This document shows positions 1 to 64,000 of a stretch of DNA of 64,000 nt, one piece after another (within the stretch, counting starts at the first letter, position 1; each line of letters begins with the position of its first letter). The notes beneath the pieces are model-generated. The model ran no database searches. It saw only the letters and a list, made by a program, of their open reading frames with translations, and was not told where the DNA came from. The translations under genes and the position numbers were made by a program. Source of the stretch: an uncultured Rhodocyclaceae bacterium (GTDB lineage: Bacteria; Pseudomonadota; Gammaproteobacteria; Burkholderiales; Rhodocyclaceae); assembly GCA_907163225.1 (NCBI GenBank), contig OU015322.1:1651001-1715000 (forward strand), given 5' to 3'.

Positions 1-218
1 AGACACCTCAGGCCAGTTGCGCCTCGACTCCGAGCGCCTCGATCTTTTCAGAAAGCGCCGCCCGCAGCGACGCCTGCTTCAACTCGTTGCAGGTCACAAC
101 TGCCCCGACAAAACCTGAAACGGTTTATTTGGTCCGCCGAACATCGGCCACCCTGCGCTCGGCGTCGGCGAGCGCAGTGATTTCAATGCCTGCTAGCGCA
201 GCGCGTCCGGCGTCACAA

Positions 219-803
219 CTAGTTGGCCAGCGCCGCTTCGATCTCGGCAAAAGTACTGGCCAGCTCGAAGCCAAGCACAGGGACGCCGAGCTGGCGGCCG
301 ATGTTGGTCGCCGAGAACAGGCCTCGCACGCGCGGCGATCCGGTCGCCGCATCGACATCCTCGACCAGAATGTGCTGGCGACCGAGGCGTTTCAGGGCAT
401 CGAGAATATCCACCACGCGGACATTCAGCACCTCATTCAGATACAGGGTGTCGACATGGCCAATCGGCGTCATGAGGTCGGCCACCAGCAGCTCGTCACG
501 CTTGCAGCCACGCGCCGAGGCCACCTGCATCGGCTTCTCGTCGAGAATGTCGCGGGCTGTTATCAGGCCTTCCAGACGGTCATCAGACGATGTCACCATG
601 AGCAAACGAACACCGCGCGAGATCATCTGGGTATTGGCCTCGATCACCGACGCATCGGGCGCGATGACGACCACGCTGACGCGCAAGAAATCAGTCATCG
701 CCTCAATCGCTGGTGATTCAGCGCCGATCAAGTTGTATCCGGAAGCGCTCAGTTTGATGTTCCTGGAAATCTTGTGCGTTTGCACCTTAGGTACCAAAGG
801 CAT
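219..803 (-). CDS. Two-CBS-domain regulatory protein
   Basis: The 194-residue protein contains two CBS motifs in tandem. The first (residues ~35-95) includes VIEANTQMISRGVRLLMV and a GLITARDI turn. The second (~110-180) ends in RVRGLFSATNIGRQLG. CBS pairs usually bind adenine nucleotides and act as energy or ligand sensors; the ligand here cannot be told. The start at 803 is preferred over an upstream ATG because GGAGG lies about 8 nt before it. It reads as a host gene outside the integrated element, whose left end lies just to its right. No membrane segment or catalytic domain is attached, so a stand-alone regulatory role is likely. Confidence 0.8.
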   Translation of the reverse strand: MPLVPKVQTHKISRNIKLSASGYNLIGAESPAIEAMTDFLRVSVVVIAPDASVIEANTQMISRGVRLLMVTSSDDRLEGLITARDILDEKPMQVASARGCKRDELLVADLMTPIGHVDTLYLNEVLNVRVVDILDALKRLGRQHILVEDVDAATGSPRVRGLFSATNIGRQLGVPVLGFELASTFAEIEAALAN

Positions 804-943
804 GTCTCGATCCTCCATCGGTTATTGTTTTGCGAGCAATACATTACTGAGGCAGCAAAACCCACTTACACGTTCAAAGTATTTGGCGATTCGAGTTGCA
901 ATACAAGCCCCCAAAAGGAAATCCCCTGGCCGGCGCACAAACG

Positions 944-970
944 AAAAAAGCCTGAAAAATCAGGCTTTTT
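944..970. terminator. Bidirectional intrinsic terminator at left edge of the element
   Basis: GCCTGA and TCAGGC form a 6-bp stem with an AAAA loop, preceded by an A-run and followed by TTTTT, so it can work in both directions. On the minus strand it would stop transcription leaving the toxin-antitoxin pair at 1106-1734 before the host CBS gene. Confidence 0.8.
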
Positions 971-1053
971 AGGGAATCTATGGGAGGATGGCTATCGAAC
1001 AACTCGCCAAAACGACCATCCTTGAACGAACTAATAAGCAATCTGTAGAAATG

Positions 1054-1073
1054 TTGCCCCCAAAGTTGCCCCC
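1054..1073. repeat. Pair of TTGCCCCC direct repeats, left end
   Basis: Two copies of TTGCCCCC start at 1054 and 1066 (12-bp period). The same octamer occurs three times beside the integrase at 15291-15339. This suggests integrase or directionality-factor arm sites and places the left end of the element near here. No attL core was found. Confidence 0.5.
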
Positions 1074-1105
1074 ATGCCCTTACGGTCACTTTAGGGATGG
1101 GGCGC

Positions 1106-1399
1106 TCACCCCTGCAGCGCAGTCAGCACGGCCGCTGGGTTCTTATCGATGACGTTCAGCAACACCAGCGCTGGCCCGTGCGGGCTCCGGTCGCCACGTT
1201 CCCAATGCCGAAGAGTCGCCACGGAAAAACCAAATCGGGCGGCAAACTGTTCCTGGGTCATGGCAACCCGATTGCGCAGGGCTTTCACGTCGACCGCTTG
1301 CGGCCGGTATGTCTTCACCCCAGACTCATGGCCGCGAGCATGCCCGATGGCTTCTTGCAGCCCCTGTTTGATGCTTTCGAATGCGCTGCTTCCCATCAT
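1106..1399 (-). CDS. XRE-family antitoxin (HigA/NadS-like)
   Basis: This 97-residue protein has an XRE helix-turn-helix in its C-terminal half (residues ~40-95), with the signature TQEQFAARFGFSVATLRHWERG. Its N-terminal region is short and charged. That arrangement is typical of the antitoxin in inverted-order type II modules such as HigBA or NadS-linked RelE-like toxins. It follows the toxin gene with overlapping stop and start codons and is expected to neutralise the toxin and autorepress the pair. Two near-identical palindromes upstream of the toxin (1820-1891) are candidate operators. The start is ambiguous among two consecutive ATGs and an in-frame GTG. Confidence 0.8.
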   Translation of the reverse strand: MMGSSAFESIKQGLQEAIGHARGHESGVKTYRPQAVDVKALRNRVAMTQEQFAARFGFSVATLRHWERGDRSPHGPALVLLNVIDKNPAAVLTALQG

Positions 1400-1734
1400 C
1401 ACTCCTCATACCAAGCTGAGACGAGCATATCCACCAAGCCGGCCAGATCGTTACGCTCTGCCTTGCTGATGTTTGCCCGCTCATTCTTGGCAAACAAGGT
1501 CAGCAGATAGAGCGGCATCGTCTCCGCGTGAAAATAATAAATCACCCGCACACCACCGCTTTTCCCGCGGCCACCACGCGCCCAGCGCAATTTGCGGACG
1601 CCACCAGTGCCTTCAATCAAATCGCCAGACCTCGGATGTGAGGCGAGATAACTCAACAGATCCCGGCGCTCCTCCTCCGACAGAAGCTTTTCAGCCTTCC
1701 GGATGTATTCGGGGGTCTCGGCAATGGTTTGCAT
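1399..1734 (-). CDS. RelE/HigB-type toxin
   Basis: The 111-residue protein fits the RelE/ParE superfamily: an N-terminal helical hairpin (TPEYIRKAEKLLSEEERRDL), then GTGGVRKLRWA, GKSGGVRVIYYF and LYLLTLFAKNERANIS. These are the conserved beta-strand motifs of HigB-2/NadS-associated toxins, which act as ribosome-dependent mRNA nucleases or related inhibitors. It is the first gene of a two-gene operon with the XRE antitoxin. The start at 1734 is chosen because family members begin a few residues before the first helix; the longer open frame adds a non-conserved leader. The pair likely stabilises the integrated element. Confidence 0.82.
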   Translation of the reverse strand: MQTIAETPEYIRKAEKLLSEEERRDLLSYLASHPRSGDLIEGTGGVRKLRWARGGRGKSGGVRVIYYFHAETMPLYLLTLFAKNERANISKAERNDLAGLVDMLVSAWYEE

Positions 1735-1819
1735 GCTTCTGATTATAATCCATTGGATTAGTTCAACCAAGCCCAAACAGATTCGGCTTGGCACATCAAA
1801 GCCACCCGACCCAAGCCAT

Positions 1820-1891
1820 TATCGTGAGCAATTGCTCACGATATCGCTCCCAAGCCCTACCTTTCGACCCGATAACCTGAGCATATGCTCA
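1820..1891. promoter_or_regulatory. Two TGAGCA-NN-TGCTCA palindromic operators
   Basis: A perfect 24-bp palindrome occupies 1820-1843 (core TGAGCAATTGCTCA) and a 14-bp palindrome occupies 1878-1891 (TGAGCATATGCTCA). Both are followed by CGATAT. They lie upstream of the toxin-antitoxin operon on the side facing the origin, and are candidate binding sites for its XRE antitoxin or an AlpA-type regulator. Confidence 0.6.
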
Positions 1892-1911
1892 CGATATTGA
1901 CCCCAAACCCT

Positions 1912-1945
1912 CACGCGTGTACACGCGTACGTGCGCACATGTGTG
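1912..1945. other. 34-nt perfectly alternating purine-pyrimidine tract
   Basis: Every base from 1912 to 1945 alternates pyrimidine and purine, with CG, CA and TG steps, a sequence type known to favour Z-DNA. It ends 13 nt before the first iteron. Confidence 0.75.
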
Positions 1946-1958
1946 AGCTACAAAAACG

Positions 1959-2183
1959 GGTGTAACTGGTGTAACGGTGTAACTGATCGCCAAAACCATT
2001 GCGGCACAAAGGTTTAGCGGTTACACCACCCAAGCGAAGTGGTGTAACCACCGGTGTAACAAGGCAGGAATGAGTGATTCAGTTACACCGCAACCATGCT
2101 CGGTGTAACTGCGGTGTAACCGCCGAAAGCATTGCAGCACAAGGTTTTTAATATACCAGTTACACCGTTACACCAGTTACACC
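1959..2183. repeat. Twelve GGTGTAAC iterons: candidate replication origin
   Basis: GGTGTAAC or its complement GTTACACC occurs at 1959, 1968, 1976, 2020, 2041, 2053, 2082, 2102, 2113, 2159, 2167 and 2176. The outer groups of three face inward: forward copies on the left, reverse copies on the right. P4-type satellites replicate from an iteron origin bound by their primase-helicase alpha protein, and here the primase and helicase genes lie within a few kilobases. The interval has no coding gene. Origin function is inferred. Confidence 0.7.
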
Positions 2184-2195
2184 ATATTTTTACCC

Positions 2196-2227
2196 CACAC
2201 GTGCACGCGCGCACATGTACACGCGCG
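2196..2227. other. 32-nt alternating purine-pyrimidine tract
   Basis: This mirrors the tract at 1912-1945 on the other side of the iterons and begins 12 nt after the last one. The remaining bases to 2421 hold no supported feature. Confidence 0.75.
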
Positions 2228-2421
2228 GGTTAAATTCCGCACCGGCAGGGAATTGCGGAAGCGCCAAATCAATCCGCCCCGTTACCAAATGCCTAAACAC
2301 GACCACCAAGGCCCCGCAAATCATTCCAATTCGATTTTTACGAAAAATACACACCAAGGTGACCATAAAACAAAAAAACGCCGTATAGGCGTTTTCTGTC
2401 GATTTTGGCGCTCTACTGAAA

Positions 2422-2667
2422 TTATTTCGGATTGCGGACTGATCGCGTCTTCCGGAGTTTCACATCGGGGATCTGCGTTGTCTGCTTCGCCTCGTCCTTT
2501 TTTGCCTGCAACCAAGCGATCACTTCATCGTAGTCCAAAGCGACACAGCGCGGAGTAATGGCGAAACGTTTTGGGAATTCACCACGCTTTTCCATTTGGT
2601 AGATGGTCGAGTCGGACAACTGAATGAGTTGCAGCAATTCCTCACGACGAATGGCCCTGGAAATCAT
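2422..2667 (-). CDS. AlpA-family transcriptional regulator
   Basis: The 81-residue protein has a MerR-like winged HTH: RREELLQLIQLSDSTIYQME followed by KRGEFPKRFAI and the wing DYDEVIAWLQAKK. AlpA/Vis proteins in P4-like elements activate integrase or excision genes and can repress others. It is the last gene of the left operon, overlapping the DUF4224 gene by an ATGA, and lies next to the iteron region. A second, divergent AlpA copy is at 12189-12440, so the element carries two regulators of this type, possibly with different targets. Confidence 0.85.
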   Translation of the reverse strand: MISRAIRREELLQLIQLSDSTIYQMEKRGEFPKRFAITPRCVALDYDEVIAWLQAKKDEAKQTTQIPDVKLRKTRSVRNPK

Positions 2668-2900
2668 TTCTGCTCCTTGTTAATCCAATGAGAAAAATTC
2701 GGCTCCTGAGCAAGATCTGGCGGCTCATCGGTCGCCCTACCCATTTTGAAATCGAAAAAATCCCGGCTGACCTTGGGACGGCCAGCCGCTGAGACCGCGT
2801 ACTTCCAGCCGTTTCGCTTGAGCCACTCAATCTGTTTGCTCGGCAATTGCCGATCAGTCAGCTCGATCAACTCCTCCTTGGTCAAAAACGAATTGCTCAT
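2664..2900 (-). CDS. DUF4224 small protein
   Basis: The 78-residue protein begins FLTKEELIELTDRQLPSKQI, continues EWLKRNGWKYAV and then AAGRPKVSRDFF. These match DUF4224, a domain common in proteobacterial prophages and integrative elements beside integrases or AlpA proteins. The fold is probably a small DNA-binding one, but no function has been shown. It lies between the DUF927 helicase (7-nt gap) and the AlpA gene (4-nt overlap), so all are probably cotranscribed. The start at 2900 leaves the family N-terminus intact. Confidence 0.75.
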   Translation of the reverse strand: MSNSFLTKEELIELTDRQLPSKQIEWLKRNGWKYAVSAAGRPKVSRDFFDFKMGRATDEPPDLAQEPNFSHWINKEQK

Positions 2901-2906
2901 AGTCAA

Positions 2907-4694
2907 TCATTCAATGCGTGTCGTCCTGACGAACCTGTAGAAGCGGCGCGGATTTTGATTATCTGGCGTTTTGGTCGGAGTCGTCGCTTTGCCATCGCTG
3001 TTTTTCTTAAGCATCCCCGCTCTCTCCAACACGTTGGCCGCTGCAACTCGATCATAGCCTTCGGCAATCTCATCATTGAACGTCGCAGGGAATACATGAA
3101 ACCATGAATCTTCTCCCTTGTTCTGGCAGTACCCGGCCACGTCGCGCATGCTGATCGGCGCACCAAGTTTGTTGCCGGCGGACTCCCAGTCGATGAACCT
3201 GCTGTAAGAGTGTCTCGCGAACCATCCCTCTGCTTGGCTGATGATTTGCTCATCTTCCCGATTGCCGAGGCCGTATCGATCTAGCCATGCAACAAAGCAC
3301 CGCTGCAGGGCATGCTTGCCTTCCAGCGCCTGCCATCCCGTCATGCCGGCATCGGTAGCAATTTCCAGCGCCTCGCCGGCCGCTGCAAAACGCATCGCCA
3401 CCCGCCTTACCTGGCCACTTGCCGCACTGGGCAGCACATCGACAGCCTCGCTGATCGCCTTGCGCATTCGCGCCGTAATCTCAGCCGTCCGGTCGGCAAC
3501 ATAAGCCACGAACGCCCGGCCAACAGCGCCATGGTTCTCCTGCGTCGCACGATCCATTGCTCGAGCGAGATGGTTTGAATCAGCCACGCCATTCAGGGTT
3601 TCGAAACACCCCATGCCAGCTCCGGCATCAGCCGGCAGGCAGGCCAAACGAACTTCCTGCCCTGCCCTGGTTCGCCGCCCACCGCCCTGCATCACCCCGG
3701 TCAAGTCGATTTCGCCGGTCGACAGCACCAAGATCCGCCAACGCAGCATTTCCCGGTTGCCTCCATCACGTGCCCCCTGCATCTTTCCCGTTCCATTGAA
3801 CAGCCGGTAAGCCGCCATGCTGATCGCCTCAGGGTTTCCTTGGCCGATCTCGTCCAACGACATCAAACCATCGTTTCGCGCTGCAGCCGCATTTGCCAGC
3901 GCAAGGGCGGTGGCATCCCAGTTCAGCACCTGCTCGCGAGGGTGCCCCCAGACCGATGCCCCGACGTTTGCCGATGTGGTTTTGCCACACCCGGAAGGAC
4001 CATAGAGGTGAAAGCCACCACATTCCAGGCCAACCTGGTGCAGCAATGGTGCCGCCAGCGCCGCGCCAATGGCCAGCATTGGCCGCGAATTCCCGGCGCA
4101 CAACTTGGCCACGCCAGCCTTCCAACTTTCGACACTGCCTTTCGGCTGGTAAGCATGCGCATGGCTGCGGTCACCGTTGTAGAACAGTGGTCTATCGGGC
4201 TCTCCGATGACCTCCCCGCTCGGCAGGACATAGGCCCCGTGATTCCAGCCGCCGCGATGACTGATCGAGTGCATGAGATCATCGCCACCAATCTGCAGCC
4301 AGGACGCCAGATACTCCTGCGCCCGGCGGCTTGGTGCAATTGCCAGGCCCCCAGCCCGCAACAATGACCACCCCTGACGATCTCCAACCATGCCGAGATT
4401 CAGAGCATGCATCCGCTCCTGCTTGGAACCACGTGATTTCCAGCGCAGAATGCGATAGTGCTCATGCCCCTCATCCATGCCGCGCCCAATAACCTCTAGG
4501 CGGTCACACAGCCACATAGGTGGCAATTCGATCACCTTGCCACCCTCGGCAATCTTGGTGCCGATGTAGAACACACCGTCATCGCGTACCTCGGTACGCG
4601 GCTCCGGAATGGCATCCTCTTCGACCTTATCCGGCACGGCAATATCGCCACTGACGGCCAACTTCAAACGTTTCACATCTGCCTTGGCATTCAC
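2907..4694 (-). CDS. DUF927-family replicative helicase
   Basis: The 595-residue protein carries a DUF927 ATPase core. The P-loop is GPSGCGKTTS (~residue 233), with Walker B at LMSLDEIG (~285) and a sensor-like ILVLSTGEI (~330). DUF927 proteins are the helicase-like half of satellite and plasmid replication proteins. In P4 the alpha protein joins primase, helicase and origin-binding activity in one chain; here the primase is the separate upstream gene. A GTG start overlaps the primase stop (GTGA), implying coupled translation. The C-terminal ~150 residues could carry the origin-binding part that would recognise the iterons at 1959-2183; that is inference. Confidence 0.82.
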   Translation of the reverse strand: MNAKADVKRLKLAVSGDIAVPDKVEEDAIPEPRTEVRDDGVFYIGTKIAEGGKVIELPPMWLCDRLEVIGRGMDEGHEHYRILRWKSRGSKQERMHALNLGMVGDRQGWSLLRAGGLAIAPSRRAQEYLASWLQIGGDDLMHSISHRGGWNHGAYVLPSGEVIGEPDRPLFYNGDRSHAHAYQPKGSVESWKAGVAKLCAGNSRPMLAIGAALAAPLLHQVGLECGGFHLYGPSGCGKTTSANVGASVWGHPREQVLNWDATALALANAAAARNDGLMSLDEIGQGNPEAISMAAYRLFNGTGKMQGARDGGNREMLRWRILVLSTGEIDLTGVMQGGGRRTRAGQEVRLACLPADAGAGMGCFETLNGVADSNHLARAMDRATQENHGAVGRAFVAYVADRTAEITARMRKAISEAVDVLPSAASGQVRRVAMRFAAAGEALEIATDAGMTGWQALEGKHALQRCFVAWLDRYGLGNREDEQIISQAEGWFARHSYSRFIDWESAGNKLGAPISMRDVAGYCQNKGEDSWFHVFPATFNDEIAEGYDRVAAANVLERAGMLKKNSDGKATTPTKTPDNQNPRRFYRFVRTTRIE

Positions 4695-5731
4695 GCCGGG
4701 CTCCTTTCAGCATTCAGAACGTCCAGCCAGTCAAGGCCAGGTGTTGATGGGAACAACACGCACCCCGCACGCCCTTCTTGCTTCAACCGCTCTACCAAAG
4801 CCGCCGCAGCTCGCTGGCCAACCCCGCTGGGGTCATGGTCAGACGCCACGACAATCTCGCCGGCCTCCGGTGGGAGCACCACCGTCGCCAGGCCATTGGC
4901 AGAAACACAGGCCCAAACCGGGGCACCGGTCAGGGCATGAACTGCCAAAGCAGTCTCTACCCCCTCGGCAACCACCAGCGTCGCGCCATTGACCGGAAAC
5001 AGCCTGATCGCCGCTCCCGGCATGACGCCCTCCTTGCGAACCTTCAACTTCTTGACCGGCAAACACTCGCCATCGTCCGGAAAACGCACAGCAGCCTTGT
5101 CTCCATCGTGGCCAAGATAGGTCCGATGAATTGCCACCGTGACGCCATCCGGCCCCTGCACTGCCGCCAGCATGGCCGGATAGTTGCCAAGGCGTACTGG
5201 CCTGCCACCATCCGACAGCCAGTACGGCAACGACGGATGAAAGCGCAACGTCGACGGCATCACTGCCGGCAGACAACCCCGCCGCTCCAGGTAACGCCAC
5301 ACCGGATCTCCTTGTTCCGGCGGCGCCGCCTCTTTCCACATCCGGCGCAAAGCCTCGCCATCGTCCTTGGCGGGACTCGCCTTTGGCGCCTCCCGGCGCA
5401 CCGGAGGCATCGCCGGAGCGACACCACCGAGCGCGTCCGAGACAGCGGCCAGCGCCTGGCGTAAATCGCAGCCCAGGTAATGCATCACCAGCTCGAAACC
5501 GTCCCCGCCCTGGCGATCCATCGCCCGGCAGACAAACGAGCCACTGCCGTGCTTGTCAGTAAAGCTAAAACGATCACGCCCACCGCAGCCCGGGCATGGC
5601 TTGTTCTGCTTGGTAAGGGTTGCAGCCGGAATCCCCAAAGAAACGAGGATTTCCGGCCAGCGCCCGCCGGCATCGAGACGCAAGCGCTCGAGGGATAGCC
5701 GACGTTGATCACGGGATGGATCATTGCTCAT
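4691..5731 (-). CDS. DnaG-type primase with zinc finger and TOPRIM domain
   Basis: The 346-residue protein starts with a zinc-binding motif (CPGCGGRDRFSF, later FVC; residues ~35-65), followed by a helical linker and a TOPRIM domain. TOPRIM residues are in LVVAEGVETALAV (~255; catalytic Glu) and VVASDHDPSG (~300; the DxD pair). It should synthesise primers for element replication with the downstream DUF927 helicase, matching the split form of a P4 alpha-like replicase. The start at 5731 avoids a long non-conserved extension. It is coupled to the helicase by a stop/start overlap. Confidence 0.85.
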   Translation of the reverse strand: MSNDPSRDQRRLSLERLRLDAGGRWPEILVSLGIPAATLTKQNKPCPGCGGRDRFSFTDKHGSGSFVCRAMDRQGGDGFELVMHYLGCDLRQALAAVSDALGGVAPAMPPVRREAPKASPAKDDGEALRRMWKEAAPPEQGDPVWRYLERRGCLPAVMPSTLRFHPSLPYWLSDGGRPVRLGNYPAMLAAVQGPDGVTVAIHRTYLGHDGDKAAVRFPDDGECLPVKKLKVRKEGVMPGAAIRLFPVNGATLVVAEGVETALAVHALTGAPVWACVSANGLATVVLPPEAGEIVVASDHDPSGVGQRAAAALVERLKQEGRAGCVLFPSTPGLDWLDVLNAERSPA

Positions 5732-5738
5732 GGCCGAA

Positions 5739-6101
5739 TCAGTACCTCGGCACGCCATCGAACGGCGTTTCCTTTGCCTTGCGCAGCGCGGCCGCGGAAT
5801 TGTCGAAAAAATCATCCATGATCGCCTCGCGCAAAGCCAACCCGAAATCTGAGCGCATGAGCAACCGGCTATCGGAAAACAGCGGCCCGGTTGACTCAAT
5901 AAAACCGCGGACGAAATACATGTCCGGCTGAAACCTGCTGCGGTCGACACCATCGAAAATTCCCGCCCGCGCCCGCTTCAGACCGTCGATAGTTTCCAGC
6001 ATCTGGATGGCGAAATACCGCCCGGCCCGATAGGCCTGCTCGTGATAAGAAGCCATGGTCAGGCGCTCTTCAGGGGTAAGCCTTGACGTTCTCTTGGCCA
6101 T
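5739..6101 (-). CDS. Hypothetical element protein, 120 aa
   Basis: I do not recognise a family. The protein begins MAKRTSRLTPEERLTMASYH and is helical and charged, with no membrane segment, signal peptide or catalytic motif visible. The start at 6101 is chosen because a GGGGGGA stretch lies about 7 nt upstream, whereas the ATG two codons earlier is too close to it. It sits in a tight run of small genes feeding the primase and helicase genes (7-nt gap to the primase), so a role as replication accessory or early protein of the element is the simplest guess. Confidence 0.6.
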   Translation of the reverse strand: MAKRTSRLTPEERLTMASYHEQAYRAGRYFAIQMLETIDGLKRARAGIFDGVDRSRFQPDMYFVRGFIESTGPLFSDSRLLMRSDFGLALREAIMDDFFDNSAAALRKAKETPFDGVPRY

Positions 6102-6103
6102 TT

Positions 6104-6499
6104 TCATTCCCCCCTTGCCTGGTTGAAACCAAAGTCTTCTGCCATCTTTTCGAAGATGAGCCCACACCGTTCGAAGTAGCAGTGCACTTCCGGCCAGGCA
6201 TTGGCCTCCATGCGCAGTACCGCCAAAACGTCGTCAAGGATCTGGGAATCCAGGCCGCCCAGGTTGGTCAGATCGAGGGGAAAGCGCTGGCCGTTGTAAC
6301 AGCCGAGCAACACGGCAGCGACCCGACGCGATTGGCCGGAGTGCCCCATGGCGATGGTGAGCAGTCGACTTAACGCGGACTCCCCGAATTTTCGGTCTCG
6401 CCTGATTTTGCCCTGCAAAGCCAGCATTTCGCGCCGGTGGCTGGCCATCGCCGCCGAAACGGCTGGATCCGGCTGGCCATTGATGAGTGTATTGGTCAT
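6104..6499 (-). CDS. DUF7673-like element protein
   Basis: The 131-residue protein has a conserved block, SRLLTIAMGHSGQSRRVA followed by LLGCYNGQRFPLDLT, then DDVLAVLRM and EVHCYFERCG. I associate this with a family of uncharacterised proteins (DUF7673) common in proteobacterial prophages and integrative elements. No enzymatic motif is visible. It overlaps the next gene upstream by an ATGA and precedes the 120-aa gene by 2 nt. The whole run 4691-6762 therefore behaves as one operon with the replication genes. Confidence 0.65.
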   Translation of the reverse strand: MTNTLINGQPDPAVSAAMASHRREMLALQGKIRRDRKFGESALSRLLTIAMGHSGQSRRVAAVLLGCYNGQRFPLDLTNLGGLDSQILDDVLAVLRMEANAWPEVHCYFERCGLIFEKMAEDFGFNQARGE

Positions 6500-6762
6500 G
6501 GCTTCGTGTTCCCTACGATACCGAACACGAAGAGCTTGATACGGTCTAGGTGCGTATTCATCCGCTCCGCCATCGCATCGACCATCTCGGCAAACTCCTC
6601 CGGAGAAGGGGCTTCATCACCCTTTGCCCCCGTACTCCGTATCCAGTCGGCCAGGGTGCCTTGTGCCGATACGGCGTGAATCGCTCCCCACATGGCCTCC
6701 CGCAGGAAGTCATGCTCCTTCTCTGAAGTGGCGGCCAATTCTTTGTTTTCAGCTTTTCCCAT
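6496..6762 (-). CDS. Small acidic hypothetical protein, 88 aa
   Basis: No family is recognised. The sequence starts MGKAENKELAATSEKEHDF and is predicted to be mostly helical, with an acidic centre (APSPEEFAEMVDAMAERM). The start at 6762 is the methionine nearest the coupled upstream gene; two earlier in-frame starts are possible. It overlaps the DUF7673-like gene by four bases. Its small size and position point to an early accessory gene of the element. Confidence 0.5.
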   Translation of the reverse strand: MGKAENKELAATSEKEHDFLREAMWGAIHAVSAQGTLADWIRSTGAKGDEAPSPEEFAEMVDAMAERMNTHLDRIKLFVFGIVGNTKP

Positions 6763-6767
6763 GATCA

Positions 6768-7037
6768 TCACTCCTCTACGCATTCAACGAGATCGGCCAG
6801 GCAGCATTTCGCCCGGAAGACGCGCAACGCATCGGCCGGCGAGCCGACCGGCTTGACGCTGGCGGCAACCGGCGCTTGGATGCCGGGCATGGCCAGGGCG
6901 TCGGCAAGGGCATCGCCGCTGCTGCGGGCAAGCGCGGTGTAGCCAAGGCGCTGATCGGCGAAACGAAGGGAAACGGAGAAGGCCCGAAATGGGCGGGTGG
7001 CATTGGAGCGCGGGTGCGCAATTGCGATTGATGGCAT
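6768..7037 (-). CDS. Hypothetical protein, 89 aa, first gene of replication operon
   Basis: The 89-residue product (starts MPSIAIAHPRSNATRPFRAF) has an alternating hydrophobic segment (FSVSLRFADQRLGYTALA) and an Ala-rich middle. It faintly recalls host-division-inhibitor-like (Icd-like) proteins encoded at this place in many satellites, but key residues are not clear enough to name it. It is the first coding frame of the minus-strand run leading to the primase. Base composition agrees with its neighbours. Confidence 0.5.
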   Translation of the reverse strand: MPSIAIAHPRSNATRPFRAFSVSLRFADQRLGYTALARSSGDALADALAMPGIQAPVAASVKPVGSPADALRVFRAKCCLADLVECVEE

Positions 7038-7315
7038 GACAACCTCCTGTACAGCGGCTTAAAAACTCCGCTTTCCCCGACGCCAATCGGGGTGGGCGGA
7101 ACCGTGCAGGTTGGCGTACCGGGTACAGGATCCGGCGCAGCTTTCGCTGCCCCGCACGGCCCGCCCATTGAACAGGGGCCATGACTACGGACGAAAAAAT
7201 AGCCGCTATGGTGGCGGCTCATCCGCCTGTACTTCGGGACGCCAATCCCGTCTGCATTTGTGTTTGCAGCGTTGCGATTGTTTTGCAGTTCTACGTCTTT
7301 GTCAACGGCAACACG

Positions 7316-7402
7316 TTGCAATCCATGAATTGTTTTCATAGAATGAATTCACTTTTGTCGTATTTTGTTGTGCACATGACCGCCTTCGGGCGGTCTTTTT
7401 TT
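7316..7402 (+). ncRNA. Candidate ~50-nt RNA: sigma70 promoter then terminator
   Basis: TTGCAA (7316-7321) and TAGAAT (7339-7344) are 17 bp apart, a near-consensus promoter on the plus strand, opposite to the genes around it. A strong terminator, GACCGCC-TTCG-GGCGGTC plus seven T, ends at 7402. Transcription would begin near 7351 and give an RNA of about 50 nt with no room for a protein. The rest of 7038-7428 shows no supported gene. P4 controls its prophage state with a short RNA (CI), so a regulatory RNA is plausible; this is inference. Confidence 0.45.
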
Positions 7403-7428
7403 GTCAGCCTGAAACCGGAAGTTGGCTT

Positions 7429-7707
7429 TTATGTCATAGCCGCGCCCTCCGAAAAACGATCAATATCCTGATCACTTCCGGCCTGACGAAGGCCCGTCCA
7501 GCGATCCGATTGCTTGAGCTGCGAGGCCACCAGAGGATCGGGAAACGCAGGTGGCGAAATCGTTCGAACTACTTCAACCGCAACAATAAAAGTGTGCCCG
7601 CACACCACGTTCGTGCACTGGCAAGTAGCTTCCTTGACTAATTTGCTCAGCTGCTTTGAGCTGCGAATGAATGCGGGGGAACTGCAATGCGGGCATTTCG
7701 TTTTCAT
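7429..7707 (-). CDS. Ogr/Delta-like zinc-finger activator (copy 1)
   Basis: The 92-residue protein starts MKTKCPHCSSPAFI and has the second cysteine pair in CQCTNVVCGHTFIVAVEVVR, the layout of Ogr/Delta proteins (CxxC...CxxxxC). In P2 and P4 these activate late tail, capsid and satellite promoters by contacting RNA polymerase alpha. An AGGAG 8 nt upstream supports this start, though a GTG at 7830 would give a 133-residue form coupled to the tape-measure stop. It lies just after the tape-measure gene. A second copy is at 11234-11452. Confidence 0.75.
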   Translation of the reverse strand: MKTKCPHCSSPAFIRSSKQLSKLVKEATCQCTNVVCGHTFIVAVEVVRTISPPAFPDPLVASQLKQSDRWTGLRQAGSDQDIDRFSEGAAMT

Positions 7708-7841
7708 ACCAGGATCTCCTGACTTGACGTAGGCGACCAGCGCCTGAAACTCCGGATTGCTTTTGGGCGATGCGGCATCAAGGCCGGCACCTGGTCGATA
7801 TATTTTTGCCAATTCGTTTTGCTCACTCACTGGGTTCGCCT

Positions 7842-10196
7842 CTATTCCAGATCGCGCAACCTGCTGCGCTGTTGCGTCGCCTGCTCGCGCGTCATCTTCG
7901 AAAACTCGTCTCGAACAAGCCCGGCCAGGCCACGCTCATCCATGCCGGGCGAAGGACTGATGTTGAAAACGAATGACTGATTTCCAGGCGCCCCAAACAC
8001 AGATGAACGCTGAAGAGATACCGGGGGGCGACTATCGATTTTTGGCGGGGCAGCCAACGCCCCACCGCTTGCAATCACAGCACCCGCCCCCACTGCAGCA
8101 ACGGACTTAATCCCAAGCCCTTCGGTGACCATCTTGTAGGCCCCTGAGGCCAGCGCCCTGACCTTGCTATACAGGCCCACCGTCAATGCATCCAGGCCGC
8201 GTTCTATGCCTTCGACAATCCACTGGCCAAGCAAACTCCAGTCGGTTTCCTTGAACTTCTGAACCAGGTCATAGATCAGCGAGCCAAGCGAAGTGTCATA
8301 GCCGACCACCTTGCTGATAGCCTCGTTCAGCCAGTCGTTGAAAATACTGCCGGCGGCATAGCCGATACCGAAAGCCAGCCCCAAAGCGCCTAGTTTCCCG
8401 ACAAGCGCGCCAACGGATGAGACAACCTGGGTCAGCCCCAGAGCAGCCAAGCCGGTTTGCATGGCTGCCAACGGGATGGATATCACCCCTGCGGCCAAAC
8501 CAAGCGCGCCGACCCCGAGAGCCAGCCCACCGGTCAACTTGAGCACCGTCATCAGCGTCGAAGACAGACCGGGGTTTTCATCTGCCCATTTCTGAACTCG
8601 CTCCGCCACCTTGCCGAGCCACTCTGCCGTGGCATGCAGTTCAGGTGAAATCGATTCACCCAACTTGACCAACACACCAGAAAAAGTACCGGAGGCGGTT
8701 TCCCAAAGCGCGTTCAGTGTCTTTTTCTGCTTTTCGAGGCGCTCCTGAATACTGGCCTGCTTTTCCAGCTTAGCCAGCATTTCGGCATAGCCGGCGGCCC
8801 CCTTTTCGATCATCAGATTAAGGACTTGGAGCGTTTCTGCATCGTCGCCAAACGTCGCCTTGATAGCAGCCAGGCGCTTTTCGGTGCTGACGCCACGCAG
8901 CTTTTCAAGCTGGGCAAACATCTTGTCGAGACCGCCGAATTCGCCCTTGCCGTTGCTGAAATCAAGCGCTATTCCAGTGCCCTTGAGCTCGGCATTACCT
9001 TTTTCCCGCTTGTCCTTGCTCATGGACTGCTGGAATATTTTGCGCAAGGCATTGCCGGCAGAACCGCCGTCAGTCATGCCGTTCTGGTTGGCCATGGCAA
9101 GTAACGGCGCCATCGCATTGGCGGCCTCTAGCCCCTCTTTCTTGATGACGGAAAGAGCAGGCGAAAGCTTCGAGAAGGCCTGCAACATCCAGTCCTGCTT
9201 GGTGCCGACGTTATATGTCCTCTGGATGGTATCCATGAGGCCAAGCATGTCCTGATTGGCCGTACGCGTGGCATCTTGCAATTGTTGGCTGAACTCGGCA
9301 GCCGCCTCCGGAGACATCTTGAGGAGCACACTGATATTGGCAGTCGCCTCACCCAAACCGCCGAGAACATTCTTGGCCTCTGCGCCCTGACGAATGAGCA
9401 TCGTCATCATGTTCTGGAAGTCGACCGTCGTTCCCGGCAAGCTGGTACCCAGTTTTTTCGCCAACGCATCGACCTGGGCGTACTGCTCGGAGACTTTGCC
9501 ACCTTTCTCCATCATGGCGATCTGGAGTTGGGTGGAAGCATCTTCTGCCTTGGCATAGGCCATGACGGGAACAGCCCCTGCGGCGCCAATGGCAGCTCCG
9601 CCGGCCAAGGCAGCCCGTCCGACCGATCCGGCGCGATTACCAAAACCGCGAATTTTGTCGGCGCTAGCCTGCGCGGCATACATCTGCTGCTGGTTCTTGC
9701 GCGCCTTTTTAAGGACGTCTTCCTGATGCGTTACAGCGGCCGTCGCTGCATCCAGCTTGCCTTTCAGATCCTTCTGATGGGACGCCAGGGCCTTCGTATC
9801 AACGCCGGCCGCCGCCAGCTCCTGACGCAGGCGCTGCTTCTGCTCTCGCATCCGGTTGAACGCGCCGGACAGATTCCTCGTGTCCTCAGTCGCGTGCTTG
9901 AAAGCCTTTTGCATGGCGACAGTTGGCTTTTCAGCTCGCTGCAGCTCTTCGCCCATTTTCTTGGAGAGGGCGCGGGCCTTTTCAAGATCCTGGCCAAGGA
10001 TAGCCACGCTCTTGCTCTTGCTCGTGCTCTTGAATTTGTCGACCAGCTTTTGCTGATCGGCCAACCCCTTCATCGAGGCCTTTGCATCGTTCAGGGCCTT
10101 GCTGGCCGTGCGCGAAGCCTCGGTGATATTCTTCATCGGCCGGACGAACTTGTCGATTGCCGAAAATATGACCTTCAGTTCAAGCGGGTTACTCAT
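7842..10196 (-). CDS. Phage tail tape measure protein (P2 gpT-like)
   Basis: The 784-residue protein has a long N-terminal coiled coil (residues ~20-170). A TP901-type tape-measure core follows (~195-480), rich in Gly/Ala helices (AGGAAIGAAGAVPVMAYAKA) and including DFQNMMTMLIRQGAEAKNVL. Hydrophobic membrane-like helices lie at ~550-620. Tape-measure proteins set tail length and help DNA pass the host envelope. The gene follows E and E' in standard P2 order and its ATG overlaps the E' stop (ATGATGAGTAA). No tube, sheath, baseplate or fibre genes follow, so it cannot build a tail on its own. Confidence 0.88.
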   Translation of the reverse strand: MSNPLELKVIFSAIDKFVRPMKNITEASRTASKALNDAKASMKGLADQQKLVDKFKSTSKSKSVAILGQDLEKARALSKKMGEELQRAEKPTVAMQKAFKHATEDTRNLSGAFNRMREQKQRLRQELAAAGVDTKALASHQKDLKGKLDAATAAVTHQEDVLKKARKNQQQMYAAQASADKIRGFGNRAGSVGRAALAGGAAIGAAGAVPVMAYAKAEDASTQLQIAMMEKGGKVSEQYAQVDALAKKLGTSLPGTTVDFQNMMTMLIRQGAEAKNVLGGLGEATANISVLLKMSPEAAAEFSQQLQDATRTANQDMLGLMDTIQRTYNVGTKQDWMLQAFSKLSPALSVIKKEGLEAANAMAPLLAMANQNGMTDGGSAGNALRKIFQQSMSKDKREKGNAELKGTGIALDFSNGKGEFGGLDKMFAQLEKLRGVSTEKRLAAIKATFGDDAETLQVLNLMIEKGAAGYAEMLAKLEKQASIQERLEKQKKTLNALWETASGTFSGVLVKLGESISPELHATAEWLGKVAERVQKWADENPGLSSTLMTVLKLTGGLALGVGALGLAAGVISIPLAAMQTGLAALGLTQVVSSVGALVGKLGALGLAFGIGYAAGSIFNDWLNEAISKVVGYDTSLGSLIYDLVQKFKETDWSLLGQWIVEGIERGLDALTVGLYSKVRALASGAYKMVTEGLGIKSVAAVGAGAVIASGGALAAPPKIDSRPPVSLQRSSVFGAPGNQSFVFNISPSPGMDERGLAGLVRDEFSKMTREQATQQRSRLRDLE

Positions 10197-10311
10197 CATC
10201 GGCTCCTGCGACACGACGGCGCGCCTGCTCGCGCCACTCAGCCAACTCGAGGATTTCCATGGCCTCCATCACCGCCGGAGGCCAATGAAAAACTGCAGCG
10301 ATGTCAGCCAT
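10189..10311 (-). CDS. GpE'-type tail assembly chaperone extension, 40 aa
   Basis: This 40-residue frame (MADIAAVFHWPPAVMEAMEI, ending ARRRVAGADDE) is a recognisable P2 GpE-family protein. It lies in the -1 frame relative to the upstream E gene and is in frame with a ribosome slipping back at 10371-10377, so its natural product is probably the E+E' fusion; independent initiation at 10311 is also possible. It overlaps the start of the tape-measure gene, as in P2-like phages. Confidence 0.85.
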   Translation of the reverse strand: MADIAAVFHWPPAVMEAMEILELAEWREQARRRVAGADDE

Positions 10312-10337
10312 GGCATCCTCGACTCGACCAGGAATGG

Positions 10338-10622
10338 CTACACCACATCCTGCTGTTCCGACTCCGGCAGAAAAAAACTCGCCACCAATACACCGGCCTG
10401 CAGCAAATCGGACGGATCCAGTTTTTCCACTTCTTGTTCGGTCAATTTCGGGTCGCTGATACGAGGCAGGACAGGAAGTAGCGCGTCGACATGGAGATCC
10501 AGAAGGGCGCGCATGCTGACGCCACGCATGGCGCCAACATTTGGCGCATGCAAGGTGATTTCGGTAACTTGATTTTCACCACGAATGATGGGCTTGTTGA
10601 GTTTCAAGGTTTGGGTGGGCAT
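10338..10622 (-). CDS. Tail assembly chaperone E (P2 gpE-like)
   Basis: The 94-residue protein (MPTQTLKLNKPIIRGENQVT, later LDLHVDALLPVLPRISDPKL) matches the phage tail-assembly chaperone E/41/14 family. Such proteins coat the tape measure during tail assembly and are made in two forms by a programmed -1 frameshift. The frame contains a T-TTT-TTT heptamer at 10371-10377, about ten codons before its stop. Shifting there enters the GpE' frame without a stop in between. It precedes the tape measure as expected. Confidence 0.87.
   Translation of the reverse strand: MPTQTLKLNKPIIRGENQVTEITLHAPNVGAMRGVSMRALLDLHVDALLPVLPRISDPKLTEQEVEKLDPSDLLQAGVLVASFFLPESEQQDVV
10371..10377 (-). promoter_or_regulatory. 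Programmed -1 frameshift heptamer (T-TTT-TTT)
   Basis: Seven T on the coding strand are phased AGT TTT TTT CTG in the E frame. Slippage by one base reads TCT GCC GGA and stays open into the GpE' frame through 10192. This is the position and mechanism known for P2 E/E' and other tail chaperones. Confidence 0.8.
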
Positions 10623-10701
10623 TGCTATTCCTCAGTGAGTTGGTCAGAAAAAAACGGCGTGAATCTGTGATCCTGGAAGCCGCAAGGCTGAATGAAACTG
10701 A

Positions 10702-11208
10702 TCAGACGACGGGAAGGCGATTGGCATCAAAATTCCCGGCATTGAAGCCATCGATCTCTTTCATCGCAGCGGCATCAATCGCCAACTGCCTGCAGGGCGT
10801 TGGCTGTGCCTCCGACATAACGCCGGGCCTGGCTGGCACGTAGGTTGGGAACAGGCTCTCCGTTCCGCCTGCGTCAAGAATCTTGGCTTTCAGAGCTTTC
10901 TCAATCCCGATGTAATAGGACTCGGCAGACTTGAAGATCCATTCCGCACGGCGCTTATCGGTATGCAAGGTGCCCATGTGCTCCACTTGCCGACGGAGAT
11001 AATCGCGCGTCGTATACAAGAAGAAATCTTGTGAAATTTCTTCTCGCTGAGCGCTCTCGAACGAGGCTCGCGCCTTGTCGACCTCAATCTGGTGGGCTGC
11101 AATCTTCGAAATGGCAGCATCTAGCTCAGCCTTGAATTCAAGATAGTCAGTCCTGGCGGTAGAGAGATCGCTGAGGATTGGTGCAATTGCATCAGTCAAT
11201 GTCGACAT
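10702..11208 (-). CDS. Helical hypothetical protein; positional analogue of P4 psu
   Basis: The 168-residue protein begins MSTLTDAIAPILSDLSTART and is helical and charged over residues 1-115, followed by a Pro-containing tail. No catalytic motif is visible. It follows an Ogr/Delta-type gene, which follows a 247-residue coiled-coil gene. In P4 the order sid-delta-psu has sizes of about 244, 166 and 190 residues, so this gene occupies the psu place. I did not find convincing residue-level similarity to Psu; the parallel is by order and size only. Confidence 0.6.
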   Translation of the reverse strand: MSTLTDAIAPILSDLSTARTDYLEFKAELDAAISKIAAHQIEVDKARASFESAQREEISQDFFLYTTRDYLRRQVEHMGTLHTDKRRAEWIFKSAESYYIGIEKALKAKILDAGGTESLFPTYVPARPGVMSEAQPTPCRQLAIDAAAMKEIDGFNAGNFDANRLPVV

Positions 11209-11233
11209 GTCGTTTCCTTTAAAAAGCTAATGC

Positions 11234-11452
11234 TCAGCAATCGGTTTTAATCCGATCGCCAACGTCGGGTGCGTTGCTTGAAAAGCACTGCTCAGCTGGC
11301 GTTTTGCGCATTGAAAACGTCACCTCGGCACGCACCTCACCTCCGCACTTCGGATTGCTGCAGCGGTAAATAACTTCAGCGAAATCTATGGTGTGCGGCG
11401 TCTGGGAAACGAACTTGGCGGGCGATCCGCACTTGGGGCAATGGGCTTTCAC
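11234..11452 (-). CDS. Ogr/Delta-like zinc-finger activator (copy 2)
   Basis: The 72-residue protein has MKAHCPKCGSPAKFV, then YRCSNPKCGGEVRAEVTF, giving two CxxC-type pairs in the Ogr/Delta layout. P4 Delta turns on late genes of both P4 and its helper P2. This copy lies inside the block resembling sid-delta-psu and overlaps the end of the upstream 247-aa gene by four bases. Unlike P4 Delta, which is a fused double domain, it is a single domain like Ogr. Having a second copy at 7429 could restore a dimer-like arrangement. Confidence 0.8.
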   Translation of the reverse strand: MKAHCPKCGSPAKFVSQTPHTIDFAEVIYRCSNPKCGGEVRAEVTFSMRKTPAEQCFSSNAPDVGDRIKTDC

Positions 11453-12192
11453 AGCGTTTCCTTCGCAGCAGAAATCTCTGATTCGAGACGTGCAGCTGTA
11501 AACGGAGAGATCACGGAGCTCGGAAGTTCTGGTGGGATTTCCTCAAGGAAAACAGCGCTGCCAAGCGATAAGTCATGCGCGCCCAATCCAACTTTGATGA
11601 TTTTCGACAGCTCACGAATTGAAAACTCTGCTGCCGACCGCACAGATGGATCGGCGTCATACAGGGATGAATCCCCCCTCCCTGCGATATCGCAGAGCAG
11701 GTGGAAGTACAGCGAGATCGCCCGAAATTCATCATTGAGGTGACCGGTTATATATTCGGAAAGCATGTTTAAAGCAGCCAAACTAGCTTGTCTCCGAAGT
11801 CCTACGACCTCACCGGCCTCCCGTCCAGCGCGAAGCTTGGATGTAGCCTTCGATAGCTCAGCCTCGTTGGCTATGGAGTTGTAGATTTCAACATCCTCCA
11901 AATACCCAGCTCGTGCCGCACGCTTTTTATGCAATGCACGAGCATCAACGATCCGCTCGCGCAACGAGGAACGAATCTCTTCGTTAATGCCATTGGCGAG
12001 ATTCTTGGAGACTTCTACCGAACTCAAAGACCGCTGGCGGTTTTCTTCAGCATTGGCGATCTCTTGTTTCGCGGCCGCGTACTCCGTCAGATGCTCAGAA
12101 ATTTTGAGGTTAATGGTCGCCACATGCTGTTTCAGCAAGGCATCGATCTCGAAGCCCGTAGCCGGATTTTCTGGGGTGTTTTGAGTGGTCAT
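11449..12192 (-). CDS. Coiled-coil protein; positional analogue of P4 sid
   Basis: The 247-residue protein has long amphipathic helices with heptad spacing at residues ~20-130 (LKISEHLTEYAAAKQEIANA and the stretch after it), then a more globular C-terminus. No enzyme motif is seen. P4 Sid, the external scaffold that shrinks helper capsids, is a helical protein of about 244 residues encoded just before delta. This protein has the same length, character and position. Sequence homology is not shown and capsid-size control is inference. It is coupled to the AlpA gene upstream (ATGA). Confidence 0.6.
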   Translation of the reverse strand: MTTQNTPENPATGFEIDALLKQHVATINLKISEHLTEYAAAKQEIANAEENRQRSLSSVEVSKNLANGINEEIRSSLRERIVDARALHKKRAARAGYLEDVEIYNSIANEAELSKATSKLRAGREAGEVVGLRRQASLAALNMLSEYITGHLNDEFRAISLYFHLLCDIAGRGDSSLYDADPSVRSAAEFSIRELSKIIKVGLGAHDLSLGSAVFLEEIPPELPSSVISPFTAARLESEISAAKETL

Positions 12193-12440
12193 TTGCTGTC
12201 CTGGTTAGGTTTTGTTTTCTGCTGCGCAACAATTTTTCCCATCCAGGCCTCAACGTCGGACTCCAAATAGACAACGCGGCCAGCATGGACGTGAATACGT
12301 GAAGGAAAGCCCCTTGAACGCTCCATCGCATACAGCGTTGCCTTGCTTTTTACCCCGACCTTCCTGCAGGTCTCCTTGGTATCAAGGAAGCGGTCGCCGC
12401 GCTGTACGGCGGCTGGCTGGTTATCAGAAACAGCAGACAT
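12189..12440 (-). CDS. AlpA-family regulator, late-block leader
   Basis: The 83-residue protein contains RFLDTKETCRKVGVKSKATL, then YAMERSRGFPSRIHV and VVYLESDVEAWMGKI, the HTH and wing of AlpA proteins. The N-terminal ~15 residues are disordered. It opens the block with the coiled-coil and Ogr/Delta genes and overlaps the next start by four bases, so it probably regulates that block or excision. It differs strongly from the copy at 2422-2667, suggesting separate roles rather than a recent duplication. Confidence 0.85.
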   Translation of the reverse strand: MSAVSDNQPAAVQRGDRFLDTKETCRKVGVKSKATLYAMERSRGFPSRIHVHAGRVVYLESDVEAWMGKIVAQQKTKPNQDSK

Positions 12441-12537
12441 GGGCTCTCCAATCGAACTTTAAAAATCAAACCAATCACGGCAAATTGATTGCGTTTGGCC
12501 ATGATCTGGCGCCATCAAAAACAGCGCCATCAGATCT

Positions 12538-12562
12538 GGGTGTAGGGCAACGGCTTACACCC
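12538..12562. promoter_or_regulatory. GGGTGTA...TACACCC dyad upstream of late block
   Basis: A perfect 7-bp inverted repeat with an 11-nt spacer lies about 100 bp upstream of the AlpA gene. It holds TGT and ACA half-sites separated by 13 nt, close to the TGT-N12-ACA element known for Ogr/Delta activators, and also resembles half of the origin iteron GGTGTAAC. Either protein could bind it. Confidence 0.4.
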
Positions 12563-12591
12563 TGCGAATCTGACTCTCTCAAAAGTCCAAA

Positions 12592-12625
12592 GGGGGAAGG
12601 AAGACGGGACGGCCTCCCCCTTGGA
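12592..12625 (-). terminator. Stem-loop between 277-aa gene and AlpA block
   Basis: TCCAAGGGGGAGG pairs with a CCTTCCCCCTTTGGA-like arm with one bulge. On the minus strand it is followed by ACTTTT. It would separate the 12735-13568 transcript from the AlpA block. Confidence 0.5.
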
Positions 12626-12734
12626 GGTGGATTTTTTCCACCCCTGGGCGCGAGCGAACGCCATCCGGCAGAAACTCATCCCATTTCAGTGAATTGGGGA
12701 TGGGTGTTGCGGGGACTAGATGTCTGGAATTGAC

Positions 12735-13568
12735 CTACAAGCTCTTATTTCGGCCGTCCGGATTGCCACAAAAGGCATCGTAGTTTCCGACGCGAACCAG
12801 ACCAAGTCTGTTGAGCTCTTTCCAGGCATTCTTGAACGATGAATCACTATCGAAATAGTCTGGATGATCTTCCTTGCAAATACGCCCCAAATCGGCGACG
12901 CCTCCACGGGGCACAGCCAATGCCGGGTACCCCTTTGCAGCCATCTCTGATTCGATAATATCGAACTGGTGGCGCAGCTTGACCTTGCTTTTACTGAGGC
13001 GATCAGACCACCTTGGCTGTCGCTCCGAAGTATTCACAGCAGCCGGCTGATCGGCGCGCACTTCGCCAACCCTGATCGCGCCTTCCAGCCAATCAGGCAT
13101 TTCAACACCATGCCAATCGAGCCATTCTCGTGCCTCGGAAAGCTTGACGGCGAATCGAACAAGGATAGCCATCGATTCGAGGCCTTGTCGCGCGCCGGCC
13201 AATGACTGAATTTCCGGAACGCTGTTGCAGCGAAGAAAATTGAGCGGCTCTCGAACAATTAGCCGACCGGAAACGATATCGGTCATGACGGTGGAAAAGT
13301 ACGAATCTTCAGCAGAGGGCAACATGCCACCCAAAGTAACTGATAGCGTGGAATCGAACATCGCCTCGGCATGAAGCCCATTTACCAGGGCGAATAGAGA
13401 CATTCCGCCCCTCGGCCAAGCCACTTTCGAAGTTAGAGCGCCTTGAGCCAACAGCCGGTCAAGTTCACTGACTGGCTGACCACCTTGTTTCCTCGGCAAA
13501 CCTGCTGCCGTACGCTTCAAGCTCTCAAGAATCAACGAATCCATTGCTTCGTTATTGTCCAGATGCAT
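12735..13568 (-). CDS. Hypothetical element protein, 277 aa
   Basis: I do not recognise the family. The protein has no signal peptide or membrane segment. The N-terminal 200 residues look globular and mixed alpha/beta. The C-terminal part (KVKLRHQFDIIESEMAAKGY and after, to GRICKEDHPDYFDSDSSF) resembles a winged-helix-like region. It is transcribed with the element and sits between the integrase and the late block, separated from both by non-coding DNA. Such positions often hold cargo genes (defence or exclusion), but nothing in the residues shows a function. Confidence 0.6.
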   Translation of the reverse strand: MHLDNNEAMDSLILESLKRTAAGLPRKQGGQPVSELDRLLAQGALTSKVAWPRGGMSLFALVNGLHAEAMFDSTLSVTLGGMLPSAEDSYFSTVMTDIVSGRLIVREPLNFLRCNSVPEIQSLAGARQGLESMAILVRFAVKLSEAREWLDWHGVEMPDWLEGAIRVGEVRADQPAAVNTSERQPRWSDRLSKSKVKLRHQFDIIESEMAAKGYPALAVPRGGVADLGRICKEDHPDYFDSDSSFKNAWKELNRLGLVRVGNYDAFCGNPDGRNKSL

Positions 13569-14079
13569 CGCTCTGAGCTCCAGTGAGTCACCACACCAAC
13601 AATGAAAAATGCATAGCCGGATTTAACCCGCCAAATGCGATTTTCACCCGCTTTGAACCGCCGGTTTCGCTTTTTACTAGAAAAAAGCAGAGGAGCCAGA
13701 ACGAAGCACGACGTTGATGCATGTTGAAAGTGCATGGATCCGCAATGGAAAAGTATCGAACTTCGCCGAATTCAAGGCCTGATCTGTTAAGCCTTTCCGG
13801 GATTTTTGCACCTGAATTTTTCTCCACCCCAAAAGCCGGCAGGCGGGGCGGGGCTCCGAGTGCGCGCGGCGGGTTCTGGCAGCCAATCGGCACCATTCCC
13901 CTGTCAGAGCTTTTTCGAAGCAAGTTGGCTATTCCGTTTCCCTGGATAAACAAAACCCGATCAGGCCGGCGGCATCCGCCTATTGAATGTGTGATTCAAG
14001 GCGGCCGAAAAATGATTTGTGGTACAAAAAGCGGCGCTAGTGCGTATCCTGCCCTCGTTAAATTTGGCCCTTTCAGATC
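13569..14079. other. Non-coding interval between integrase and 277-aa gene
   Basis: About 510 bp without a supported gene. It is more AT-rich than the surroundings near 13600-13700 and contains poly-A/T stretches suitable for a promoter of the 277-aa gene, but no clear -35/-10 pair was identified. Short open frames here lack ribosome-binding sites and family features. Confidence 0.6.
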
Positions 14080-15288
14080 CTAAGCTGCCGGCAACTGGAT
14101 GATCGTTGCCCCGGCCTTGAGCTTGTCCAAGTAATCGGCCCATAGCTGCATCATCACTTTGCGATCCTTGAGAAACTTTGTCCGGTTGTAGGCCGTGCCA
14201 AGGGCGTCCGGAACCTGGTGCGCCAACTGGTGCTCAATCACTTCAGGTTTCTGATGCAGCTCCTCGTGCAGAATCGTTCTGGCCATCGCCCTGAAGCCGT
14301 GCCCGGTAATTTCTGTTTTCGTGTCGTATCCCATCCGGCGCAGTGCTGCATTGATAGCGGCCTCGCTCATCGGTTTCTGAGGATCTCGCCCCGGAAATAC
14401 GTGGGAGCAGTGCCCAGTCAACGCGTGCAGGTCCTTCAGGATCGCCACCGCCTGCGAAGACAAGGGGACGGAATGTTCTGTTTTTGTCTTGGTTACGAAA
14501 TAACGCCATTCAGCCCGATGTAGATCAACATCAGCCCAAAGCGCTCTGCGCAGCTCGCCAGGTCGCACGAACAAAAGGGGAGCCAAGAGCAATGCTGACT
14601 TGACGACAAAAGTTCCGCTGAACGCATCCATCGCCCGCAACAGTTCGGCAACCTTGGCCGGTTCGGTAATGCTGGCAAAATTCTTGTGTTTCAGCGGGGG
14701 AAGCGCATCGCGAAGATCCGGGCATGGGTCGCGTTCAGCTCTTCCTTCGGCTATCGCATAGCGCATCACCTGGGAGATATTTCCTCTGGCTCGATGCGCA
14801 GTGTCGTTGGTTCCTCTTCCTTCGATCCGGCGCAGGACAGAAAGCACGTCCGGGGCTGTTATCTCAGCGATGGCCTTGGCGCCTATCCACGGAAATACAT
14901 CATTCTCGAGGCGCTTGATGATTTTGTCTGAATGACTGGCTGCCCAGCGATCCCGATTCTTTGCAAACCACTCACGAGCAATAACCTCAAACGAATTGGC
15001 GGCGCGCTCAACCTTGGCCGCCTTCTGCACCTTCCGGTTTTCGCTTGGATCAATCTCATTTGCCAGCAACCGGCGCGCGCTGTCTCTGCGCTCACGGGCA
15101 TCCTTTAGGCTGACATCAGGATAAACCCCCAGGCTGATACGCTTTTCTTTCCCTCCGAAACGATATTTCAGGCGCCACCACTTGCCCCCGGAGGGAGAAA
15201 TTTCGAGATATAGCCCCCCTCCGTCATAGAGTTTTTGCGGCTTCTCTGAAGGCTTGGCAGAGCGGATTGAAATATCGGTCAGGGGCAT
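14080..15288 (-). CDS. int: P4-type tyrosine integrase
   Basis: The 402-residue protein begins MPLTDISIRSAKPSEKPQKL, the DUF4102 arm-binding domain of P4-like integrases. A SAM-like core-binding domain follows (~residues 95-185) and then the catalytic domain. Catalytic residues are the Arg in FVRPGELRRA (~242), HGFRAMARTIL (HxxR), HQLAHQVP and the Tyr in AYNRTKF (~373). It inserts and excises the element at a tRNA 3' end. Its start faces tRNA-Ala(CGC), the standard P4 layout. The start at 15288 lacks a clear Shine-Dalgarno; longer forms lose family similarity. Confidence 0.92.
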   Translation of the reverse strand: MPLTDISIRSAKPSEKPQKLYDGGGLYLEISPSGGKWWRLKYRFGGKEKRISLGVYPDVSLKDARERRDSARRLLANEIDPSENRKVQKAAKVERAANSFEVIAREWFAKNRDRWAASHSDKIIKRLENDVFPWIGAKAIAEITAPDVLSVLRRIEGRGTNDTAHRARGNISQVMRYAIAEGRAERDPCPDLRDALPPLKHKNFASITEPAKVAELLRAMDAFSGTFVVKSALLLAPLLFVRPGELRRALWADVDLHRAEWRYFVTKTKTEHSVPLSSQAVAILKDLHALTGHCSHVFPGRDPQKPMSEAAINAALRRMGYDTKTEITGHGFRAMARTILHEELHQKPEVIEHQLAHQVPDALGTAYNRTKFLKDRKVMMQLWADYLDKLKAGATIIQLPAA

Positions 15289-15290
15289 TT

Positions 15291-15339
15291 GGGGGCAACT
15301 CAAATTTGTCGAAACCTGTTGCCCCCGAATGTTGCCCCC
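15291..15339. repeat. Three TTGCCCCC sites beside integrase start
   Basis: One inverted copy (15291-15298) and two direct copies (15319-15326, 15332-15339) match the pair at 1054-1073. Their place between integrase and tRNA fits arm-type integrase sites; the inverted copy would also overlap the int promoter and allow autoregulation. Confidence 0.5.
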
Positions 15340-15364
15340 AAAACACATTGATTGCAATTGATTT

Positions 15365-15454
15365 AATTTGATCCGATTTGACCAACAAAAAAGCCGGAAT
15401 CCCTTATTGCACTTAGGATTTCCGGCTCAATTTGATCTAATTTGACCAACAAAA
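15365..15454. repeat. Two 26-bp direct repeats around the tRNA terminator
   Basis: Copies at 15365-15390 and 15429-15454 agree at 24 of 26 positions and share ATTTGACCAACAAAA. They flank the terminator at 15391-15427, between integrase and tRNA. They may be core or accessory att sequences or a scar of an earlier insertion. Confidence 0.6.
15391..15427 (-). terminator. tRNA-Ala terminator
   Basis: On the minus strand AGCCGGAAATCC pairs with GGATTCCGGCT, followed by TTTTTT. It lies about 40 nt after the tRNA 3' end. Confidence 0.8.
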
Positions 15455-15464
15455 TTTATTGCGG

Positions 15465-15540
15465 TGGTGGAGAGGATGAGGATCGAACTCACGACCTCCT
15501 GATTGCGAACCAGGCGCTCTCCCAACTGAGCTACCCCCCC
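15465..15540 (-). tRNA. tRNA-Ala (anticodon CGC)
   Basis: The 76-nt gene folds into all four arms: a 7-bp acceptor stem starting with seven G, a D arm GCTC/GAGC, an anticodon stem CCTGG/TCAGG with loop TTCGCAA, and a T arm with TTCGATC. The anticodon is CGC (reads GCG). The acceptor stem carries the G3-U70 pair that identifies alanine tRNAs, and CCA is encoded. It is the probable integration target of the element to its left, since its 3' end faces the integrase. Confidence 0.95.
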
Positions 15541-15650
15541 AACGTGGGGCGATTCTAGCGCACTCCATTTTGCATATCAAAGCGGCTTTTTTCGAACGCT
15601 GGCAATTTCAGTTTTGGCCGTTTTTTCCGGTTGACCGTGGAAGTCTGCGT

Positions 15651-16637
15651 TTACGCTTGTCCGGCGCCGGCAACGGCGCGGCGCAGGCGGTCGGCGACGG
15701 CGGCCCAGGCCGCTTCGTCGGGCAAGGCTTCGACGGCAATCAGGTCGACGCCGGCATGGTCCATGTCGCGCAGGGCGGCGTAGAGGTCGTGGGCGTAGCC
15801 GACCGGGTCAGCCGGCAGCAGGCGCCAGGCGTGGGGCATGCCGGCCTGCGGCGGCTGGTTGGTGCTGATGACGCCGCAGCGGTCGCCCTTGTGGCGCTGG
15901 GCATTGATGAAATCGAGCAGTCGCTCGGACGACACCAGACGCATCGGCGTTTGTGGCGCGTAGTGGGCGGCCAGCGAGCCGGAGACGCGGGGCGCGCCGA
16001 CAGCGGTTTCAATGTTCGGGCGGCGGCCGAGGACGGCTTCGAGATGGGACGGGGCGATGTGGCCGGGGCGCAGGACGACCGGCTCGCCGCGCGAACAGTC
16101 GACGATGGTCGATTCGATGCCGACCTTGCATGCGCCACCATCAAGGATGAGAGGAACCCGGTCACCGAGTTCCTCGCGGACATGCTCGGCCGTGGTCGGG
16201 CTGATGCGGCCGAAACGGTTGGCCGAGGGGGCGGCGATGCCGGCATGTTCTCCGGTGACGGCGGCGAAGGCACGGAGCAGATCAAGCGCGACCGGATGAC
16301 CGGGGACGCGCAGGCCAACGGTGTCCTGGCCGCCGGTCACGGCATCGGGCACCCAGGCCTGTTTTTTCAGGATCAGGGTCAGCGGGCCGGGCCAGAAGGC
16401 TTCCATCAGTTCCCAGGCAACATCGGGAACCTGCTCGGCCCAGTGGTCGACGGCGTCGTGGCCGGCAATATGAACGATCAGCGGGTGATCGGCCGGGCGG
16501 CCCTTGGCGGCAAATATCTTGGCGACGGCGGCCGGGTTGGCGGCATCCGCCCCCAGGCCGTAGACCGTTTCGGTCGGGAAGGCGACCAGCTCGCCTGCGC
16601 GCAGCAATGCAACGGCGCGCGCGTAGTCCTGAGTCAT
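15651..16637 (-). CDS. tsaC: L-threonylcarbamoyladenylate synthase, Sua5 type
   Basis: The 328-residue protein has the YrdC/Sua5 fold: VAFPTETVYGLGADA (~residue 20), KGRPADHPLIVHI (substrate-binding) and ANRFGRISPTTAEHV. A C-terminal Sua5 domain with AAHYAPQTPMRLV starts at ~225. It makes threonylcarbamoyl-AMP from threonine, bicarbonate and ATP, the first step to t6A37 in ANN-decoding tRNAs. Its length, with the extra domain, marks it as the long Sua5 form rather than short TsaC. It lies next to purE in the same direction with a 25-nt gap, so they may be cotranscribed. Confidence 0.92.
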   Translation of the reverse strand: MTQDYARAVALLRAGELVAFPTETVYGLGADAANPAAVAKIFAAKGRPADHPLIVHIAGHDAVDHWAEQVPDVAWELMEAFWPGPLTLILKKQAWVPDAVTGGQDTVGLRVPGHPVALDLLRAFAAVTGEHAGIAAPSANRFGRISPTTAEHVREELGDRVPLILDGGACKVGIESTIVDCSRGEPVVLRPGHIAPSHLEAVLGRRPNIETAVGAPRVSGSLAAHYAPQTPMRLVSSERLLDFINAQRHKGDRCGVISTNQPPQAGMPHAWRLLPADPVGYAHDLYAALRDMDHAGVDLIAVEALPDEAAWAAVADRLRRAVAGAGQA

Positions 16638-16662
16638 CGGCGAAAGCTGGTCGGGGTGTTGA

Positions 16663-17160
16663 TCAAGGCTGGTCGGGCAGCGTCTTGGACAGCACTTTTT
16701 CCGTCTGATTCTGACGGAAGCCGTTGAGCCTTTCGGCCACGGCAGCGTCGCTCAGAGCCAGAATGGAAACGGCGAACAGCGCCGCGTTGGTGGCACCGGC
16801 TTCGCCCACGGCGAAGGTAGCGACCGGAATGCCGCCCGGCATCTGGACCATCGACAACAGCGAATCCAGACCCATCAGGTGCTTGGACGGCATCGGCACG
16901 CCGAGCACCGGAATCTGCGTCTTGGCGGCGAGCACGCCGGCCAGGTGAGCGGCGCCGCCGGCCGCGCCGATCAGCACCTTGATGCCGCGCTCGGCGGCGG
17001 TAGAGGCGTAGTCAAGCGCCTGATCCGGCGTGCGGTGGGCGGAAAGCACCTTGGCTTCGTAGGGAATATCGAGGTTTTTCAGGGCGACGGCGGCGGCGCG
17101 CATGATCGGCCAGTCGCTGTCCGAACCCATGACGATACCAACCAGGGGCTTAGTGCTCAT
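16663..17160 (-). CDS. purE: N5-carboxyaminoimidazole ribonucleotide mutase
   Basis: The 165-residue protein has MGSDSDWPIM near the N-terminus, LSAHRTPDQALDYA (with the catalytic His) and IGAAGGAAHLAGV, all diagnostic for class I PurE. It converts N5-CAIR to CAIR in de novo purine synthesis. Length is normal for the family. It precedes the Sua5 gene and follows folD in a run of minus-strand housekeeping genes; folD supplies one-carbon units for the same pathway. The purK partner, needed for the N5-CAIR route, is not in the window. Confidence 0.95.
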   Translation of the reverse strand: MSTKPLVGIVMGSDSDWPIMRAAAVALKNLDIPYEAKVLSAHRTPDQALDYASTAAERGIKVLIGAAGGAAHLAGVLAAKTQIPVLGVPMPSKHLMGLDSLLSMVQMPGGIPVATFAVGEAGATNAALFAVSILALSDAAVAERLNGFRQNQTEKVLSKTLPDQP

Positions 17161-17195
17161 GTTGTAAATCCTTCTAGTAGGGATGGAAAGAGGCC

Positions 17196-18056
17196 TTAGT
17201 CAGCCAGCGCCGCTTTTCGTTCCGCAGCTTCGATCGTATTTGCCAGCAGCATGGTGATGGTCATCGGCCCGACGCCGCCCGGCACCGGGGTGATCTGGCC
17301 GGCGACTTCGAGACAGCTGGCAAAATCGACGTCGCCGCACAGCTTGCCGTCCGGCAGGCGGTTGATGCCGACGTCGATGACGACAGCGCCCGGCTTGACC
17401 ATGTCGCCGGTGACGAATTTCGGCTTGCCGACGGCAGCGACAAGAATGTCGGCGCGGCGGGTGTGGAATTTCAGATCCTTGGTGCGCGAGTTGCAGACAG
17501 TGACCGTCGCCCCGGCATTGATCAGCAGAAGCGCCATCGGCTTGCCGACGATGTTGGAGCGACCGATGACGACCGCTTCCTTGCCGGTCAGATCAACGTT
17601 GCCTTTTTCGAACATCTTCATCACGCCGTAGGGCGTGCAGGGGATGAAACGCGGGTTGCCCTGGGCCAGCGCGCCGACGTTTTCGGCGTGGAAACCATCG
17701 ACGTCCTTCTCGGCGGCAATCGCTTCGAGCACGGCTTCTTCATCGAAATGCCTGGGCAGCGGCAGTTGGACGAGGATGCCGTGGATGTTCGGATCGGCGT
17801 TCAGTTCGGCGATCTTTTTCAGCACAATTTCCGGGTTGACCGCAGCATCGTAGGTGATTTTCTCGGAGTGCATGCCGATGGCCAGGCAGCCATTGACCTT
17901 GTTGCGGACATAGACCTCGGAAGCCGGGTCAGCCCCGACCAGAATGACCACCAGACCGGGTTTGTGGCCCTTTGCGGTGAGCGCCTCGACCCGTGCCTTG
18001 AAACCCTGGCGCAGCTCTTCGGCCAGTGCCTTGCCATCGATAATTTGTGCTGTCAT
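17196..18056 (-). CDS. folD: Methylenetetrahydrofolate dehydrogenase/cyclohydrolase
   Basis: The 286-residue protein shows [18 protein letters not shown] (with the catalytic Tyr/Lys region), [16 protein letters not shown] and the NADP-binding [16 protein letters not shown]. The C-terminal [13 protein letters not shown] closes the family signature. It interconverts 5,10-methylene-, methenyl- and 10-formyl-tetrahydrofolate and feeds purine and formyl-Met synthesis. The start at 18056 ([15 protein letters not shown]) matches family proteins; an ATG four codons upstream is less likely. A terminator at 18071-18101 separates it from iorB. Confidence 0.95.
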
Positions 18057-18070
18057 CGTCGCATCCAACT

Positions 18071-18101
18071 AAAAAGAAAAGGGGAAGGCGCGAGCCTTCC
18101 C
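18071..18101 (-). terminator. Terminator after iorB
   Basis: GGGAAGGC-TCGC-GCCTTCCC forms a perfect 8-bp stem followed on the minus strand by a TTTTCTTTTT tract. It closes the iorAB transcript before folD. Confidence 0.85.
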
Positions 18102-18127
18102 TTTGAATTGGCGCGTATTTTAGCAGA

Positions 18128-18739
18128 TTACGCCAGCGCAGCCTCGGCTTGACCGACCGCCGCGCGTCCAGCCTCAAAAGCCCGGCGGTTCAACTCGACC
18201 AGCTTTTCGCCCTTGCGCTGGAAGCGCTTGAGCACGCAGTCGAGCAGCACGTCGGCGCCGAACGGCAGATGGTCGGAAATGGCGCCGAGCATGACCGTGT
18301 TGCCGAGGCGGATGTCGCCGAGATTCTGCGCGATGGTCGTTGCATCGAAAGCGACGACCTTGTTGCCGGTTTTCCGAATTTCCGCCAGCGGGTCTTCCGG
18401 GTAATCGAACAGACCCAGCTCGACGACTGGCGGCACCAGCCTGGCCGTATTCATCAGCGTGATGGCGCCCGGCTTGAGCATGTGCTGCCAGCGCATGGCT
18501 TCGGCCGACTCGAAACCAAGCAGCACGTCGGCCGTACCCGGCGTGATTTGCGGCGACAGGACGCGCTGGCCAAAACGCAGGTGCGACGAGACGACGCCAC
18601 CGCGCTGCGCCATGCCGGCGACTTCGGTCTTTTTGGCATCGTGGCCAAGGGCAATAGCGGCTTCGGCAAGGATTTCAGTCGCTGTCATGACGCCCTGACC
18701 GCCAATGCCAACGACGAGAATGTTGGTATTTTCACTCAT
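18128..18739 (-). CDS. iorB: Indolepyruvate ferredoxin oxidoreductase, beta subunit
   Basis: The 203-residue protein begins MSENTNILVVGIGGQGVMTA, the gamma-type domain of 2-oxoacid:ferredoxin oxidoreductases, with VAGMAQRGGVVSSHLRFG in the middle. With IorA it oxidatively decarboxylates aryl pyruvates (from aromatic amino acid breakdown) to aryl-acetyl-CoA, reducing ferredoxin. The start at 18739 overlaps the iorA stop (ATGA), so the subunits are made by coupled translation. Length is typical. Confidence 0.92.
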   Translation of the reverse strand: MSENTNILVVGIGGQGVMTATEILAEAAIALGHDAKKTEVAGMAQRGGVVSSHLRFGQRVLSPQITPGTADVLLGFESAEAMRWQHMLKPGAITLMNTARLVPPVVELGLFDYPEDPLAEIRKTGNKVVAFDATTIAQNLGDIRLGNTVMLGAISDHLPFGADVLLDCVLKRFQRKGEKLVELNRRAFEAGRAAVGQAEAALA

Positions 18740-20610
18740 GCCGAACAGCCTTTCTGAACCAGCTTGATCGGTGACACCGGCGCGTAATGAACGATGGCGC
18801 CCGGGGCACAGGGCTGGACGCAAAGGGTGCAGCCGGTACACACGGAAGACTCGATGCGCACGAAAGCGAGATCGACTTCGCGCCCGCTTGGCTTCACTTC
18901 CTTGCCGCGCCGAGTAACGTGGATGGCCGGGCAGCCGACGTCGATACAGTTGCCGCACCCCGTGCACTTCTCATCGATGACCTCGAAGGGCTTGAGCTTG
19001 TGGTAATCCTTGATCAACACGCAAGGCTGGTCGGTGATGATGACCGAAACATCCGGCACCTTCACTTCGTCGCGGATGGTCTTGAACAAAACTGGCAGCT
19101 CGTACGGGTTGACCGTGTGAATGCGCTCATCCTTGACGCCCAGCGCGCTGACCAGCTTGGCGAAATCAACGCGCGGCGAATCTTCGCCGTAAATATCGCG
19201 GCCATTGCCCGGATTATCCTGGCCGCCGGTCATGCCGACAGCGCGGTTGTCGAGCAGCAGCACGGTGACGTTGCCCTTGTTGTAAACCATGTCGAGCAGG
19301 CCCTGCATGCCCATGTGCAGGAAGGTCGAATCGCCGATTACGGCGACCACGCGCTTGTCCTTATCGGCTTCACCACGGCCCTTGTCCATACCGAGCGCGA
19401 CGCCCATCGAGGCGCCCATCGAGACGCAGGTGTCGAGGGCATTCCAAGGATGCCCTGCGCCCAGCGTGTAGCAGCCGATGTCGCCGGAAATATTGAGGTT
19501 GCGCACCTGCGACAGCGTGTAATAGACGCCGAGGTGCGGGCAAGCCACGCACATCGTCGGTGGCCGGGGGAAAACCTTCATCGGCACGCCGGATTCCATG
19601 ACCGGCACCGGCTCACCGAGCAATCTGGCGATGGCCGGCCGCAACACGTTGGGCGACAGCTCGCCCTGCAGCGGCAGGATTTCCTTGCCAATAACCTTGA
19701 GTCCTTGCGCCTTCAATTCGGTTTCGATCAGCGGCTCGACCTCCTCGACCACCACCACCTGATCGACCATGGCCGCCAGCTCCCGACACTTTTCGAACGG
19801 CGCCGGACAGGAGAAACCAAGCTTCAGCACCGGCGCATTCGGAAAGGACTCCTTGACGTGCATGTAAGCCGGGCCGGAGGTGATGAAGCCGACGCGCTTG
19901 TCGGAACCGTCCTCGATGAAATTGAGTGCCGAGGCCTCGGCCACGGCGCGCAGGTCAATGTCGCGCTGGAACATCAGCGGGATGCGCTTGCCGGCATTGC
20001 CCGGCACCATGACGAAGCGGGCCGGTTCCTTCTTGAATCCGGCACCCGTGTGCGTTGAACGCTCGCCAACAGTAACCAGCGACTTGACGTGGTTGATCCG
20101 CGTCGTCATGCGCAGAATGACCGGCACTTGATACTTCTCGGACAGCTCGTAGGCGGTCAGCGTCATCGCATAGGCTTCCTGCGAATCGGCCGGCTCGAAC
20201 ACCGGGACGTGGGCGAAGCGCCCCCAGTAGCGGGAATCCTGCTCATTCTGCGATGACGACAGGCCGACGTCGTCGGCGATGGCGATGACCAGGCCGCCGA
20301 CCACGCCGGTCAGGGTCAGGGTCATCAGCGCGTCGGAGGCGACATTCATGCCGACATGCTTCATGCAGCAGAAGGCACGCGAGCCAGCGTAGGCACAGCC
20401 GATGGCGACTTCGAGCGACACTTTCTCATTGACCGACCACTCGGCGTAGAGATCCGGGTAGGTCGAAATGACTTCCAGCATTTCGGTGGACGGCGTGCCG
20501 GGGTAAGCGGCCGCAACCTTGACACCGGCCTCCCAGACGGCGCGGGCGACCGCTTCGTTACCGGACATCAAAACCCGGCTGGCTGCCGGTACGGGCATGA
20601 CTGCCGCCAT
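18736..20610 (-). CDS. iorA: Indolepyruvate ferredoxin oxidoreductase, alpha subunit
   Basis: The 624-residue protein has the POR N-terminal domain (MSGNEAVARAVWEAGVKVA with AAYPGTPSTEML), a TPP-binding domain (GDIGCYTLGAGHPWNALD, VIGDSTFLHMG, LLLDNRAVGMTGGQDNP) and a C-terminal two-cluster ferredoxin domain. The latter contains CTGCGNCIDVGCP and CTGCTLCVQPCAP, so two [4Fe-4S] clusters are expected. It is the catalytic subunit for aryl-pyruvate oxidation. The start at 20610 is set by GAGGAG 7 nt upstream. It is transcribed divergently from the norEF-like genes, with an FNR-type box in the shared region. Confidence 0.93.
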   Translation of the reverse strand: MAAVMPVPAASRVLMSGNEAVARAVWEAGVKVAAAYPGTPSTEMLEVISTYPDLYAEWSVNEKVSLEVAIGCAYAGSRAFCCMKHVGMNVASDALMTLTLTGVVGGLVIAIADDVGLSSSQNEQDSRYWGRFAHVPVFEPADSQEAYAMTLTAYELSEKYQVPVILRMTTRINHVKSLVTVGERSTHTGAGFKKEPARFVMVPGNAGKRIPLMFQRDIDLRAVAEASALNFIEDGSDKRVGFITSGPAYMHVKESFPNAPVLKLGFSCPAPFEKCRELAAMVDQVVVVEEVEPLIETELKAQGLKVIGKEILPLQGELSPNVLRPAIARLLGEPVPVMESGVPMKVFPRPPTMCVACPHLGVYYTLSQVRNLNISGDIGCYTLGAGHPWNALDTCVSMGASMGVALGMDKGRGEADKDKRVVAVIGDSTFLHMGMQGLLDMVYNKGNVTVLLLDNRAVGMTGGQDNPGNGRDIYGEDSPRVDFAKLVSALGVKDERIHTVNPYELPVLFKTIRDEVKVPDVSVIITDQPCVLIKDYHKLKPFEVIDEKCTGCGNCIDVGCPAIHVTRRGKEVKPSGREVDLAFVRIESSVCTGCTLCVQPCAPGAIVHYAPVSPIKLVQKGCSA

Positions 20611-20733
20611 GACGACTCCTCGATCAGTTGGACTAAAACCATGCATTGTAAAAGGGCATTTTTTCTGCGAATTGATACAACGCAACTAATACATGTATTT
20701 CTTTCGTGTCACATTCACGCCTTAGAAGTGCCG

Positions 20734-20747
20734 TTGATGAACATCAA
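20734..20747. promoter_or_regulatory. Perfect FNR/DNR-type box
   Basis: TTGAT-GAAC-ATCAA matches the FNR/Crp-type anaerobic consensus TTGATnnnnATCAA at all ten positions. It lies 64 bp before norE and 124 bp before iorA in the divergent intergenic region. This predicts oxygen- or NO-responsive control, most simply of norEF. Confidence 0.75.
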
Positions 20748-20797
20748 GGCCATCATCGAGCAGCCCCGGAACAATGGGCGCTTGCCAAGGCCAGAAC

Positions 20798-21400
20798 ATG
20801 ACTGCCACCACCCTCACCGCCGAACCGCCCCCGCTTTCCGAACCCCGTTTCCACATTCCAGGCAACAAGGGCATCTGGGCCGGCATCACCTGCGAATTCG
20901 TCGAGTTCACAGTGCTGTTCGCGGTCTATTTCATCGCCCGCGCCCATTTCCCGGAGGCCTTCCACAGCGGCGCCCAGCGGCTGTCGGTCGCCGCCGGCAC
21001 GACCATCACGTTACTCATGATCACCAGCAGCTATTTCATCGCCTGCTCGGTCAACGCAATTCGCCAGGACAAGCAACGCGCCGCCATCATCTGGCTAATC
21101 GCCGGGCTGGTCGTTGCGCTGGGCTACCCGGTGACCAAGGCGCTGGAAATCGACTGGAACCTGGCACAAGGCATCAACGGCGAATCGGGCATTTTCTTCA
21201 CCGTCTACTACTACCTGACCTTCACCCATCTCGTGCACGCCACCTGGGGCATTCTCGGCATCCTGTGGGTACTGGCCCGGCTGAGTTTCCACGGCTATTC
21301 ATCGAGCGACTACGCTGGACTGGAAGCACTGGCCAGCTACTGGCACGCCACGGACATCATCTGGCTGGTCATTTTCCCGATGTTCTACGTACTGGCCTGA
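20798..21400 (+). CDS. norE: NorE-like cytochrome c oxidase subunit III family protein
   Basis: The 200-residue protein has five predicted membrane helices (e.g. FVEFTVLFAVYFIARAHF, LIAGLVVALGYPVTKAL, FPMFYVLA). It carries the subunit III motif FTHLVHATWGILGILWV and ends SYWHATDIIWLVIFPMFYVLA. NorE assists nitric oxide reductase activity without being its catalytic subunit. Neither norCB nor other oxidase subunits are adjacent here. It is followed at once by a NorF-like gene. The FNR-type box upstream supports a denitrification role. The start could also lie 24 bp upstream. Confidence 0.82.
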   Translation: MTATTLTAEPPPLSEPRFHIPGNKGIWAGITCEFVEFTVLFAVYFIARAHFPEAFHSGAQRLSVAAGTTITLLMITSSYFIACSVNAIRQDKQRAAIIWLIAGLVVALGYPVTKALEIDWNLAQGINGESGIFFTVYYYLTFTHLVHATWGILGILWVLARLSFHGYSSSDYAGLEALASYWHATDIIWLVIFPMFYVLA

Positions 21401-21700
21401 ATGATGGATTCCAAAAACGATCATTTTTCCCGGTTGACCGCAGGATGGCTTGCCCTGGTCGCCCTGACGCTGGCCAGCCTCGGTCTCAGCGAATGGTTTC
21501 GCGATGCGCGCTGGCTACCCCTGCTGGTCGCCGCCATCATCTGGATCAAGGGTGCGCTGGTCGCCCGCTGCTTCATCGAATCGCACATCGCCCACCCGTT
21601 TGTCGCCCGGGTCGTGAAAGTTTTCATCGCACTTTCGCCACTGGCCCTCATTGCCACCGCCTTCTACGGCGGCACGCTGGCCCGCTGGGCCACGCTCTAG
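21401..21700 (+). CDS. norF: NorF-like membrane protein
   Basis: The 99-residue protein has three hydrophobic helices (GWLALVALTLASLGL, WLPLLVAAIIWIKGALVA, VFIALSPLALIATAFYG) and the charged ARCFIESHIAHPFVA between them. This is the layout of NorF and bacterial cytochrome oxidase subunit IV-like proteins. It starts immediately after the norE stop, so the two are cotranslated. Together with NorE it is known to improve NO reductase function or maturation in denitrifiers. Confidence 0.78.
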   Translation: MMDSKNDHFSRLTAGWLALVALTLASLGLSEWFRDARWLPLLVAAIIWIKGALVARCFIESHIAHPFVARVVKVFIALSPLALIATAFYGGTLARWATL

Positions 21701-21755
21701 CCACTCACTTCCCGTTGATTTTTTTACAAATAGCCCCCGTACGCGTTTACCCCTA

Positions 21756-21784
21756 TTGCACGATGTGAATTTTGTTTTTACAAT
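21756..21784 (+). promoter_or_regulatory. Sigma70 promoter of the pyruvate dehydrogenase operon
   Basis: TTGCAC (21756-21761) and TACAAT (21779-21784) are separated by 17 bp. Transcription would begin near 21791, leaving a ~105-nt leader before aceE. Confidence 0.7.
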
Positions 21785-21807
21785 GCGAAACGGTGATTAG
21801 GGAAAAC

Positions 21808-21864
21808 ACGGGCTCGCGAACCGGCCCGTATGCAGCTAAAGTTGTTTTGCTCAACAGGCAAAAC
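21808..21864 (+). promoter_or_regulatory. Two hairpins in the aceE leader
   Basis: ACGGGC/GCCCGT (21808-21829) and GTTTTGC/GCAAAAC (21844-21864) form two stems in the 5' UTR. Neither has a T-run, so they are not terminators; they could be regulatory or protective. No known riboswitch was recognised. Confidence 0.4.
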
Positions 21865-21896
21865 AGATTGAAGTTCAACCGAGTAGGAGACAAAAG

Positions 21897-24572
21897 ATGG
21901 CCGACCAACCGAATGCCTTACCTGACCCCGCCGACGTAGATCCGCAGGAAACCAAAGAATGGACCGATGCCCTTGACGGCGTCATCACCCAGGAAGGTGC
22001 CGACCGCGCTCACTTCCTGATCGAGAAGCTGATCGGCCAGGCCCGCGAAGACGGGATCGATCTGCCTTACTCGGCCAATACCGAATACCTCAACACCATC
22101 CCCGCCGACCAGCAGCCCAAATACCCGGGCAACGCGGACATGGAAATCAAGATTCACAGCTATATCCGCTGGAACGCCATGGCCATGGTTGTGCGCGCCA
22201 ACAAGGACACCAACGTCGGCGGCCACATCGCCTCCTTCGCCTCGGCCGCCGCCCTCTACGACGTCGGCTTTTCGCACTTCTGGCGCAGTATCAACGACCC
22301 GTCCGGCGGCGACCTGATTTTCTTCCAGGGCCATTCGGTGCCGGGTGTTTATTCCCGTGCCTTCATGCTCGGCCGCCTGAGCGAAAACCAGCTCGACAAC
22401 TTCCGCCAGGAAACTGACGGCAAGGGCATTTCCTCCTACCCGCATCCGTGGCTGATGCCGGATTTCTGGCAGTTCCCGACCGTTTCCATGGGTCTCGGCC
22501 CGATCCAGGCCATTTATCAGGCCCGTTTCATGAAGTACCTCGACTCGCGCGGACTGGCCAAGGCCAATGATCGCAAGGTCTGGGCCTTCCTCGGCGACGG
22601 CGAGACCGACGAAGTCGAATCGCTGGGCGCCATCGGCATGGCCGGTCGCGAAAAGCTCGACAACCTGATTTTCGTCATCAACTGCAACCTGCAGCGCCTT
22701 GATGGCCCGGTGCGCGGCAACGGCAAGATCATTCAGGAACTCGAATCCGAATTCCGCGGTGCCGGCTGGAACGTCATCAAGCTGGTCTGGGGCACCCACT
22801 GGGATGCCCTCTTCCAGCGCGACAAAAAGGGCATCCTCAAGAAGCGCATGATGGAACTGGTCGATGGCCAGTACCAGACCTTCAAGGCCAAGAACGGCGC
22901 CTACGTCCGCGAGCATTTCTTTAACACCCCGGAACTGCGCGAACTGGTTGCCGACTGGACTGACGACGAAGTCTGGGCGCTGAACCGTGGCGGTCACGAC
23001 ATCTTCAAGATCTTTGCCGCCTATGACCGCGCCGTCAAAACCAAGGGCGCCCCGACCCTGATCCTGGCCAAGACCATCAAGGGCTTCGGCATGGGTCAGG
23101 CCGGCGAAGCGATGAACACCTCGCACCAGACCAAGAAGATGGACAAGGATCAGATCGCCCGTTTCCGCGATCGTTTCAACCTGCCGGTACCGGACGACAA
23201 GCTGGAAGAGCTGCCGTACCTCAAGTTCGCTGAAGATTCGGCTGAGCACAAATACATGATGCAACGCCGCGTCGACCTCGGCGGTTTCCTGCCGCAGCGT
23301 CGCCGCAAGGCCGATCCGCTCGCCGTGCCGTCACTCGACGCCTTTGCTGCCTTGCTGAAGGCATCCGGCGAAGGCCGCGAGTTGTCCACGACGATGGCCA
23401 TCGTCCGCATCATGAACATGATGTTGAAGGACAAGAATGTCGGCAAGAACGTCGTGCCCATCGTGCCGGACGAATCCCGCACTTTCGGCATGGAAGGCAT
23501 GTTCCGCTCGGTCGGCATCTGGAATCAGGAAGGCCAGAACTACGTGCCGGAAGACCATGACCAGCTCATGTTCTACAAGGAATCGAAGACCGGCCAGGTG
23601 CTGCAGGAAGGCATCAACGAATCGGGCGCCATGAGCGACTGGATCGCCGCCGCCACCTCCTACTCGGTGCATAACGTCCAGACCATTCCGTTCTACATCT
23701 GCTACTCGATGTTCGGCATGCAGCGAGTCCTCGACCTCTGTTGGGCAGCTGGCGACCAGCGCGCCCGTGGCTTCCTGATTGGCGGCACGGCCGGTCGCAC
23801 CACCTTGAACGGCGAAGGCCTGCAGCACGAAGATGGTCATAGCCTGATCCTCTCCAACCTGATCCCGAACTGCGTGTCCTACGACCCGACCTTCCAGTAC
23901 GAAGTCGCTGTCGTGACCCAGGACGGTATGCGCCGCATGTTCCAGGAGCAGGAAGACGTCTTCTATTACCTGACGGTAATGAACGAGAACTACGAGCACC
24001 CGGAAATGCCGGTCGGCGCCGAAGCCGACATCATCAAGGGCATGTATTCCTTCAAGAAGGGTGGCGAATCGGCCGGCCCGCGCGTTCAGCTACTCGGTTC
24101 CGGCACCATCTTCCGTGAAGTGATCGCTGCCGCCGACCTGCTCAAGACCGACTGGGGCGTCGAATCCGACCTGTGGGGTTGCCCGAGCATGAACGAGCTG
24201 GCCCGCAACGGTCAGGACGTCCAGCGCTGGAACCTGCTGCATCCGCTGGAAGAGCCGAAGCTGTCGCACGTCGAACAGAAGCTGGCTGGCGCCAAAGGCC
24301 CGGTCATCGCCTCGACCGACTACATCAAGCTGTTCTCGGAGCAGATCCGCCCCTTCGTCAAGGCACCGTACGTCACGCTGGGCACCGATGGTTTCGGCCG
24401 TTCGGATACCCGCGAGAAGCTGCGCCATCACTTCGAGGTTGATCGTCACTGGGTAACGCTGGCAGCCCTCAAGGCGCTGGCCGACAACGGCGAAATCAAG
24501 CGCGAAGTGGTTGCTGCCGCTCTGGTCAAGTACAAGCTTGACCCGAACAAGCCGAATCCGCTGAGCGTTTAA
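21897..24572 (+). CDS. aceE: Pyruvate dehydrogenase E1 component (homodimeric)
   Basis: The 891-residue protein is a full-length AceE. The thiamine diphosphate motif runs from [16 protein letters not shown] to [13 protein letters not shown] (~residues 235-275). The pyrimidine-binding and transketolase C-terminal domains follow ([17 protein letters not shown], ~640; [18 protein letters not shown], ~830). It decarboxylates pyruvate and transfers the acetyl group to E2 lipoyl domains. A clear AGGAGA lies 6 nt before the start. It leads the aceE-aceF-lpdA operon with 13-nt and 12-nt gaps, behind a good sigma70 promoter. Confidence 0.97.
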
Positions 24573-24585
24573 GGGAGAAGACAAC

Positions 24586-26223
24586 ATGAGCCAAATCATT
24601 GAAGTCAAAGTCCCCGATATCGGCGATTTCTCCGAAGTGCCGGTGATCGAGTTGTACGTCAAGGTCGGCGACAGCATCAAGGTCGACGACGCCATTGCCA
24701 CGCTGGAATCCGACAAGGCAACGATGGATGTGCCTTCCACGGTCGACGGCGTTATCAAGGAAGTTTTGGTACAACTCGGTTCCAAGGTCGGCGAAGGTAG
24801 CGTGCTGATCAAGGTTGAATCGGGTGGTGCCGCAGTTGCAGCGCCTGCTGCCGCCCCGGCCGCGCAAGCTGCTGCTGCTCCGGCGCCGGCCCCTGCGGCT
24901 GCCCCGGTTGCCGCAGCGCCTGCTGCTGGCGGTGGGGTGGTTGAAGTCAAAGTGCCCGACATCGGCGACTTCTCGGAAGTCCCGGTCATCGAGCTCTACG
25001 TCAAGGTCGGCGACAGCATCAAGGTTGACGACGCCATCGCGACGCTGGAATCCGACAAGGCCACGATGGACGTTCCTTCCACCGTCGCCGGCACGGTCAA
25101 GGAAGTTCTGGTCCAGCTCGGCTCCAAGGTGGGCGAAGGCACGGTTCTGATCAAGGTTGAAACCGGCGCTTCGGCTCCGGCAGCCGCACCGCAAGCTGCT
25201 GCGCCGGCACCTGCCGCTGCAGCCCCGGTTGCTGCGCCAGCCGCCGCGCCTGTCGCTGCTGCCCCGGCTACTCTGGCCCCGGCTCTGGCTGTTGGCGCCA
25301 AGGTTCACGCCTCGCCGTCCGTCCGTGCCTATGCCCGCGAACTCGGCGTCGATCTGAACAAGGTACCGGCCACCGGCCCGAAGAACCGCATCGTCAAGGA
25401 AGACCTGACCAAGTACGTCAAGGGCGTCATGTCCGGTGCTGTGGCCGGCCCGGCTCCAGCCGCTGCCGGCGCCAGCCTTGGCGGCGGGCTCGACCTGCTG
25501 CCCTGGCCGAAAGTCGATTTCGCCAAGTTCGGCGAAATCGAGGTCAAGCCGCTGTCGCGCATCAAGAAGATTTCCGGTCAGAACCTGTCGCGCAACTGGG
25601 TGATGATCCCGGCTGTCACGTATCACGAAGATGCTGACATCACCGATATCGAAGCCTTCCGCGTGCTGCTCAACAAGGAAAACGAAAAGGGTGGCGGCGC
25701 CAAGCTGACCATGCTGGCTTTCCTGATGAAGGCTTGCGTCAAGGGCCTGCAGAAATTCCCGGAATTCAATTCCTCGCTCGACGGCGACAACCTGGTGCTG
25801 AAGAAGTATTTCAACATCGGCTTTGCGGCCGACACACCGAATGGTCTGGTCGTGCCGGTGGTCAAGAATGTCGACAAGAAGTCGGTCTTCGAACTGGCCC
25901 AGGAATCCGGTGAAATGGCCAAGCTGGCGCGTGACGGCAAGCTCAAGCCGGCCGACATGTCCGGTGCCTGCTTCACGATTTCCAGCCTGGGTGGCATCGG
26001 TGGCACCTACTTCGCGCCGATCGTCAATGCGCCGGAAGTCGCCATTCTCGGCGTCAACAAGTCGGCTATGAAGCCGGTCTGGGACGGCAAGCAGTTCGTG
26101 CCGCGCCTGACCCTGCCCCTGTCGCTGACCGCTGACCATCGCGTCATCGACGGTGCGCTCGCGACCCGCTTCAACGTCTACATCGCCCAGCTGCTGGCCG
26201 ACTTCCGTCGCGTCGCGCTGTAA
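24586..26223 (+). CDS. aceF: Dihydrolipoyl acetyltransferase (E2), two lipoyl domains
   Basis: The 545-residue protein has lipoyl domains at ~4-78 and ~119-193, each with the lipoylated Lys in ESDKATMDVPS. They are joined and followed by Ala/Pro-rich swinging linkers. The E3/E1-binding domain (HASPSVRAYARELGV, ~240-275) and the catalytic core follow, ending in LTADHRVIDGALATRF (His and Asp of the CAT-like active site). It forms the core of the pyruvate dehydrogenase complex. The two lipoyl domains are nearly identical to each other and to that of the downstream lpdA, suggesting recent duplication or gene conversion. Confidence 0.97.
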   Translation: MSQIIEVKVPDIGDFSEVPVIELYVKVGDSIKVDDAIATLESDKATMDVPSTVDGVIKEVLVQLGSKVGEGSVLIKVESGGAAVAAPAAAPAAQAAAAPAPAPAAAPVAAAPAAGGGVVEVKVPDIGDFSEVPVIELYVKVGDSIKVDDAIATLESDKATMDVPSTVAGTVKEVLVQLGSKVGEGTVLIKVETGASAPAAAPQAAAPAPAAAAPVAAPAAAPVAAAPATLAPALAVGAKVHASPSVRAYARELGVDLNKVPATGPKNRIVKEDLTKYVKGVMSGAVAGPAPAAAGASLGGGLDLLPWPKVDFAKFGEIEVKPLSRIKKISGQNLSRNWVMIPAVTYHEDADITDIEAFRVLLNKENEKGGGAKLTMLAFLMKACVKGLQKFPEFNSSLDGDNLVLKKYFNIGFAADTPNGLVVPVVKNVDKKSVFELAQESGEMAKLARDGKLKPADMSGACFTISSLGGIGGTYFAPIVNAPEVAILGVNKSAMKPVWDGKQFVPRLTLPLSLTADHRVIDGALATRFNVYIAQLLADFRRVAL

Positions 26224-26235
26224 GGGGAGAACACC

Positions 26236-28047
26236 ATGAGCAATCTGGTAGAAGTCAAAGTCCCCGACATCGGCGATTTCGCCGAAGTGCCGATCATCGA
26301 CCTGTTCGTCAAGGTCGGCGACAGCATCAAGGTGGATGACGCGATCTGCACGCTGGAATCCGACAAGGCGACGATGGATGTGCCGTCGCCGGTCGCCGGC
26401 GTGGTCAAGGAAGTGCTCGTTGCCCTCGGCGCCAAGGTTGGCGAAGGTGCTTTGCTGATCAAGGTTGAAAGCGGCGCAGTTGCTGCGACCACAGAAACAA
26501 CGGCTGGCCCTAGGGTCAACCCGGAAAATGCGGCAAAAACGGAAACCCCGGCTGCGGCGCCAGCTGCCGCCCCGATGGCCGCCCCGGTCGCCGGCAGCCA
26601 TGCCGGCGGTGCCGACATCGAGTGCGAAATGCTCGTCCTCGGCGCCGGCCCCGGCGGTTACTCGGCTGCCTTCCGCTCGGCCGACCTCGGCATGAAGACG
26701 GTCATCGTCGAGCGCTACGCCACCCTCGGCGGCGTCTGCCTCAACGTCGGCTGCATTCCATCCAAGGCCCTGCTGCACGTTGCTGCGGTCATGGAAGAAG
26801 CCGAGCACGCCAATGATCTCGGCGTTACCTTCGCCGCGCCGACGGTCGATATCGACAAGCTGCGCGCCCACAAGAACAAGGTCGTCGGCAAGCTGACCGG
26901 TGGCCTGGCCGGCATGGCCAAGGGCCGCAAGGTCGAGATCGTCCGCGGTTATGGCACCTTCATCGACCCGCATCACATCGAAGTGGAAGTGACGGACGGC
27001 TCAGGTCAGAACAAGACCGGCGCCAAGAAGATCGTCAAGTTCCAGAAATGCATCATCGCCGCCGGCTCGGCCGCCATGCATCTGCCCTTCATTCCGAAAG
27101 ACCGGCGTATCGTCGATTCGACCGGGGCGCTCGAACTGCGCTTCGTTCCCGAAAAGATGCTGGTCATCGGCGGCGGCATCATCGGTCTGGAAATGGCCAC
27201 GGTGTACTCCACCCTGGGTTCGAAGGTCGATGTCGTCGAAATGATGGATGGCCTGATGCAAGGCCCGGATCGCGACGCGGTCAAGGTTTGGGAAAAGCAG
27301 AACGCCAAGCGCTTCGACAAGATCATGCTGAAGACCAAGACAGTTGCGGTCGACGCCAAGGATGATGGCCTTTACGTTACTTTTGAAGGTGAAGGCGTCT
27401 CGCCCGAACCGGTCAAGTACGACATGATCCTGCAAGCCGCCGGCCGCACGCCGAACGGCAACAAGATCGGTGCCGACAAGGCTGGCGTGGCGGTGACAGA
27501 TCGTGGCTTCATCAACGTCGATGCCCAGATGCGCACCAATGTGCCGCACATCTTCGCCATCGGCGACCTCGTCGGCCAGCCCATGCTGGCCCACAAGGCG
27601 GTGCATGAGTCGCACGTCGCGGCGGAGGCTGCGGCCGGTCAGAAGTCGGCCTTCGACGCCAGCGTGATCCCGAGTGTCGCCTACACCCACCCGGAAGTCG
27701 CGTGGGTCGGTATCACCGAAGATCAAGCCAAGAAGGAAGGCCGCAAGATCGAAGCCGCCAAGTTCCCGTGGGCAGCTTCCGGTCGTGCCATCGCCAACGG
27801 CGCCGATTACGGCTTCACCAAGCTGATTTTCGATGCCGAAACGCATCGCGTCATCGGCGGCGCCATTGTCGGCCCCAACGCCGGCGACATGATCGGCGAA
27901 GTCTGCCTGGCCATCGAGATGGGCTGCGACTCGGTCGATATCGGCAAGACCATCCACCCGCACCCGACACTGGGTGAAACGGTGGGCATGGCGGCCGAGG
28001 TCGCGCACGGCACCTGCACGGACGTTCCGGCGCCGCGCAAGAAATAA
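26236..28047 (+). CDS. lpdA: Dihydrolipoamide dehydrogenase with N-terminal lipoyl domain
   Basis: The 603-residue E3 carries an extra lipoyl domain (~residues 4-78, ESDKATMDVPSPVAG) and an Ala/Pro linker to ~130. The flavoprotein follows: FAD motif LGAGPGGYSAAFRSA, redox-active disulfide GGVCLNVGCIPSKALL, NAD motif VIGGGIIGLEMATVYS and C-terminal HPHPTLGETV with the active-site His/Glu. E3 subunits with their own lipoyl domain are known in Neisseria and other betaproteobacteria. It reoxidises dihydrolipoamide and makes NADH. It ends the operon; a strong terminator follows. Confidence 0.97.
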   Translation: MSNLVEVKVPDIGDFAEVPIIDLFVKVGDSIKVDDAICTLESDKATMDVPSPVAGVVKEVLVALGAKVGEGALLIKVESGAVAATTETTAGPRVNPENAAKTETPAAAPAAAPMAAPVAGSHAGGADIECEMLVLGAGPGGYSAAFRSADLGMKTVIVERYATLGGVCLNVGCIPSKALLHVAAVMEEAEHANDLGVTFAAPTVDIDKLRAHKNKVVGKLTGGLAGMAKGRKVEIVRGYGTFIDPHHIEVEVTDGSGQNKTGAKKIVKFQKCIIAAGSAAMHLPFIPKDRRIVDSTGALELRFVPEKMLVIGGGIIGLEMATVYSTLGSKVDVVEMMDGLMQGPDRDAVKVWEKQNAKRFDKIMLKTKTVAVDAKDDGLYVTFEGEGVSPEPVKYDMILQAAGRTPNGNKIGADKAGVAVTDRGFINVDAQMRTNVPHIFAIGDLVGQPMLAHKAVHESHVAAEAAAGQKSAFDASVIPSVAYTHPEVAWVGITEDQAKKEGRKIEAAKFPWAASGRAIANGADYGFTKLIFDAETHRVIGGAIVGPNAGDMIGEVCLAIEMGCDSVDIGKTIHPHPTLGETVGMAAEVAHGTCTDVPAPRKK

Positions 28048-28076
28048 GCATTCCGGCATCTGCCGGCATCCACCCA

Positions 28077-28107
28077 GGCGACGGTCAATTGATCCGTCGC
28101 CTTTTTT
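28077..28107 (+). terminator. Terminator of aceE-aceF-lpdA
   Basis: GGCGACGG and CCGTCGCC form an 8-bp stem with a 9-nt loop followed by six T. Confidence 0.9.
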
Positions 28108-28299
28108 GCGTCCGTATTTCGGCAAACGGATGTTGGCTTAACCTGACTTAAATTAACGTGTAATAACTTGCTCTCATCATGCCATCCAGGCGCTTTGTAG
28201 CTTGGAGAAACGCATCGCATGACCGTTGGCATGTGTCGACGCGAAGCACCATCCGAACTGCCGCCGCTTCCATCAACCCATGCCAGCCAGGAGCATCCA

Positions 28300-29730
28300 A
28301 TGCACAAGAAGCACCTCAGCGTTGCCGTATCCAGCGCACTTTTCGCCATGTCCTTCGGCGCCCAAGCCGCAGACACCCATTTTTCAAACTTCACACCGCT
28401 GACCTCCTCAGCCGGTGCCATTCCTGTTGGCAGCGCAGGAGAAGCCACCCCCATCACCCTTTCCAGCCCCAATTTCAGCCAAGTTAGCATTGCTGACCGC
28501 GCCACCCAGAACGCGCTGGTCGCCGGCTCCAATTCGGGCAACTGGGACATGATCACCGCCAACGAAACCGGTGCTAATGCCGGCCGCTACTTGTTTATGC
28601 CGTTTGAAACCGGCACTGGTGGCGTGATGCGCGTCGACCTGCAGAACCCTAACTACAACACCCGCGCCGTCACCATCGTCGCACCTGGCACATCAGGCTT
28701 CGTCGCCGGCGATGCCTCCCGCTGGACCCCGTGGGGCAGCTACCTGACCGCCGAGGAGTCCTGGGCGTCCGCTACCGCCACCGCAGCCGCCAGCACCAAG
28801 GGTCGCCTCTTCGAAGTCACCAACGCCACCACCGCCGGCGCAAACGGCGGCAACTTCGTTCAGCGCAGCATCATTCCGCGCGTATCACACGAAGGCTTGG
28901 CTTTCGACAACAGCAAGGCGATGTACTTCATCGACGAACTGAACGGCGGCTCGATCTACAAGTATGTCTCCGCCAACCCGAATGCCACCAACGGCAACGA
29001 CTACTTTGCTGCCGGTCAGACGTTTGCAGCCAAGGTTAACGGCGGCAATAATGACAATGCCGTTGGCGCCATCTCCTGGGCTGCTATCACCGATGTAAAC
29101 GGTGGCGCACTTGCTGGCGTTTCTACCGTGCTGGGTGACGGCACCATCGATGGCCGTGCCTCGGCCAACACCGTCGGCGGCACGAACTATCAGCGTCCGG
29201 AAGATCTGGAAATGGGCAAACTGGCCAATGGCCAGCAAGTGATGTATATCGCCACGACAACTACCAACGAAGTGTACCTGTTCAACCTCGACACCAACCA
29301 GTCCAGCGTATTTGCCAATGCCTCGACCATCGACCTCGCCACCGGCCTGGCCGTTGGCTCTGGTGCATTTACCAGCCCCGACAATCTGGCGGTAGATGCA
29401 GCGGGCAACATTTACATTATCGAAGACCGCAATGGTGGTGTTGACGACGATATCTGGTTTGCCAAGGACATCAACCACGACGGTGACCTTCTTGACGCAG
29501 GTGAAGGCTTGGCTCGCTGGGCCTCCAACGGCACCCATGGCTCCGAGTTCACCGGCCTGTACTTCGACAAGTTCAACGCCAACAAGGCTTATGTGAACAT
29601 CCAGCACCCGGCCAGCGGCGTGGATCGCCTGATCCAGATCACCGCTGTTCCAGAACCGGAAAGCTACGCCATGTTCCTGGCTGGCCTGGGTCTGCTCGGT
29701 CTGGCTGCTCGTCGTCGCAACGCCAAGTAA
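28300..29730 (+). CDS. PhoX-like (DUF839) PEP-CTERM secreted protein
   Basis: The 476-residue protein starts with a Sec signal peptide (MHKKHLSVAVSSALFAMSFG, then AQAA). The body resembles the PhoX/DUF839 beta-propeller (NWDMITANETGANAGRYLFM, WTPWGSYLTAEESW, DDIWFAKDINHDGDLLDAGE with a Ca-binding-like loop). It ends in a PEP-CTERM sorting signal: VPEPESYAMFLAGLGLLGLA and a basic tail. PEP-CTERM proteins are processed by exosortase, often with exopolysaccharide production. Phosphatase activity is uncertain because PhoX metal ligands were not checked. AGGAG about 9 nt upstream supports this start over one 81 nt earlier. Confidence 0.85.
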   Translation: MHKKHLSVAVSSALFAMSFGAQAADTHFSNFTPLTSSAGAIPVGSAGEATPITLSSPNFSQVSIADRATQNALVAGSNSGNWDMITANETGANAGRYLFMPFETGTGGVMRVDLQNPNYNTRAVTIVAPGTSGFVAGDASRWTPWGSYLTAEESWASATATAAASTKGRLFEVTNATTAGANGGNFVQRSIIPRVSHEGLAFDNSKAMYFIDELNGGSIYKYVSANPNATNGNDYFAAGQTFAAKVNGGNNDNAVGAISWAAITDVNGGALAGVSTVLGDGTIDGRASANTVGGTNYQRPEDLEMGKLANGQQVMYIATTTTNEVYLFNLDTNQSSVFANASTIDLATGLAVGSGAFTSPDNLAVDAAGNIYIIEDRNGGVDDDIWFAKDINHDGDLLDAGEGLARWASNGTHGSEFTGLYFDKFNANKAYVNIQHPASGVDRLIQITAVPEPESYAMFLAGLGLLGLAARRRNAK

Positions 29731-29756
29731 TCTGCTAGCAACTCAGTAGACCGAAA

Positions 29757-29785
29757 GGGTCGCGGCAATGCCGCGGCCCTTTTTT
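29757..29785 (+). terminator. Terminator after PEP-CTERM gene
   Basis: GGGTCGCGGC pairs with GCCGCGGCCC (one G-U pair) around a 3-nt loop and is followed by six T. Confidence 0.9.
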
Positions 29786-29885
29786 CCGACGATCAGGGCA
29801 GCTTGCCCGCCGACAGTCACGGTAGACTGGCGTCCGCTTTGGGCGATGGCACCTCCGTCGCCCTTTTCGCTCACTGATACCGACC

Positions 29886-30374
29886 ATGCCCAACACCCAA
29901 TCACCCCGCCGCTCCCCCGCCGAACAGACTCGCCTTGAAACCACCTTGCGCGATGTCTTCGAACACAAGCTTTGTTTCAACGAACTGCTCGGTTTCAAGG
30001 TCGAGTCACTCGATCCCGTCGCCCCGAAAATCAGTTTTGCCATGCGCGACGATCTGATTGGCCATTTTCAGCATGGCCGACTGCACGGCGGTGTCATCGC
30101 CACCGTCCTTGACACCGTGGGCGGCCTGGCAGCTACCGTGGCTATCGCCGAGAAATTCAACAGTGAAACCACCGAACAGGTAGGCCATCGTTTTGGCCGG
30201 ATCGGCACCATCGATCTGCGCACCGATTTCCTGCACCAGGGCATCGGCAAAAAGTTTACGGCCACCGGACGGATCACCCGTCTCGGCGGCCGCATCGCCT
30301 CGGTGCAAATGACGCTGGAAAACGAAACCGGTCTGCTCATCGCCACCGGCGGCGCCTCCTACGTCATCAGCTAG
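29886..30374 (+). CDS. Hotdog-fold thioesterase family protein
   Basis: The 162-residue protein has the PaaI/YigI-type hotdog motif GRLHGGVIATVLDTVGGLAA (~residues 60-80), then GTIDLRTDFLHQGIGKKFTA and ending TGLLIATGGASYVIS. Family members hydrolyse acyl-CoA esters; substrate cannot be inferred. The N-terminal ~20 residues (NTQSPRRSPAEQT) are non-conserved. It stands alone between two terminator-bounded units, and its neighbour ppk2 runs convergently. Confidence 0.85.
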   Translation: MPNTQSPRRSPAEQTRLETTLRDVFEHKLCFNELLGFKVESLDPVAPKISFAMRDDLIGHFQHGRLHGGVIATVLDTVGGLAATVAIAEKFNSETTEQVGHRFGRIGTIDLRTDFLHQGIGKKFTATGRITRLGGRIASVQMTLENETGLLIATGGASYVIS

Positions 30375-30437
30375 GCCGGCAAACCGACCCCCACGGTCAA
30401 CCGGAAAAATCGGCCAAAATCGAAATCTCCGGAAGCC

Positions 30438-31562
30438 TCACAGAATCGGCACGCCCTGTTGCTCGCCGCGCTCGTAAACCACGTTGGCACGACCGACGAT
30501 CAACGGGTCCAAGTTACCGATCCGGTCGGTGTCCTTGTTGTTGTACGGCAACTTGTGCAGTACGTAGCGCATGGCATTCAGGCGCGCCCGCTTCTTGCAG
30601 TTCGACTTGATCACCGTCCACGGCGCATCGGCGGTATCCGTGTGGAAGAACATCGCCTCCTTGGCCTTGGTGTAGTCGTCCCACTTGTCGAGCGAAGCGA
30701 GGTCGATGGGTGACAGCTTCCATTGTTTGAGCGGGTGCACCTTGCGCTCGCCAAAACGGCGACGCTGCTCTTCGCGGCTGACCGAGAACCAGAATTTGAT
30801 CAGATGAGTGCCGTTGCGCACCAGCATGCGCTCAAACTCCGGTGCCTGGCGGACAAACTCGGCGTATTCCTGATCCGAACAAAAACCCATGACCCGCTCG
30901 ACGCCCGAGCGGTTATACCAGGAGCGATCCAGCAAAACGATCTCACCACGGGTCGGCAAATGCTGCACATAACGCTGGAAATACCACTGACCCTGCTCAA
31001 TCTCGCTCGGCTTTTCCAGTGCCACCACCCGCGCGCCGCGTGGGTTCAAGTGTTCCATCAAGCGCTTGATCGTCCCGCCCTTGCCGGCCGCGTCACGGCC
31101 TTCAAAGAGAATGACAACTTTCTGCCCGGTCTCCTTGACCCAGGCCTGCAGCTTGAGCAACTCGACCTGCAGACGATATTTCTGGCGCTCGTAATTGCGC
31201 CGCTGCATCAAATTCTTGTACGGATAACCACCGTCACGCCAATCCTTGGCAAGTTCATCGTCCGGGTTGGCATCGAGTTGCTCTCCCTTGACGCCCTGCT
31301 GCCTGAGCAAGCCGCGGAGCATAGCCACCGATTCGTCGAGCGGCATGCCGGCGATCACATCGCGCATGGCGCCCATTTTCGACTCCTGGGCAGCATCCAC
31401 GGCAGCACGCACGGTAAAGCCTTCAATGCCATCCTGGGTCAAGGCCGGCGGTACATCACCACTCGCCACCTTGCGCCGGCGAACGGCACCAGCGACTGGC
31501 TTGACGGCATCTGCGGCGACTTTTTTCGGCGACGCTACCGTCGTCTTCTTTCGGGTAACCAT
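30438..31562 (-). CDS. ppk2: Polyphosphate kinase 2
   Basis: The 374-residue protein has a Lys/Ala-rich basic N-terminus (~80 residues) and the PPK2 domain. Walker A is LFEGRDAAGKGGTIKRL, the lid/Walker B region is LLDRSWYNRSGVERVMGF, and LSPIDLASLDKWDDYTKAKE lies toward the C-terminus. PPK2 enzymes use polyphosphate to phosphorylate nucleotides. Such genes are prominent in polyphosphate-accumulating Rhodocyclales. A GGAGAG upstream supports the start at 31562 over one four codons earlier. The neighbour sixA, 57 nt downstream in the same direction, may be cotranscribed. Confidence 0.93.
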   Translation of the reverse strand: MVTRKKTTVASPKKVAADAVKPVAGAVRRRKVASGDVPPALTQDGIEGFTVRAAVDAAQESKMGAMRDVIAGMPLDESVAMLRGLLRQQGVKGEQLDANPDDELAKDWRDGGYPYKNLMQRRNYERQKYRLQVELLKLQAWVKETGQKVVILFEGRDAAGKGGTIKRLMEHLNPRGARVVALEKPSEIEQGQWYFQRYVQHLPTRGEIVLLDRSWYNRSGVERVMGFCSDQEYAEFVRQAPEFERMLVRNGTHLIKFWFSVSREEQRRRFGERKVHPLKQWKLSPIDLASLDKWDDYTKAKEAMFFHTDTADAPWTVIKSNCKKRARLNAMRYVLHKLPYNNKDTDRIGNLDPLIVGRANVVYERGEQQGVPIL

Positions 31563-31619
31563 AGCTCTCTCCATCCATCGATGCGAAGAGTCTATTTCAC
31601 GGCAAAGTCGGCGCCGTGT

Positions 31620-32075
31620 CTAGCCCAGCATTTCAACCGGAATAACCGCGCGCAACACGGTCTGGGCCTCACTCCGACGGACGCGATTGCTCAACCACCA
31701 CAACGCGCCCTTTTTGATGCTCCAGTCTGACTCCTGGCCGGCCAGCAACAACGACGCCATGCGGCCCAAGGAAGGCTGGTGCCCGACAATCAAGACAGCC
31801 CCCTGAGCCAACGGCCAGCCGGAGGCCGCGATCAACTCCGAAACACAGGCCTCAGGCCCAATTTTGCGGATAGTTTCGAAGGGAAGTTTCAAGGCCTCCA
31901 CCGTCTGCTGGGTACGCACCGACGGACTGACAATGATGCGCATATCCTTGGGCTGATGCTCACGAATCCAGGCCGCCATAGTCCGCGCCTGCTTTTCGCC
32001 CCGCTCGGTCAAACGCCGCTTCATATCATCGTCGCCATCCTCAGCTTCAGCGTGGCGCCACAGCAGCAATTCCAT
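31620..32075 (-). CDS. sixA: Phosphohistidine phosphatase SixA
   Basis: The 151-residue protein starts MELLLWRHAEAEDGDDDMKR; RHAEA is the RHG catalytic motif of the histidine-phosphatase superfamily. The second catalytic His is in LIVGHQPSLGRMASLLL. The length and lack of a cap domain match SixA, which dephosphorylates histidine phosphocarrier or phosphorelay proteins. The start at 32075 gives the standard N-terminus; the longer frame adds 12 non-conserved residues. Cytoplasmic. It lies just upstream of ppk2 on the minus strand. Confidence 0.9.
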   Translation of the reverse strand: MELLLWRHAEAEDGDDDMKRRLTERGEKQARTMAAWIREHQPKDMRIIVSPSVRTQQTVEALKLPFETIRKIGPEACVSELIAASGWPLAQGAVLIVGHQPSLGRMASLLLAGQESDWSIKKGALWWLSNRVRRSEAQTVLRAVIPVEMLG

Positions 32076-32192
32076 GATTGAGCCCCTTCGAAAAGCGGGC
32101 ATTTTACCCACGAATTACTACCGCATCATTTCATGGCCTCGCCAACCAAACTCGTCCCCTGATGACAAGGTTGACCACCCCGGCAAGCGTCG

Positions 32193-32966
32193 CTATTTGG
32201 CCTTGAATGCTTTTTTGGGATAAATATCGTAGCGACTGGATTTGCCCTCAAGGGCGTAGCCAGGCGACTTGTTGCCAACGCATGGCGCCTTGCGCGGCCG
32301 CTTGACGACGACACGATGCGTCGCCAACCCCAGCGCAGCGTCCAGCAATTGCGACGCGTCGTCATCAGCTCCAACCAGCGGACGAAAGACGCGCATTTCC
32401 TTTTTAACCAGAGAACTTTTTTCCCGATGCGGAAACATCGGGTCGAGATAAATAACCTGTGGCGGCTCGCTGGACCAGCACCGGATCAAGTCAATCGCAT
32501 TTCCAGGGAGCAAATCCATGCGCTGGATAATCAGCCCGACCTCCGGATCAAGCCGGGCACGCTCCAGACCATCCGCCAGCAAGGCGCATATCAGCGGATG
32601 GCGCTCGACAAGCGTCACGCGGCACCCCAACTGAGCAAGCACAAACGCATCTCGCCCCAAACCAGCAGTTGCATCGAGGACATCCGGACGAACCCCGGGC
32701 TGAATGCCAACCGCCTTAGCGATCGACTGGCCGCTACCACCGCCATGCTGACGACGATGGGCAACAGCACCGCTCAAAAAATCGACGCGCACCGGACCGC
32801 ACGCCTCCGCCCCAAGTGTCTGCAGTTGCAAACCGTCAGGCCCAAGTTGCAAGGCAAACTCAGCCTCACCCCCTTGCGGCAAACCCAGCGCCCCGGCTAT
32901 TGCGAGAGCCTGCTCCCAATAATCCGGCGCCATCGCTTCAATGCGCACGTTTGCCGAGAGGTTCAA
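32193..32966 (-). CDS. rsmJ: 16S rRNA (guanine1516-N2)-methyltransferase
   Basis: The 257-residue protein has the RsmJ signature: [19 protein letters not shown] (SAM-binding motif I), [39 protein letters not shown] (the DPMFP catalytic motif) and [11 protein letters not shown]. It methylates G1516 in 16S rRNA. The N-terminal ~60 residues are variable, as in the family. It is a core housekeeping gene and supports a proteobacterial host. It is followed by nothing tightly coupled. Confidence 0.93.
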
Positions 32967-32974
32967 CGGAGACC

Positions 32975-33181
32975 TCAGAGCGTAGGCGGCTCTGCGCCAG
33001 AAGGCAACAAATTCGATTCCTCAATCGGGCTAGACGCCCCATCCTCTTCGGAATTTTCGCCCACCTTGGCAGCCAGCTTCTGGCGGCGCTTCTCTTCCTG
33101 CTTGCTTTTCTTCGCGAGATCTCGCTGGCGCTTTTCGAACTGGTAGTTTGGTTTGGCCAAGAGGCCTCCTAAAATCGCCAA
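32975..33181 (-). CDS. Small basic/acidic hypothetical protein, 68 aa
   Basis: The product starts [20 protein letters not shown] and continues with a Lys/Arg/Glu-rich helix ([20 protein letters not shown]), then an acidic tail. Small proteins of this kind recur beside rsmJ-like genes in Betaproteobacteria; no function is known to me. It ends 8 nt before rsmJ in the same direction, so translation coupling is possible. A lysine-rich coiled-coil segment suggests nucleic-acid or protein binding. Confidence 0.65.
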
Positions 33182-33251
33182 AGTGGCGGGAAACAGGTGA
33201 AAACGTCAGCGCAGACGAGGTTGCAGGAAACTCCCCGCCGCCAATTCATCT

Positions 33252-33449
33252 CTACTGATCTTTCGCGGCCTCATCACTACCCGCCACGGCCTTGACGCCA
33301 GCCGCAGCAACGTCCACGGTAGTTCCAACGACAGCAGCGCCCACTTTAACAGTAGTCGCCACCACGGTAACGGCCGCATCAGCCACAGCGACGACAGCAC
33401 AACCAGAACAAACTGCCGCCAGAGAAACAGCCAAAGCAATTGAGCGCAT
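33252..33449 (-). CDS. Small putative lipoprotein, 65 aa
   Basis: The product starts MRSIALAVSLAAVCSGCAVV: a short basic n-region, a hydrophobic core and a Cys after SG that fits a lipobox loosely. The mature part is Val/Ala/Gly-rich with repeated VG/VVG units (AAVTVVATTVKVGAAVVGTT) that look like membrane-inserting or amyloid-like beta repeats. Family not recognised. It is the last host-type gene before the genomic island. The start at 33449 puts the signal peptide at the N-terminus. Confidence 0.6.
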   Translation of the reverse strand: MRSIALAVSLAAVCSGCAVVAVADAAVTVVATTVKVGAAVVGTTVDVAAAGVKAVAGSDEAAKDQ

Positions 33450-33614
33450 GAAATTGACCAAATTTGAATACAAAATGCTTGCAAGAACCCGAAAAGCAAA
33501 AAGCCCCGGCTTTTGACCGAGGCTAAATGCTTGAATCTTTGGTGGCAATCGCTCACTCGAAAAACACGTGAAGACGACCGCCTAGTGAGGAACAAATAGT
33601 AGCAAAAAAATTTG

Positions 33615-33634
33615 TTACCGTCAAAGTTACCGTC
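33615..33634. repeat. Pair of TTACCGTC repeats at island left edge
   Basis: TTACCGTC at 33615 and 33627 share the 12-bp period and the CAAAG spacer of the TTGCCCCC pair at 1054-1073. By analogy they may mark the end of a second integrated element. No integrase lies next to them in this window. The stretch 33450-33903 has no supported gene. Confidence 0.45.
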
Positions 33635-33903
33635 ACCCCCAGTAGCTTCAGCGCCTAATCCAAAGAAAGCCAAGGCTTTCCAAAGCTCCGCAGGTTGAGT
33701 TTAGTCCCAAATACGCGCAGTTTGCAAAGGAAACAATCACCTTTGCTGAACACCAAACCACATTTGTCTTGGCCATTGAGTCATCAATAGTGCAGATCAG
33801 CCTCAGTTCTCCTGATTAGAAAATTAATTACACCAGGGCTTTTGAACTGGCTTGTACGACCTCCTAGAGTAAGCGCCTCAATCACTACTGCATAGGAGGC
33901 AAC

Positions 33904-34977
33904 ATGGCAAAGCAACTTGGCAACTTAGAGAATCCCAAGGAAGGGCGTTGGCCGGAAGACGCGAAAGTTGAGTCAGAAATTGTGGTGCGACTAATCTCCA
34001 ATTACCGCAGCCCGATCGTGTGTTCGGGTGGTCCAGTTACTGCAAGTCAAGATGTAACCGCTGAAGGTCTTCAGTCAATCTTTCGGATTGAAAACTTCAT
34101 GGATCAAGTTTCAAAATCTGATCAACCAGCTGTTGTGCTCGACAAGAGCCACGGCGGTATATCGTCTCGAAAATACACCCCGCTGGGCAAGGATTTGCAT
34201 CGATTACTCGCCTGCCCTAGATTCATGCCACCTGAAATGCAGCCAGGCGAGGGCTTCAAGTTGTTTGATGAAGTCATGCAGCGTCTGAACGTATCGCAAG
34301 CAGTGTTTGCCGGCAATCCGATGCACATCGTCAGTCCACACGTATTTTTTGATGGCGATTCTCTCAACGCCCTTATGGCTCAACTCCAGAAAGCTACTCG
34401 TTGTAAGCGTTACAAACTGGCACAGGCGCAGCGGAAGAAAGAGGTGCAGCGCATCGTCTACAGTCAGACAAAGCTCGTTACTCGGCTTCAAGAGCCGAGT
34501 CCCAATTTGTATGGCACGTATGTTGAACTGATGTATCACGCTGATCATGCCAAAGATGTAGATCTCGCTGATTCAGCCCGGCATCTTCAACAAACGATCG
34601 AATCGCTTACCAATGACCCTTTACTTGGGAAGTCAGTTGGCAACTTTTGGTCGAGGATGTATTCAACGGAGTCGGGCTATCGCACACGTTTGTGTCTTCT
34701 TTTTGACGGATTGACGGTGCCGATCAATTCGGTCAACTACGGTCGAATTTTTGAGTACTGGGGGGAAAGCACGAAGGGCGCTGGCGTGGGAAGCGCATTC
34801 CCGTTCAATTTCTGGTGCGGACATACACTGCTTGCGGACATATACTTCTCAGCGAGAACAAACCGTTATCTTCGCCTCACTCCCTGCAACAGCCATCCCC
34901 ATTTCGGCGTGAGCGATCTGCCACGCCGTAAATCACCAAAATACGCAGACGACCATCTTACCAGCCGTTTCCAATAA
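33904..34977 (+). CDS. YagK/YfjJ-domain (inovirus Gp2-like) protein
   Basis: The 357-residue protein has a C-terminal half (~residues 240-340) with FWSRMYSTESGYRTRLCLLF followed by DGLTVP, GRIFEYWGEST and GVGSAFPFNFW. This is the pattern of the YagK/YfjJ C-terminal domain (W..E...GY..H...FDG...IG..W), annotated as inovirus Gp2-type and related to rolling-circle replication proteins. The catalytic role is unproven. A good TAGGAGG precedes the start. It is the first gene inside the island and is not part of the defence operon. A second member is at 62590-63663. Confidence 0.6.
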   Translation: MAKQLGNLENPKEGRWPEDAKVESEIVVRLISNYRSPIVCSGGPVTASQDVTAEGLQSIFRIENFMDQVSKSDQPAVVLDKSHGGISSRKYTPLGKDLHRLLACPRFMPPEMQPGEGFKLFDEVMQRLNVSQAVFAGNPMHIVSPHVFFDGDSLNALMAQLQKATRCKRYKLAQAQRKKEVQRIVYSQTKLVTRLQEPSPNLYGTYVELMYHADHAKDVDLADSARHLQQTIESLTNDPLLGKSVGNFWSRMYSTESGYRTRLCLLFDGLTVPINSVNYGRIFEYWGESTKGAGVGSAFPFNFWCGHTLLADIYFSARTNRYLRLTPCNSHPHFGVSDLPRRKSPKYADDHLTSRFQ

Positions 34978-35244
34978 TTGATCGACGACGACACCGAGCA
35001 CTTCTGCTCGATGTCGTTATCTCGTGGCTTTGCTGGAAATTTGCTCGCATGGCAGCACAACTCCACTTCTTTGAGCGGAATACTGGGTCCACCCCTGCAA
35101 TTTTTTGCTAATCACAGAAAATTGTCGGTTTTTTCATGGGCATCACTGAAAACAATCAGTGATGCCGCACGAAATCAGCATACAAAGAACTGCACAAGGC
35201 ATCTTCGGATATGCACCAATACGCATTGGTTCCCTCCAGCCTCT

Positions 35245-35595
35245 TCACTTCGCGGGCTTCTTGATGCCTTCGGCAAGCTTCAATAGTTTCTTCATTTCAG
35301 CCTCTGTGAACGAGGCGTCTTTGAGATAACGAAGAAACGCCATTGCCTCGGGCTGGTCATGCAAGAAATCGACAACTTCTGGGTCGGTCGATGAGGAGAG
35401 GCGAAACAGAACATCCGGATCGGCGGCGAGCACCTTGGCAAGCGCCTTAACAACGTCCGGGCGAGGTGGGCGTTCCTTCCCTCGCTCAATCCGGCTTAGA
35501 TAGGCAGGCGAAATGCCGATCTTGCTTGCCGTTTCTCGCAAGCCAAGATCTTGTGCGACCCTAAGGTCACGGATGGTTTCGCCAAAACTATTCAT
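35245..35595 (-). CDS. XRE-family repressor, divergent from the defence operon
   Basis: The 116-residue protein has an XRE HTH at ~residues 5-60 (RETASKIGISPAYLSRIERG) and a helical C-terminus (FLRYLKDASFTEAEMKKLLK). It is transcribed away from the eight-gene defence operon. The 150-bp gap holds a GTGTTG-TG-CAACAC dyad over the operon's -35 box, so it is the likely repressor of both directions. Keeping a toxic restriction system silent by such a regulator is common for RM and BREX loci. Direct evidence is lacking. Confidence 0.82.
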   Translation of the reverse strand: MNSFGETIRDLRVAQDLGLRETASKIGISPAYLSRIERGKERPPRPDVVKALAKVLAADPDVLFRLSSSTDPEVVDFLHDQPEAMAFLRYLKDASFTEAEMKKLLKLAEGIKKPAK

Positions 35596-35620
35596 GGTTC
35601 AAATTTTAGCCCATTGTTTA

Positions 35621-35653
35621 GTGTTGTGCAACACAGAACACGATTGGTAGAAT
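35621..35653 (+). promoter_or_regulatory. Defence operon promoter with overlapping dyad operator
   Basis: TTGTGC (35624-35629) and TAGAAT (35648-35653) are 18 bp apart. The perfect dyad GTGTTG-TG-CAACAC (35621-35634) covers the -35 box, as expected for repression by the divergent XRE protein. Confidence 0.6.
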
Positions 35654-35745
35654 ATGGCATGCGAGAGTACCATCTGTCTTTTCTTGTCAATCCTTGGGCG
35701 TTGCGCATCAACAGGCAACTCCAGGTGTCGTCTTAGGAGAGGCCA

Positions 35746-35952
35746 GTGCAAGGCGGAGAAGTGCTAACGATCAAGGACGTGGCGGCCCTGTTGAAGGTTG
35801 GTGAAAAGACCATCTACTCCATGGCGCAGGGCGGAGAGCTCCCCGCATTCAAGGTTAGGGGGCAATGGCGGTTCTCGCGAAAGGACCTCGATGCCTGGAT
35901 GGAGCAGCAGAAGCATTCAACCCAGGATTTTGGGGAAGGACAGAAGAAATGA
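35746..35952 (+). CDS. mad1: MAD1-like helix-turn-helix protein
   Basis: The 68-residue protein is an excisionase/MerR-type HTH: LTIKDVAALLKVGEKTIYSM, then AQGGELPAFKVRGQWRFSRK and DLDAWMEQQ. It begins at a GTG with TAGGAGAGG upstream and opens the defence operon, 28 nt before the methylase. MADS loci, as I recall the family names, begin with a small HTH protein (MAD1) followed by a DNA methyltransferase (MAD2), as here. It may regulate the operon or bind the methylated site; the role is not shown. Confidence 0.75.
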   Translation: MQGGEVLTIKDVAALLKVGEKTIYSMAQGGELPAFKVRGQWRFSRKDLDAWMEQQKHSTQDFGEGQKK

Positions 35953-35980
35953 CCAAAACAACAATTCTACGGAGCACCCA

Positions 35981-37984
35981 ATGAGCCGGAAAAAAGATCA
36001 AGCCCACGCTGAGGGTACTATTCCGGCTGGGTACACACTTGATTACGTAGCGGGAAAACAGGTCAAGGAAACGCCAAAGGAACTGGTGCGACAAAGGATT
36101 ATTCGTGCCCTGATCCATGAATACGGTTTCTCGCCCGAAGACATGGAGTTGGATTTTTCTCTTGGTGGGCGCAAAAAAGTGGATGTGGCCATCTTCCATC
36201 ATGACAAGGGGCACACGATTGAGAATCTCGGTCGCGCTGTGCTCTGTCGGCCGGAACCTAATGTCGGCAAAAATGCCGCCCGTATTCGCGATTTCGAGCA
36301 GGCCGCCAAGGATCTGGATGAGATCGAGACCATCATGCGCGAGGTCAGTGCCATTCAGTACGGCTTGTGGACTAACGGACTGGAATTCTTCTTTATCGAG
36401 AAGGAGCAGAAGCGCTTCGAAACCAAGTGCACTCCGATTGGCGATTGGCCTATGGCGGAAGAGTCGGTCGGCACCAAAGATGTGATATCTGACGCGCATA
36501 CTCGCGTCGCCGATACCGAAATGCTGAAGATCACTTTCCGTCGCTGCCATAACTTCATTCATGGTAACGAGGGAATGCCCAAGGATGCTGCCTTCTGGCA
36601 GTTCCTTTATTTGATATTCTGCAAAATGCACGATGAGAACTTGCGTGGAAAGCAGCGCCAAGCCTGGCAGCGTCGCTTCTGGGCTGGCCCGAAAGAGCAG
36701 TTTGAGGATGAAGGCCGCAAGGCCATTCGCAAGCGCATCGAGGAGCTCTTCGACGAGGTCAAGAGCCAATTCAAGAATATCTTCCGGGGCAACGAAGAAA
36801 TTGCCCTCTCCGACCGAGCTCTGGCATTCATTGTTTCAGAGTTGGCTAAATACGACTTTACCCGCACCGATGTTGATGCCAAAGGCGTCGCTTATCAGGA
36901 GTTAGTGGGCGTCAACCTGCGTGGCGACCGTGGTCAGTATTTCACCCCTCGAGGTGTGGTAAAGCTGGTCGTCGAAATGCTCGACCCCAAGGAATCTGAG
37001 ACGTTGCTGGACCCGGCTTGTGGTACTGGCGGATTCCTCGTTGCGACCCTGGGCCACATGCTGAAGAAATTCAGAGCGGAACAGCAAACCCAGCCAGGGA
37101 ATGAGAACACCACCGAATTCTTGAACGTCCACGAGCAACTGAAAGAATATGCCGCTGCCAACGTTTTTGGAGCCGATTTCGATCCCTTCCTGATCCGTGC
37201 CGCCCAGATGAACATGGTGTTGGCAGGTGATGGACGTGGGCACATCTACAACATCAATTCGCTGGAGTTTCCTCTGGGGCATTTGGCCGACCTTCCAGGT
37301 GCCAAGAAAGAAATCCCGTTGGGCTCGGTGGATATCATCGCCACCAATCCGCCCTTCGGCTCAGACATTCCGATTACCGATAAGCACATTCTTGAGCAGT
37401 ACGAACTGGCGCATAACTGGGAGCCAGACGGCGAAGGCGGTTTCCGCAATACCGGTACTCCCAAGGGTAGCGTCGCTCCTGAAATTCTCTTCATCGAGCG
37501 CTGTATCAAGTGGCTCAAGCCGGGTACTGGACGTCTCGGCATCGTTCTGCCCGACGGTGTGCTGGGCAACCCCGCCGCCGAATACATCCGCTGGTGGATC
37601 ATGCGCGAAACACAAGTGCTCGCCTCCGTGGATCTGCCTGTAGAGGCTTTCATTGCCGAGGCTAATGTCAACATCCTTACCAGTTTGCTGTTCCTGCGTC
37701 GCAAGAGCGAGGAAGAAAAGCGTGCGGAAGCACTTGGCGGCGTGGAGGAGTACCCGGTTTTCATGGCAGTTGCCGACAAGGTTGGTTTTGATCGCCGTGG
37801 CAACAAACTTTACAAGCGCACGCCAGACGGCGAAGAGATCCTCGAGCCCAGGCAATTCACGGAGCGATTCCACCGCAAGAGTGGTTGGGTGGAGCGAACT
37901 CTTACCCGGCAGGAAAAAATCGAGGACAACGATCTGCCGGTCATCGCAGCGAAGTACCGCGAATTTCTCAAGGAACACAACTGA
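35981..37984 (+). CDS. mad2: MAD2-like N6-adenine DNA methyltransferase
   Basis: The 667-residue protein begins with an HsdR-N-like domain (~residues 30-150: VDVAIFHHDKGHTIENLG, with a degenerate nuclease site). A helical region and an HsdM-type methylase domain follow. SAM motif I is LLDPACGTGGFLVATLG (~344) and catalytic motif IV is IIATNPPFGSD (NPPF, ~455), both intact. It should methylate adenine at a site chosen by the HsdS-like subunit downstream, marking self DNA. ATG at 35981 has GGAG upstream. Its stop overlaps the next start by one base (TGATG). Confidence 0.87.
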   Translation: MSRKKDQAHAEGTIPAGYTLDYVAGKQVKETPKELVRQRIIRALIHEYGFSPEDMELDFSLGGRKKVDVAIFHHDKGHTIENLGRAVLCRPEPNVGKNAARIRDFEQAAKDLDEIETIMREVSAIQYGLWTNGLEFFFIEKEQKRFETKCTPIGDWPMAEESVGTKDVISDAHTRVADTEMLKITFRRCHNFIHGNEGMPKDAAFWQFLYLIFCKMHDENLRGKQRQAWQRRFWAGPKEQFEDEGRKAIRKRIEELFDEVKSQFKNIFRGNEEIALSDRALAFIVSELAKYDFTRTDVDAKGVAYQELVGVNLRGDRGQYFTPRGVVKLVVEMLDPKESETLLDPACGTGGFLVATLGHMLKKFRAEQQTQPGNENTTEFLNVHEQLKEYAAANVFGADFDPFLIRAAQMNMVLAGDGRGHIYNINSLEFPLGHLADLPGAKKEIPLGSVDIIATNPPFGSDIPITDKHILEQYELAHNWEPDGEGGFRNTGTPKGSVAPEILFIERCIKWLKPGTGRLGIVLPDGVLGNPAAEYIRWWIMRETQVLASVDLPVEAFIAEANVNILTSLLFLRRKSEEEKRAEALGGVEEYPVFMAVADKVGFDRRGNKLYKRTPDGEEILEPRQFTERFHRKSGWVERTLTRQEKIEDNDLPVIAAKYREFLKEHN

Positions 37985-39894
37985 TGTGCGACCAGGAAGA
38001 TGACCTCATTGAGACTCCTCAGGGTGCTGCGGAAGAAAGTGGTCCGGACAATTTTTTCATCGACATCCTGACCGGCAATAAGGAAAGCGCTTCCCCAAAG
38101 AAGCTACTTGTGCAGAAGGTGCTGCGCCAGCTCATCGAGAGCTACGGGTTTGACCGGGACGATCTGGCGGTGAGCTACAACCCTCAGATAGCCGGCCAGG
38201 GACGCAGGCGCATCGATATCGCGATTTTCCGTCCCAACGCCGAGCACAACAACGACAACCTGCAGCGCATTATCGTCTGCAGGACTCAAAAGAAACGCGA
38301 CAAGCTTCGCTCGATTGCCGAGGCTGACGCCGATCTGCGCGAACTCAAAGAACTTCTGGAACTGATCCCTGGTGCATCACTCGGCATGTGGACCAATGGC
38401 CAGGAAGAATTCATGTTCCAGGTCGAGCGTACCCGGTTCGAAGTGCGGGCCAAGCCCCTCGGGGTCTGGCCGGTACCGGGTGAGCGCACCACCGATCTCG
38501 AAAGAACCGGCGGGGTCATCCAGGTCAGTGCCGAAGCCGAGAACCTGGAAGATGCACTGCTGCGCTGCCGCCAGTACCTGAACCGCAACCTCGGTCTCGA
38601 CCACAAGGATTCCTTCAAGCAGCTGGCCGTGCTGATGCTGGCCAAGATCTATGACGAGACTCGGCCCACCGGAGAACGCAAGTTCTGGATCAAAGGCGAT
38701 GAACCCTTTACCGAGGTGGGCCAACAGGCGATTGCGCAGCGTATCAATGAAACCATTACTGCCGCCAAGGCCTGGCAGCCAAACCTGCTGACTCGTGGTT
38801 GGGATCTGACGCTGGAGCCCAATGAGACCGCCCGCGTAGTCATGGAGTTGGCGCGCTACTCACTCAGCGAAACCCAGCCTCGCTTCCGAACCGGCGCCTT
38901 CCGGGCAGTTGCTCGCAGCGTTATGGACGGACGCGAAGGCCGTTACCCCACTCCGCTCAATGTTGCTGAAATGGCCGTGGAGATGCTTGATCCCAAACCT
39001 GGCGAACGCATCATGGATTGCTCCAGCGGCACCGGCACCTTTCTGGCCATGACCGCCGTTCACATCTTTAAGCAGAAGCTCGCAGTCCTCGGTACCACGC
39101 CGGAGGAAGCGACCAGCGAGCAAATCCGCCAGGCTCAAAATGAAACCGCCGCGTGGGCAGCCAGCAACGCCCTGGGCTGCGACATCGACCCCTTCCTGGC
39201 CGTTGCCAGCAGGATGAATCTGCTGTTCACCACCGGCAATCCTGGACGCGTGTTTCGCATTGATGCTCGCACCTTCCCGGATGGCGATCTGGATGGCATC
39301 GAGACTGCCCGTCCGGCCTTGCCGCTGGGCAGCATGGATGCGGTTCTACTTAACCCCTGGTTTTCCACGCAAGATACCGTAAGCGACAACTCCATCCTAC
39401 AGCGCTATGAACTCGGGCATAACTGGACACCGGATGGCGAGGGTGGATATCGCAATGCAGGTGACCTGAATACTGCTGGCGTTCCACCGGAGGTGTTGTT
39501 CATCGAGCGCGCCTTACAGTGGGTTAAGCCTGGCACCGGTCGCGTGGGCATCCTGTTGCCCGATGGGCTGTTGGGCAATCCCGGAGATGAAAATATACGC
39601 TGGTGGATTCTGCGTCACTGCGAAGTGCTGGCCAGTGTCGACCTGCCGGTGGAGCCGTTCAAGGTTACGGTCAAGGAATACGGCTTGACGCCTGCCTTGC
39701 CTAGTCTGCTAGTGCTGCGTCGCCGCAGCCAGGATGAGCTCATTAATACCGAGCACCTCGAATACAAGGTGTTTATGGCCGTGGTAGATCGGGCCGGTGT
39801 TGATGCCCGAGGAAATCACCTCTTCCGACGCGCCCCTGACGGTGAAGAGAAGTGGCCCCGTGCAGTTGGACAGAAATTCGGTTTTCTTAGGTGA
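37984..39894 (+). pseudogene. Second methylase paralogue, catalytically degenerate, 3' end cut by IS
   Basis: The frame is colinear with the upstream methylase: an HsdR-N-like domain (RRRIDIAIFRPNAEHN), then the methylase fold and the shared LFIERALQWVKPGTGR and LPDGLLGNPGDENIRWW. But motif I reads MDCSSGTGTFLA instead of DPACGTG and motif IV reads LLNPWFST instead of NPPF. It probably lacked activity even when intact, acting as a structural partner. After PDGE (~residue 621) the sequence enters IS DNA (39849), adding ~13 foreign codons to a stop. The paralogue continues ~48 residues beyond this point. Whether the truncated protein works is unknown. Confidence 0.8.
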
Positions 39895-39906
39895 TTTCTC
39901 TGCGGG

Positions 39907-40734
39907 TTAAGCCGCTGCGGCGAGCAGCGACGGGTTGAAGTAAGCCGTATCCGGGGTTAGCCCGTCAAGGGATGAATGCGGACGACGCCGATTGTAAAAA
40001 TCGAAATAGCGAGCCAGTGCCTGCCTGACCTCGGAAACGGTTTCGTAGCCGTGCAGATATATTTCTTCGTACTTGACCGATTTCCAGAGGCGCTCAACGA
40101 AGACGTTATCCCGCCAACAACCTTTGCCATCCATGCTGACCTGAATCCTGAGCTCCTGAAGCAAGCCAATGAAGGCGGAGCTGGTGAATTGGCTGCCTTG
40201 GTCTGTGTTCATGATTTCCGGCTTGCCGTATTTCATGATGGCCTCTTCCAGCGCATCGACACAGGGATCGGCGGTCAGGCTGTTTGACAGGCGCCACGCC
40301 AGCACCCGGCGAGTGGCCCAGTCGAGCACGGCGCTCAGATAGACGAAGCCCCGGCGCATTGGAATGTAGGTGGTATCCATCGCCCAGACCTGGTTCGGAC
40401 GGTCGATGCTGAGATTCCGCAGCAGATAGGGATAAATGCGGTGTGCCTGGTTGCGCCGGCTGGTGTTGGCTTTGCGGTAGATGGCCTGGATGTCGAGCTT
40501 CTTCATCAGCGTGCCGACATGCTTGCGACCGATCTCATGTCCTTCCAGCTTGAGCATGTCACGCAGCATCCGCGCCCCGGCGAAGGGATGCTCCAGGTGC
40601 AGTTCATCGATTCGCCGCATCAGCCGCAGGTCAACTTCGGGCGTTGGTTGCGGCAGGTAATAGACGGAGGAGCGAGAGAGTTCCAGCAATTGCGCCTGCC
40701 GCACGACAGGCAACTCGTGGTTCTTGTCGATCAT
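39907..40734 (-). CDS. IS3-family transposase OrfB (DDE catalytic)
   Basis: The 275-residue protein has the HTH_21 segment ([20 protein letters not shown]) and an rve integrase core. DDE residues are in [27 protein letters not shown] and [14 protein letters not shown]. All three acidic residues are present. The ATG at 40734 overlaps the orfA stop (ATGA); IS3 elements usually make an OrfAB fusion by -1 frameshifting in this overlap. The product looks intact, so the IS may still be mobile. Confidence 0.92.
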
Positions 40735-41033
40735 CGTTTTGCGCTCGCATCGCCGATGCGACCGAGCGCGACGGCCAAAAAATCGATTTCCAGCGCCTGC
40801 TGGCCAATCTTTGCGTGCAAGTCTTTCAGATCTGGCGTTGCTGACTGCTTCTCGGCAGCCGTGGCGAAGACGCCGGAGGCGTTCTCCAGCAGTTGCGTCT
40901 TCCACTGGGTAATCTGGTTCGGATGAACATCAAACTTCTCCGCTAACGCGGCCAGCGTCTCATCGCCCTTGAGGGCGGCGATCGCCACTTTCGCCTTGAA
41001 GGTGGCTGTGTGGTTACGGCGGGGTCTTCTCAT
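40731..41033 (-). CDS. IS3-family transposase OrfA (HTH)
   Basis: The 100-residue protein starts [20 protein letters not shown] and has the HTH_Tnp_1 fold ([20 protein letters not shown]) plus a leucine-zipper-like C-terminal helix. It binds the element ends and pairs with OrfB. Length is typical for IS3-family OrfA. Confidence 0.92.
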
Positions 41034-41139
41034 TGCTTCTGCTCCTTGGCAGGCGATTTACATCGCCCATTGAAGCAGAGAATTCACTTAACCGGATGTC
41101 CGGATTCGCGGAGCCACTTCTCTTGATTGTGGTCCTTAT

Positions 41140-42465
41140 ATGTCAGGCGCGATGGAAGCGCGCGCAATAATTGAAAAACATCCAAATGAGCACTTACAGT
41201 GTTTAACACAGGGCGGGATGACAGGTCTCGTAAACGCAGGAAGAATCACGCGGCTGTGGGTTGATGATCCAGGCCATGGATTCAGGTTCCTTACCAGCAG
41301 TTCTATTCTGGACGCTGATTTGGACAACGTAAGCTTGATAGCAAAATCGGTGGCTCGTTCCAATCCAAGCCTTTTAATCGAAAAAAACTGGACGTTAATT
41401 ACTCGTTCTGGAACGATTGGCCGCATGGCGTATTCAACTGATGTTACACATGGGTTGGCATGCTCAGAGGATGTACTGCGCGTTATCCCTGATAGCAATC
41501 GCGTAAAACCAGGGTATCTCTTCGCTTATTTGAGTTCCAAGTTTGGTGTTCCCCTCGTTGTTTCTGGAACATATGGATCGATCATTACTCACCTGGAGCC
41601 TGGCCATATATCTGAGCTATTGGTTCCTCGTATTGGGCCTGTTGAAGAAGAGGCTCATGACTTAATCGAGAGTTCTGCAAAAGCCCACTCAGAGTCAGTA
41701 GTGCTAAGAAAACAAGCCGGAAATTTGGTAAACCAAATCTGTGACTTCCCCGAGAAATTAGCGGTTTCGGCACGTGTTTTCGCCTACTCACAAGCAATTT
41801 CAACTCAAGTGTTGAAGCGGCTTGATGCGACATTTCACAATCCTATCGCGCAAGAAGCAGAAGCCTTAACCAACGCGGCTAACGGCATTTCTCTAACAGC
41901 TGCCGGCGTAAGTGGTTTTGAATCCAATCGCTTGAAGCAGATTTTTGTCGAAGAGGGATATGGCACACCATTTATCACAAGCGGAGGTGTCTTTTCGAAA
42001 ACCATCACACCGGAGCGTTATCTCAGGAATCAACTCCTTGGAGAGGATGAGTCGTGGCGCATTAATGAATATGACAGTCTAATTGCACGCAGCGGCCAAG
42101 TGGGGGGGATCATTGGCAGGGGTGTATGGGCTGACAGCCGGTTGGACGGTTTTGCCGCTTCCCCGCACATTCTGAGATTGCGCCCTACGAATCAGGATTT
42201 TCCGCCTGGATACGTCTATGCGTTTTTATGCCTCACGGACGTTGGATACCAATTGTTGGTTAGAACGGCTGCTGGTAGTTCTATCCCATTCCTGCCATTA
42301 GATGACGTACTTGAAATCAAGATTCCAACAAAGCCATCATTGCGGCAGCGTCAAGAAATCGATTCCTTGGTGAAGCGCTCCGGCGAGCTACGTAAGCAAT
42401 CACAAAAGCTAGAAATGCAAGCCGTGGCTCTCGTCGAAAGTGCTATTGAGGGCGGAGCGCGCTAA
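41140..42465 (+). CDS. mad5: HsdS-like specificity subunit (MAD5-like), N-terminus removed by IS
   Basis: The 441-residue frame has two target-recognition units. The first includes NWTLITRSGTIGRMAYSTDV (~90-110). The second begins RLDATFHNPIAQEAE (~230) and has SLIARSGQVGGIIG (~315). The frame stays open upstream of ATG 41140 and reads LDCGPY before it, resembling the RLDxxxYxP start of TRD units. The native start therefore lay a few codons further and was lost to the IS. Translation may now begin at 41140 or at MEAR. It should direct the methylase and effector to a bipartite DNA site. Confidence 0.78.
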   Translation: MSGAMEARAIIEKHPNEHLQCLTQGGMTGLVNAGRITRLWVDDPGHGFRFLTSSSILDADLDNVSLIAKSVARSNPSLLIEKNWTLITRSGTIGRMAYSTDVTHGLACSEDVLRVIPDSNRVKPGYLFAYLSSKFGVPLVVSGTYGSIITHLEPGHISELLVPRIGPVEEEAHDLIESSAKAHSESVVLRKQAGNLVNQICDFPEKLAVSARVFAYSQAISTQVLKRLDATFHNPIAQEAEALTNAANGISLTAAGVSGFESNRLKQIFVEEGYGTPFITSGGVFSKTITPERYLRNQLLGEDESWRINEYDSLIARSGQVGGIIGRGVWADSRLDGFAASPHILRLRPTNQDFPPGYVYAFLCLTDVGYQLLVRTAAGSSIPFLPLDDVLEIKIPTKPSLRQRQEIDSLVKRSGELRKQSQKLEMQAVALVESAIEGGAR

Positions 42466-45400
42466 TGGCAAAGGTCATACCCATCGGGCAACCTGCGAAC
42501 GAATCTGAACGTCAGGCGATCGGTTTCCTTCGGGACCACCTCCCCGATGGCTGGCTGATATTCCACAACTTCGAAATGCGCCAGCGTGAGGAAGTGTTCG
42601 AAATCGACATCGCCATCCTCGCGCCTCACGCGGTGTTTCTGGTTGATGTCAAAGGGACGCGGGGCAACATCGATGTGTATGGCTCCAAGTGGTATCCCGA
42701 GGGCCGGCAGCCATTCTTCTCGCCGCTCGCCAAGCTACGCAGCCATGCCAAAACTATGGCCACCATCATCCGAGAGAGTAACAACGGTCTGATCGAGCTG
42801 CGTAAGGCCCATGTGCATGCTACGGTACTGCTCACCTCTGATGATGCTGCCGTGTTTGATCAAGCGGGCATCGACAGCCCGGACGTAACCGACTTTAAAC
42901 GCTGTCTAAAATACTTCCGTGACGCGAGCCGCATCCCCGACAACCGGCTGGATAACATCACCCGCTTTCATTCCCAGATATCCAAGGCCATCACAGGTAA
43001 CGCCAAGCCCAAAAGCTCGGCGCTGGTGTTCCGTGACTGGCAAGTAGAAGAAAAACTGGGCGGCACCGACCGCTACACCGAGTACCGTGCCAAGCACAAC
43101 CTTCTGGGTAAAAGCGGCGGCATGGCCCGCCTGCGGGTATATCAGGCAGACCCCTACCAGGACGAAGCGGCGCGTAACGAAGAACTCAAGAAAATCAGTA
43201 ATGCCTACCGCGCCGTGGCGCATATGCCGACCCACGCCAACGTGCTGGCGGTGAAGGATCTCTTCAGGAATGAAGAGGAGGATAAGGTGGTTCTGGTCAC
43301 CGAGGATCTGCCCGGCCAGGCATTGCGTTTGCACATCAACAAGCCCACGCTGGCACTGACGTTTGACCAAAAACTTCAGGTGATGCGTGATGTGCTATCG
43401 GCCCTGGACCATGCGCACCGCCATGAAGTGATCCACCGCAACCTGACCCCCGATGCCATCCTGGTGACCAAGGGCGGGCAGGCACGGGTGACTGGTTTTG
43501 ATTTCGCTCGAGTCGGAAAAAACCGCACCTCTACCATCGCCGATCAGATCATCGATGACCTGGAGCCAGCTTATCAGGCGCCAGAGTGCTTCAAGGATCC
43601 GACCCAGGCCAGCATCGCCTCTGACCTCTATGCGGCCGGCCTCATCTTCTATGAGCTGCTGACGGGCGAACTGCCCTTCGAAAGCGTCGACCAGATGATG
43701 GAGGCCGACGGCAAATTTCCGATGAAGCCCTCGGAGCACAAGCCAGATCTGCCCAAGGGCATAGACGAATGGCTGCAGAAGTTCTGCGAGTTTGATCCTG
43801 AGGAGCGCCATATCAGCGCGGCTGTTGCCCGTAAGGCGCTGGATGACGTAATCCTGCCGGAGGCAAAGAATGATTCTGCCCCAGAGGCCGGTGGTCGTGC
43901 CGCAGCTTTATCTCAGATCCCGGACGACCTGAGCAATCTGCCTCAGGATTTCATCCTGGCGGATCGCTTTCGCATCCAAAAGAAACTCGGCAGTGGCGGA
44001 TTCGGCGTTGCCTACAAGGTGTTCGATTCGCTGGGCGACGTGGTACGGGTTATCAAGCTGGTGACCAAGGATCGCCGCAGCGTTTATGAACGCCTGCGAC
44101 GCGAATACAAAACCCTAACCAACTTGCCCGACCACCCGCATGTTGTGAAGGTGGTTTGGGCCGATCGCATGGCAGATGCCAAGCAGACGCCTTACATCGT
44201 ATTCGAATACGTCGAAGGTTTGGATGTCTCGGATCTAATCGATGCGGAGGCGCTTTCACTCGAGGATTCGATGCGGATCCTACGGGAGTCTGCAGAGGGG
44301 CTGGTCCACCTGCATAAGCATGGTGTTTACCACCAGGACGTCAAGCCTTCTAACCTCCTCTGGACCGATTTGGGCGTTCGCATCATTGACTTTAATGTTG
44401 CGGTCACTGAAAGCGACGAGGTTCAAGGCGGTGGTGGGACAAAGCGTTATCTGCCACCGGATTACGACTACGCTTCCGAGCCGGTCGCATCGGACCGCAT
44501 CGATCGCGACATCTATGCCTTGGGGATCTCGTTTTACGAATGTCTCACCGGAAAATATCCCTTCGATGAGCCGACGCCGCCGATCAAGGGCCAGCCCAAG
44601 GATCCGAAGCAGTTCAAGGGTTGTGCCGACCTGAGCACGTCGCTGATCAATGTGCTCACGAAGATGATCGCCCCGGAGCGAAAGGATCGTTTCGCAACGG
44701 CGGAAGAATTATTGACGGCATTGTCCGAGGTCAAGCGCTATCGCTCAGGTAACACCACGGGCGAAATCGGTGCCGGACCCAAGGTAATGGCGAAGTTGGG
44801 CTTCGAGCCGACGCTGCCAAATACCAACCCCTTCGTCACGCATCTGCTGACCCTCTATAGCCAGAGCCAGGTATCCAATGCCGGCACGCGTGGTCTAGAC
44901 GAGGTTGGCAAGGCGACCTATGTGCCGACCTATCTGGATGAGAAGCTCAAGCCCGCGCTACTCAAGGGTGAGTTCCGATTGGTGATCATCAGCGGTAACG
45001 CCGGTGACGGGAAGACGGCGTTCATTCAGCAATTTGAGGCGTTTGCCGAGAGCAAGGGCGCACAGCTGCAGCGCGGCGCGAACGGTGCAGTTTTCCAGAT
45101 CAAGGGGCACACCTACCAAAGCAACTATGACGGCAGTCAGGATGAAGGCGATGAGCGCAATGATGCGGTGCTCCAGAAGTTCTTTGCTCCCTTTGCCGGC
45201 AAGGATAACTCTAGCTGGCCCGAGAATCAGACTCGCCTGATCGCCATCAACGAGGGCCGCCTGGTCGACTTCTTCCTTGAGCACGAGGACGAGTTTCCGC
45301 TGCTTGCCAAGCAGATCCAGCAGGGCTTGGCAGGAGCTGCGCCTGAAAGCGGCATTGCCGTAATCAACCTTAATTTGCGGTCGGTGGTTGCTGAGCCTGA

Positions 45401-46616
45401 AGTCGATCAGCCCTCTATTCTGGATCGCCTGGTTACCCGTATGGCCCAGCAAGAATATTGGCAGGCTTGCGAACAGTGCGATCTCAAGGGGAAATGCTAC
45501 GCATACCACAATGCACGGACCTTTCAGGATCCGGTAGCTGGCCCCAAGGTGATTGAGCGGCTAAAGATGCTCTACACCATTACTCATCTGCGCGGCCGCT
45601 TGCATATCACGATGCGAGACCTGCGTTCGGCTTTGGCTTTCATGCTGGTGGGTACCCGGGATTGTGACGGAATCCATCAGCTTTACCAAAGCGGCGGTGA
45701 AGACAATCAAAACCGCATTCTGGATGGCTTTTATTTCAACTCCTGGCTAGGCGGTGGGGAAGGATCAAATGACCGTTTGATCTCACTGCTGCGGGAGATT
45801 GATATCGCCGAGGTCAGCAACCCCGATCTGGATCGGGAATTGGGCTTCCTCAATCCAAAAACTAAGGCGATGAGCCGCTTTTCGTTTGCCGATCGAGATG
45901 CGTACGACGATGAATTGGTTGAGGCGCTGTTCCGCAATTTACCCCGTGATTATTCGTCGAAGAATCGCGCACGGCTAATCGTCAAGCACAGGAATTATCT
46001 CTCCCACATGCGTCGCCGGCACTTCTTTGAGCGTAGAGATGCTGGATGGAAAGAGATGCTGCCCTACGGGAGTATCGATCCCTTCCTTGCAGCTATTGAG
46101 CGGCCTGGCGCGAAAAGCGCTGAAGAGGTGACCGTTATTCTTCGGGCCATTAATCGGGGAGAAGGACTAAGCGATCCTGCACGGTTGGGTAACCAGCTAG
46201 CGCTCCGGGTACGCCAGGTCGAACAGGGCACTATCCGCAGCTATCGCTTGTTTGACGGCACGCACTTCACGCTCCGCACCGATCAGGAAACTGCGGCACA
46301 TCCCTTCTTGGAATGTTTGTCGCAGGCCCTAGTGCTTCACTATGCATCAGGGGATGGACACAAAGCCAATCTACGCATCAATCTGGACATTTACGAGATG
46401 CTAATGCGGCTCAATAAAGGCTATCGGCCAAGTATCGAGGAACAAGAGGGCTTTTACCTGAGCTTAGCGGTTTTCAAGAATTTGCTCGCCTCGGTGCCAT
46501 ACAAAGAGGTCCTGCTAACAAAGGCGGGCCACAAGTTTTACGAGATCAGTCGAGAAGATAACGGTGTTCTGACCATGAAGGTCTCGGAGAAGGGAGCTGA
46601 ATATCATGTCAATTAA
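42465..46616 (+). CDS. mad6: MAD6-like NERD / double kinase / P-loop ATPase protein
   Basis: The 1383-residue protein joins several parts. A NERD nuclease-like domain (~1-110) has FEIDIAILAPHAVFLVDVKG. A first kinase-like domain (~185-465) has HRN instead of HRD (~324) and GFDFA for DFG, so it looks inactive. A second kinase domain (~500-770) has KKLGSGGFGVAYKV, HQDVKPSNLL (~623) and DFN (~642), retaining Lys, Asp and Asn. A P-loop ATPase module (SGNAGDGKTAFIQQ, ~843) and a Cys cluster (CEQCDLKGKC) follow. The kinase half recalls PglW of BREX; the ATPase half recalls DndF/DptF. One-base overlap with hsdS. Confidence 0.85.
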   Translation: MAKVIPIGQPANESERQAIGFLRDHLPDGWLIFHNFEMRQREEVFEIDIAILAPHAVFLVDVKGTRGNIDVYGSKWYPEGRQPFFSPLAKLRSHAKTMATIIRESNNGLIELRKAHVHATVLLTSDDAAVFDQAGIDSPDVTDFKRCLKYFRDASRIPDNRLDNITRFHSQISKAITGNAKPKSSALVFRDWQVEEKLGGTDRYTEYRAKHNLLGKSGGMARLRVYQADPYQDEAARNEELKKISNAYRAVAHMPTHANVLAVKDLFRNEEEDKVVLVTEDLPGQALRLHINKPTLALTFDQKLQVMRDVLSALDHAHRHEVIHRNLTPDAILVTKGGQARVTGFDFARVGKNRTSTIADQIIDDLEPAYQAPECFKDPTQASIASDLYAAGLIFYELLTGELPFESVDQMMEADGKFPMKPSEHKPDLPKGIDEWLQKFCEFDPEERHISAAVARKALDDVILPEAKNDSAPEAGGRAAALSQIPDDLSNLPQDFILADRFRIQKKLGSGGFGVAYKVFDSLGDVVRVIKLVTKDRRSVYERLRREYKTLTNLPDHPHVVKVVWADRMADAKQTPYIVFEYVEGLDVSDLIDAEALSLEDSMRILRESAEGLVHLHKHGVYHQDVKPSNLLWTDLGVRIIDFNVAVTESDEVQGGGGTKRYLPPDYDYASEPVASDRIDRDIYALGISFYECLTGKYPFDEPTPPIKGQPKDPKQFKGCADLSTSLINVLTKMIAPERKDRFATAEELLTALSEVKRYRSGNTTGEIGAGPKVMAKLGFEPTLPNTNPFVTHLLTLYSQSQVSNAGTRGLDEVGKATYVPTYLDEKLKPALLKGEFRLVIISGNAGDGKTAFIQQFEAFAESKGAQLQRGANGAVFQIKGHTYQSNYDGSQDEGDERNDAVLQKFFAPFAGKDNSSWPENQTRLIAINEGRLVDFFLEHEDEFPLLAKQIQQGLAGAAPESGIAVINLNLRSVVAEPEVDQPSILDRLVTRMAQQEYWQACEQCDLKGKCYAYHNARTFQDPVAGPKVIERLKMLYTITHLRGRLHITMRDLRSALAFMLVGTRDCDGIHQLYQSGGEDNQNRILDGFYFNSWLGGGEGSNDRLISLLREIDIAEVSNPDLDRELGFLNPKTKAMSRFSFADRDAYDDELVEALFRNLPRDYSSKNRARLIVKHRNYLSHMRRRHFFERRDAGWKEMLPYGSIDPFLAAIERPGAKSAEEVTVILRAINRGEGLSDPARLGNQLALRVRQVEQGTIRSYRLFDGTHFTLRTDQETAAHPFLECLSQALVLHYASGDGHKANLRINLDIYEMLMRLNKGYRPSIEEQEGFYLSLAVFKNLLASVPYKEVLLTKAGHKFYEISREDNGVLTMKVSEKGAEYHVN

Positions 46617-48288
46617 GGGCAGAGACAAAGAATTCAGAATTCCCAAGGTTTCCTACCTGGACTTCAAGCACATTGAGATGGATCGTGTGCTGACGATGCT
46701 GTTTCCTCGGCTGAAATATGACGGCTATGCAAGCCGCAGACCCCCACGCGGAGGCGATCTATCGGTAGATGAGTTTCTGGCGGATTTTCTGGAACATCCC
46801 GAGTGGTTTTCTGGGTTTGATCAACATCCTGATGTTGTCCGAAGCTGGATAGAAACCGATCTGATGGACTTGGTGAATCGAGGCAAGAGCAATCAAGCCT
46901 TGGCTGCGCCGAGGCCACTACACGGGAATACCTATAAGTTTCGTAACGCGAAGCACACCCGCGACTACGGAGCTGCGGAACAAACGTACTGGATGCTTTT
47001 TTATGCCCGCAAGGGAAAGGGACAGGCGGCTCGCGACGCTCTGAGGAGATTCTTTTTCCCTGGAGTCGACCTGGTAACAGACCGCTACGATCCTAGTGCT
47101 TCAGTTGATGTGGAGACGCAGGCAATCCTGCGTCTGGATCACCAAGTTACCCAGGACATGAAAGACTCCAAAGAGCCCTCGCGATTCCAGCCACTATGCA
47201 TCGGCCAGGCTGACATTATGGCGGATGACATTCTGCGGCTGCTTGCTTACGAGCCATACATCCCTCGCTCCGTGCTGGTGGACTACCTCAAGACACTGAT
47301 GGCATTCCACCTGGCGCTTTACCACCTCAAACTGTTGCAGATGCTTCCCAAGCTGGTAAAGCAACGTGCCGGTAATGATCTCTGCGCAACGAAGGAGTGC
47401 CCGATCAACCCCGGCATGGACAATGCCATGGAAGGCTGTCCCTACCGCGTCGCGTTGGTAGTGGACATGGGTGATTTGAACAACCCAGACATGGCTGAGC
47501 TGGCTCGCAAGTCTACTGACCGTCTGTATCGCCAGATCCCCGCCTTTGTGCAGGCCAATTTCGTCGTCAAAAAACTCGATGAAATGGCGGAATACCTGAG
47601 CAAGAAAACCGGCAAGCTGGCCTCGCCAGCCAACGGGACATTCTCTGTCGGTGATCTCGTTGCCCTGTTAAAACCCGAACACGATATTGAACGACAAGCA
47701 TACTTCAAATTCCGCCTGGCCAGCCTGATCGAAGAGTCCTCTTCCGGGAGCGAGGATGTTGATCCAGAAATCCGCGCAGTGACTGCGATGGGCCTTGGGG
47801 AATTTGAATCCTTCATCGAAATCTTGATGGCCTATCGTGGCAAATACCATCGTCAGTACATCACCGAATGCCTGGACTCCCTGTTGTTGAAAAACAAAGA
47901 GACGGGGCTTTTGGCCCAGTCCCGTACCAAGGGCAGTGCTCGCCGATTCGTGTTGGGCAGCAAGCTGCTTGAGGTACTCCTCCAGATTGCCGTGCTGACT
48001 CAGGATGGTGGGCGATTTGTCACTCGGGAAGTGCGTATCGAGGAACTGTTGGGATTCCTGAGAAACCGTTATGGCCTCCATATTGACCGACTACCAGAAA
48101 GCGGCCAGAGCAATAGCAGCATTCTGGACCGGCGAGCTTTGCGCTTGAATCTAGAAGCCTTCAAGCGTCGGCTGCGCGAAATCGGTTTCTATGAGGATCT
48201 GTCGGATGCCTACGTGACCCAGAAGGTGTCTCCACGCTATGCAATTGAGAGAAGCAATGGAACGGAAAAGAAAGGGAAGCGCGCATGA
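46606..48288 (+). CDS. mad7: MAD7-like defence protein
   Basis: The 560-residue protein has no catalytic motif that I recognise. Features are a basic N-terminus (MSIKGRDKEFRIPKVSYLDF), a mostly helical body, and a possible metal site around NDLCATKECPINPGM and EGCPYRVALV (four Cys, ~265-290). It overlaps mad6 by 11 nt and mad8 by 4 nt, so the three are translated together. Its size and place between a P-loop protein and a giant HerA-like ATPase mirror DndG/DptG in the phosphorothioate restriction module DndFGH. It is probably an obligate partner of those ATPases; that is inference. Confidence 0.75.
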   Translation: MSIKGRDKEFRIPKVSYLDFKHIEMDRVLTMLFPRLKYDGYASRRPPRGGDLSVDEFLADFLEHPEWFSGFDQHPDVVRSWIETDLMDLVNRGKSNQALAAPRPLHGNTYKFRNAKHTRDYGAAEQTYWMLFYARKGKGQAARDALRRFFFPGVDLVTDRYDPSASVDVETQAILRLDHQVTQDMKDSKEPSRFQPLCIGQADIMADDILRLLAYEPYIPRSVLVDYLKTLMAFHLALYHLKLLQMLPKLVKQRAGNDLCATKECPINPGMDNAMEGCPYRVALVVDMGDLNNPDMAELARKSTDRLYRQIPAFVQANFVVKKLDEMAEYLSKKTGKLASPANGTFSVGDLVALLKPEHDIERQAYFKFRLASLIEESSSGSEDVDPEIRAVTAMGLGEFESFIEILMAYRGKYHRQYITECLDSLLLKNKETGLLAQSRTKGSARRFVLGSKLLEVLLQIAVLTQDGGRFVTREVRIEELLGFLRNRYGLHIDRLPESGQSNSSILDRRALRLNLEAFKRRLREIGFYEDLSDAYVTQKVSPRYAIERSNGTEKKGKRA

Positions 48289-51200
48289 GCGACGCGTTCA
48301 CTAGACTGGCACAGGGAAAGCTGAACGCGGCGGTAGCAGGCCTGTTGTGCCCTCGTATCGAGTCAATACTGAGCGATCGTGGCCCAGGCCACTGCATGCG
48401 AGTTACCGACCTTGACGACGATGTGATGGAGTCGGTTTGTAAAGAGCTGCGCCGAACTCGCCCTGATGGGAATATCTTCATCCTTGGTGGCCACGACCAG
48501 GAAGGTATGCCTTTTCGGGTGACATCCACCAAGCTGGTGGAGCTGCGAAATCCAGATGCGAATGGTGAGCTGCGCCAGCCTCTCCTGGTTTTCATTCCAA
48601 CATCTTTGCGCACCAGCGCCGAGGACTCCTTCGGCGTGGCCACATTCGAAGACCTGACCTTTACGGCGATTTACGAAGATCTGACCAATCTGCTGCTTAA
48701 TCGACTACCTGCAACCCTGCTTGGCCACGTGCGTGACCTCTTTGGATTCATTGCAGAAGAAGCGTGGCTTTTTGCTGATGACGTTTCCCGCGTTAGATAT
48801 CTGCTCACGGCGCTAGAAAATGGAATTGACGGAGAAACGCTCGGAGCCAGCTTGTATGAATTGACGTTGATTCCCGACTTCAAGCTTTTTGCTGACCTTG
48901 GCATGGTCAACAGCAAGATCCGACGGAACCTGGGCAGCGTTCGAAATCTGATGGCCTCTCACAAATCCGTGCGTGGACGCATCGCGGATTTGGGGCTCAG
49001 TGATAAGGCACTGGAAGCATCACTGTCTAGCTACTTTGAAAAATACGACATCCAAGAACCGGAATCTTGGACTGCGCCCATCGCAACGGACAAAAACTGG
49101 TGGGGTATTTCATTTGATAAATGGACTTTCCAAGAAGAGCTCTCTCTCGATAAAGTTTTGCTGACAGTCTTGGAAACCGATTTGCCGATCGTTCAGGAGA
49201 ATGAAACCAGCGACCAGCTATCTGGCCTCATCGGACAGCAAATATTAGTTCCTAACGATCGCCGCAAGATGAATCTGGTTTTTGAGGTCACCCCTCACCC
49301 AGCTAAAGTCAGTGGGCTGGATCACTTTACGGTTCAGATCGTTTCCCAGAACGATGGCCCGGTCGGAAAATCAAAGAAGGTCAAAGCCTGGACACCAAAC
49401 CGGCTGCAATGCACCGTTACTCTGGACAAGCTCAACAAGATTGAGTTTGAGGAAGGTTGGCACTTTATTCGGGTTCTTCCTTGGACGGTTGACGGTGATC
49501 CGATTCCGCTAGAGGCGGATTCGGGCTCTAAAGCTGCCAAGCGTTCGTACGAGAGTGAGCCATTCTATGTCCTTCCAGGTGGAAGCATTGAGGAAGAGCC
49601 GCCTCAGCGGGCGATACCAATTGAGCAAAGCCTCGAGCACGCGCGGTTCCGATTACAGCTTATCGCCCTGGGTGACGAGCGCAATCCCGATGAAATAACG
49701 CTAAGTAGTGTTAATTGGGCAGAAGGCGGTCGTTCCAAAAAAGCATCACGCCAAGAATTGCTACTAGCAAAGTTTGGCCATGAGGGTGCGGTGCAAATTC
49801 CTATGTCGCGCATGCTCAAGACAATCGAGCAGCGGATATTGGCAGAACCAAAGCATCCGTCTGGCTGGCGCATGCAGATTAATCTCGATGCGGCTGAACT
49901 GCCTTCAGAAGTGGGGTTGACGCTGCCTACTTCTGCCGCCATGGCATCGTTCTTGGCTGCTAGGGAAGAACTATTCGCTGCCATACGTAAAGATGAGGCG
50001 GAATTGATTATGCAGGGGCTCGCCTTCCGAGATACTGAGAAGGAGTGCCTTGCTTACGCTGAAGCCTATCTTGACCTTGTACGGAATCTCATTCGACAGG
50101 CTGAAATTTCATCGGGCGCTGAGCGTCAACAGCATCTCCAGGCGCTGCGCAATGTCCTTGCGGTGGATTCGTTACACGTGATCCTGACGGATTTTCGTGG
50201 CAGACACCGTGAAGCAGTTCTGGTCTCCCCCACACATCCACTTCGTACCTTGTGGCTAAACAGCTGGGTGACCCTGGGTAAAGATTGGATTGAAAAGATC
50301 AAGGCCGGCGGAAAAGATCACATCCCGCATGTCAGATCCGCATTGTTGGACAGCCTCGTTCCATCGGCATATCCGGTCGGGATTCCTGTAGAAGATGGCC
50401 GCATTTTCACGCCCGTCGACAATCTGAATGCTTTCTGGGCTCTGTACGCTCCCACTACTGAGGAAAACTCTCGAGGCCTAATGGCTGAGATTTGCTCCGC
50501 GCTAGGCCTGGCAGAACCGTCAGCAGCGGGAGCGGACATCTCTGGGAAAGTGATTGCAGACAAGATTGAGCGATATCTTTCCCAACATCCATATGTTCGT
50601 GAGTTATCGCTGAACGTGTTCAATGCTGGCGCCGGATCCGTCATCGCAGATGCATTGCTGTCGCTGCAACAGAAACGCGAACACGCGGATTTGCGCTACG
50701 ACGTTCGACTATTTACGTCCGACCCGGATTCTCCAGTACTGGGGGAGTCCATTGAATCGATGGTTCGTCCAGGATCTACTGTCAACGAGGTGGCAGACGC
50801 CTTTGCAACCTCGACCGGCAGTCACCTGTTCTCGAAACTGAATCTGGCTAAGCATGCCCTTTCGGAATTTCATGCGAATGCCAAGGCGTTCCCTGCCCAT
50901 ATTAGTGTGCTGCTGGATGTATTTCCTGCTGAGGAACTCTCTATCGCAGAGAAGCCGATGGGAGTCACACCACTTCATGGACTGATTCAGGACTTCAACA
51001 CTGAGTTTGTTGACGATAACTCGGGAACCTACTGGAACAAACGACCGGTTGTCGGTCGCTCGCTCAATTCCGATAGCCAGGCGGCTTGCTTTGACTTGCT
51101 TTCAAACTTGAGCCGCCACATCTGCTTCGCCACCGCAGCTGTTGCAGCCTCAGGGGCCAGCTTCAAGTCAGTGCCTGTCGTGACCTTAGGTTTAGATGTT

Positions 51201-53750
51201 GCTCAACGAGAACTAATCTATGAAGTCCATCAAATCAGCGATTGGGTATTCACCATTGATCGCAACATGGGGATTGAGTTTTTCGACCATGGCGGCCGGA
51301 AAAACAGGCCTGATTACCTTATCGACTACGTTCCTGGAGCCAGTTCTCAGGCTACCCACAACCTAATTATTTCCTCGCGCTCAAGCGATGAGCTCGAGGC
51401 GATGTTGAAGCCGGTCCTGCTCGGACACGGACTCTCGGCTGATGGCGAGCAATCGGTTCAGATTCTGGCAAACCTACGTTCGCTCTCTGGGCAGCTCGCA
51501 TTGAAGCTGATATCTGCGCCGACGCAGCAGGCGGAAGCGCTAGGCCTGGCTTTGGCTCGACTGTATCTCGAATATCAGGGTGCCTTGAGCAACCAAGTCA
51601 TTGTGCCTTTGGATGCGCATACGGACCTTTACCGCTCAAACGGTGAAGCGGACGATGTCAACGATGCCATTAGCCTGCAACGCACCGACTTGGGACTGTT
51701 CGACTTGGATTTGAACACCAGGACGATCACCTGCAACTTGGTCGAGGTGAAATGCTACTCGCAGGTCGGTGACTTTGCGGCCTATAACCAGTTGAAGGAG
51801 CGGGTTTCCGCTCAAATCAATCAGAGTGAGCGCATTCTGCAACGCCACTTTGATCCGGCGCTAAAAAAACCGGATCGGCCAGACCGACTTCTCAAAAGCC
51901 GGGAGTTGGCACAGATTCTTCGGTTCTATCTTGAGCGCTCCCTGCGGTACGGAATTTTTGACATAGTTGCCGCACAAGAATCACGAGGCCTGCTCGAGTC
52001 AATTGAGCAGGGATATTCGCTTCAGTTCCGACGTTCCGCACTGATCTTCGACTTCGATAAGAATGGGACAGATGCACCTGACAAAGAGGTCGGCATCGAA
52101 TTTCACCGCATCGGCAAGGATCTCATTCACGCCTTGTTAGAGAACTGCCGCAAGCCTGTTTCCGTTGAGACTGAAGAGGAACCGATCGCGCACCCCCTGA
52201 GCGAACAATTCATAGCGAACGTACCGAAGCTCGAGACAGCTGCTTTTATTGCGCCCAAGAGAGCCAGGTCAACATCCTGGACGATGGATGAATTCTGGGG
52301 CGAAGAGCCGAAGGCTCCAATTACCCAGCCAACAGATCCTGCGGTAAAGGAAACATCCGCACCTGCCCAAGAGCAAATGGAAGAACAGGCGGAACCCGTC
52401 GAGCAAGCGCCTCGACCTTCCACCATCGCGCCTACAGAAGGAAAAGAAGCCGAACAGCCCGCTGCCGTTGCTGTTGAACCGGAAGCACCTGTTCAACCCG
52501 AGCATGAAGCGCAGGAGCATCCGACACCCGAGCCTGCGCGTCAAACCGAAGTCAGCTATGACATCATGCTGGGTGTTAATGGTGAATCGCCGCAGTACGG
52601 TTTGCTCGGAGAGGTCTCCGGCAGAAAGATCGCTCTGGACCTCAACCACACCCACACGATCAGTCTCTTTGGGGTTCAAGGCGGCGGCAAGAGCTATACA
52701 CTTGGAACAGTCATTGAGATGGCCTCTATGCCGCTTCAGCACATCAATGTGCTGCCAAGCCCGCTCGCCACGGTCATTTTCCATTACAGCCCGACGCAGG
52801 ATTATGCGCCGGAGTTTACCTCGATGATCAATGCCAACTCGGTGGATGAGGAGGTCCGCATCCTTCGTGAGCGTTACAAGGCCAACCCCGAAGCCCTGCA
52901 GGATGTCCTGATTCTTACCCCGGCAAACAAGGTGGATGATCGCCGGGCCGAGTACCCGGATATCGAGGTTAAGCCGATTGCTTTTTCTGCCTCCGAACTC
53001 AAGGCGGCGCACTGGAAATTCCTGATGGGAGCGATTGGCAGCCAGAGCATGTATATGCGGCAAATCAATCTCATCATGAGGGGGCTGCGGGACAACCTGA
53101 CCTTGGATGCCCTGCGAGCAGGCATCGATAACTCTGGTCTGTCCGATCACCTGAAAGAGCTGGCCCAGATACGTCTACTATTCGCCAGCGAATATATAGA
53201 TGATAGCCAGCGGCTCCAGGATCTGATTCGTCCAGGCCGGTTGATCATCGTGGATCTGCGAGATGAATACATCGAAAAGGACGAGGCCCTCGGTCTGTTC
53301 GTAGTGATGCTGCAGATTTTCTCGGAAGCAACCTACCAGGGAAGCGCCTTCAACAAGCTAGTGGTATTTGACGAGGCGCATAAATACATCGAAAACGATG
53401 ATCTCGTTTCCGGGTTGGTGGAAGTCGTGCGTGAGATGCGACATAAAGGAACCAGCATCATGGTTGCCTCTCAAGACCCGCCATCGGTCCCGGTATCTCT
53501 GATCGAACTATCCTCGCAGATCATCATGCACAAGTTCAATTCACCAGCGTGGCTGAAACATATTCAGAAGGCGAATGCTGCGCTCGGCGAGCTTACCTCC
53601 GACAAGATGAGTCACCTTGGCACTGGAGAGGCTTATGTTTGGTCGAGCAAGGCATCCGATGATTTGTTCTCGCGCGGTGCTGTAAAGATCAAGTGCCGCC
53701 CGCGTATTACTCGGCACGGCGGTGGAACAAAAACGGCAATCCCCGAATAA
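48285..53750 (+). CDS. mad8: MAD8-like giant ATPase with C-terminal HerA/FtsK-type domain
   Basis: The 1821-residue protein has a large N-terminal part (~1-1330) without known motifs. A Pro/Glu/Ala-rich flexible linker (~1345-1425) follows, and then a HerA-type ATPase: Walker A SLFGVQGGGKSYTLGTV (~1463), Walker B LVVFDEAHKYIEND (~1690), sensor MVASQDPPSV and an arginine-finger-like region near the end. HerA/FtsK ATPases translocate DNA as hexamers. In Dnd-type systems the large DndH/DptH ATPase has this layout. It probably moves along unmarked invader DNA and powers restriction. Coupled to mad7 (ATGA). Confidence 0.83.
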   Translation: MSDAFTRLAQGKLNAAVAGLLCPRIESILSDRGPGHCMRVTDLDDDVMESVCKELRRTRPDGNIFILGGHDQEGMPFRVTSTKLVELRNPDANGELRQPLLVFIPTSLRTSAEDSFGVATFEDLTFTAIYEDLTNLLLNRLPATLLGHVRDLFGFIAEEAWLFADDVSRVRYLLTALENGIDGETLGASLYELTLIPDFKLFADLGMVNSKIRRNLGSVRNLMASHKSVRGRIADLGLSDKALEASLSSYFEKYDIQEPESWTAPIATDKNWWGISFDKWTFQEELSLDKVLLTVLETDLPIVQENETSDQLSGLIGQQILVPNDRRKMNLVFEVTPHPAKVSGLDHFTVQIVSQNDGPVGKSKKVKAWTPNRLQCTVTLDKLNKIEFEEGWHFIRVLPWTVDGDPIPLEADSGSKAAKRSYESEPFYVLPGGSIEEEPPQRAIPIEQSLEHARFRLQLIALGDERNPDEITLSSVNWAEGGRSKKASRQELLLAKFGHEGAVQIPMSRMLKTIEQRILAEPKHPSGWRMQINLDAAELPSEVGLTLPTSAAMASFLAAREELFAAIRKDEAELIMQGLAFRDTEKECLAYAEAYLDLVRNLIRQAEISSGAERQQHLQALRNVLAVDSLHVILTDFRGRHREAVLVSPTHPLRTLWLNSWVTLGKDWIEKIKAGGKDHIPHVRSALLDSLVPSAYPVGIPVEDGRIFTPVDNLNAFWALYAPTTEENSRGLMAEICSALGLAEPSAAGADISGKVIADKIERYLSQHPYVRELSLNVFNAGAGSVIADALLSLQQKREHADLRYDVRLFTSDPDSPVLGESIESMVRPGSTVNEVADAFATSTGSHLFSKLNLAKHALSEFHANAKAFPAHISVLLDVFPAEELSIAEKPMGVTPLHGLIQDFNTEFVDDNSGTYWNKRPVVGRSLNSDSQAACFDLLSNLSRHICFATAAVAASGASFKSVPVVTLGLDVAQRELIYEVHQISDWVFTIDRNMGIEFFDHGGRKNRPDYLIDYVPGASSQATHNLIISSRSSDELEAMLKPVLLGHGLSADGEQSVQILANLRSLSGQLALKLISAPTQQAEALGLALARLYLEYQGALSNQVIVPLDAHTDLYRSNGEADDVNDAISLQRTDLGLFDLDLNTRTITCNLVEVKCYSQVGDFAAYNQLKERVSAQINQSERILQRHFDPALKKPDRPDRLLKSRELAQILRFYLERSLRYGIFDIVAAQESRGLLESIEQGYSLQFRRSALIFDFDKNGTDAPDKEVGIEFHRIGKDLIHALLENCRKPVSVETEEEPIAHPLSEQFIANVPKLETAAFIAPKRARSTSWTMDEFWGEEPKAPITQPTDPAVKETSAPAQEQMEEQAEPVEQAPRPSTIAPTEGKEAEQPAAVAVEPEAPVQPEHEAQEHPTPEPARQTEVSYDIMLGVNGESPQYGLLGEVSGRKIALDLNHTHTISLFGVQGGGKSYTLGTVIEMASMPLQHINVLPSPLATVIFHYSPTQDYAPEFTSMINANSVDEEVRILRERYKANPEALQDVLILTPANKVDDRRAEYPDIEVKPIAFSASELKAAHWKFLMGAIGSQSMYMRQINLIMRGLRDNLTLDALRAGIDNSGLSDHLKELAQIRLLFASEYIDDSQRLQDLIRPGRLIIVDLRDEYIEKDEALGLFVVMLQIFSEATYQGSAFNKLVVFDEAHKYIENDDLVSGLVEVVREMRHKGTSIMVASQDPPSVPVSLIELSSQIIMHKFNSPAWLKHIQKANAALGELTSDKMSHLGTGEAYVWSSKASDDLFSRGAVKIKCRPRITRHGGGTKTAIPE

Positions 53751-53791
53751 CCTTGAAATGATCTTGCCTGATGGAAAACTGGACTTGAACG

Positions 53792-55891
53792 ATGAAGGCT
53801 GAGGATACCCATGTAACAAATCTGCTTGAGGGAGCGAAGCAGTTCATTGTTCCGATTTTCCAGCGTGACTACAGCTGGGGCACCAAGCATTGCCAGCAGT
53901 TGTGGAGGGATGTGATTCGCGTCGGCAGCGACCCTAAGGTCAAGGGGCACTTCCTCGGGTCAGTCGTTTATGTGGCAGCCGAGGACAACACAGCGACGAT
54001 TACGCGCTGGTTGCTGATCGATGGCCAGCAACGGATGACGACACTGACGCTGCTGTTGATCGCACTACGGGATCAAATGAATCAGGTGCAGGGAAATGGT
54101 GATGGCGGTGACGAGGTGTCTACGCCGGAAGAGCTGGATGACTATTTTCTGCGCAACCGGCATGGCAAGGGCGACAGACGTCACAAGCTGCACTTGCGCC
54201 GGGCCGACCACGAAACGCTAACCGCCTTGTTGGACGGCAAAGACATTCCCGATGCGGCCTCAGAGCGGGTGAAGGAGAATTTTCTGTTCCTACGCGATCT
54301 GGTGGCTCAGGCCGATGTGCAGACGGTGTACGCCGGCATCAAGAAGCTGGTGGTCGTCGATGTGAGTCTGACGCGTGGCCAGGACGACCCGCAGATGATC
54401 TTCGAGAGCCTGAATTCCACGGGCGTCGATCTGACCCAGGCCGATCTGATTCGCAACTTTGTGCTGATGCGCATGGACGAGTCCTCGCAGACACTGCTCT
54501 ATGAGGAGCATTGGCAGCCCATTGAGCAGGCCTTCGGGCGGCGTTACCGTACCGAGTTCGACAAATTCGTGAAGGACTTCCTGACGCTGCAAATGCGTCC
54601 CGGTACGCCACTGAAGGCAGCCGAGATTTATCACGAGTTTCGCAGCTTCTTCTCGCGCACCGTCGAAAAGCGTGGCGTCGAAGGCATCCTCAGCGATCTA
54701 CGTCGTTTCGGCACCTACTACACGGCATTCAGTCTTGGGCAGGAGAAGCAGCCTGCACTGAAGGAGGCGTTTGCTCGCCTGCGTTCCCTCGTCGAGGTGG
54801 CTTCGCCAGTCGTTCTGACACTCTACGATTACCACGAGCGGGCCAAGACCTTGGATGTCGAAGAGTTTGTAGAGGCCGTCGAACTCCTGGAAAGCTTCAT
54901 TTTCAGACGTTCGGTGTGCGATATGCAGACACGAAGCCTGGGGCAGATTTTTGCCAGTCTCGCCTATCGCATCACTGAAAGCCAACCACTACTGAGTCTT
55001 AAGGTGGCGTTGTACCGGCAAGGAAAGAAGCGACGATTTCCAACCGATGCCGAGTTCCGCGAGGCATTAGAGACCCGCGACGTCTACGACATGCGCACCT
55101 GCTTCTACCTGCTGGATCGACTGGAGAACTTCAGCAAAGAGCGCATCGACACCTCGAATTTCTCTATCGAACACGTCATGCCGCAGAACGAGGACTTGCG
55201 CTCGGAATGGCGAGCGATGCTCGGCAGCACTTGGCAGGCAGTGCAGGAAACGTGGCTCCACCGCCTCGGCAATCTGACGTTGACCGGTTATAACTCGACA
55301 TACAGCGATAGACCGTTTGGGGAAAAGAAAGCCATTGCCGGCGGTTTCAATGATAGCCCGCTACGCTTGAACAAGTTCATTCGCGAGCAATCTGCGTGGA
55401 ATGCCACTGCTATCGAACAGCGCGGCAAACTATTGGCTGAGAAGGCAATCGACGTCTGGCGGCCACTAGTAGTTGATCCATTGGCCGTGAAGCAGCGCGA
55501 GCTGGAAGACCACAAAGCGCTGGCAGCGAACTACAAAATCGAGAACCTGGAACTGGACAACACCGCGAAGAAGCTGCTGGAGGCTCTTCGGCCGCAGATC
55601 CAAGCGTTGGGCAATGAAGTAGTGGAGTTGCCCAACGACCGCAGCATCACCTACCGCGTGTTCGATTTCTTTGTCGAAATCATTCCGCGCAAGCAGCGAC
55701 TTACTCTCCTACTGAACCTCGATTTTGCCGACTGTGAAGATCCGTCTGGTAATGCCCGAGATGCAACGGAGTTCGCGTTCATCATCGGTGCAACCGAGGC
55801 CGGTGGTGTTCTTTATAACCTGGACTCTGAAGGTGACGTGCCAGCAGCGATCAACGTGGTTCGTCAAGCATATGAGCGGGTGACTGAGTGA
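53792..55891 (+). CDS. GmrSD-like DUF262/DUF1524 nuclease
   Basis: The 699-residue protein has DUF262 (IVPIFQRDYSWGTKHCQQLW at ~20; LLIDGQQRMTTLTLLLIALR at ~75, with the NTP-binding DGQQR). A DUF1524 His-Me finger nuclease follows (FSIEHVMPQNEDLRSEW, ~459; LGNLTLTGYNSTYSDRPFG). A C-terminal DUF5655-like domain (FVEIIPRKQRLTLLLNLDF) ends it. GmrSD-type proteins cut modified or specific DNA using nucleotide energy. It follows mad8 by 41 nt in the same direction and probably belongs to the operon as an added effector. No strong Shine-Dalgarno was seen. Confidence 0.88.
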   Translation: MKAEDTHVTNLLEGAKQFIVPIFQRDYSWGTKHCQQLWRDVIRVGSDPKVKGHFLGSVVYVAAEDNTATITRWLLIDGQQRMTTLTLLLIALRDQMNQVQGNGDGGDEVSTPEELDDYFLRNRHGKGDRRHKLHLRRADHETLTALLDGKDIPDAASERVKENFLFLRDLVAQADVQTVYAGIKKLVVVDVSLTRGQDDPQMIFESLNSTGVDLTQADLIRNFVLMRMDESSQTLLYEEHWQPIEQAFGRRYRTEFDKFVKDFLTLQMRPGTPLKAAEIYHEFRSFFSRTVEKRGVEGILSDLRRFGTYYTAFSLGQEKQPALKEAFARLRSLVEVASPVVLTLYDYHERAKTLDVEEFVEAVELLESFIFRRSVCDMQTRSLGQIFASLAYRITESQPLLSLKVALYRQGKKRRFPTDAEFREALETRDVYDMRTCFYLLDRLENFSKERIDTSNFSIEHVMPQNEDLRSEWRAMLGSTWQAVQETWLHRLGNLTLTGYNSTYSDRPFGEKKAIAGGFNDSPLRLNKFIREQSAWNATAIEQRGKLLAEKAIDVWRPLVVDPLAVKQRELEDHKALAANYKIENLELDNTAKKLLEALRPQIQALGNEVVELPNDRSITYRVFDFFVEIIPRKQRLTLLLNLDFADCEDPSGNARDATEFAFIIGATEAGGVLYNLDSEGDVPAAINVVRQAYERVTE

Positions 55892-56211
55892 CCTGCCTCC
55901 GATGCTTTCTAACGTGATGGGTGCCGCTGTTCCCCCATCCTTTCCCACCATTGGCGAACGAGCTGGCCAGCGGCAAGCCTGTCGGTTATCACCCTGATCA
56001 CCGGCAGAAACAGGACATCCGTTTCGGCGACGGAGACCTTAATGCACGTCGAACCCATGCGTGGATCAGGTGCCGGGGAAAGCGGCTGAACAATTACAAC
56101 CGAAAAAAAATACCAGACAGACACCCAGAGACGCATTTGCGCCTCGGGTGCCATCCTCCGCATTCTGTAGCCCTGTTTATCTAGTTCTTCCCGAGCAGGA
56201 GTTGTGCGTTA
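55892..56211. other. Gap between defence operon and recombination module
   Basis: About 320 bp. Two convergent gene ends face each other here. Short open frames have no ribosome-binding sites or recognisable motifs, and no clear terminator was found. Confidence 0.5.
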
Positions 56212-57126
56212 TTACCCTACACTCCCGCTCAGTCTCGCCGCTTTCCCCTCCAGCTTATCGACTAGACTCGGAGCAACCGATGTATCAGCTGCTCTGACAG
56301 AAGCAGCTCCCCCCTGGGTATCCTCCCCCTCGGTATAAAACTCCTCAACCACCGAATCCCCCTCCTCCTCGCTCTCCTCAAATGCACCATTAGAGAAGCC
56401 CTGCCGAGCAGCCGTTTCCAGCGCAAACTGATCAAACCCGGCTTCCTGCCGATCCGCTTCCAGCCGTTTCGCCTCAGTCAGCGCATCTTCAACAGAAACA
56501 CCGCTACGCACCGTCAGGTCGACGTAATAGATCGGGGTGCCCATGCTTTGCCGAGTCGACTTTCCTCGCAGCCGCAGTTCCAGCGGCAAGTAGGCCAACC
56601 GATTGCCTGAGATCGCCTGAAAATATGCCAGCCGCGCTGACAAGGTCCGGATGCTATTGAAGCCTGTTGTCCGAAATACAAAGCTTCCCAGCGGATCATC
56701 GTCGCCAATCAGTACATTCAACCGGCCATAAGGCTTGCATGCTCCGTTCTGCGCCAGCGTACAACCCTCCGGCGACGGACACGGCAATGACTGGACACCC
56801 GATTCCGTCCGTCGCTTGCAGGTCTCACCGTTACCGACACAAACAGGCCGCCCCGTCCTGCGGTCAAACAAGGCATATTCAGCCCGGAAGTTCAGATCAG
56901 GATCATTGAACAGCAGCCGGATCGGAATCACACGAATTTTCCCGCCCTGTGCTTTACGGAATCCCTCATCAAAGGGATGCGGTAGCCAACCGTCTGCACC
57001 CTGTACCTGGCTGGTGATCGTGAACTGGTCGTCTTTCTCCGGCAAACGTTTTCCGGCTTTCTCGACGACCTTGCCAATGGAAATCCGCCCGAGTACCGGC
57101 GGGGTAATAACCAGACCTTTCAACAT
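56212..57126 (-). CDS. ICE-type metal-binding/hydrolase-annotated protein
   Basis: The 304-residue protein (MLKGLVITPPVLGRISIGKV...) contains a Cys-rich segment, CVGNGETCKRR, then LPCPSPEGCTLAQNGACKPYG (~residues 95-140), fit for a metal or Fe-S site, and an acidic low-complexity C-terminus. Proteins of this kind, often labelled 'hydrolase or metal-binding protein', travel with YqaJ exonucleases and DUF932 proteins in integrative conjugative elements. GAGAGG 7 nt before the ATG fixes the start. A terminator-like hairpin lies just upstream (57144-57195). The exact biochemical role is not known. Confidence 0.72.
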   Translation of the reverse strand: MLKGLVITPPVLGRISIGKVVEKAGKRLPEKDDQFTITSQVQGADGWLPHPFDEGFRKAQGGKIRVIPIRLLFNDPDLNFRAEYALFDRRTGRPVCVGNGETCKRRTESGVQSLPCPSPEGCTLAQNGACKPYGRLNVLIGDDDPLGSFVFRTTGFNSIRTLSARLAYFQAISGNRLAYLPLELRLRGKSTRQSMGTPIYYVDLTVRSGVSVEDALTEAKRLEADRQEAGFDQFALETAARQGFSNGAFEESEEEGDSVVEEFYTEGEDTQGGAASVRAADTSVAPSLVDKLEGKAARLSGSVG

Positions 57127-57143
57127 GATGTTTCCTCTCAAAT

Positions 57144-57195
57144 AAAAAAACTCCCCACCGGCACTGGATGTATGTCCGGTTGCCTATGAGGAGTT
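57144..57195 (-). terminator. Terminator-like hairpin before the metal-binding gene
   Basis: AACTCC pairs with GGAGTT with internal GGCA/TGCC pairing, followed by seven T on the minus strand. It lies between the yqaJ-like stop and the next Shine-Dalgarno, so it either ends the former transcript or attenuates the latter. Confidence 0.55.
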
Positions 57196-57235
57196 GGTGG
57201 GTTGGGTACTGCTACGTTGGGTTTTCGGGGATGAA

Positions 57236-58243
57236 TCAAGCGAGCACAAAACGTCGCGATCCCTGGCGCTGCATTCCGTAGGTCTTGAGTAAATCCGGCT
57301 GATCGGCCAGCAGTCGCACGGTATCGAGCACCACGCTGTCTTTGGCTTTCTTCCAGGTCACCTCGCCCGTCTCGAAGATGGCGCGTGATGCTTCGCCCAT
57401 GGCCTGTTGCAGGGCTTGCTTCAACTTCGCTTCCAGCTTTTCGGTTTCAGCCAAGGTCTGACGGACACTGAGCCAGTCGGCAAAGGTCGCAGACAGGTTA
57501 CGGTCGGTGCTGAAGTCGACTGCGATTCCCTTGTCCTGCGGATAGAGACAACGCAATGCCAGCTCTGCTGATTCTGAACCATCTGCCGGCGGTGGTGTAT
57601 CCGTCTCGACATAACGCCAGAAGGCAGCTTCCAACTGGATCAGCCGTGCAATCAGTGCTTCATCCCGGTGAATGCGATGAACCTCCAAGTGCTGACCACC
57701 GAGCAGGACAGCCACATCGGCAGCAGCCTTGCCGGTCACGACGAGCTGATGCTGAACCTGCAACTGAACATATTCCGGCACCCCTTCTTTCCAGAGTCGG
57801 CTACCGTTGATGCCGGCGGTTTTGCATTCGAGGATATGAACGTCCGGTGCACCGATGACTTCCCGGTCGATATTGGCCAGCATCCAGTGCAGCAGTGGAT
57901 CGGGATGCTGTAGCACCGCATTGATACGTCGCACTCGATTTCCGGAACGCCGGGTGTAGTGGGCTGCCACGATGGGTTCGAGAATATTCCCCCAGTAAGC
58001 AGGACTCTCCTCATCGAGCGGATCAGTCTTGGGCAATAGGCCATCACGGCCAGTTTTTTCCAGCCAGAGTTCAAGCTGAGATTTGTATGGGTTGAGACCC
58101 ACAGCGGCCGCAGCATCCGAACTGCCTATGCCTTGCCGGCGGACGTTAAGCCAATCCTCCCGAGGCAAGGCCTTGGTGCTGATCAGCCGCAATGCCGGTC
58201 GTGTCGATTGTGAGGGTGATAAAGGGATTGAAGGTAGTGCCAT
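57236..58243 (-). CDS. YqaJ-family viral recombinase (lambda-type exonuclease)
   Basis: The 335-residue protein has the YqaJ nuclease motifs: RQGIGSSDAAAAVGLNPY (~residue 35), the catalytic Asp in LANIDREVIG (~120) and Glu-x-Lys in HILECKTAGIN (~135), plus QLQVQHQLVVTGKA. It degrades one strand of duplex ends to make 3' overhangs for single-strand annealing, as in lambda Red. Start at 58243 has GGAGA 7 nt upstream. It is part of an ICE-type recombination module; the annealing protein would be among the neighbours, possibly the DUF932 or the metal-binding protein. Confidence 0.88.
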   Translation of the reverse strand: MALPSIPLSPSQSTRPALRLISTKALPREDWLNVRRQGIGSSDAAAAVGLNPYKSQLELWLEKTGRDGLLPKTDPLDEESPAYWGNILEPIVAAHYTRRSGNRVRRINAVLQHPDPLLHWMLANIDREVIGAPDVHILECKTAGINGSRLWKEGVPEYVQLQVQHQLVVTGKAAADVAVLLGGQHLEVHRIHRDEALIARLIQLEAAFWRYVETDTPPPADGSESAELALRCLYPQDKGIAVDFSTDRNLSATFADWLSVRQTLAETEKLEAKLKQALQQAMGEASRAIFETGEVTWKKAKDSVVLDTVRLLADQPDLLKTYGMQRQGSRRFVLA

Positions 58244-58305
58244 GATGTTCTCCAGAGTTTGGACAGGAATGCCAGAACGTGAATCCACTCGCGACCGCCA
58301 GACAA

Positions 58306-58338
58306 CAAAAAGCCCGGTCGGAAAATACCGAACCGGGC
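58306..58338 (-). terminator. Intrinsic terminator between DUF932 and yqaJ-like genes
   Basis: GCCCGGT/ACCGGGC stem with inner TCGG/CCGA pairing and TTTTTG on the minus strand. It is 36 nt after the DUF932 stop and 63 nt before the next start. Confidence 0.8.
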
Positions 58339-58374
58339 AATCGAGGGGGAAATGCTGAGGAAGCGAGAAGCGAA

Positions 58375-59343
58375 CTACGCGACAAGCTTCAATGCCGTAT
58401 CGAGTGCGCGCTGCTTGATGACGGCGCCTTGGCCGAACCAGGCGGAATCGAGTCGGTACTCAGGACTGCGCGCACGACGCTCGTGGTCGACGTACTCGGT
58501 CACGGCATTGAGTAATCCCCATGCTGTTCCCTTGGCAGCTTCCAATTCAGAACCACGACCATGACCGTCGTAGAGCGATTGCACCTTCAACAGCGCGCGT
58601 TCGTTGGACAAATTCGAGAGGTCCGAGCTGTTGGGATCGACTTCACAAAGCACCCGGAGGAAATAAGCCATCGCTTCATGGCTTTTTACCTTGCGTTCGG
58701 CGAGTGTCCGCATCCGGTACAGAAACCCATCCCATTGCGAGACGGCAATCCCAAGTTGCTGCTTGACGGCCTGTGCATCGAATCGGGTGTTGTGCGGCAC
58801 CTTGATGGCCGAAACAGCGCCATTCACTGCGATGGTCAGCGTATTGTTGCAGACTACCCGAACCGTGGTGGGTGTCGCCGTGGTAGCCAGTGTGCCGTCA
58901 CAGGACGTGGCGAGCAGCAAGTAGCCTTGGACAAGATCGTTCCCCTTGAGTGCAGAGGACTGACCGGTTCGTGCCAGTGCCCAAAATTTCTTGCCGCCCT
59001 TCAGCACCCCGGCCGTCTCCAATTCATAGCCTGCCACTTGCGTGAGGTCACGGTAGAACTCGAGGACCTCGCTAGGCTGGACGACCTGGTAACGATTGGA
59101 GACAACAGACAGGGCATCCTGCGTGTCTGAGCGATACAGAACTTTCTGATCGGCGAAGGTTTTAATCGAGCCGAGTGGGCCAGCTGATTCGGCCATGAAG
59201 CGAACCGGGGTTTCCAGAATCTGGAATGACATTCCAGACTGTTCCGCCCAGACTTCGATTGGCTGCTGCGGAGTGAGTTCGTTACCCAGGCCATGCCAGG
59301 GTGTCTCACCGACATATGCCATTTGTTGGACTTGGTGTGCCAT
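58375..59343 (-). CDS. DUF932 protein
   Basis: The 322-residue protein begins MAHQVQQMAYVGETPWHGLG, the DUF932 signature, with DALSVVSNRYQVVQPSEVLE and YLLLATSCDGTLATTATPTT further on. DUF932 proteins are typical cargo of ICEs and large plasmids and are often next to YqaJ or lambda-like recombination genes. Their biochemical role is unknown; a link to homologous recombination or DNA protection is by association. Start is preceded by AGGAG. Length is standard. Confidence 0.88.
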   Translation of the reverse strand: MAHQVQQMAYVGETPWHGLGNELTPQQPIEVWAEQSGMSFQILETPVRFMAESAGPLGSIKTFADQKVLYRSDTQDALSVVSNRYQVVQPSEVLEFYRDLTQVAGYELETAGVLKGGKKFWALARTGQSSALKGNDLVQGYLLLATSCDGTLATTATPTTVRVVCNNTLTIAVNGAVSAIKVPHNTRFDAQAVKQQLGIAVSQWDGFLYRMRTLAERKVKSHEAMAYFLRVLCEVDPNSSDLSNLSNERALLKVQSLYDGHGRGSELEAAKGTAWGLLNAVTEYVDHERRARSPEYRLDSAWFGQGAVIKQRALDTALKLVA

Positions 59344-59379
59344 TTGATGCTCCTGAAAATGAATAGAGATAACAGCAGG

Positions 59380-59706
59380 TCAGCGGTCACTGAACTCGTG
59401 GCCGCAGTCACCACACTGGAAATTGCCGAGAACTTTCTCATCGACGACATCTCCGACTTTGGCGCCAGCCATGGAACCCGCAGCACCACCGAGCAGACCA
59501 CCGAGGATCGCTCCGGCTAGACCACCGAGCAGCATGCCGGCGGGACCTCCGACTGCACCGACGGCTGCGCCAGTCTGAGCACCGGATAGCGCGCCGCCAG
59601 CACCAGTAGCGGCACCGCCGACGGCACCGACCGTGCAGCCGATCCTTCGGGCGGTGTGCAGACGATGGATGTTGGTTGAATGGCAGACGGGACATTTGTT
59701 ACGCAT
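59380..59706 (-). CDS. Zinc-ribbon / glycine-zipper membrane protein
   Basis: The 108-residue protein has CPVC at the N-terminus and CGDCG at the C-terminus, together forming a split zinc ribbon. Between them is a long glycine-zipper stretch (GAQTGAAVGAVGGPAGMLLG, then GLLGGAAGSMAGAKVGDVV) that can insert in membranes. Such an arrangement is found in small ICE proteins of unknown role. The two metal half-sites would meet if the middle forms a hairpin. AGGAG precedes the start; a leader terminator lies 20 nt upstream. Confidence 0.75.
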   Translation of the reverse strand: MRNKCPVCHSTNIHRLHTARRIGCTVGAVGGAATGAGGALSGAQTGAAVGAVGGPAGMLLGGLAGAILGGLLGGAAGSMAGAKVGDVVDEKVLGNFQCGDCGHEFSDR

Positions 59707-59725
59707 GTTTTTTCTCCTGGAAATG

Positions 59726-59761
59726 AAAAGAGCCCGCTACCTGCACAGGTAACGGGCTCTT
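59726..59761 (-). terminator. Leader terminator upstream of the zinc-ribbon gene
   Basis: A near-perfect stem (AGAGCCCG...CGGGCTCT with ACCTG/CAGGT) is followed on the minus strand by TTTTC. No minus-strand gene lies upstream, so this hairpin must sit in the 5' leader of 59380-59706, as an attenuator. Confidence 0.7.
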
Positions 59762-60105
59762 GAATGGATGGAAAAAGGGAACTGAAGGGCTGAGTTGAGT
59801 TAGCCCTTAGGTTTTATATATGTAACCAAAAAGGCTTCAGATGCAGAAAAGCGCTAGAGGCATAGCAAAAATCTAACTAACTCTTGCTGCCGCCATCAGG
59901 AATAGAAGGGTTGCATGCAAATTTCGGAGAGATAAATTGACGATTAATACCTGAAAGTCGGAATTCCGGCCGTTGTGGCTAACTCACTTGATTGACTCGT
60001 CTTATGCAGATTGCCGACGTTGGTTGAGTCTTAAGACGGAATAGCTTCGTCCCTTCGGTAGCGAATATCCGGATATCATCCAATCTTCTCGCAAAGGAGG
60101 CCAAC
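59762..60105. other. Divergent promoter region
   Basis: About 340 bp without genes. It holds an AAGGGCT/AGCCCTT hairpin (59785-59808) and, on the minus strand, a TATATAA -10-like box near 59815. It would drive both the recombination module (left) and the YfbU-FRG pair (right). The right-hand genes start after AAAGGAGG. Confidence 0.5.
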
Positions 60106-60663
60106 ATGAAACTGACCAACCCCGAAAAGCTCATCCTCATCATGCTCACCGAGCTTTACGAGAAGGTTGGCATTTCAGGCAACTCAGGGATAGACCCGAA
60201 GTTCGTTCAGCAGGCCATCTACACCGACAATACCTGGGCCTTCGAATGGAAGTACTCGGGCATCTTTGACAGCTCCGAGCCGGCACCCCCAGAGGTGAAT
60301 GAGGTCGTCAATTTCTTGGACATGTGGTCCTTCATCGAGGAGGCGTACGAAGCGCTCGGCACGCCGGAGAAAGCTGATTTAGAGCAAAAGGCGACTCCAT
60401 TCGGGAAGAACCCTCGCTTTACTGGCTTCGACGGCAACAACGAGTGTGAATACTTGGGTATTGCGGGATTCCTGATCCGACAGCTAGAACGATTCGTCGA
60501 GTTCAAGGACCGCGACTTGAACAGCCACATGCCCTCCGTCGCTGGCTACCGCCGGATGTACGAGACATTCGAACCTATCCGTCGCACCTTGCTCGAGCGA
60601 AGGATGTCCGTGGATGAGCTCGCCAAGGTCCTGAACGCGAGACGTCATCGCTCAGGGGAGTAA
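60106..60663 (+). CDS. YfbU-family protein
   Basis: The 185-residue protein matches YfbU: it begins MKLTNPEKLILIMLTELYEK, then RFTGFDGNNECEYLGIAGFL, LERFVEFKDRDLNSHMPSV and YRRMYETFEPIRR. YfbU of E. coli is uncharacterised, with reports tying it to cell death. A strong AAAGGAGG lies upstream. It is followed 4 nt later by an FRG-domain gene, so they are a two-gene operon inside a defence island. That context suggests a toxin-antitoxin or abortive-infection pair; which one is toxic cannot be told. Confidence 0.8.
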   Translation: MKLTNPEKLILIMLTELYEKVGISGNSGIDPKFVQQAIYTDNTWAFEWKYSGIFDSSEPAPPEVNEVVNFLDMWSFIEEAYEALGTPEKADLEQKATPFGKNPRFTGFDGNNECEYLGIAGFLIRQLERFVEFKDRDLNSHMPSVAGYRRMYETFEPIRRTLLERRMSVDELAKVLNARRHRSGE

Positions 60664-60667
60664 CCAG

Positions 60668-61351
60668 ATGGAAATCACCACCTTCGGCCAGTTCATCAGC
60701 TGGACACAAGACTGCCACGCCCGATCCAAGCTAACCCTTTTTCGTGGCCAGCCGGTCAAAGGGAACTTGCTGCCGAGCATCGCCCGGCAAAACCCGAAGT
60801 ACGACTCAACTCAGCTCGAGCGCACCATGCTGGATCAGTTCAGACTTCGCGGCGTGTCGATGCTGCCGAACGTAGGCACGAATCAGCTTGAACTGCTCGT
60901 TGTTGCTCAGCACTTTGGCCTCAAAACGCGGCTGCTCGACTGGACGAGCAACCCGTTGGTCGCGCTGTATTTCGCCTGTAACGAGAGTGCTGGGGCGAAT
61001 TCATATGTCTATGCACTCGCTTCTGAGACGCTCGTCGCAAGAGATGCCTATGAGAAAGACCCGTTTTCACCACCGCGAACCCGGATCTTTCAGCCCCCAA
61101 TGAACAACCCACGGATTATTGCGCAGCACGGCTGGTTCACCCTCCACCGCTTCTCGGATAAGTCCGAAGGCTTCGTCCCGTTGGAGAAGAATCTGGACAC
61201 CAAACCCTATCTGGAAGAAGTGCAAATCCCAGCGAGCGCGAGAGCTGACCTTCTTCACGCACTGGTGGGCCACGGTGTCGCAAGCCACACCTTGTTCCCC
61301 GACCTCGGCGGGCTGTCCCAGTACCTGAACAGGACCTACTCGGTCGCCTGA
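60668..61351 (+). CDS. FRG-domain protein
   Basis: The 227-residue protein has the FRG domain at ~residues 15-125: KLTLFRGQPVKGNLLPSIAR, LLVVAQHFGLKTRLLDWTSN and NPLVALYFACNESA. The FRG domain is named for its F-R-G motif and is frequent in phage-defence islands and prophages. A nucleotide-related catalytic role has been suggested for it but is not settled. The QHFGLKTRLLDWT segment contains the most conserved polar residues. It is translationally linked to the YfbU gene. No signal peptide or membrane segment. Confidence 0.85.
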   Translation: MEITTFGQFISWTQDCHARSKLTLFRGQPVKGNLLPSIARQNPKYDSTQLERTMLDQFRLRGVSMLPNVGTNQLELLVVAQHFGLKTRLLDWTSNPLVALYFACNESAGANSYVYALASETLVARDAYEKDPFSPPRTRIFQPPMNNPRIIAQHGWFTLHRFSDKSEGFVPLEKNLDTKPYLEEVQIPASARADLLHALVGHGVASHTLFPDLGGLSQYLNRTYSVA

Positions 61352-61461
61352 ACACTCTTCGCGACTCGTCTTGGACATCGAGCCTTGAACGCCAGCAACC
61401 TGGCAGATTACTGACGTTGCACCAGGAGTTCTTCAAGGGCTCCTTTGGCCGAAGTCCGGCC

Positions 61462-61857
61462 TCATATCCGCTTGAACGCTTTGAGAAAGTTTGTCGGATG
61501 CTTGCAGAACCGAATGTGGTCCGGCGAATTTAGCGGGCGATTCGTTTCAGTGAATGCAGGAGTTATGTAACCCCAATCCCCAAGGGTTGAGAAATAGACA
61601 ACATAGTCAATTTTTGCCCCCTGCCACTTGTTCTCAACTCGGATCGATTCGTCTTTGGTCTGAACACTCTTGACCTGTATGCGGTAGAAGCTGTCATCGT
61701 CGGCCACAACAAGATCAGTTTTTTTGCCGTGATCAATCACTGGGATCAGAACTTCCCAACCATCGCTTAGTAGCCAAGCAGATAAAAGTTGCTCGTACGA
61801 CAACTGTTTGTGAGCGGCCAACGTGGTTTGCTTGAGGACTGCATTTTTTACAGGCAT
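61462..61857 (-). CDS. PD-(D/E)XK endonuclease-like protein
   Basis: The 131-residue protein has a compact nuclease-like core: LLSAWLLSDGWEVLIPVIDH, GKKTDLVVADDDSFYRIQVKSV (Asp and Gln-x-Lys) and DYVVYFSTLGDWGYITP. This is the pattern of group I intron-type or Holliday-junction-resolvase-like PD-(D/E)XK enzymes (Pfam PDDEXK_11). Gln replaces the usual Asp/Glu, as is often found in such families. It is isolated, running opposite to the FRG gene. A role in DNA repair or defence is likely but unspecified. Confidence 0.72.
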   Translation of the reverse strand: MPVKNAVLKQTTLAAHKQLSYEQLLSAWLLSDGWEVLIPVIDHGKKTDLVVADDDSFYRIQVKSVQTKDESIRVENKWQGAKIDYVVYFSTLGDWGYITPAFTETNRPLNSPDHIRFCKHPTNFLKAFKRI

Positions 61858-62589
61858 GACATTACCTTTTCAGGTTATGCCGTACGACAGCCGGAGTGGT
61901 GGCTTCCTGTATACGGACCGAGGCGGTATCACACCGACCTCCCGATAAGCATCACCGCACTGCGATAGTCAGTAGAAGAGTAGCAAAGGCTGCCAGCCTT
62001 GCAGTTCGGGCGGACACCCACTTCCTGCATAAATGCCACCTTGGCCCATAGCGGACCGTGATGCGAGTCTGGTTAGATTATCTGCCTCAGCATGTAGCTG
62101 TCAATGGCGCTCTGACCCGCGGCGTGAGCCATCAAATAACTGGTGGCCACCACTTACCGGCCATTGTCTAGCCAAGACGCCAATGACCGTTCAGGCCGAG
62201 CACCGCGCGGTTACTCACGCTGTCGTCTGTGGGGCCAGACCCAATGCTTGGTATTTCAGCTCCGTAGACGTGGCCTCAGTGGTGAGGCCACGTCTTTTGC
62301 TCAATACACAGATGCGCAGGGACTCCCAAGCGCCGTCTCGTTCTTCCACTGCGTTGCCCGCCAATGGCTGTCTGGCTATTGCCCAATCCATTCTTGCCTA
62401 AAGCCTCCAGCGCACCATTGAAAAAATATTTTTCGAAGCCTCTTATGAGGGAAAGGCGCAACTCTGTCGAGAAGGTCATTGAAACCCAGTCCAACGGGAA
62501 TCGATAGGCAACCAAGCCGGAGGCTGCACAGCAGCACATTCGAGATAGTCGCGATTTCCCCGGACTTTAATTTTTCCCGAGGAATTGTG
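61858..62589. other. 730-bp interval without recognised genes
   Basis: No open frame here has a ribosome-binding site plus family features. It holds one orphan terminator (62266-62298). An untranslated RNA or a decayed gene could lie upstream of it. Confidence 0.5.
62266..62298 (+). terminator. Orphan strong terminator
   Basis: AGACGTGGCCTCA and TGAGGCCACGTCT form a perfect 13-bp stem with a GTGG loop, then TTT. No plus-strand gene precedes it within 900 bp. Confidence 0.8.
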
Positions 62590-63663
62590 ATGAACAAGAT
62601 CGATATGGCTACATTCGCGGCACTGGGCCATGAGTGCATGAAATCTACGGCGTTTTCGGAAAAGGGCGATACGCATTACACGCTGATCGCCACACGTGAC
62701 ACTGAGGTGGTAAGGCATCTCATCGGCATTCAGCGGATTGGGTTAGCGATGATCAATTCAATCGCCCCGCCATTTGAGTGGCGCGTGCTGAAGAATGGTG
62801 AAGGAGCAATTTTCAAGGACACCCTAGGGGATTGGGTGTTTGGATTGCTGACTTTCCTGGATCGCGAAGAGTTTTCCGAATCGTTTCCGCTTCACGAGTT
62901 CAACCCTGTCTCCAGGCGCCTATTGGAGATGATTGATGAGCGTCAGTTGATCGACAAGGTGAGATCCCCTGGGTGGCAAATCAGTAACGATGCAAAGCGC
63001 TCGCTGATGGCCGAACTGAACCGCTTCGTTATTGACTTCCGGGAGGAGTTTCACCAAGAAGAACTTGAGGCGCGCATGAAAAACTATCTGGCACGTTCGA
63101 CCCAGATTGAGCAGGGGCTGCGGAGCCTGATCAGCGACGCCGTTGAGCGTACTCCGCACATCATGGCAATTCGTATGGATCTCGCCTACAAGCCCCTGGC
63201 ATCGCTGCCCGATGGCCCGGAGTCCTTGGATCTCGACGAGGCGAACTCACATCGAGACGAGTTGCTAATGATTGCCAGAGAGTACTTCGGGGAATCCCTC
63301 CTGTCGTGTGCCTGGAAGCTCGAGCACTGCCGGGAGAAAGGCTATGGCTTCCATATGCTGTTCATTTTCGATGGACGCAAGGAATCGGATGATCTTGCAA
63401 ACGCAAGATTGATCAGTGATGTCTGGGATGTCAGGGTGACCAAGGATGCAGGTATCCACCTTTGCTACAACGCGAACGACAAAGTCTCCGAAACGTATGG
63501 CCTAGGTGTGATTTCCTGCTCCGACACTGAAGCCCTATCCCACTTTACTGAGCAGGTCGTAAGCTCAATGGCCAGGACAGATTATTTCCTGAAGATTCGG
63601 TCTGAACTGGCCGAGCAGGCATTTGGAATGGCGAGCTTTAATCCCAAATGTCACACGACCTGA
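62590..63663 (+). CDS. YagK/YfjJ-domain (inovirus Gp2-like) protein, second copy
   Basis: The 357-residue protein carries the YagK/YfjJ-type C-terminal domain: SLLSCAWKLEHCREKGYGFH, then MLFIFDGRKE, ARLISDVWDVRVT and GIHLCYN (~residues 235-310). The N-terminal ~200 residues are helical. Family members are linked to inovirus replication and to cryptic prophages. GAGGA 6 nt upstream fixes the start at 62590; the longer frame adds a non-conserved leader. It has the same length as the 33904-34977 protein but low similarity, so they are distant paralogues or separate acquisitions. Confidence 0.65.
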   Translation: MNKIDMATFAALGHECMKSTAFSEKGDTHYTLIATRDTEVVRHLIGIQRIGLAMINSIAPPFEWRVLKNGEGAIFKDTLGDWVFGLLTFLDREEFSESFPLHEFNPVSRRLLEMIDERQLIDKVRSPGWQISNDAKRSLMAELNRFVIDFREEFHQEELEARMKNYLARSTQIEQGLRSLISDAVERTPHIMAIRMDLAYKPLASLPDGPESLDLDEANSHRDELLMIAREYFGESLLSCAWKLEHCREKGYGFHMLFIFDGRKESDDLANARLISDVWDVRVTKDAGIHLCYNANDKVSETYGLGVISCSDTEALSHFTEQVVSSMARTDYFLKIRSELAEQAFGMASFNPKCHTT

Positions 63664-64000
63664 CAAAGACTCTACCTGGTGCAGGTTACTTGTGGTTTTG
63701 AATCAGCAGTACAGAAACAATCCCACGACCTGACACCCCAAACGGAATGGGGTGTCAGGCACAAATCGTGTCGGGTGGTTAGGCAGAATCGATGAGTCTC
63801 AGGCCAAAAACTCGGGGGAACTAACTTTTCAGGCTTTTTCCTACTAACTTTCCACCCAACAACCCCCTCCATCGCATTGCTTCGGTGGGGAAGGTGCTTT
63901 CTAGCAGGCGATAACTGACACAGCATCACGGTCAGACTGCTTTCGGTTGCCAAGGAGGTTGGCCTTCGCTTCAGAGGATTCAGTTCGGGAACCGCATATT
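63664..64000. other. Window end without recognised genes
   Basis: About 340 bp. It contains a palindrome at 63730-63758 and repeats of CACGACCTGACA (63654 and 63724 region). No coding frame is supported. Confidence 0.5.
63730..63758. repeat. Perfect 10-bp inverted repeat
   Basis: CTGACACCCC and GGGGTGTCAG flank a 9-nt loop. There is no T-run. It looks like a REP-type or regulatory palindrome. Confidence 0.6.

What the first reader, a model, noticed from the sequence alone, without database searches (positions are those of the whole stretch)
35746..55891. Eight-gene MADS-like defence operon with an extra methylase and an added GmrSD nuclease
Seen: one-direction operon with overlapping or near-touching genes encoding HTH, N6-methylase, second methylase paralogue, HsdS, NERD/kinase/ATPase, partner, HerA-type ATPase and DUF262/DUF1524 nuclease. 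Known: MADS combines a HTH (MAD1), methyltransferase (MAD2), HsdS (MAD5), kinase (MAD6), MAD7 and ATPase (MAD8), as I recall the names. Inference: here the MAD3/MAD4 slot is taken by a methylase paralogue, and GmrSD is added at the end, so this is a distinct variant.
Basis: partly seen in the sequence, partly recalled or inferred. Interest (0 to 1): 0.82.

Follow-up and report, generated by a model that had tools for sequence, protein, structure and literature searches.

The report
Two-methylase variant of MADS phage defence
This is a bacterial anti-phage gene cluster of the known MADS kind in which two usual genes are replaced by a second, oddly altered copy of its DNA-marking enzyme; the same swap recurs in bacteria of several phyla, while the extra nuclease at the end looks like a local add-on and this particular copy is damaged by a jumping gene.

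Summary
The eight genes are real and lie where stated. Curated models call them MADS: MAD1, MAD2, MAD6, MAD7 and MAD8 pass NCBIfam cut-offs; MAD5 misses by 4 bits in a copy whose start is lost. MAD3 and MAD4 are absent. In their slot sits M2, a MAD2 paralogue. This is recurrent: of 69 loci, 61 show the slot, with M2 in 25, MAD3+MAD4 in 25, nothing in 8, other genes in 3; none has both. M2 proteins group together, apart from all M1. All 24 readable M2 have NPWF where all 56 M1 examined have NPPF, with further fixed changes at motifs X and I. M2 is under purifying selection. I read it as a non-standard, probably silent partner in an M1·M2·HsdS marking complex; a PacII-like active M2 is the main rival. 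GmrSD is not part of the conserved variant: MAD8's 3' neighbour differs between loci. MAD8 carries a nearly invariant PD-(D/E)xK-like signature before its HerA ATPase, and MAD6 a NERD signature plus an intact kinase: candidate effectors. Here an insertion sequence replaced 200-215 bp, removing the end of M2 and the start of HsdS, so this copy is probably impaired. All biochemistry is inferred.

The parts
35245..35595 (-). XRE-type HTH regulator, divergent from the operon
   Evidence: HTH_31/HTH_3; homologues in the same divergent place in L024, L037, L038 and, partly cut or beside HTH/M1, in L029, L033, L045, L048
35746..35952 (+). MAD1, excisionase-like HTH protein, 68 aa
   Evidence: NCBIfam antiphage_MADS1 84.7 bits, cut-off 80
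35981..37984 (+). M1 = MAD2, N6-adenine methylase with HSDR_N_2 N-terminus, NPPF motif
   Evidence: NCBIfam antiphage_MADS2 1016.3 bits, cut-off 720; PADLOC mad2 297.8 bits; N6_Mtase
37984..39894 (+). M2, MAD2 paralogue with NPWF motif, in the MAD3/MAD4 slot; C-terminus lost, last codons come from the insertion sequence
   Evidence: 39% identical to M1; antiphage_MADS2 754.5 bits, cut-off 720; motifs; truncation
39849..41121 (-). insertion sequence, IS3-type judged by its transposase domains, replacing 200-215 bp of the M2/HsdS junction
   Evidence: transposase ORFs 39907-40905 and 40731-41033; rve, rve_3, HTH_21 in the first; boundaries from alignment to relatives
41140..42465 (+). MAD5, HsdS-like specificity subunit, N-terminus lost
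   Evidence: antiphage_MADS5 395.7 bits, cut-off 400, match starts at profile position 24; PADLOC mad5 126.1 bits
42465..46616 (+). MAD6, NERD nuclease-like domain plus degenerate and intact Ser/Thr kinase domains
   Evidence: antiphage_MADS6 857.7 bits, cut-off 460; catalytic residues
46606..48288 (+). MAD7, 560 aa, no fold match in PDB at E<=0.001
   Evidence: antiphage_MADS7 676.9 bits, cut-off 410; AlphaFold2 pLDDT 84.2; Foldseek
48285..53750 (+). MAD8, PD-(D/E)xK-like nuclease signature followed by HerA-type ATPase
   Evidence: antiphage_MADS8 232.6 bits, cut-off 175; PADLOC mad8 141.2 bits, HerA and DndH weak; conserved residues
53792..55891 (+). GmrSD-family fused type IV restriction endonuclease with DUF5655; accessory neighbour, not part of the conserved variant
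   Evidence: GmrSD_N, GmrSD_C, DUF5655; PADLOC Orf5 631.6 bits; DGQQR and IEHVMPQ motifs present

Best explanation
A MADS anti-phage system of a two-methylase type (M2-type). Shown: gene content, orthology to MADS, one M2 lineage with fixed motif changes, purifying selection on M2, fast variation of HsdS, conserved nuclease/kinase/ATPase signatures in MAD6 and MAD8, and IS damage in this copy. Inferred: M1, M2 and HsdS form a heterotrimer like a type I methylase. M1 methylates adenine at sites chosen by HsdS, while M2 binds DNA and cofactor as a structural or checkpoint subunit that does not carry out the standard reaction, because of NPWF. DNA lacking the mark is passed to the MAD6-MAD7-MAD8 arm; the kinase relays the signal, and the MAD8 nuclease with its HerA motor (perhaps also the MAD6 NERD domain) restricts. 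M2 replaces the ATPase/Toprim-type pair MAD3-MAD4. GmrSD is a co-located type IV nuclease that may complement it against phages with modified DNA. (MADS membership alone I hold at about 0.95; the confidence below is for the M2 mechanism.)
For: MADS membership: NCBIfam MAD1, 2, 6, 7, 8 over cut-off; PADLOC mad2, 5, 6, 7, 8. M2 in the MAD3/MAD4 slot in 25 of 61 loci with a visible slot, never with both. Core tree (MAD6+MAD7+MAD8, 54 loci): a clade of 30 with SH-aLRT 100 holds all 25 M2 loci. 24 M2 and 56 M1 rows lie on two sides of one branch, support 100. Motif IV NPWFS 24 of 24 against NPPFG 56 of 56; motif X Q-[YF]-F-T-P-[RK] in 56 of 56 M1 against R-Y-P-T-P-L in 24 of 24 M2. M2 dN/dS 0.05-0.15 in 11 pairs I chose, some with saturated dS. 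HsdS 31-70% identical to the window where M1, M2, MAD6-8 are 76-98% (16-17 relatives per gene). A profile search with M2 in 399 genomes of the order (two candidates scored per genome) gave M2-level matches (over 1,290 bits) only in this genome and in two whose M2 lies in a MADS locus. MAD8 D1135, E1154, K1156, Q1177 in 59 of 59, D1140 in 58; MAD6 NERD D48 and K63 and kinase D625, K627, N630 in 60 of 60. M2's model matches PacII M1M2S and EcoKI M. PacII is a precedent for M1/M2/S heterotrimers (PMC9613975, passages).
Against: No biochemistry or methylome. M2 keeps the Asn, first Pro and Phe of motif IV, GTG of motif I (24 of 24) and the first motif II acidic residue (D 23, E 1), so it may be active. 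The M2 model is weak (pLDDT 62.1, pTM 0.59). M2 is dispensable over evolution: 36 of 61 loci lack it (25 MAD3+MAD4, 8 empty, 3 other), and L038 lacks it inside the M2 clade with the other genes kept, so M1 and HsdS evidently can do without it. Heterotrimer formation is untested.
Confidence: 0.5

Rival explanations
1. M2 is an active methylase with altered chemistry or target base: the locus encodes a PacII-like M1M2S enzyme that marks the two strands differently (for example m6A by M1, m4C by M2) inside a MADS system.
For: PacII-type systems pair an NPPF M1 with an NPPY M2 that makes m4C (PMC9613975, passages). M2 here keeps Asn, first Pro and Phe of motif IV and GTG of motif I in 24 of 24, keeps most of the motif II acidic segment, and is under purifying selection. 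Fold matches include PacII M1M2S.
Against: M2 has NPWF in 24 of 24, not NPPY; a Trp at the second Pro does not fit the [SDN]PP[FYW] motif given in PMC10853773 (passage). Motif I loses the Cys in 19 of 24 and the second Gly in 24 of 24.
Confidence: 0.25
2. M2 is a decoy or guard, not part of marking: it sits in a slot otherwise held by the ATPase/Toprim-type pair MAD3-MAD4, a Fic protein or an AlbA-type protein, and soaks up or reports phage anti-restriction proteins that attack the M1-HsdS enzyme.
For: Slot contents vary, and M2 and MAD3+MAD4 never occur together in 61 loci. MAD3 of L007 also matches PARIS AriA, 88.6 bits. AriA senses phage Ocr, and MADS is named among systems with an ATPase/Toprim association in PMC12409363 (passages). 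Ocr and ArdA bind PacII M1M2S (PMC9613975, passage).
Against: No data on triggers. M2 lies between M1 and HsdS in all 25 M2 loci, which a subunit would also explain. 8 of 61 loci have nothing in the slot.
Confidence: 0.15
3. GmrSD is an integral ninth subunit that supplies the restriction activity of this variant.
For: Same strand, about 42 bp behind MAD8, domains and motifs intact. [quoted passage not shown] L048 also has one 27 bp behind MAD8.
Against: tblastn at over 50 bits found GmrSD in only 2 of 65 locus entries (L048, L087; several entries end soon after MAD8), and none in the IMG/VR record. Close relatives have a PDC-S68-type helicase there. The best plasmid homologues are about 39% identical; their surroundings were not examined.
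Confidence: 0.05
4. The locus belongs to another known system (BREX type 2/Pgl, Dnd or Ssp), or M2 is a decaying duplicate without function.
For: MAD6 resembles PglW over residues 14-752, MAD8 weakly DndH, MAD7 weakly SspG; GmrSD also matches SspE at 62 bits. M2 is broken in L047 and a remnant in L037.
Against: PglW 217.9 bits against a cut-off of 990. No PglZ, BrxC or DndA-E match is shown for the ten proteins scanned (four of the lists show only the best 25). M2 is under purifying selection.
Confidence: 0.03

Closest known systems
MADS (methylation-associated defense system; Maestri et al. 2024, not held; cited in PMC12904381 and PMC11842806, passages)
   Same: MAD1, MAD2, MAD5, MAD6, MAD7, MAD8 in the same order and strand as in the Piscinibacter locus L007
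   Different: MAD3 and MAD4 absent; a second MAD2 paralogue with NPWF in their place; GmrSD directly behind MAD8, otherwise seen (diverged) only in L048 among 43 loci listed
Non-canonical type I M1M2S methylases (PacII; PMC9613975, abstract and passages)
   Same: two paralogous M subunits followed by one S; fold match 7vru/7vs4
   Different: PacII M2 has NPPY and makes m4C; here NPWF. No HsdR gene in the operon; MAD6-MAD7-MAD8 instead
DndFGH (PMC10853773, passages)
   Same: MAD8 has a PD-(D/E)xK-like signature followed by HerA, as DndH; NERD plus tandem inactive and active kinases occur in some DndF; DndH holds an inactive adenine methylase domain
   Different: separate methylase genes and HsdS; no phosphorothioate genes seen in the operon; the MAD8-DndH match is weak (E 3.5e-6)
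PglW of BREX type 2 (PMC12839542, passages)
   Same: MAD6 N-terminal half NERD + pseudokinase + kinase
   Different: no other BREX proteins seen in the operon; far below the PglW cut-off
PARIS AriA-AriB (PMC12409363, passages)
   Same: canonical MAD3-MAD4, which M2 replaces, is named there as an ATPase/Toprim association; MAD3 matches AriA
   Different: absent from this locus

Membership tests
MADS | MAD1 HTH | tested here: met
   84.7 bits, cut-off 80
MADS | MAD2 methylase | tested here: met
   M1 1016.3 and M2 754.5 bits, cut-off 720
MADS | MAD3 ATPase | tested here: not met
   no match over the cut-off in the whole genome; best 44.7 bits elsewhere, cut-off 420
MADS | MAD4 | tested here: not met
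   no match in the whole genome, positive control G920 234 bits, cut-off 160
MADS | MAD5 specificity subunit | tested here: inconclusive
   395.7 bits, cut-off 400; N-terminus removed by the IS
MADS | MAD6 kinase | tested here: met
   857.7 bits, cut-off 460
MADS | MAD7 | tested here: met
   676.9 bits, cut-off 410
MADS | MAD8 ATPase | tested here: met
   232.6 bits, cut-off 175
MADS | anti-phage activity and methylation-based self marking | not testable with these tools
   needs plaque assays and a methylome
PacII-type M1M2S methylase | two M paralogues and one S | tested here: met
   gene order M1-M2-S
PacII-type M1M2S methylase | M2 motif NPPY | tested here: not met
   NPWF in 24 of 24
PacII-type M1M2S methylase | m4C product | not testable with these tools
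   needs a methylome
BREX type 2 | PglW over curated cut-off, with PglZ and BrxC | tested here: not met
   PglW 217.9 bits, cut-off 990; no PglZ or BrxC shown for the ten proteins of the region (some lists capped); the rest of the genome was not searched for them
Dnd/Ssp | DndA-E or SspA-D modification genes in the operon | tested here: not met
   none shown for the ten proteins scanned (some lists capped); genome not searched
GmrSD type IV nuclease (53792-55891 alone) | GmrSD_N and GmrSD_C fused | tested here: met
   122.6 and 90.6 bits

The most novel reading that the evidence does not exclude
The gene slot between MAD2 and MAD5 is an exchangeable guard cassette that protects the marking enzyme from phage anti-restriction proteins. 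MAD3-MAD4 does this as a PARIS-like ATPase/Toprim alarm, and M2 does it as a dedicated pseudo-methylase decoy that has spread among phyla with the rest of the locus. The NPWF change would mark the loss of catalysis in favour of decoy binding.
Probability: 0.12. Interest if true: 0.8.

Novelty: new variant of a known kind. Interest (0 to 1): 0.5.

Why it matters
How MADS restricts phages is listed as unknown (PMC12904381, passage). A natural type that lacks MAD3-MAD4, and loci with nothing in that slot, show which genes can be absent, and point at MAD8 (PD-(D/E)xK-like plus HerA) and MAD6 (NERD plus kinase) as the conserved effector arm. The invariant NPWF paralogue gives a clean test of whether defence methylases use a non-catalytic partner. 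NCBIfam's MAD2 model takes M1 and two of the three M2 proteins tested over its cut-off, so present annotation hides the variant.

Tried and rejected
Rejected: BREX type 2, Dnd and Ssp. Rejected: GmrSD as part of the conserved unit. Not followed: type IIB RM.BsaXI, the best sequence and fold match of M2, is a fused R-M protein and only shows the methylase fold. MAD7's fold search gave no match at E<=0.001, so the SspG link rests on E 6.9e-8. Phage records gave no MAD7 match (no positive control). M2 searches gave: 11 plasmid records, the best 37.6% identical and M1-like; no genome but the window's own in 369 of the class at E<=1e-60; one IMG/VR record. MAD7 was found in 5 of 398 genomes of the phylum, own included. 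The MADS paper (Maestri 2024) is not held; its gene list is recalled. Nothing I read describes M2 or NPWF in MADS. The searches were made, in an open-access library only, and most listed papers were not opened (for example PMC13293514, one hit for 'MADS-like'), so this does not show that it is unpublished.

Limits: the 63 genome loci came from a pattern scan seeded with five MAD7 proteins, window first, so frequencies are not a census. Many rows are metagenome bins, whose taxon labels may be wrong. The core tree is a quick one without bootstrap; the careful MAD7 tree keeps the same grouping except that L056 falls, weakly, between the two M2 subclades. 8 of 69 loci do not show the slot. Of 61 loci with an M1 hit (60 plus the window), 5 were left out of the motif counts for coverage under 85%. 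L047's M2 is broken into three frames, so it counts as an M2 locus but not as a motif row. An earlier motif script misread one row (L009); one search corrects it.
Full report
Anatomy. The window is bases 1651001-1715000 of a 3.46 Mb single-contig genome. The operon runs from 35746 to 55891 on the + strand. Pfam and PADLOC give N6-methylase (M1), second N6-methylase (M2), HsdS, NERD + kinases, MAD7, HerA-like MAD8 and GmrSD; the HTH gene was scanned. NCBIfam equivalog models, which carry curated cut-offs, name MAD1 (84.7, cut-off 80), MAD2 (M1 1016.3, window M2 754.5, cut-off 720), MAD6 (857.7, 460), MAD7 (676.9, 410) and MAD8 (232.6, 175). MAD5 reaches 395.7 with a cut-off of 400. So it is MADS.

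What is missing. In the Piscinibacter plasmid L007 the slot between methylase and HsdS holds an AAA ATPase and a small protein that score 547.5 (cut-off 420) and 233.2 (cut-off 160) as MAD3 and MAD4. The window genome has no match over the MAD3 cut-off and no MAD4 match; the positive control G920 rang.

A recurrent variant. A scan of 84,980 genomes with a MAD7 alignment gave 63 loci. With the window, one IMG/VR contig, three plasmid loci and one genome locus (G267) there are 69 loci. The slot is visible in 61: M2 in 25, MAD3+MAD4 in 25, nothing in 8 (one of these, L053, with a 128-aa ORF), and in one each a Fic protein beside an M2 remnant (L037), another AAA gene with a 255-aa partner (L056) and an AlbA_2 protein (L084) (the AlbA_2 domain was scanned in L061's copy, and L084's looks alike). 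None has both M2 and MAD3+MAD4. Some loci hold a further gene beside M2 (L040, L052) or beside MAD3-MAD4 (L061). On a tree of MAD6+MAD7+MAD8 from 54 loci, 30 form one clade (SH-aLRT 100) with all 25 M2 loci, 2 MAD3+MAD4, 2 empty and the Fic locus; presence of M2 needs 6 changes. The careful MAD7 tree of 66 rows needs 5. So M2 is an old mark of a lineage in which the slot seems to have been exchanged or emptied several times.

M2 itself. M2 is 39% identical to M1, and all 24 readable M2 proteins fall on one side of a branch from 56 M1 proteins (support 100; the long M2 stem leaves the root unsure). At motif IV, M1 has NPPFG in 56 of 56 and M2 NPWFS in 24 of 24. At motif I, M1 has the Cys and a second Gly in 56 of 56; M2 has Thr or Ala for that Gly in 24 of 24 and Ser for the Cys in 19 of 24. 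At motif X, M1 has G-Q-[YF]-F-T-P-[RK] in 56 of 56 and M2 G-R-Y-P-T-P-L in 24 of 24; the first acidic residue of motif II is kept in all M2 (D 23, E 1) and the second in 21 of 24. The N-terminal HSDR_N_2 domain is shared. M2 is constrained: dN/dS 0.05-0.15 in 11 pairs, a little above M1 (0.02-0.07), with dS saturated in some pairs. HsdS is 31-70% identical to the window over 17 close relatives, whereas M1, M2 and MAD6-8 are 76-98%, as expected if HsdS sets a changing target. A search of 399 genomes of the same order with the M2 profile, scoring two candidates per genome, gave M2-level matches only in this genome and in two others. The M2 model (pLDDT 62.1) matches BsaXI, EcoKI M and PacII M1M2S.

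How it may work. MAD8 has D1135, E1154, K1156 and Q1177 in 59 of 59 sequences and D1140 in 58, then Walker A K1469/S1470 in 59 and Walker B D1696/E1697 in 58 (one gap). This is a PD-(D/E)xK-like signature before a HerA ATPase, the order described for DndH (PMC10853773, passage); the nuclease reading rests on these residues alone, since no nuclease family matched MAD8 in Pfam. MAD6 has NERD D48 and K63 in 60 of 60, an intact second kinase (D625, K627, N630 in 60 of 60) and a first kinase domain in which I found none of the usual motifs in the window sequence. The same NERD-inactive-active kinase layout is described for PglW and some DndF (PMC12839542, passage). MAD7 is a confident model (pLDDT 84.2) with no PDB fold match. 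I infer that M1, M2 and HsdS mark host DNA and that MAD6-7-8 restrict unmarked DNA. PacII shows that M1/M2/S heterotrimers exist, with an NPPY M2 making m4C (PMC9613975). NPWF fits neither that nor the [SDN]PP[FYW] motif, so I favour a silent or altered partner, at even odds.

GmrSD. It keeps its motifs and lies about 42 bp behind MAD8, but it looks like a local neighbour. In the two closest relatives and in L035 a helicase stands there instead: 1227 aa in L025 and L035, and in L026 a 93.5% identical copy that ends after 840 aa, near the contig end. The L025 copy scores 1487.7 bits for PADLOC PDC-S68; the window has no match to it. L031 has a HARE-HTH/Mrr enzyme, and L048 a different GmrSD. 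Among the 43 loci whose MAD8 3' side I listed (three of them with under 600 bp left), only the window and L048 have GmrSD directly behind it. By tblastn a third, L087, has a GmrSD fragment about 1.25 kb beyond, near the contig end. This looks like a second exchangeable slot.

State of this copy. An insertion sequence lies at about 39849-41121. Six relatives agree on the left edge to within a base and on the right edge to within four, three of the six right-edge matches being weak. M2 lacks its last 40-50 residues and HsdS about its first 20; MAD5 aligns only from profile position 24. The system here is probably impaired; intact relatives exist.

Spread. MAD7 is 89-92% identical to the window's in named strains of Pseudoxanthomonas, Billgrantia, Atlantibacter, Massilia, Geomobilimonas, Solidesulfovibrio and Desulforhopalus, i.e. 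across Pseudomonadota and Thermodesulfobacteriota (labels). Bins labelled Verrucomicrobiota, Acidobacteriota, Chloroflexota and others add to this but could be mis-binned. Recent transfer of the whole locus is the simplest reading.

Verdict. A new variant of a known kind: M2-type MADS. Whether the M2 type is already described in the MADS paper could not be checked.

Noticed in passing
35245-35595 (-): A divergent XRE regulator gene: of 12 other loci with at least 650 bp visible upstream of M1, 3 have it (L024, L037, L038, all in the M2 clade) and 9 do not (L053 inside the clade; L007, L008, L009, L017, L059, L060, L074, L081 outside). Shorter flanks in L029, L033, L045 and L048 also show it.
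   Followed up: partly
L025 13742-17422; L035 and L026 behind MAD8: A PADLOC PDC-S68 candidate defence helicase sits directly behind MAD8 in close relatives.
   Followed up: partly
L037 2947-4423: A Fic-family protein in the MAD2-MAD5 slot next to an M2 N-terminal remnant, as if it had displaced M2.
   Followed up: partly
L063 and L066 behind MAD8: An ORF of 1317 aa that looks nearly the same follows MAD8 in both loci; not identified.
   Followed up: no
14080-15540: Tyrosine integrase on the - strand next to a tRNA-Ala gene; with the Gp3-like directionality factor, YqaJ and DUF932 genes at 56212-59343 this suggests a mobile island around the operon.
   Followed up: no
60668-61351: FRG-domain gene beside a YfbU-domain gene (60106-60663), a possible further defence pair.
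   Followed up: no
G880 (L102): In the same family as the window genome, an M1-like methylase (38%) and an HsdS-like gene (27%) without MAD6-8 hits in the 20 kb fetched.
   Followed up: no
46606-48288: MAD7 is predicted with good confidence but matches no solved fold at E<=0.001.
   Followed up: partly
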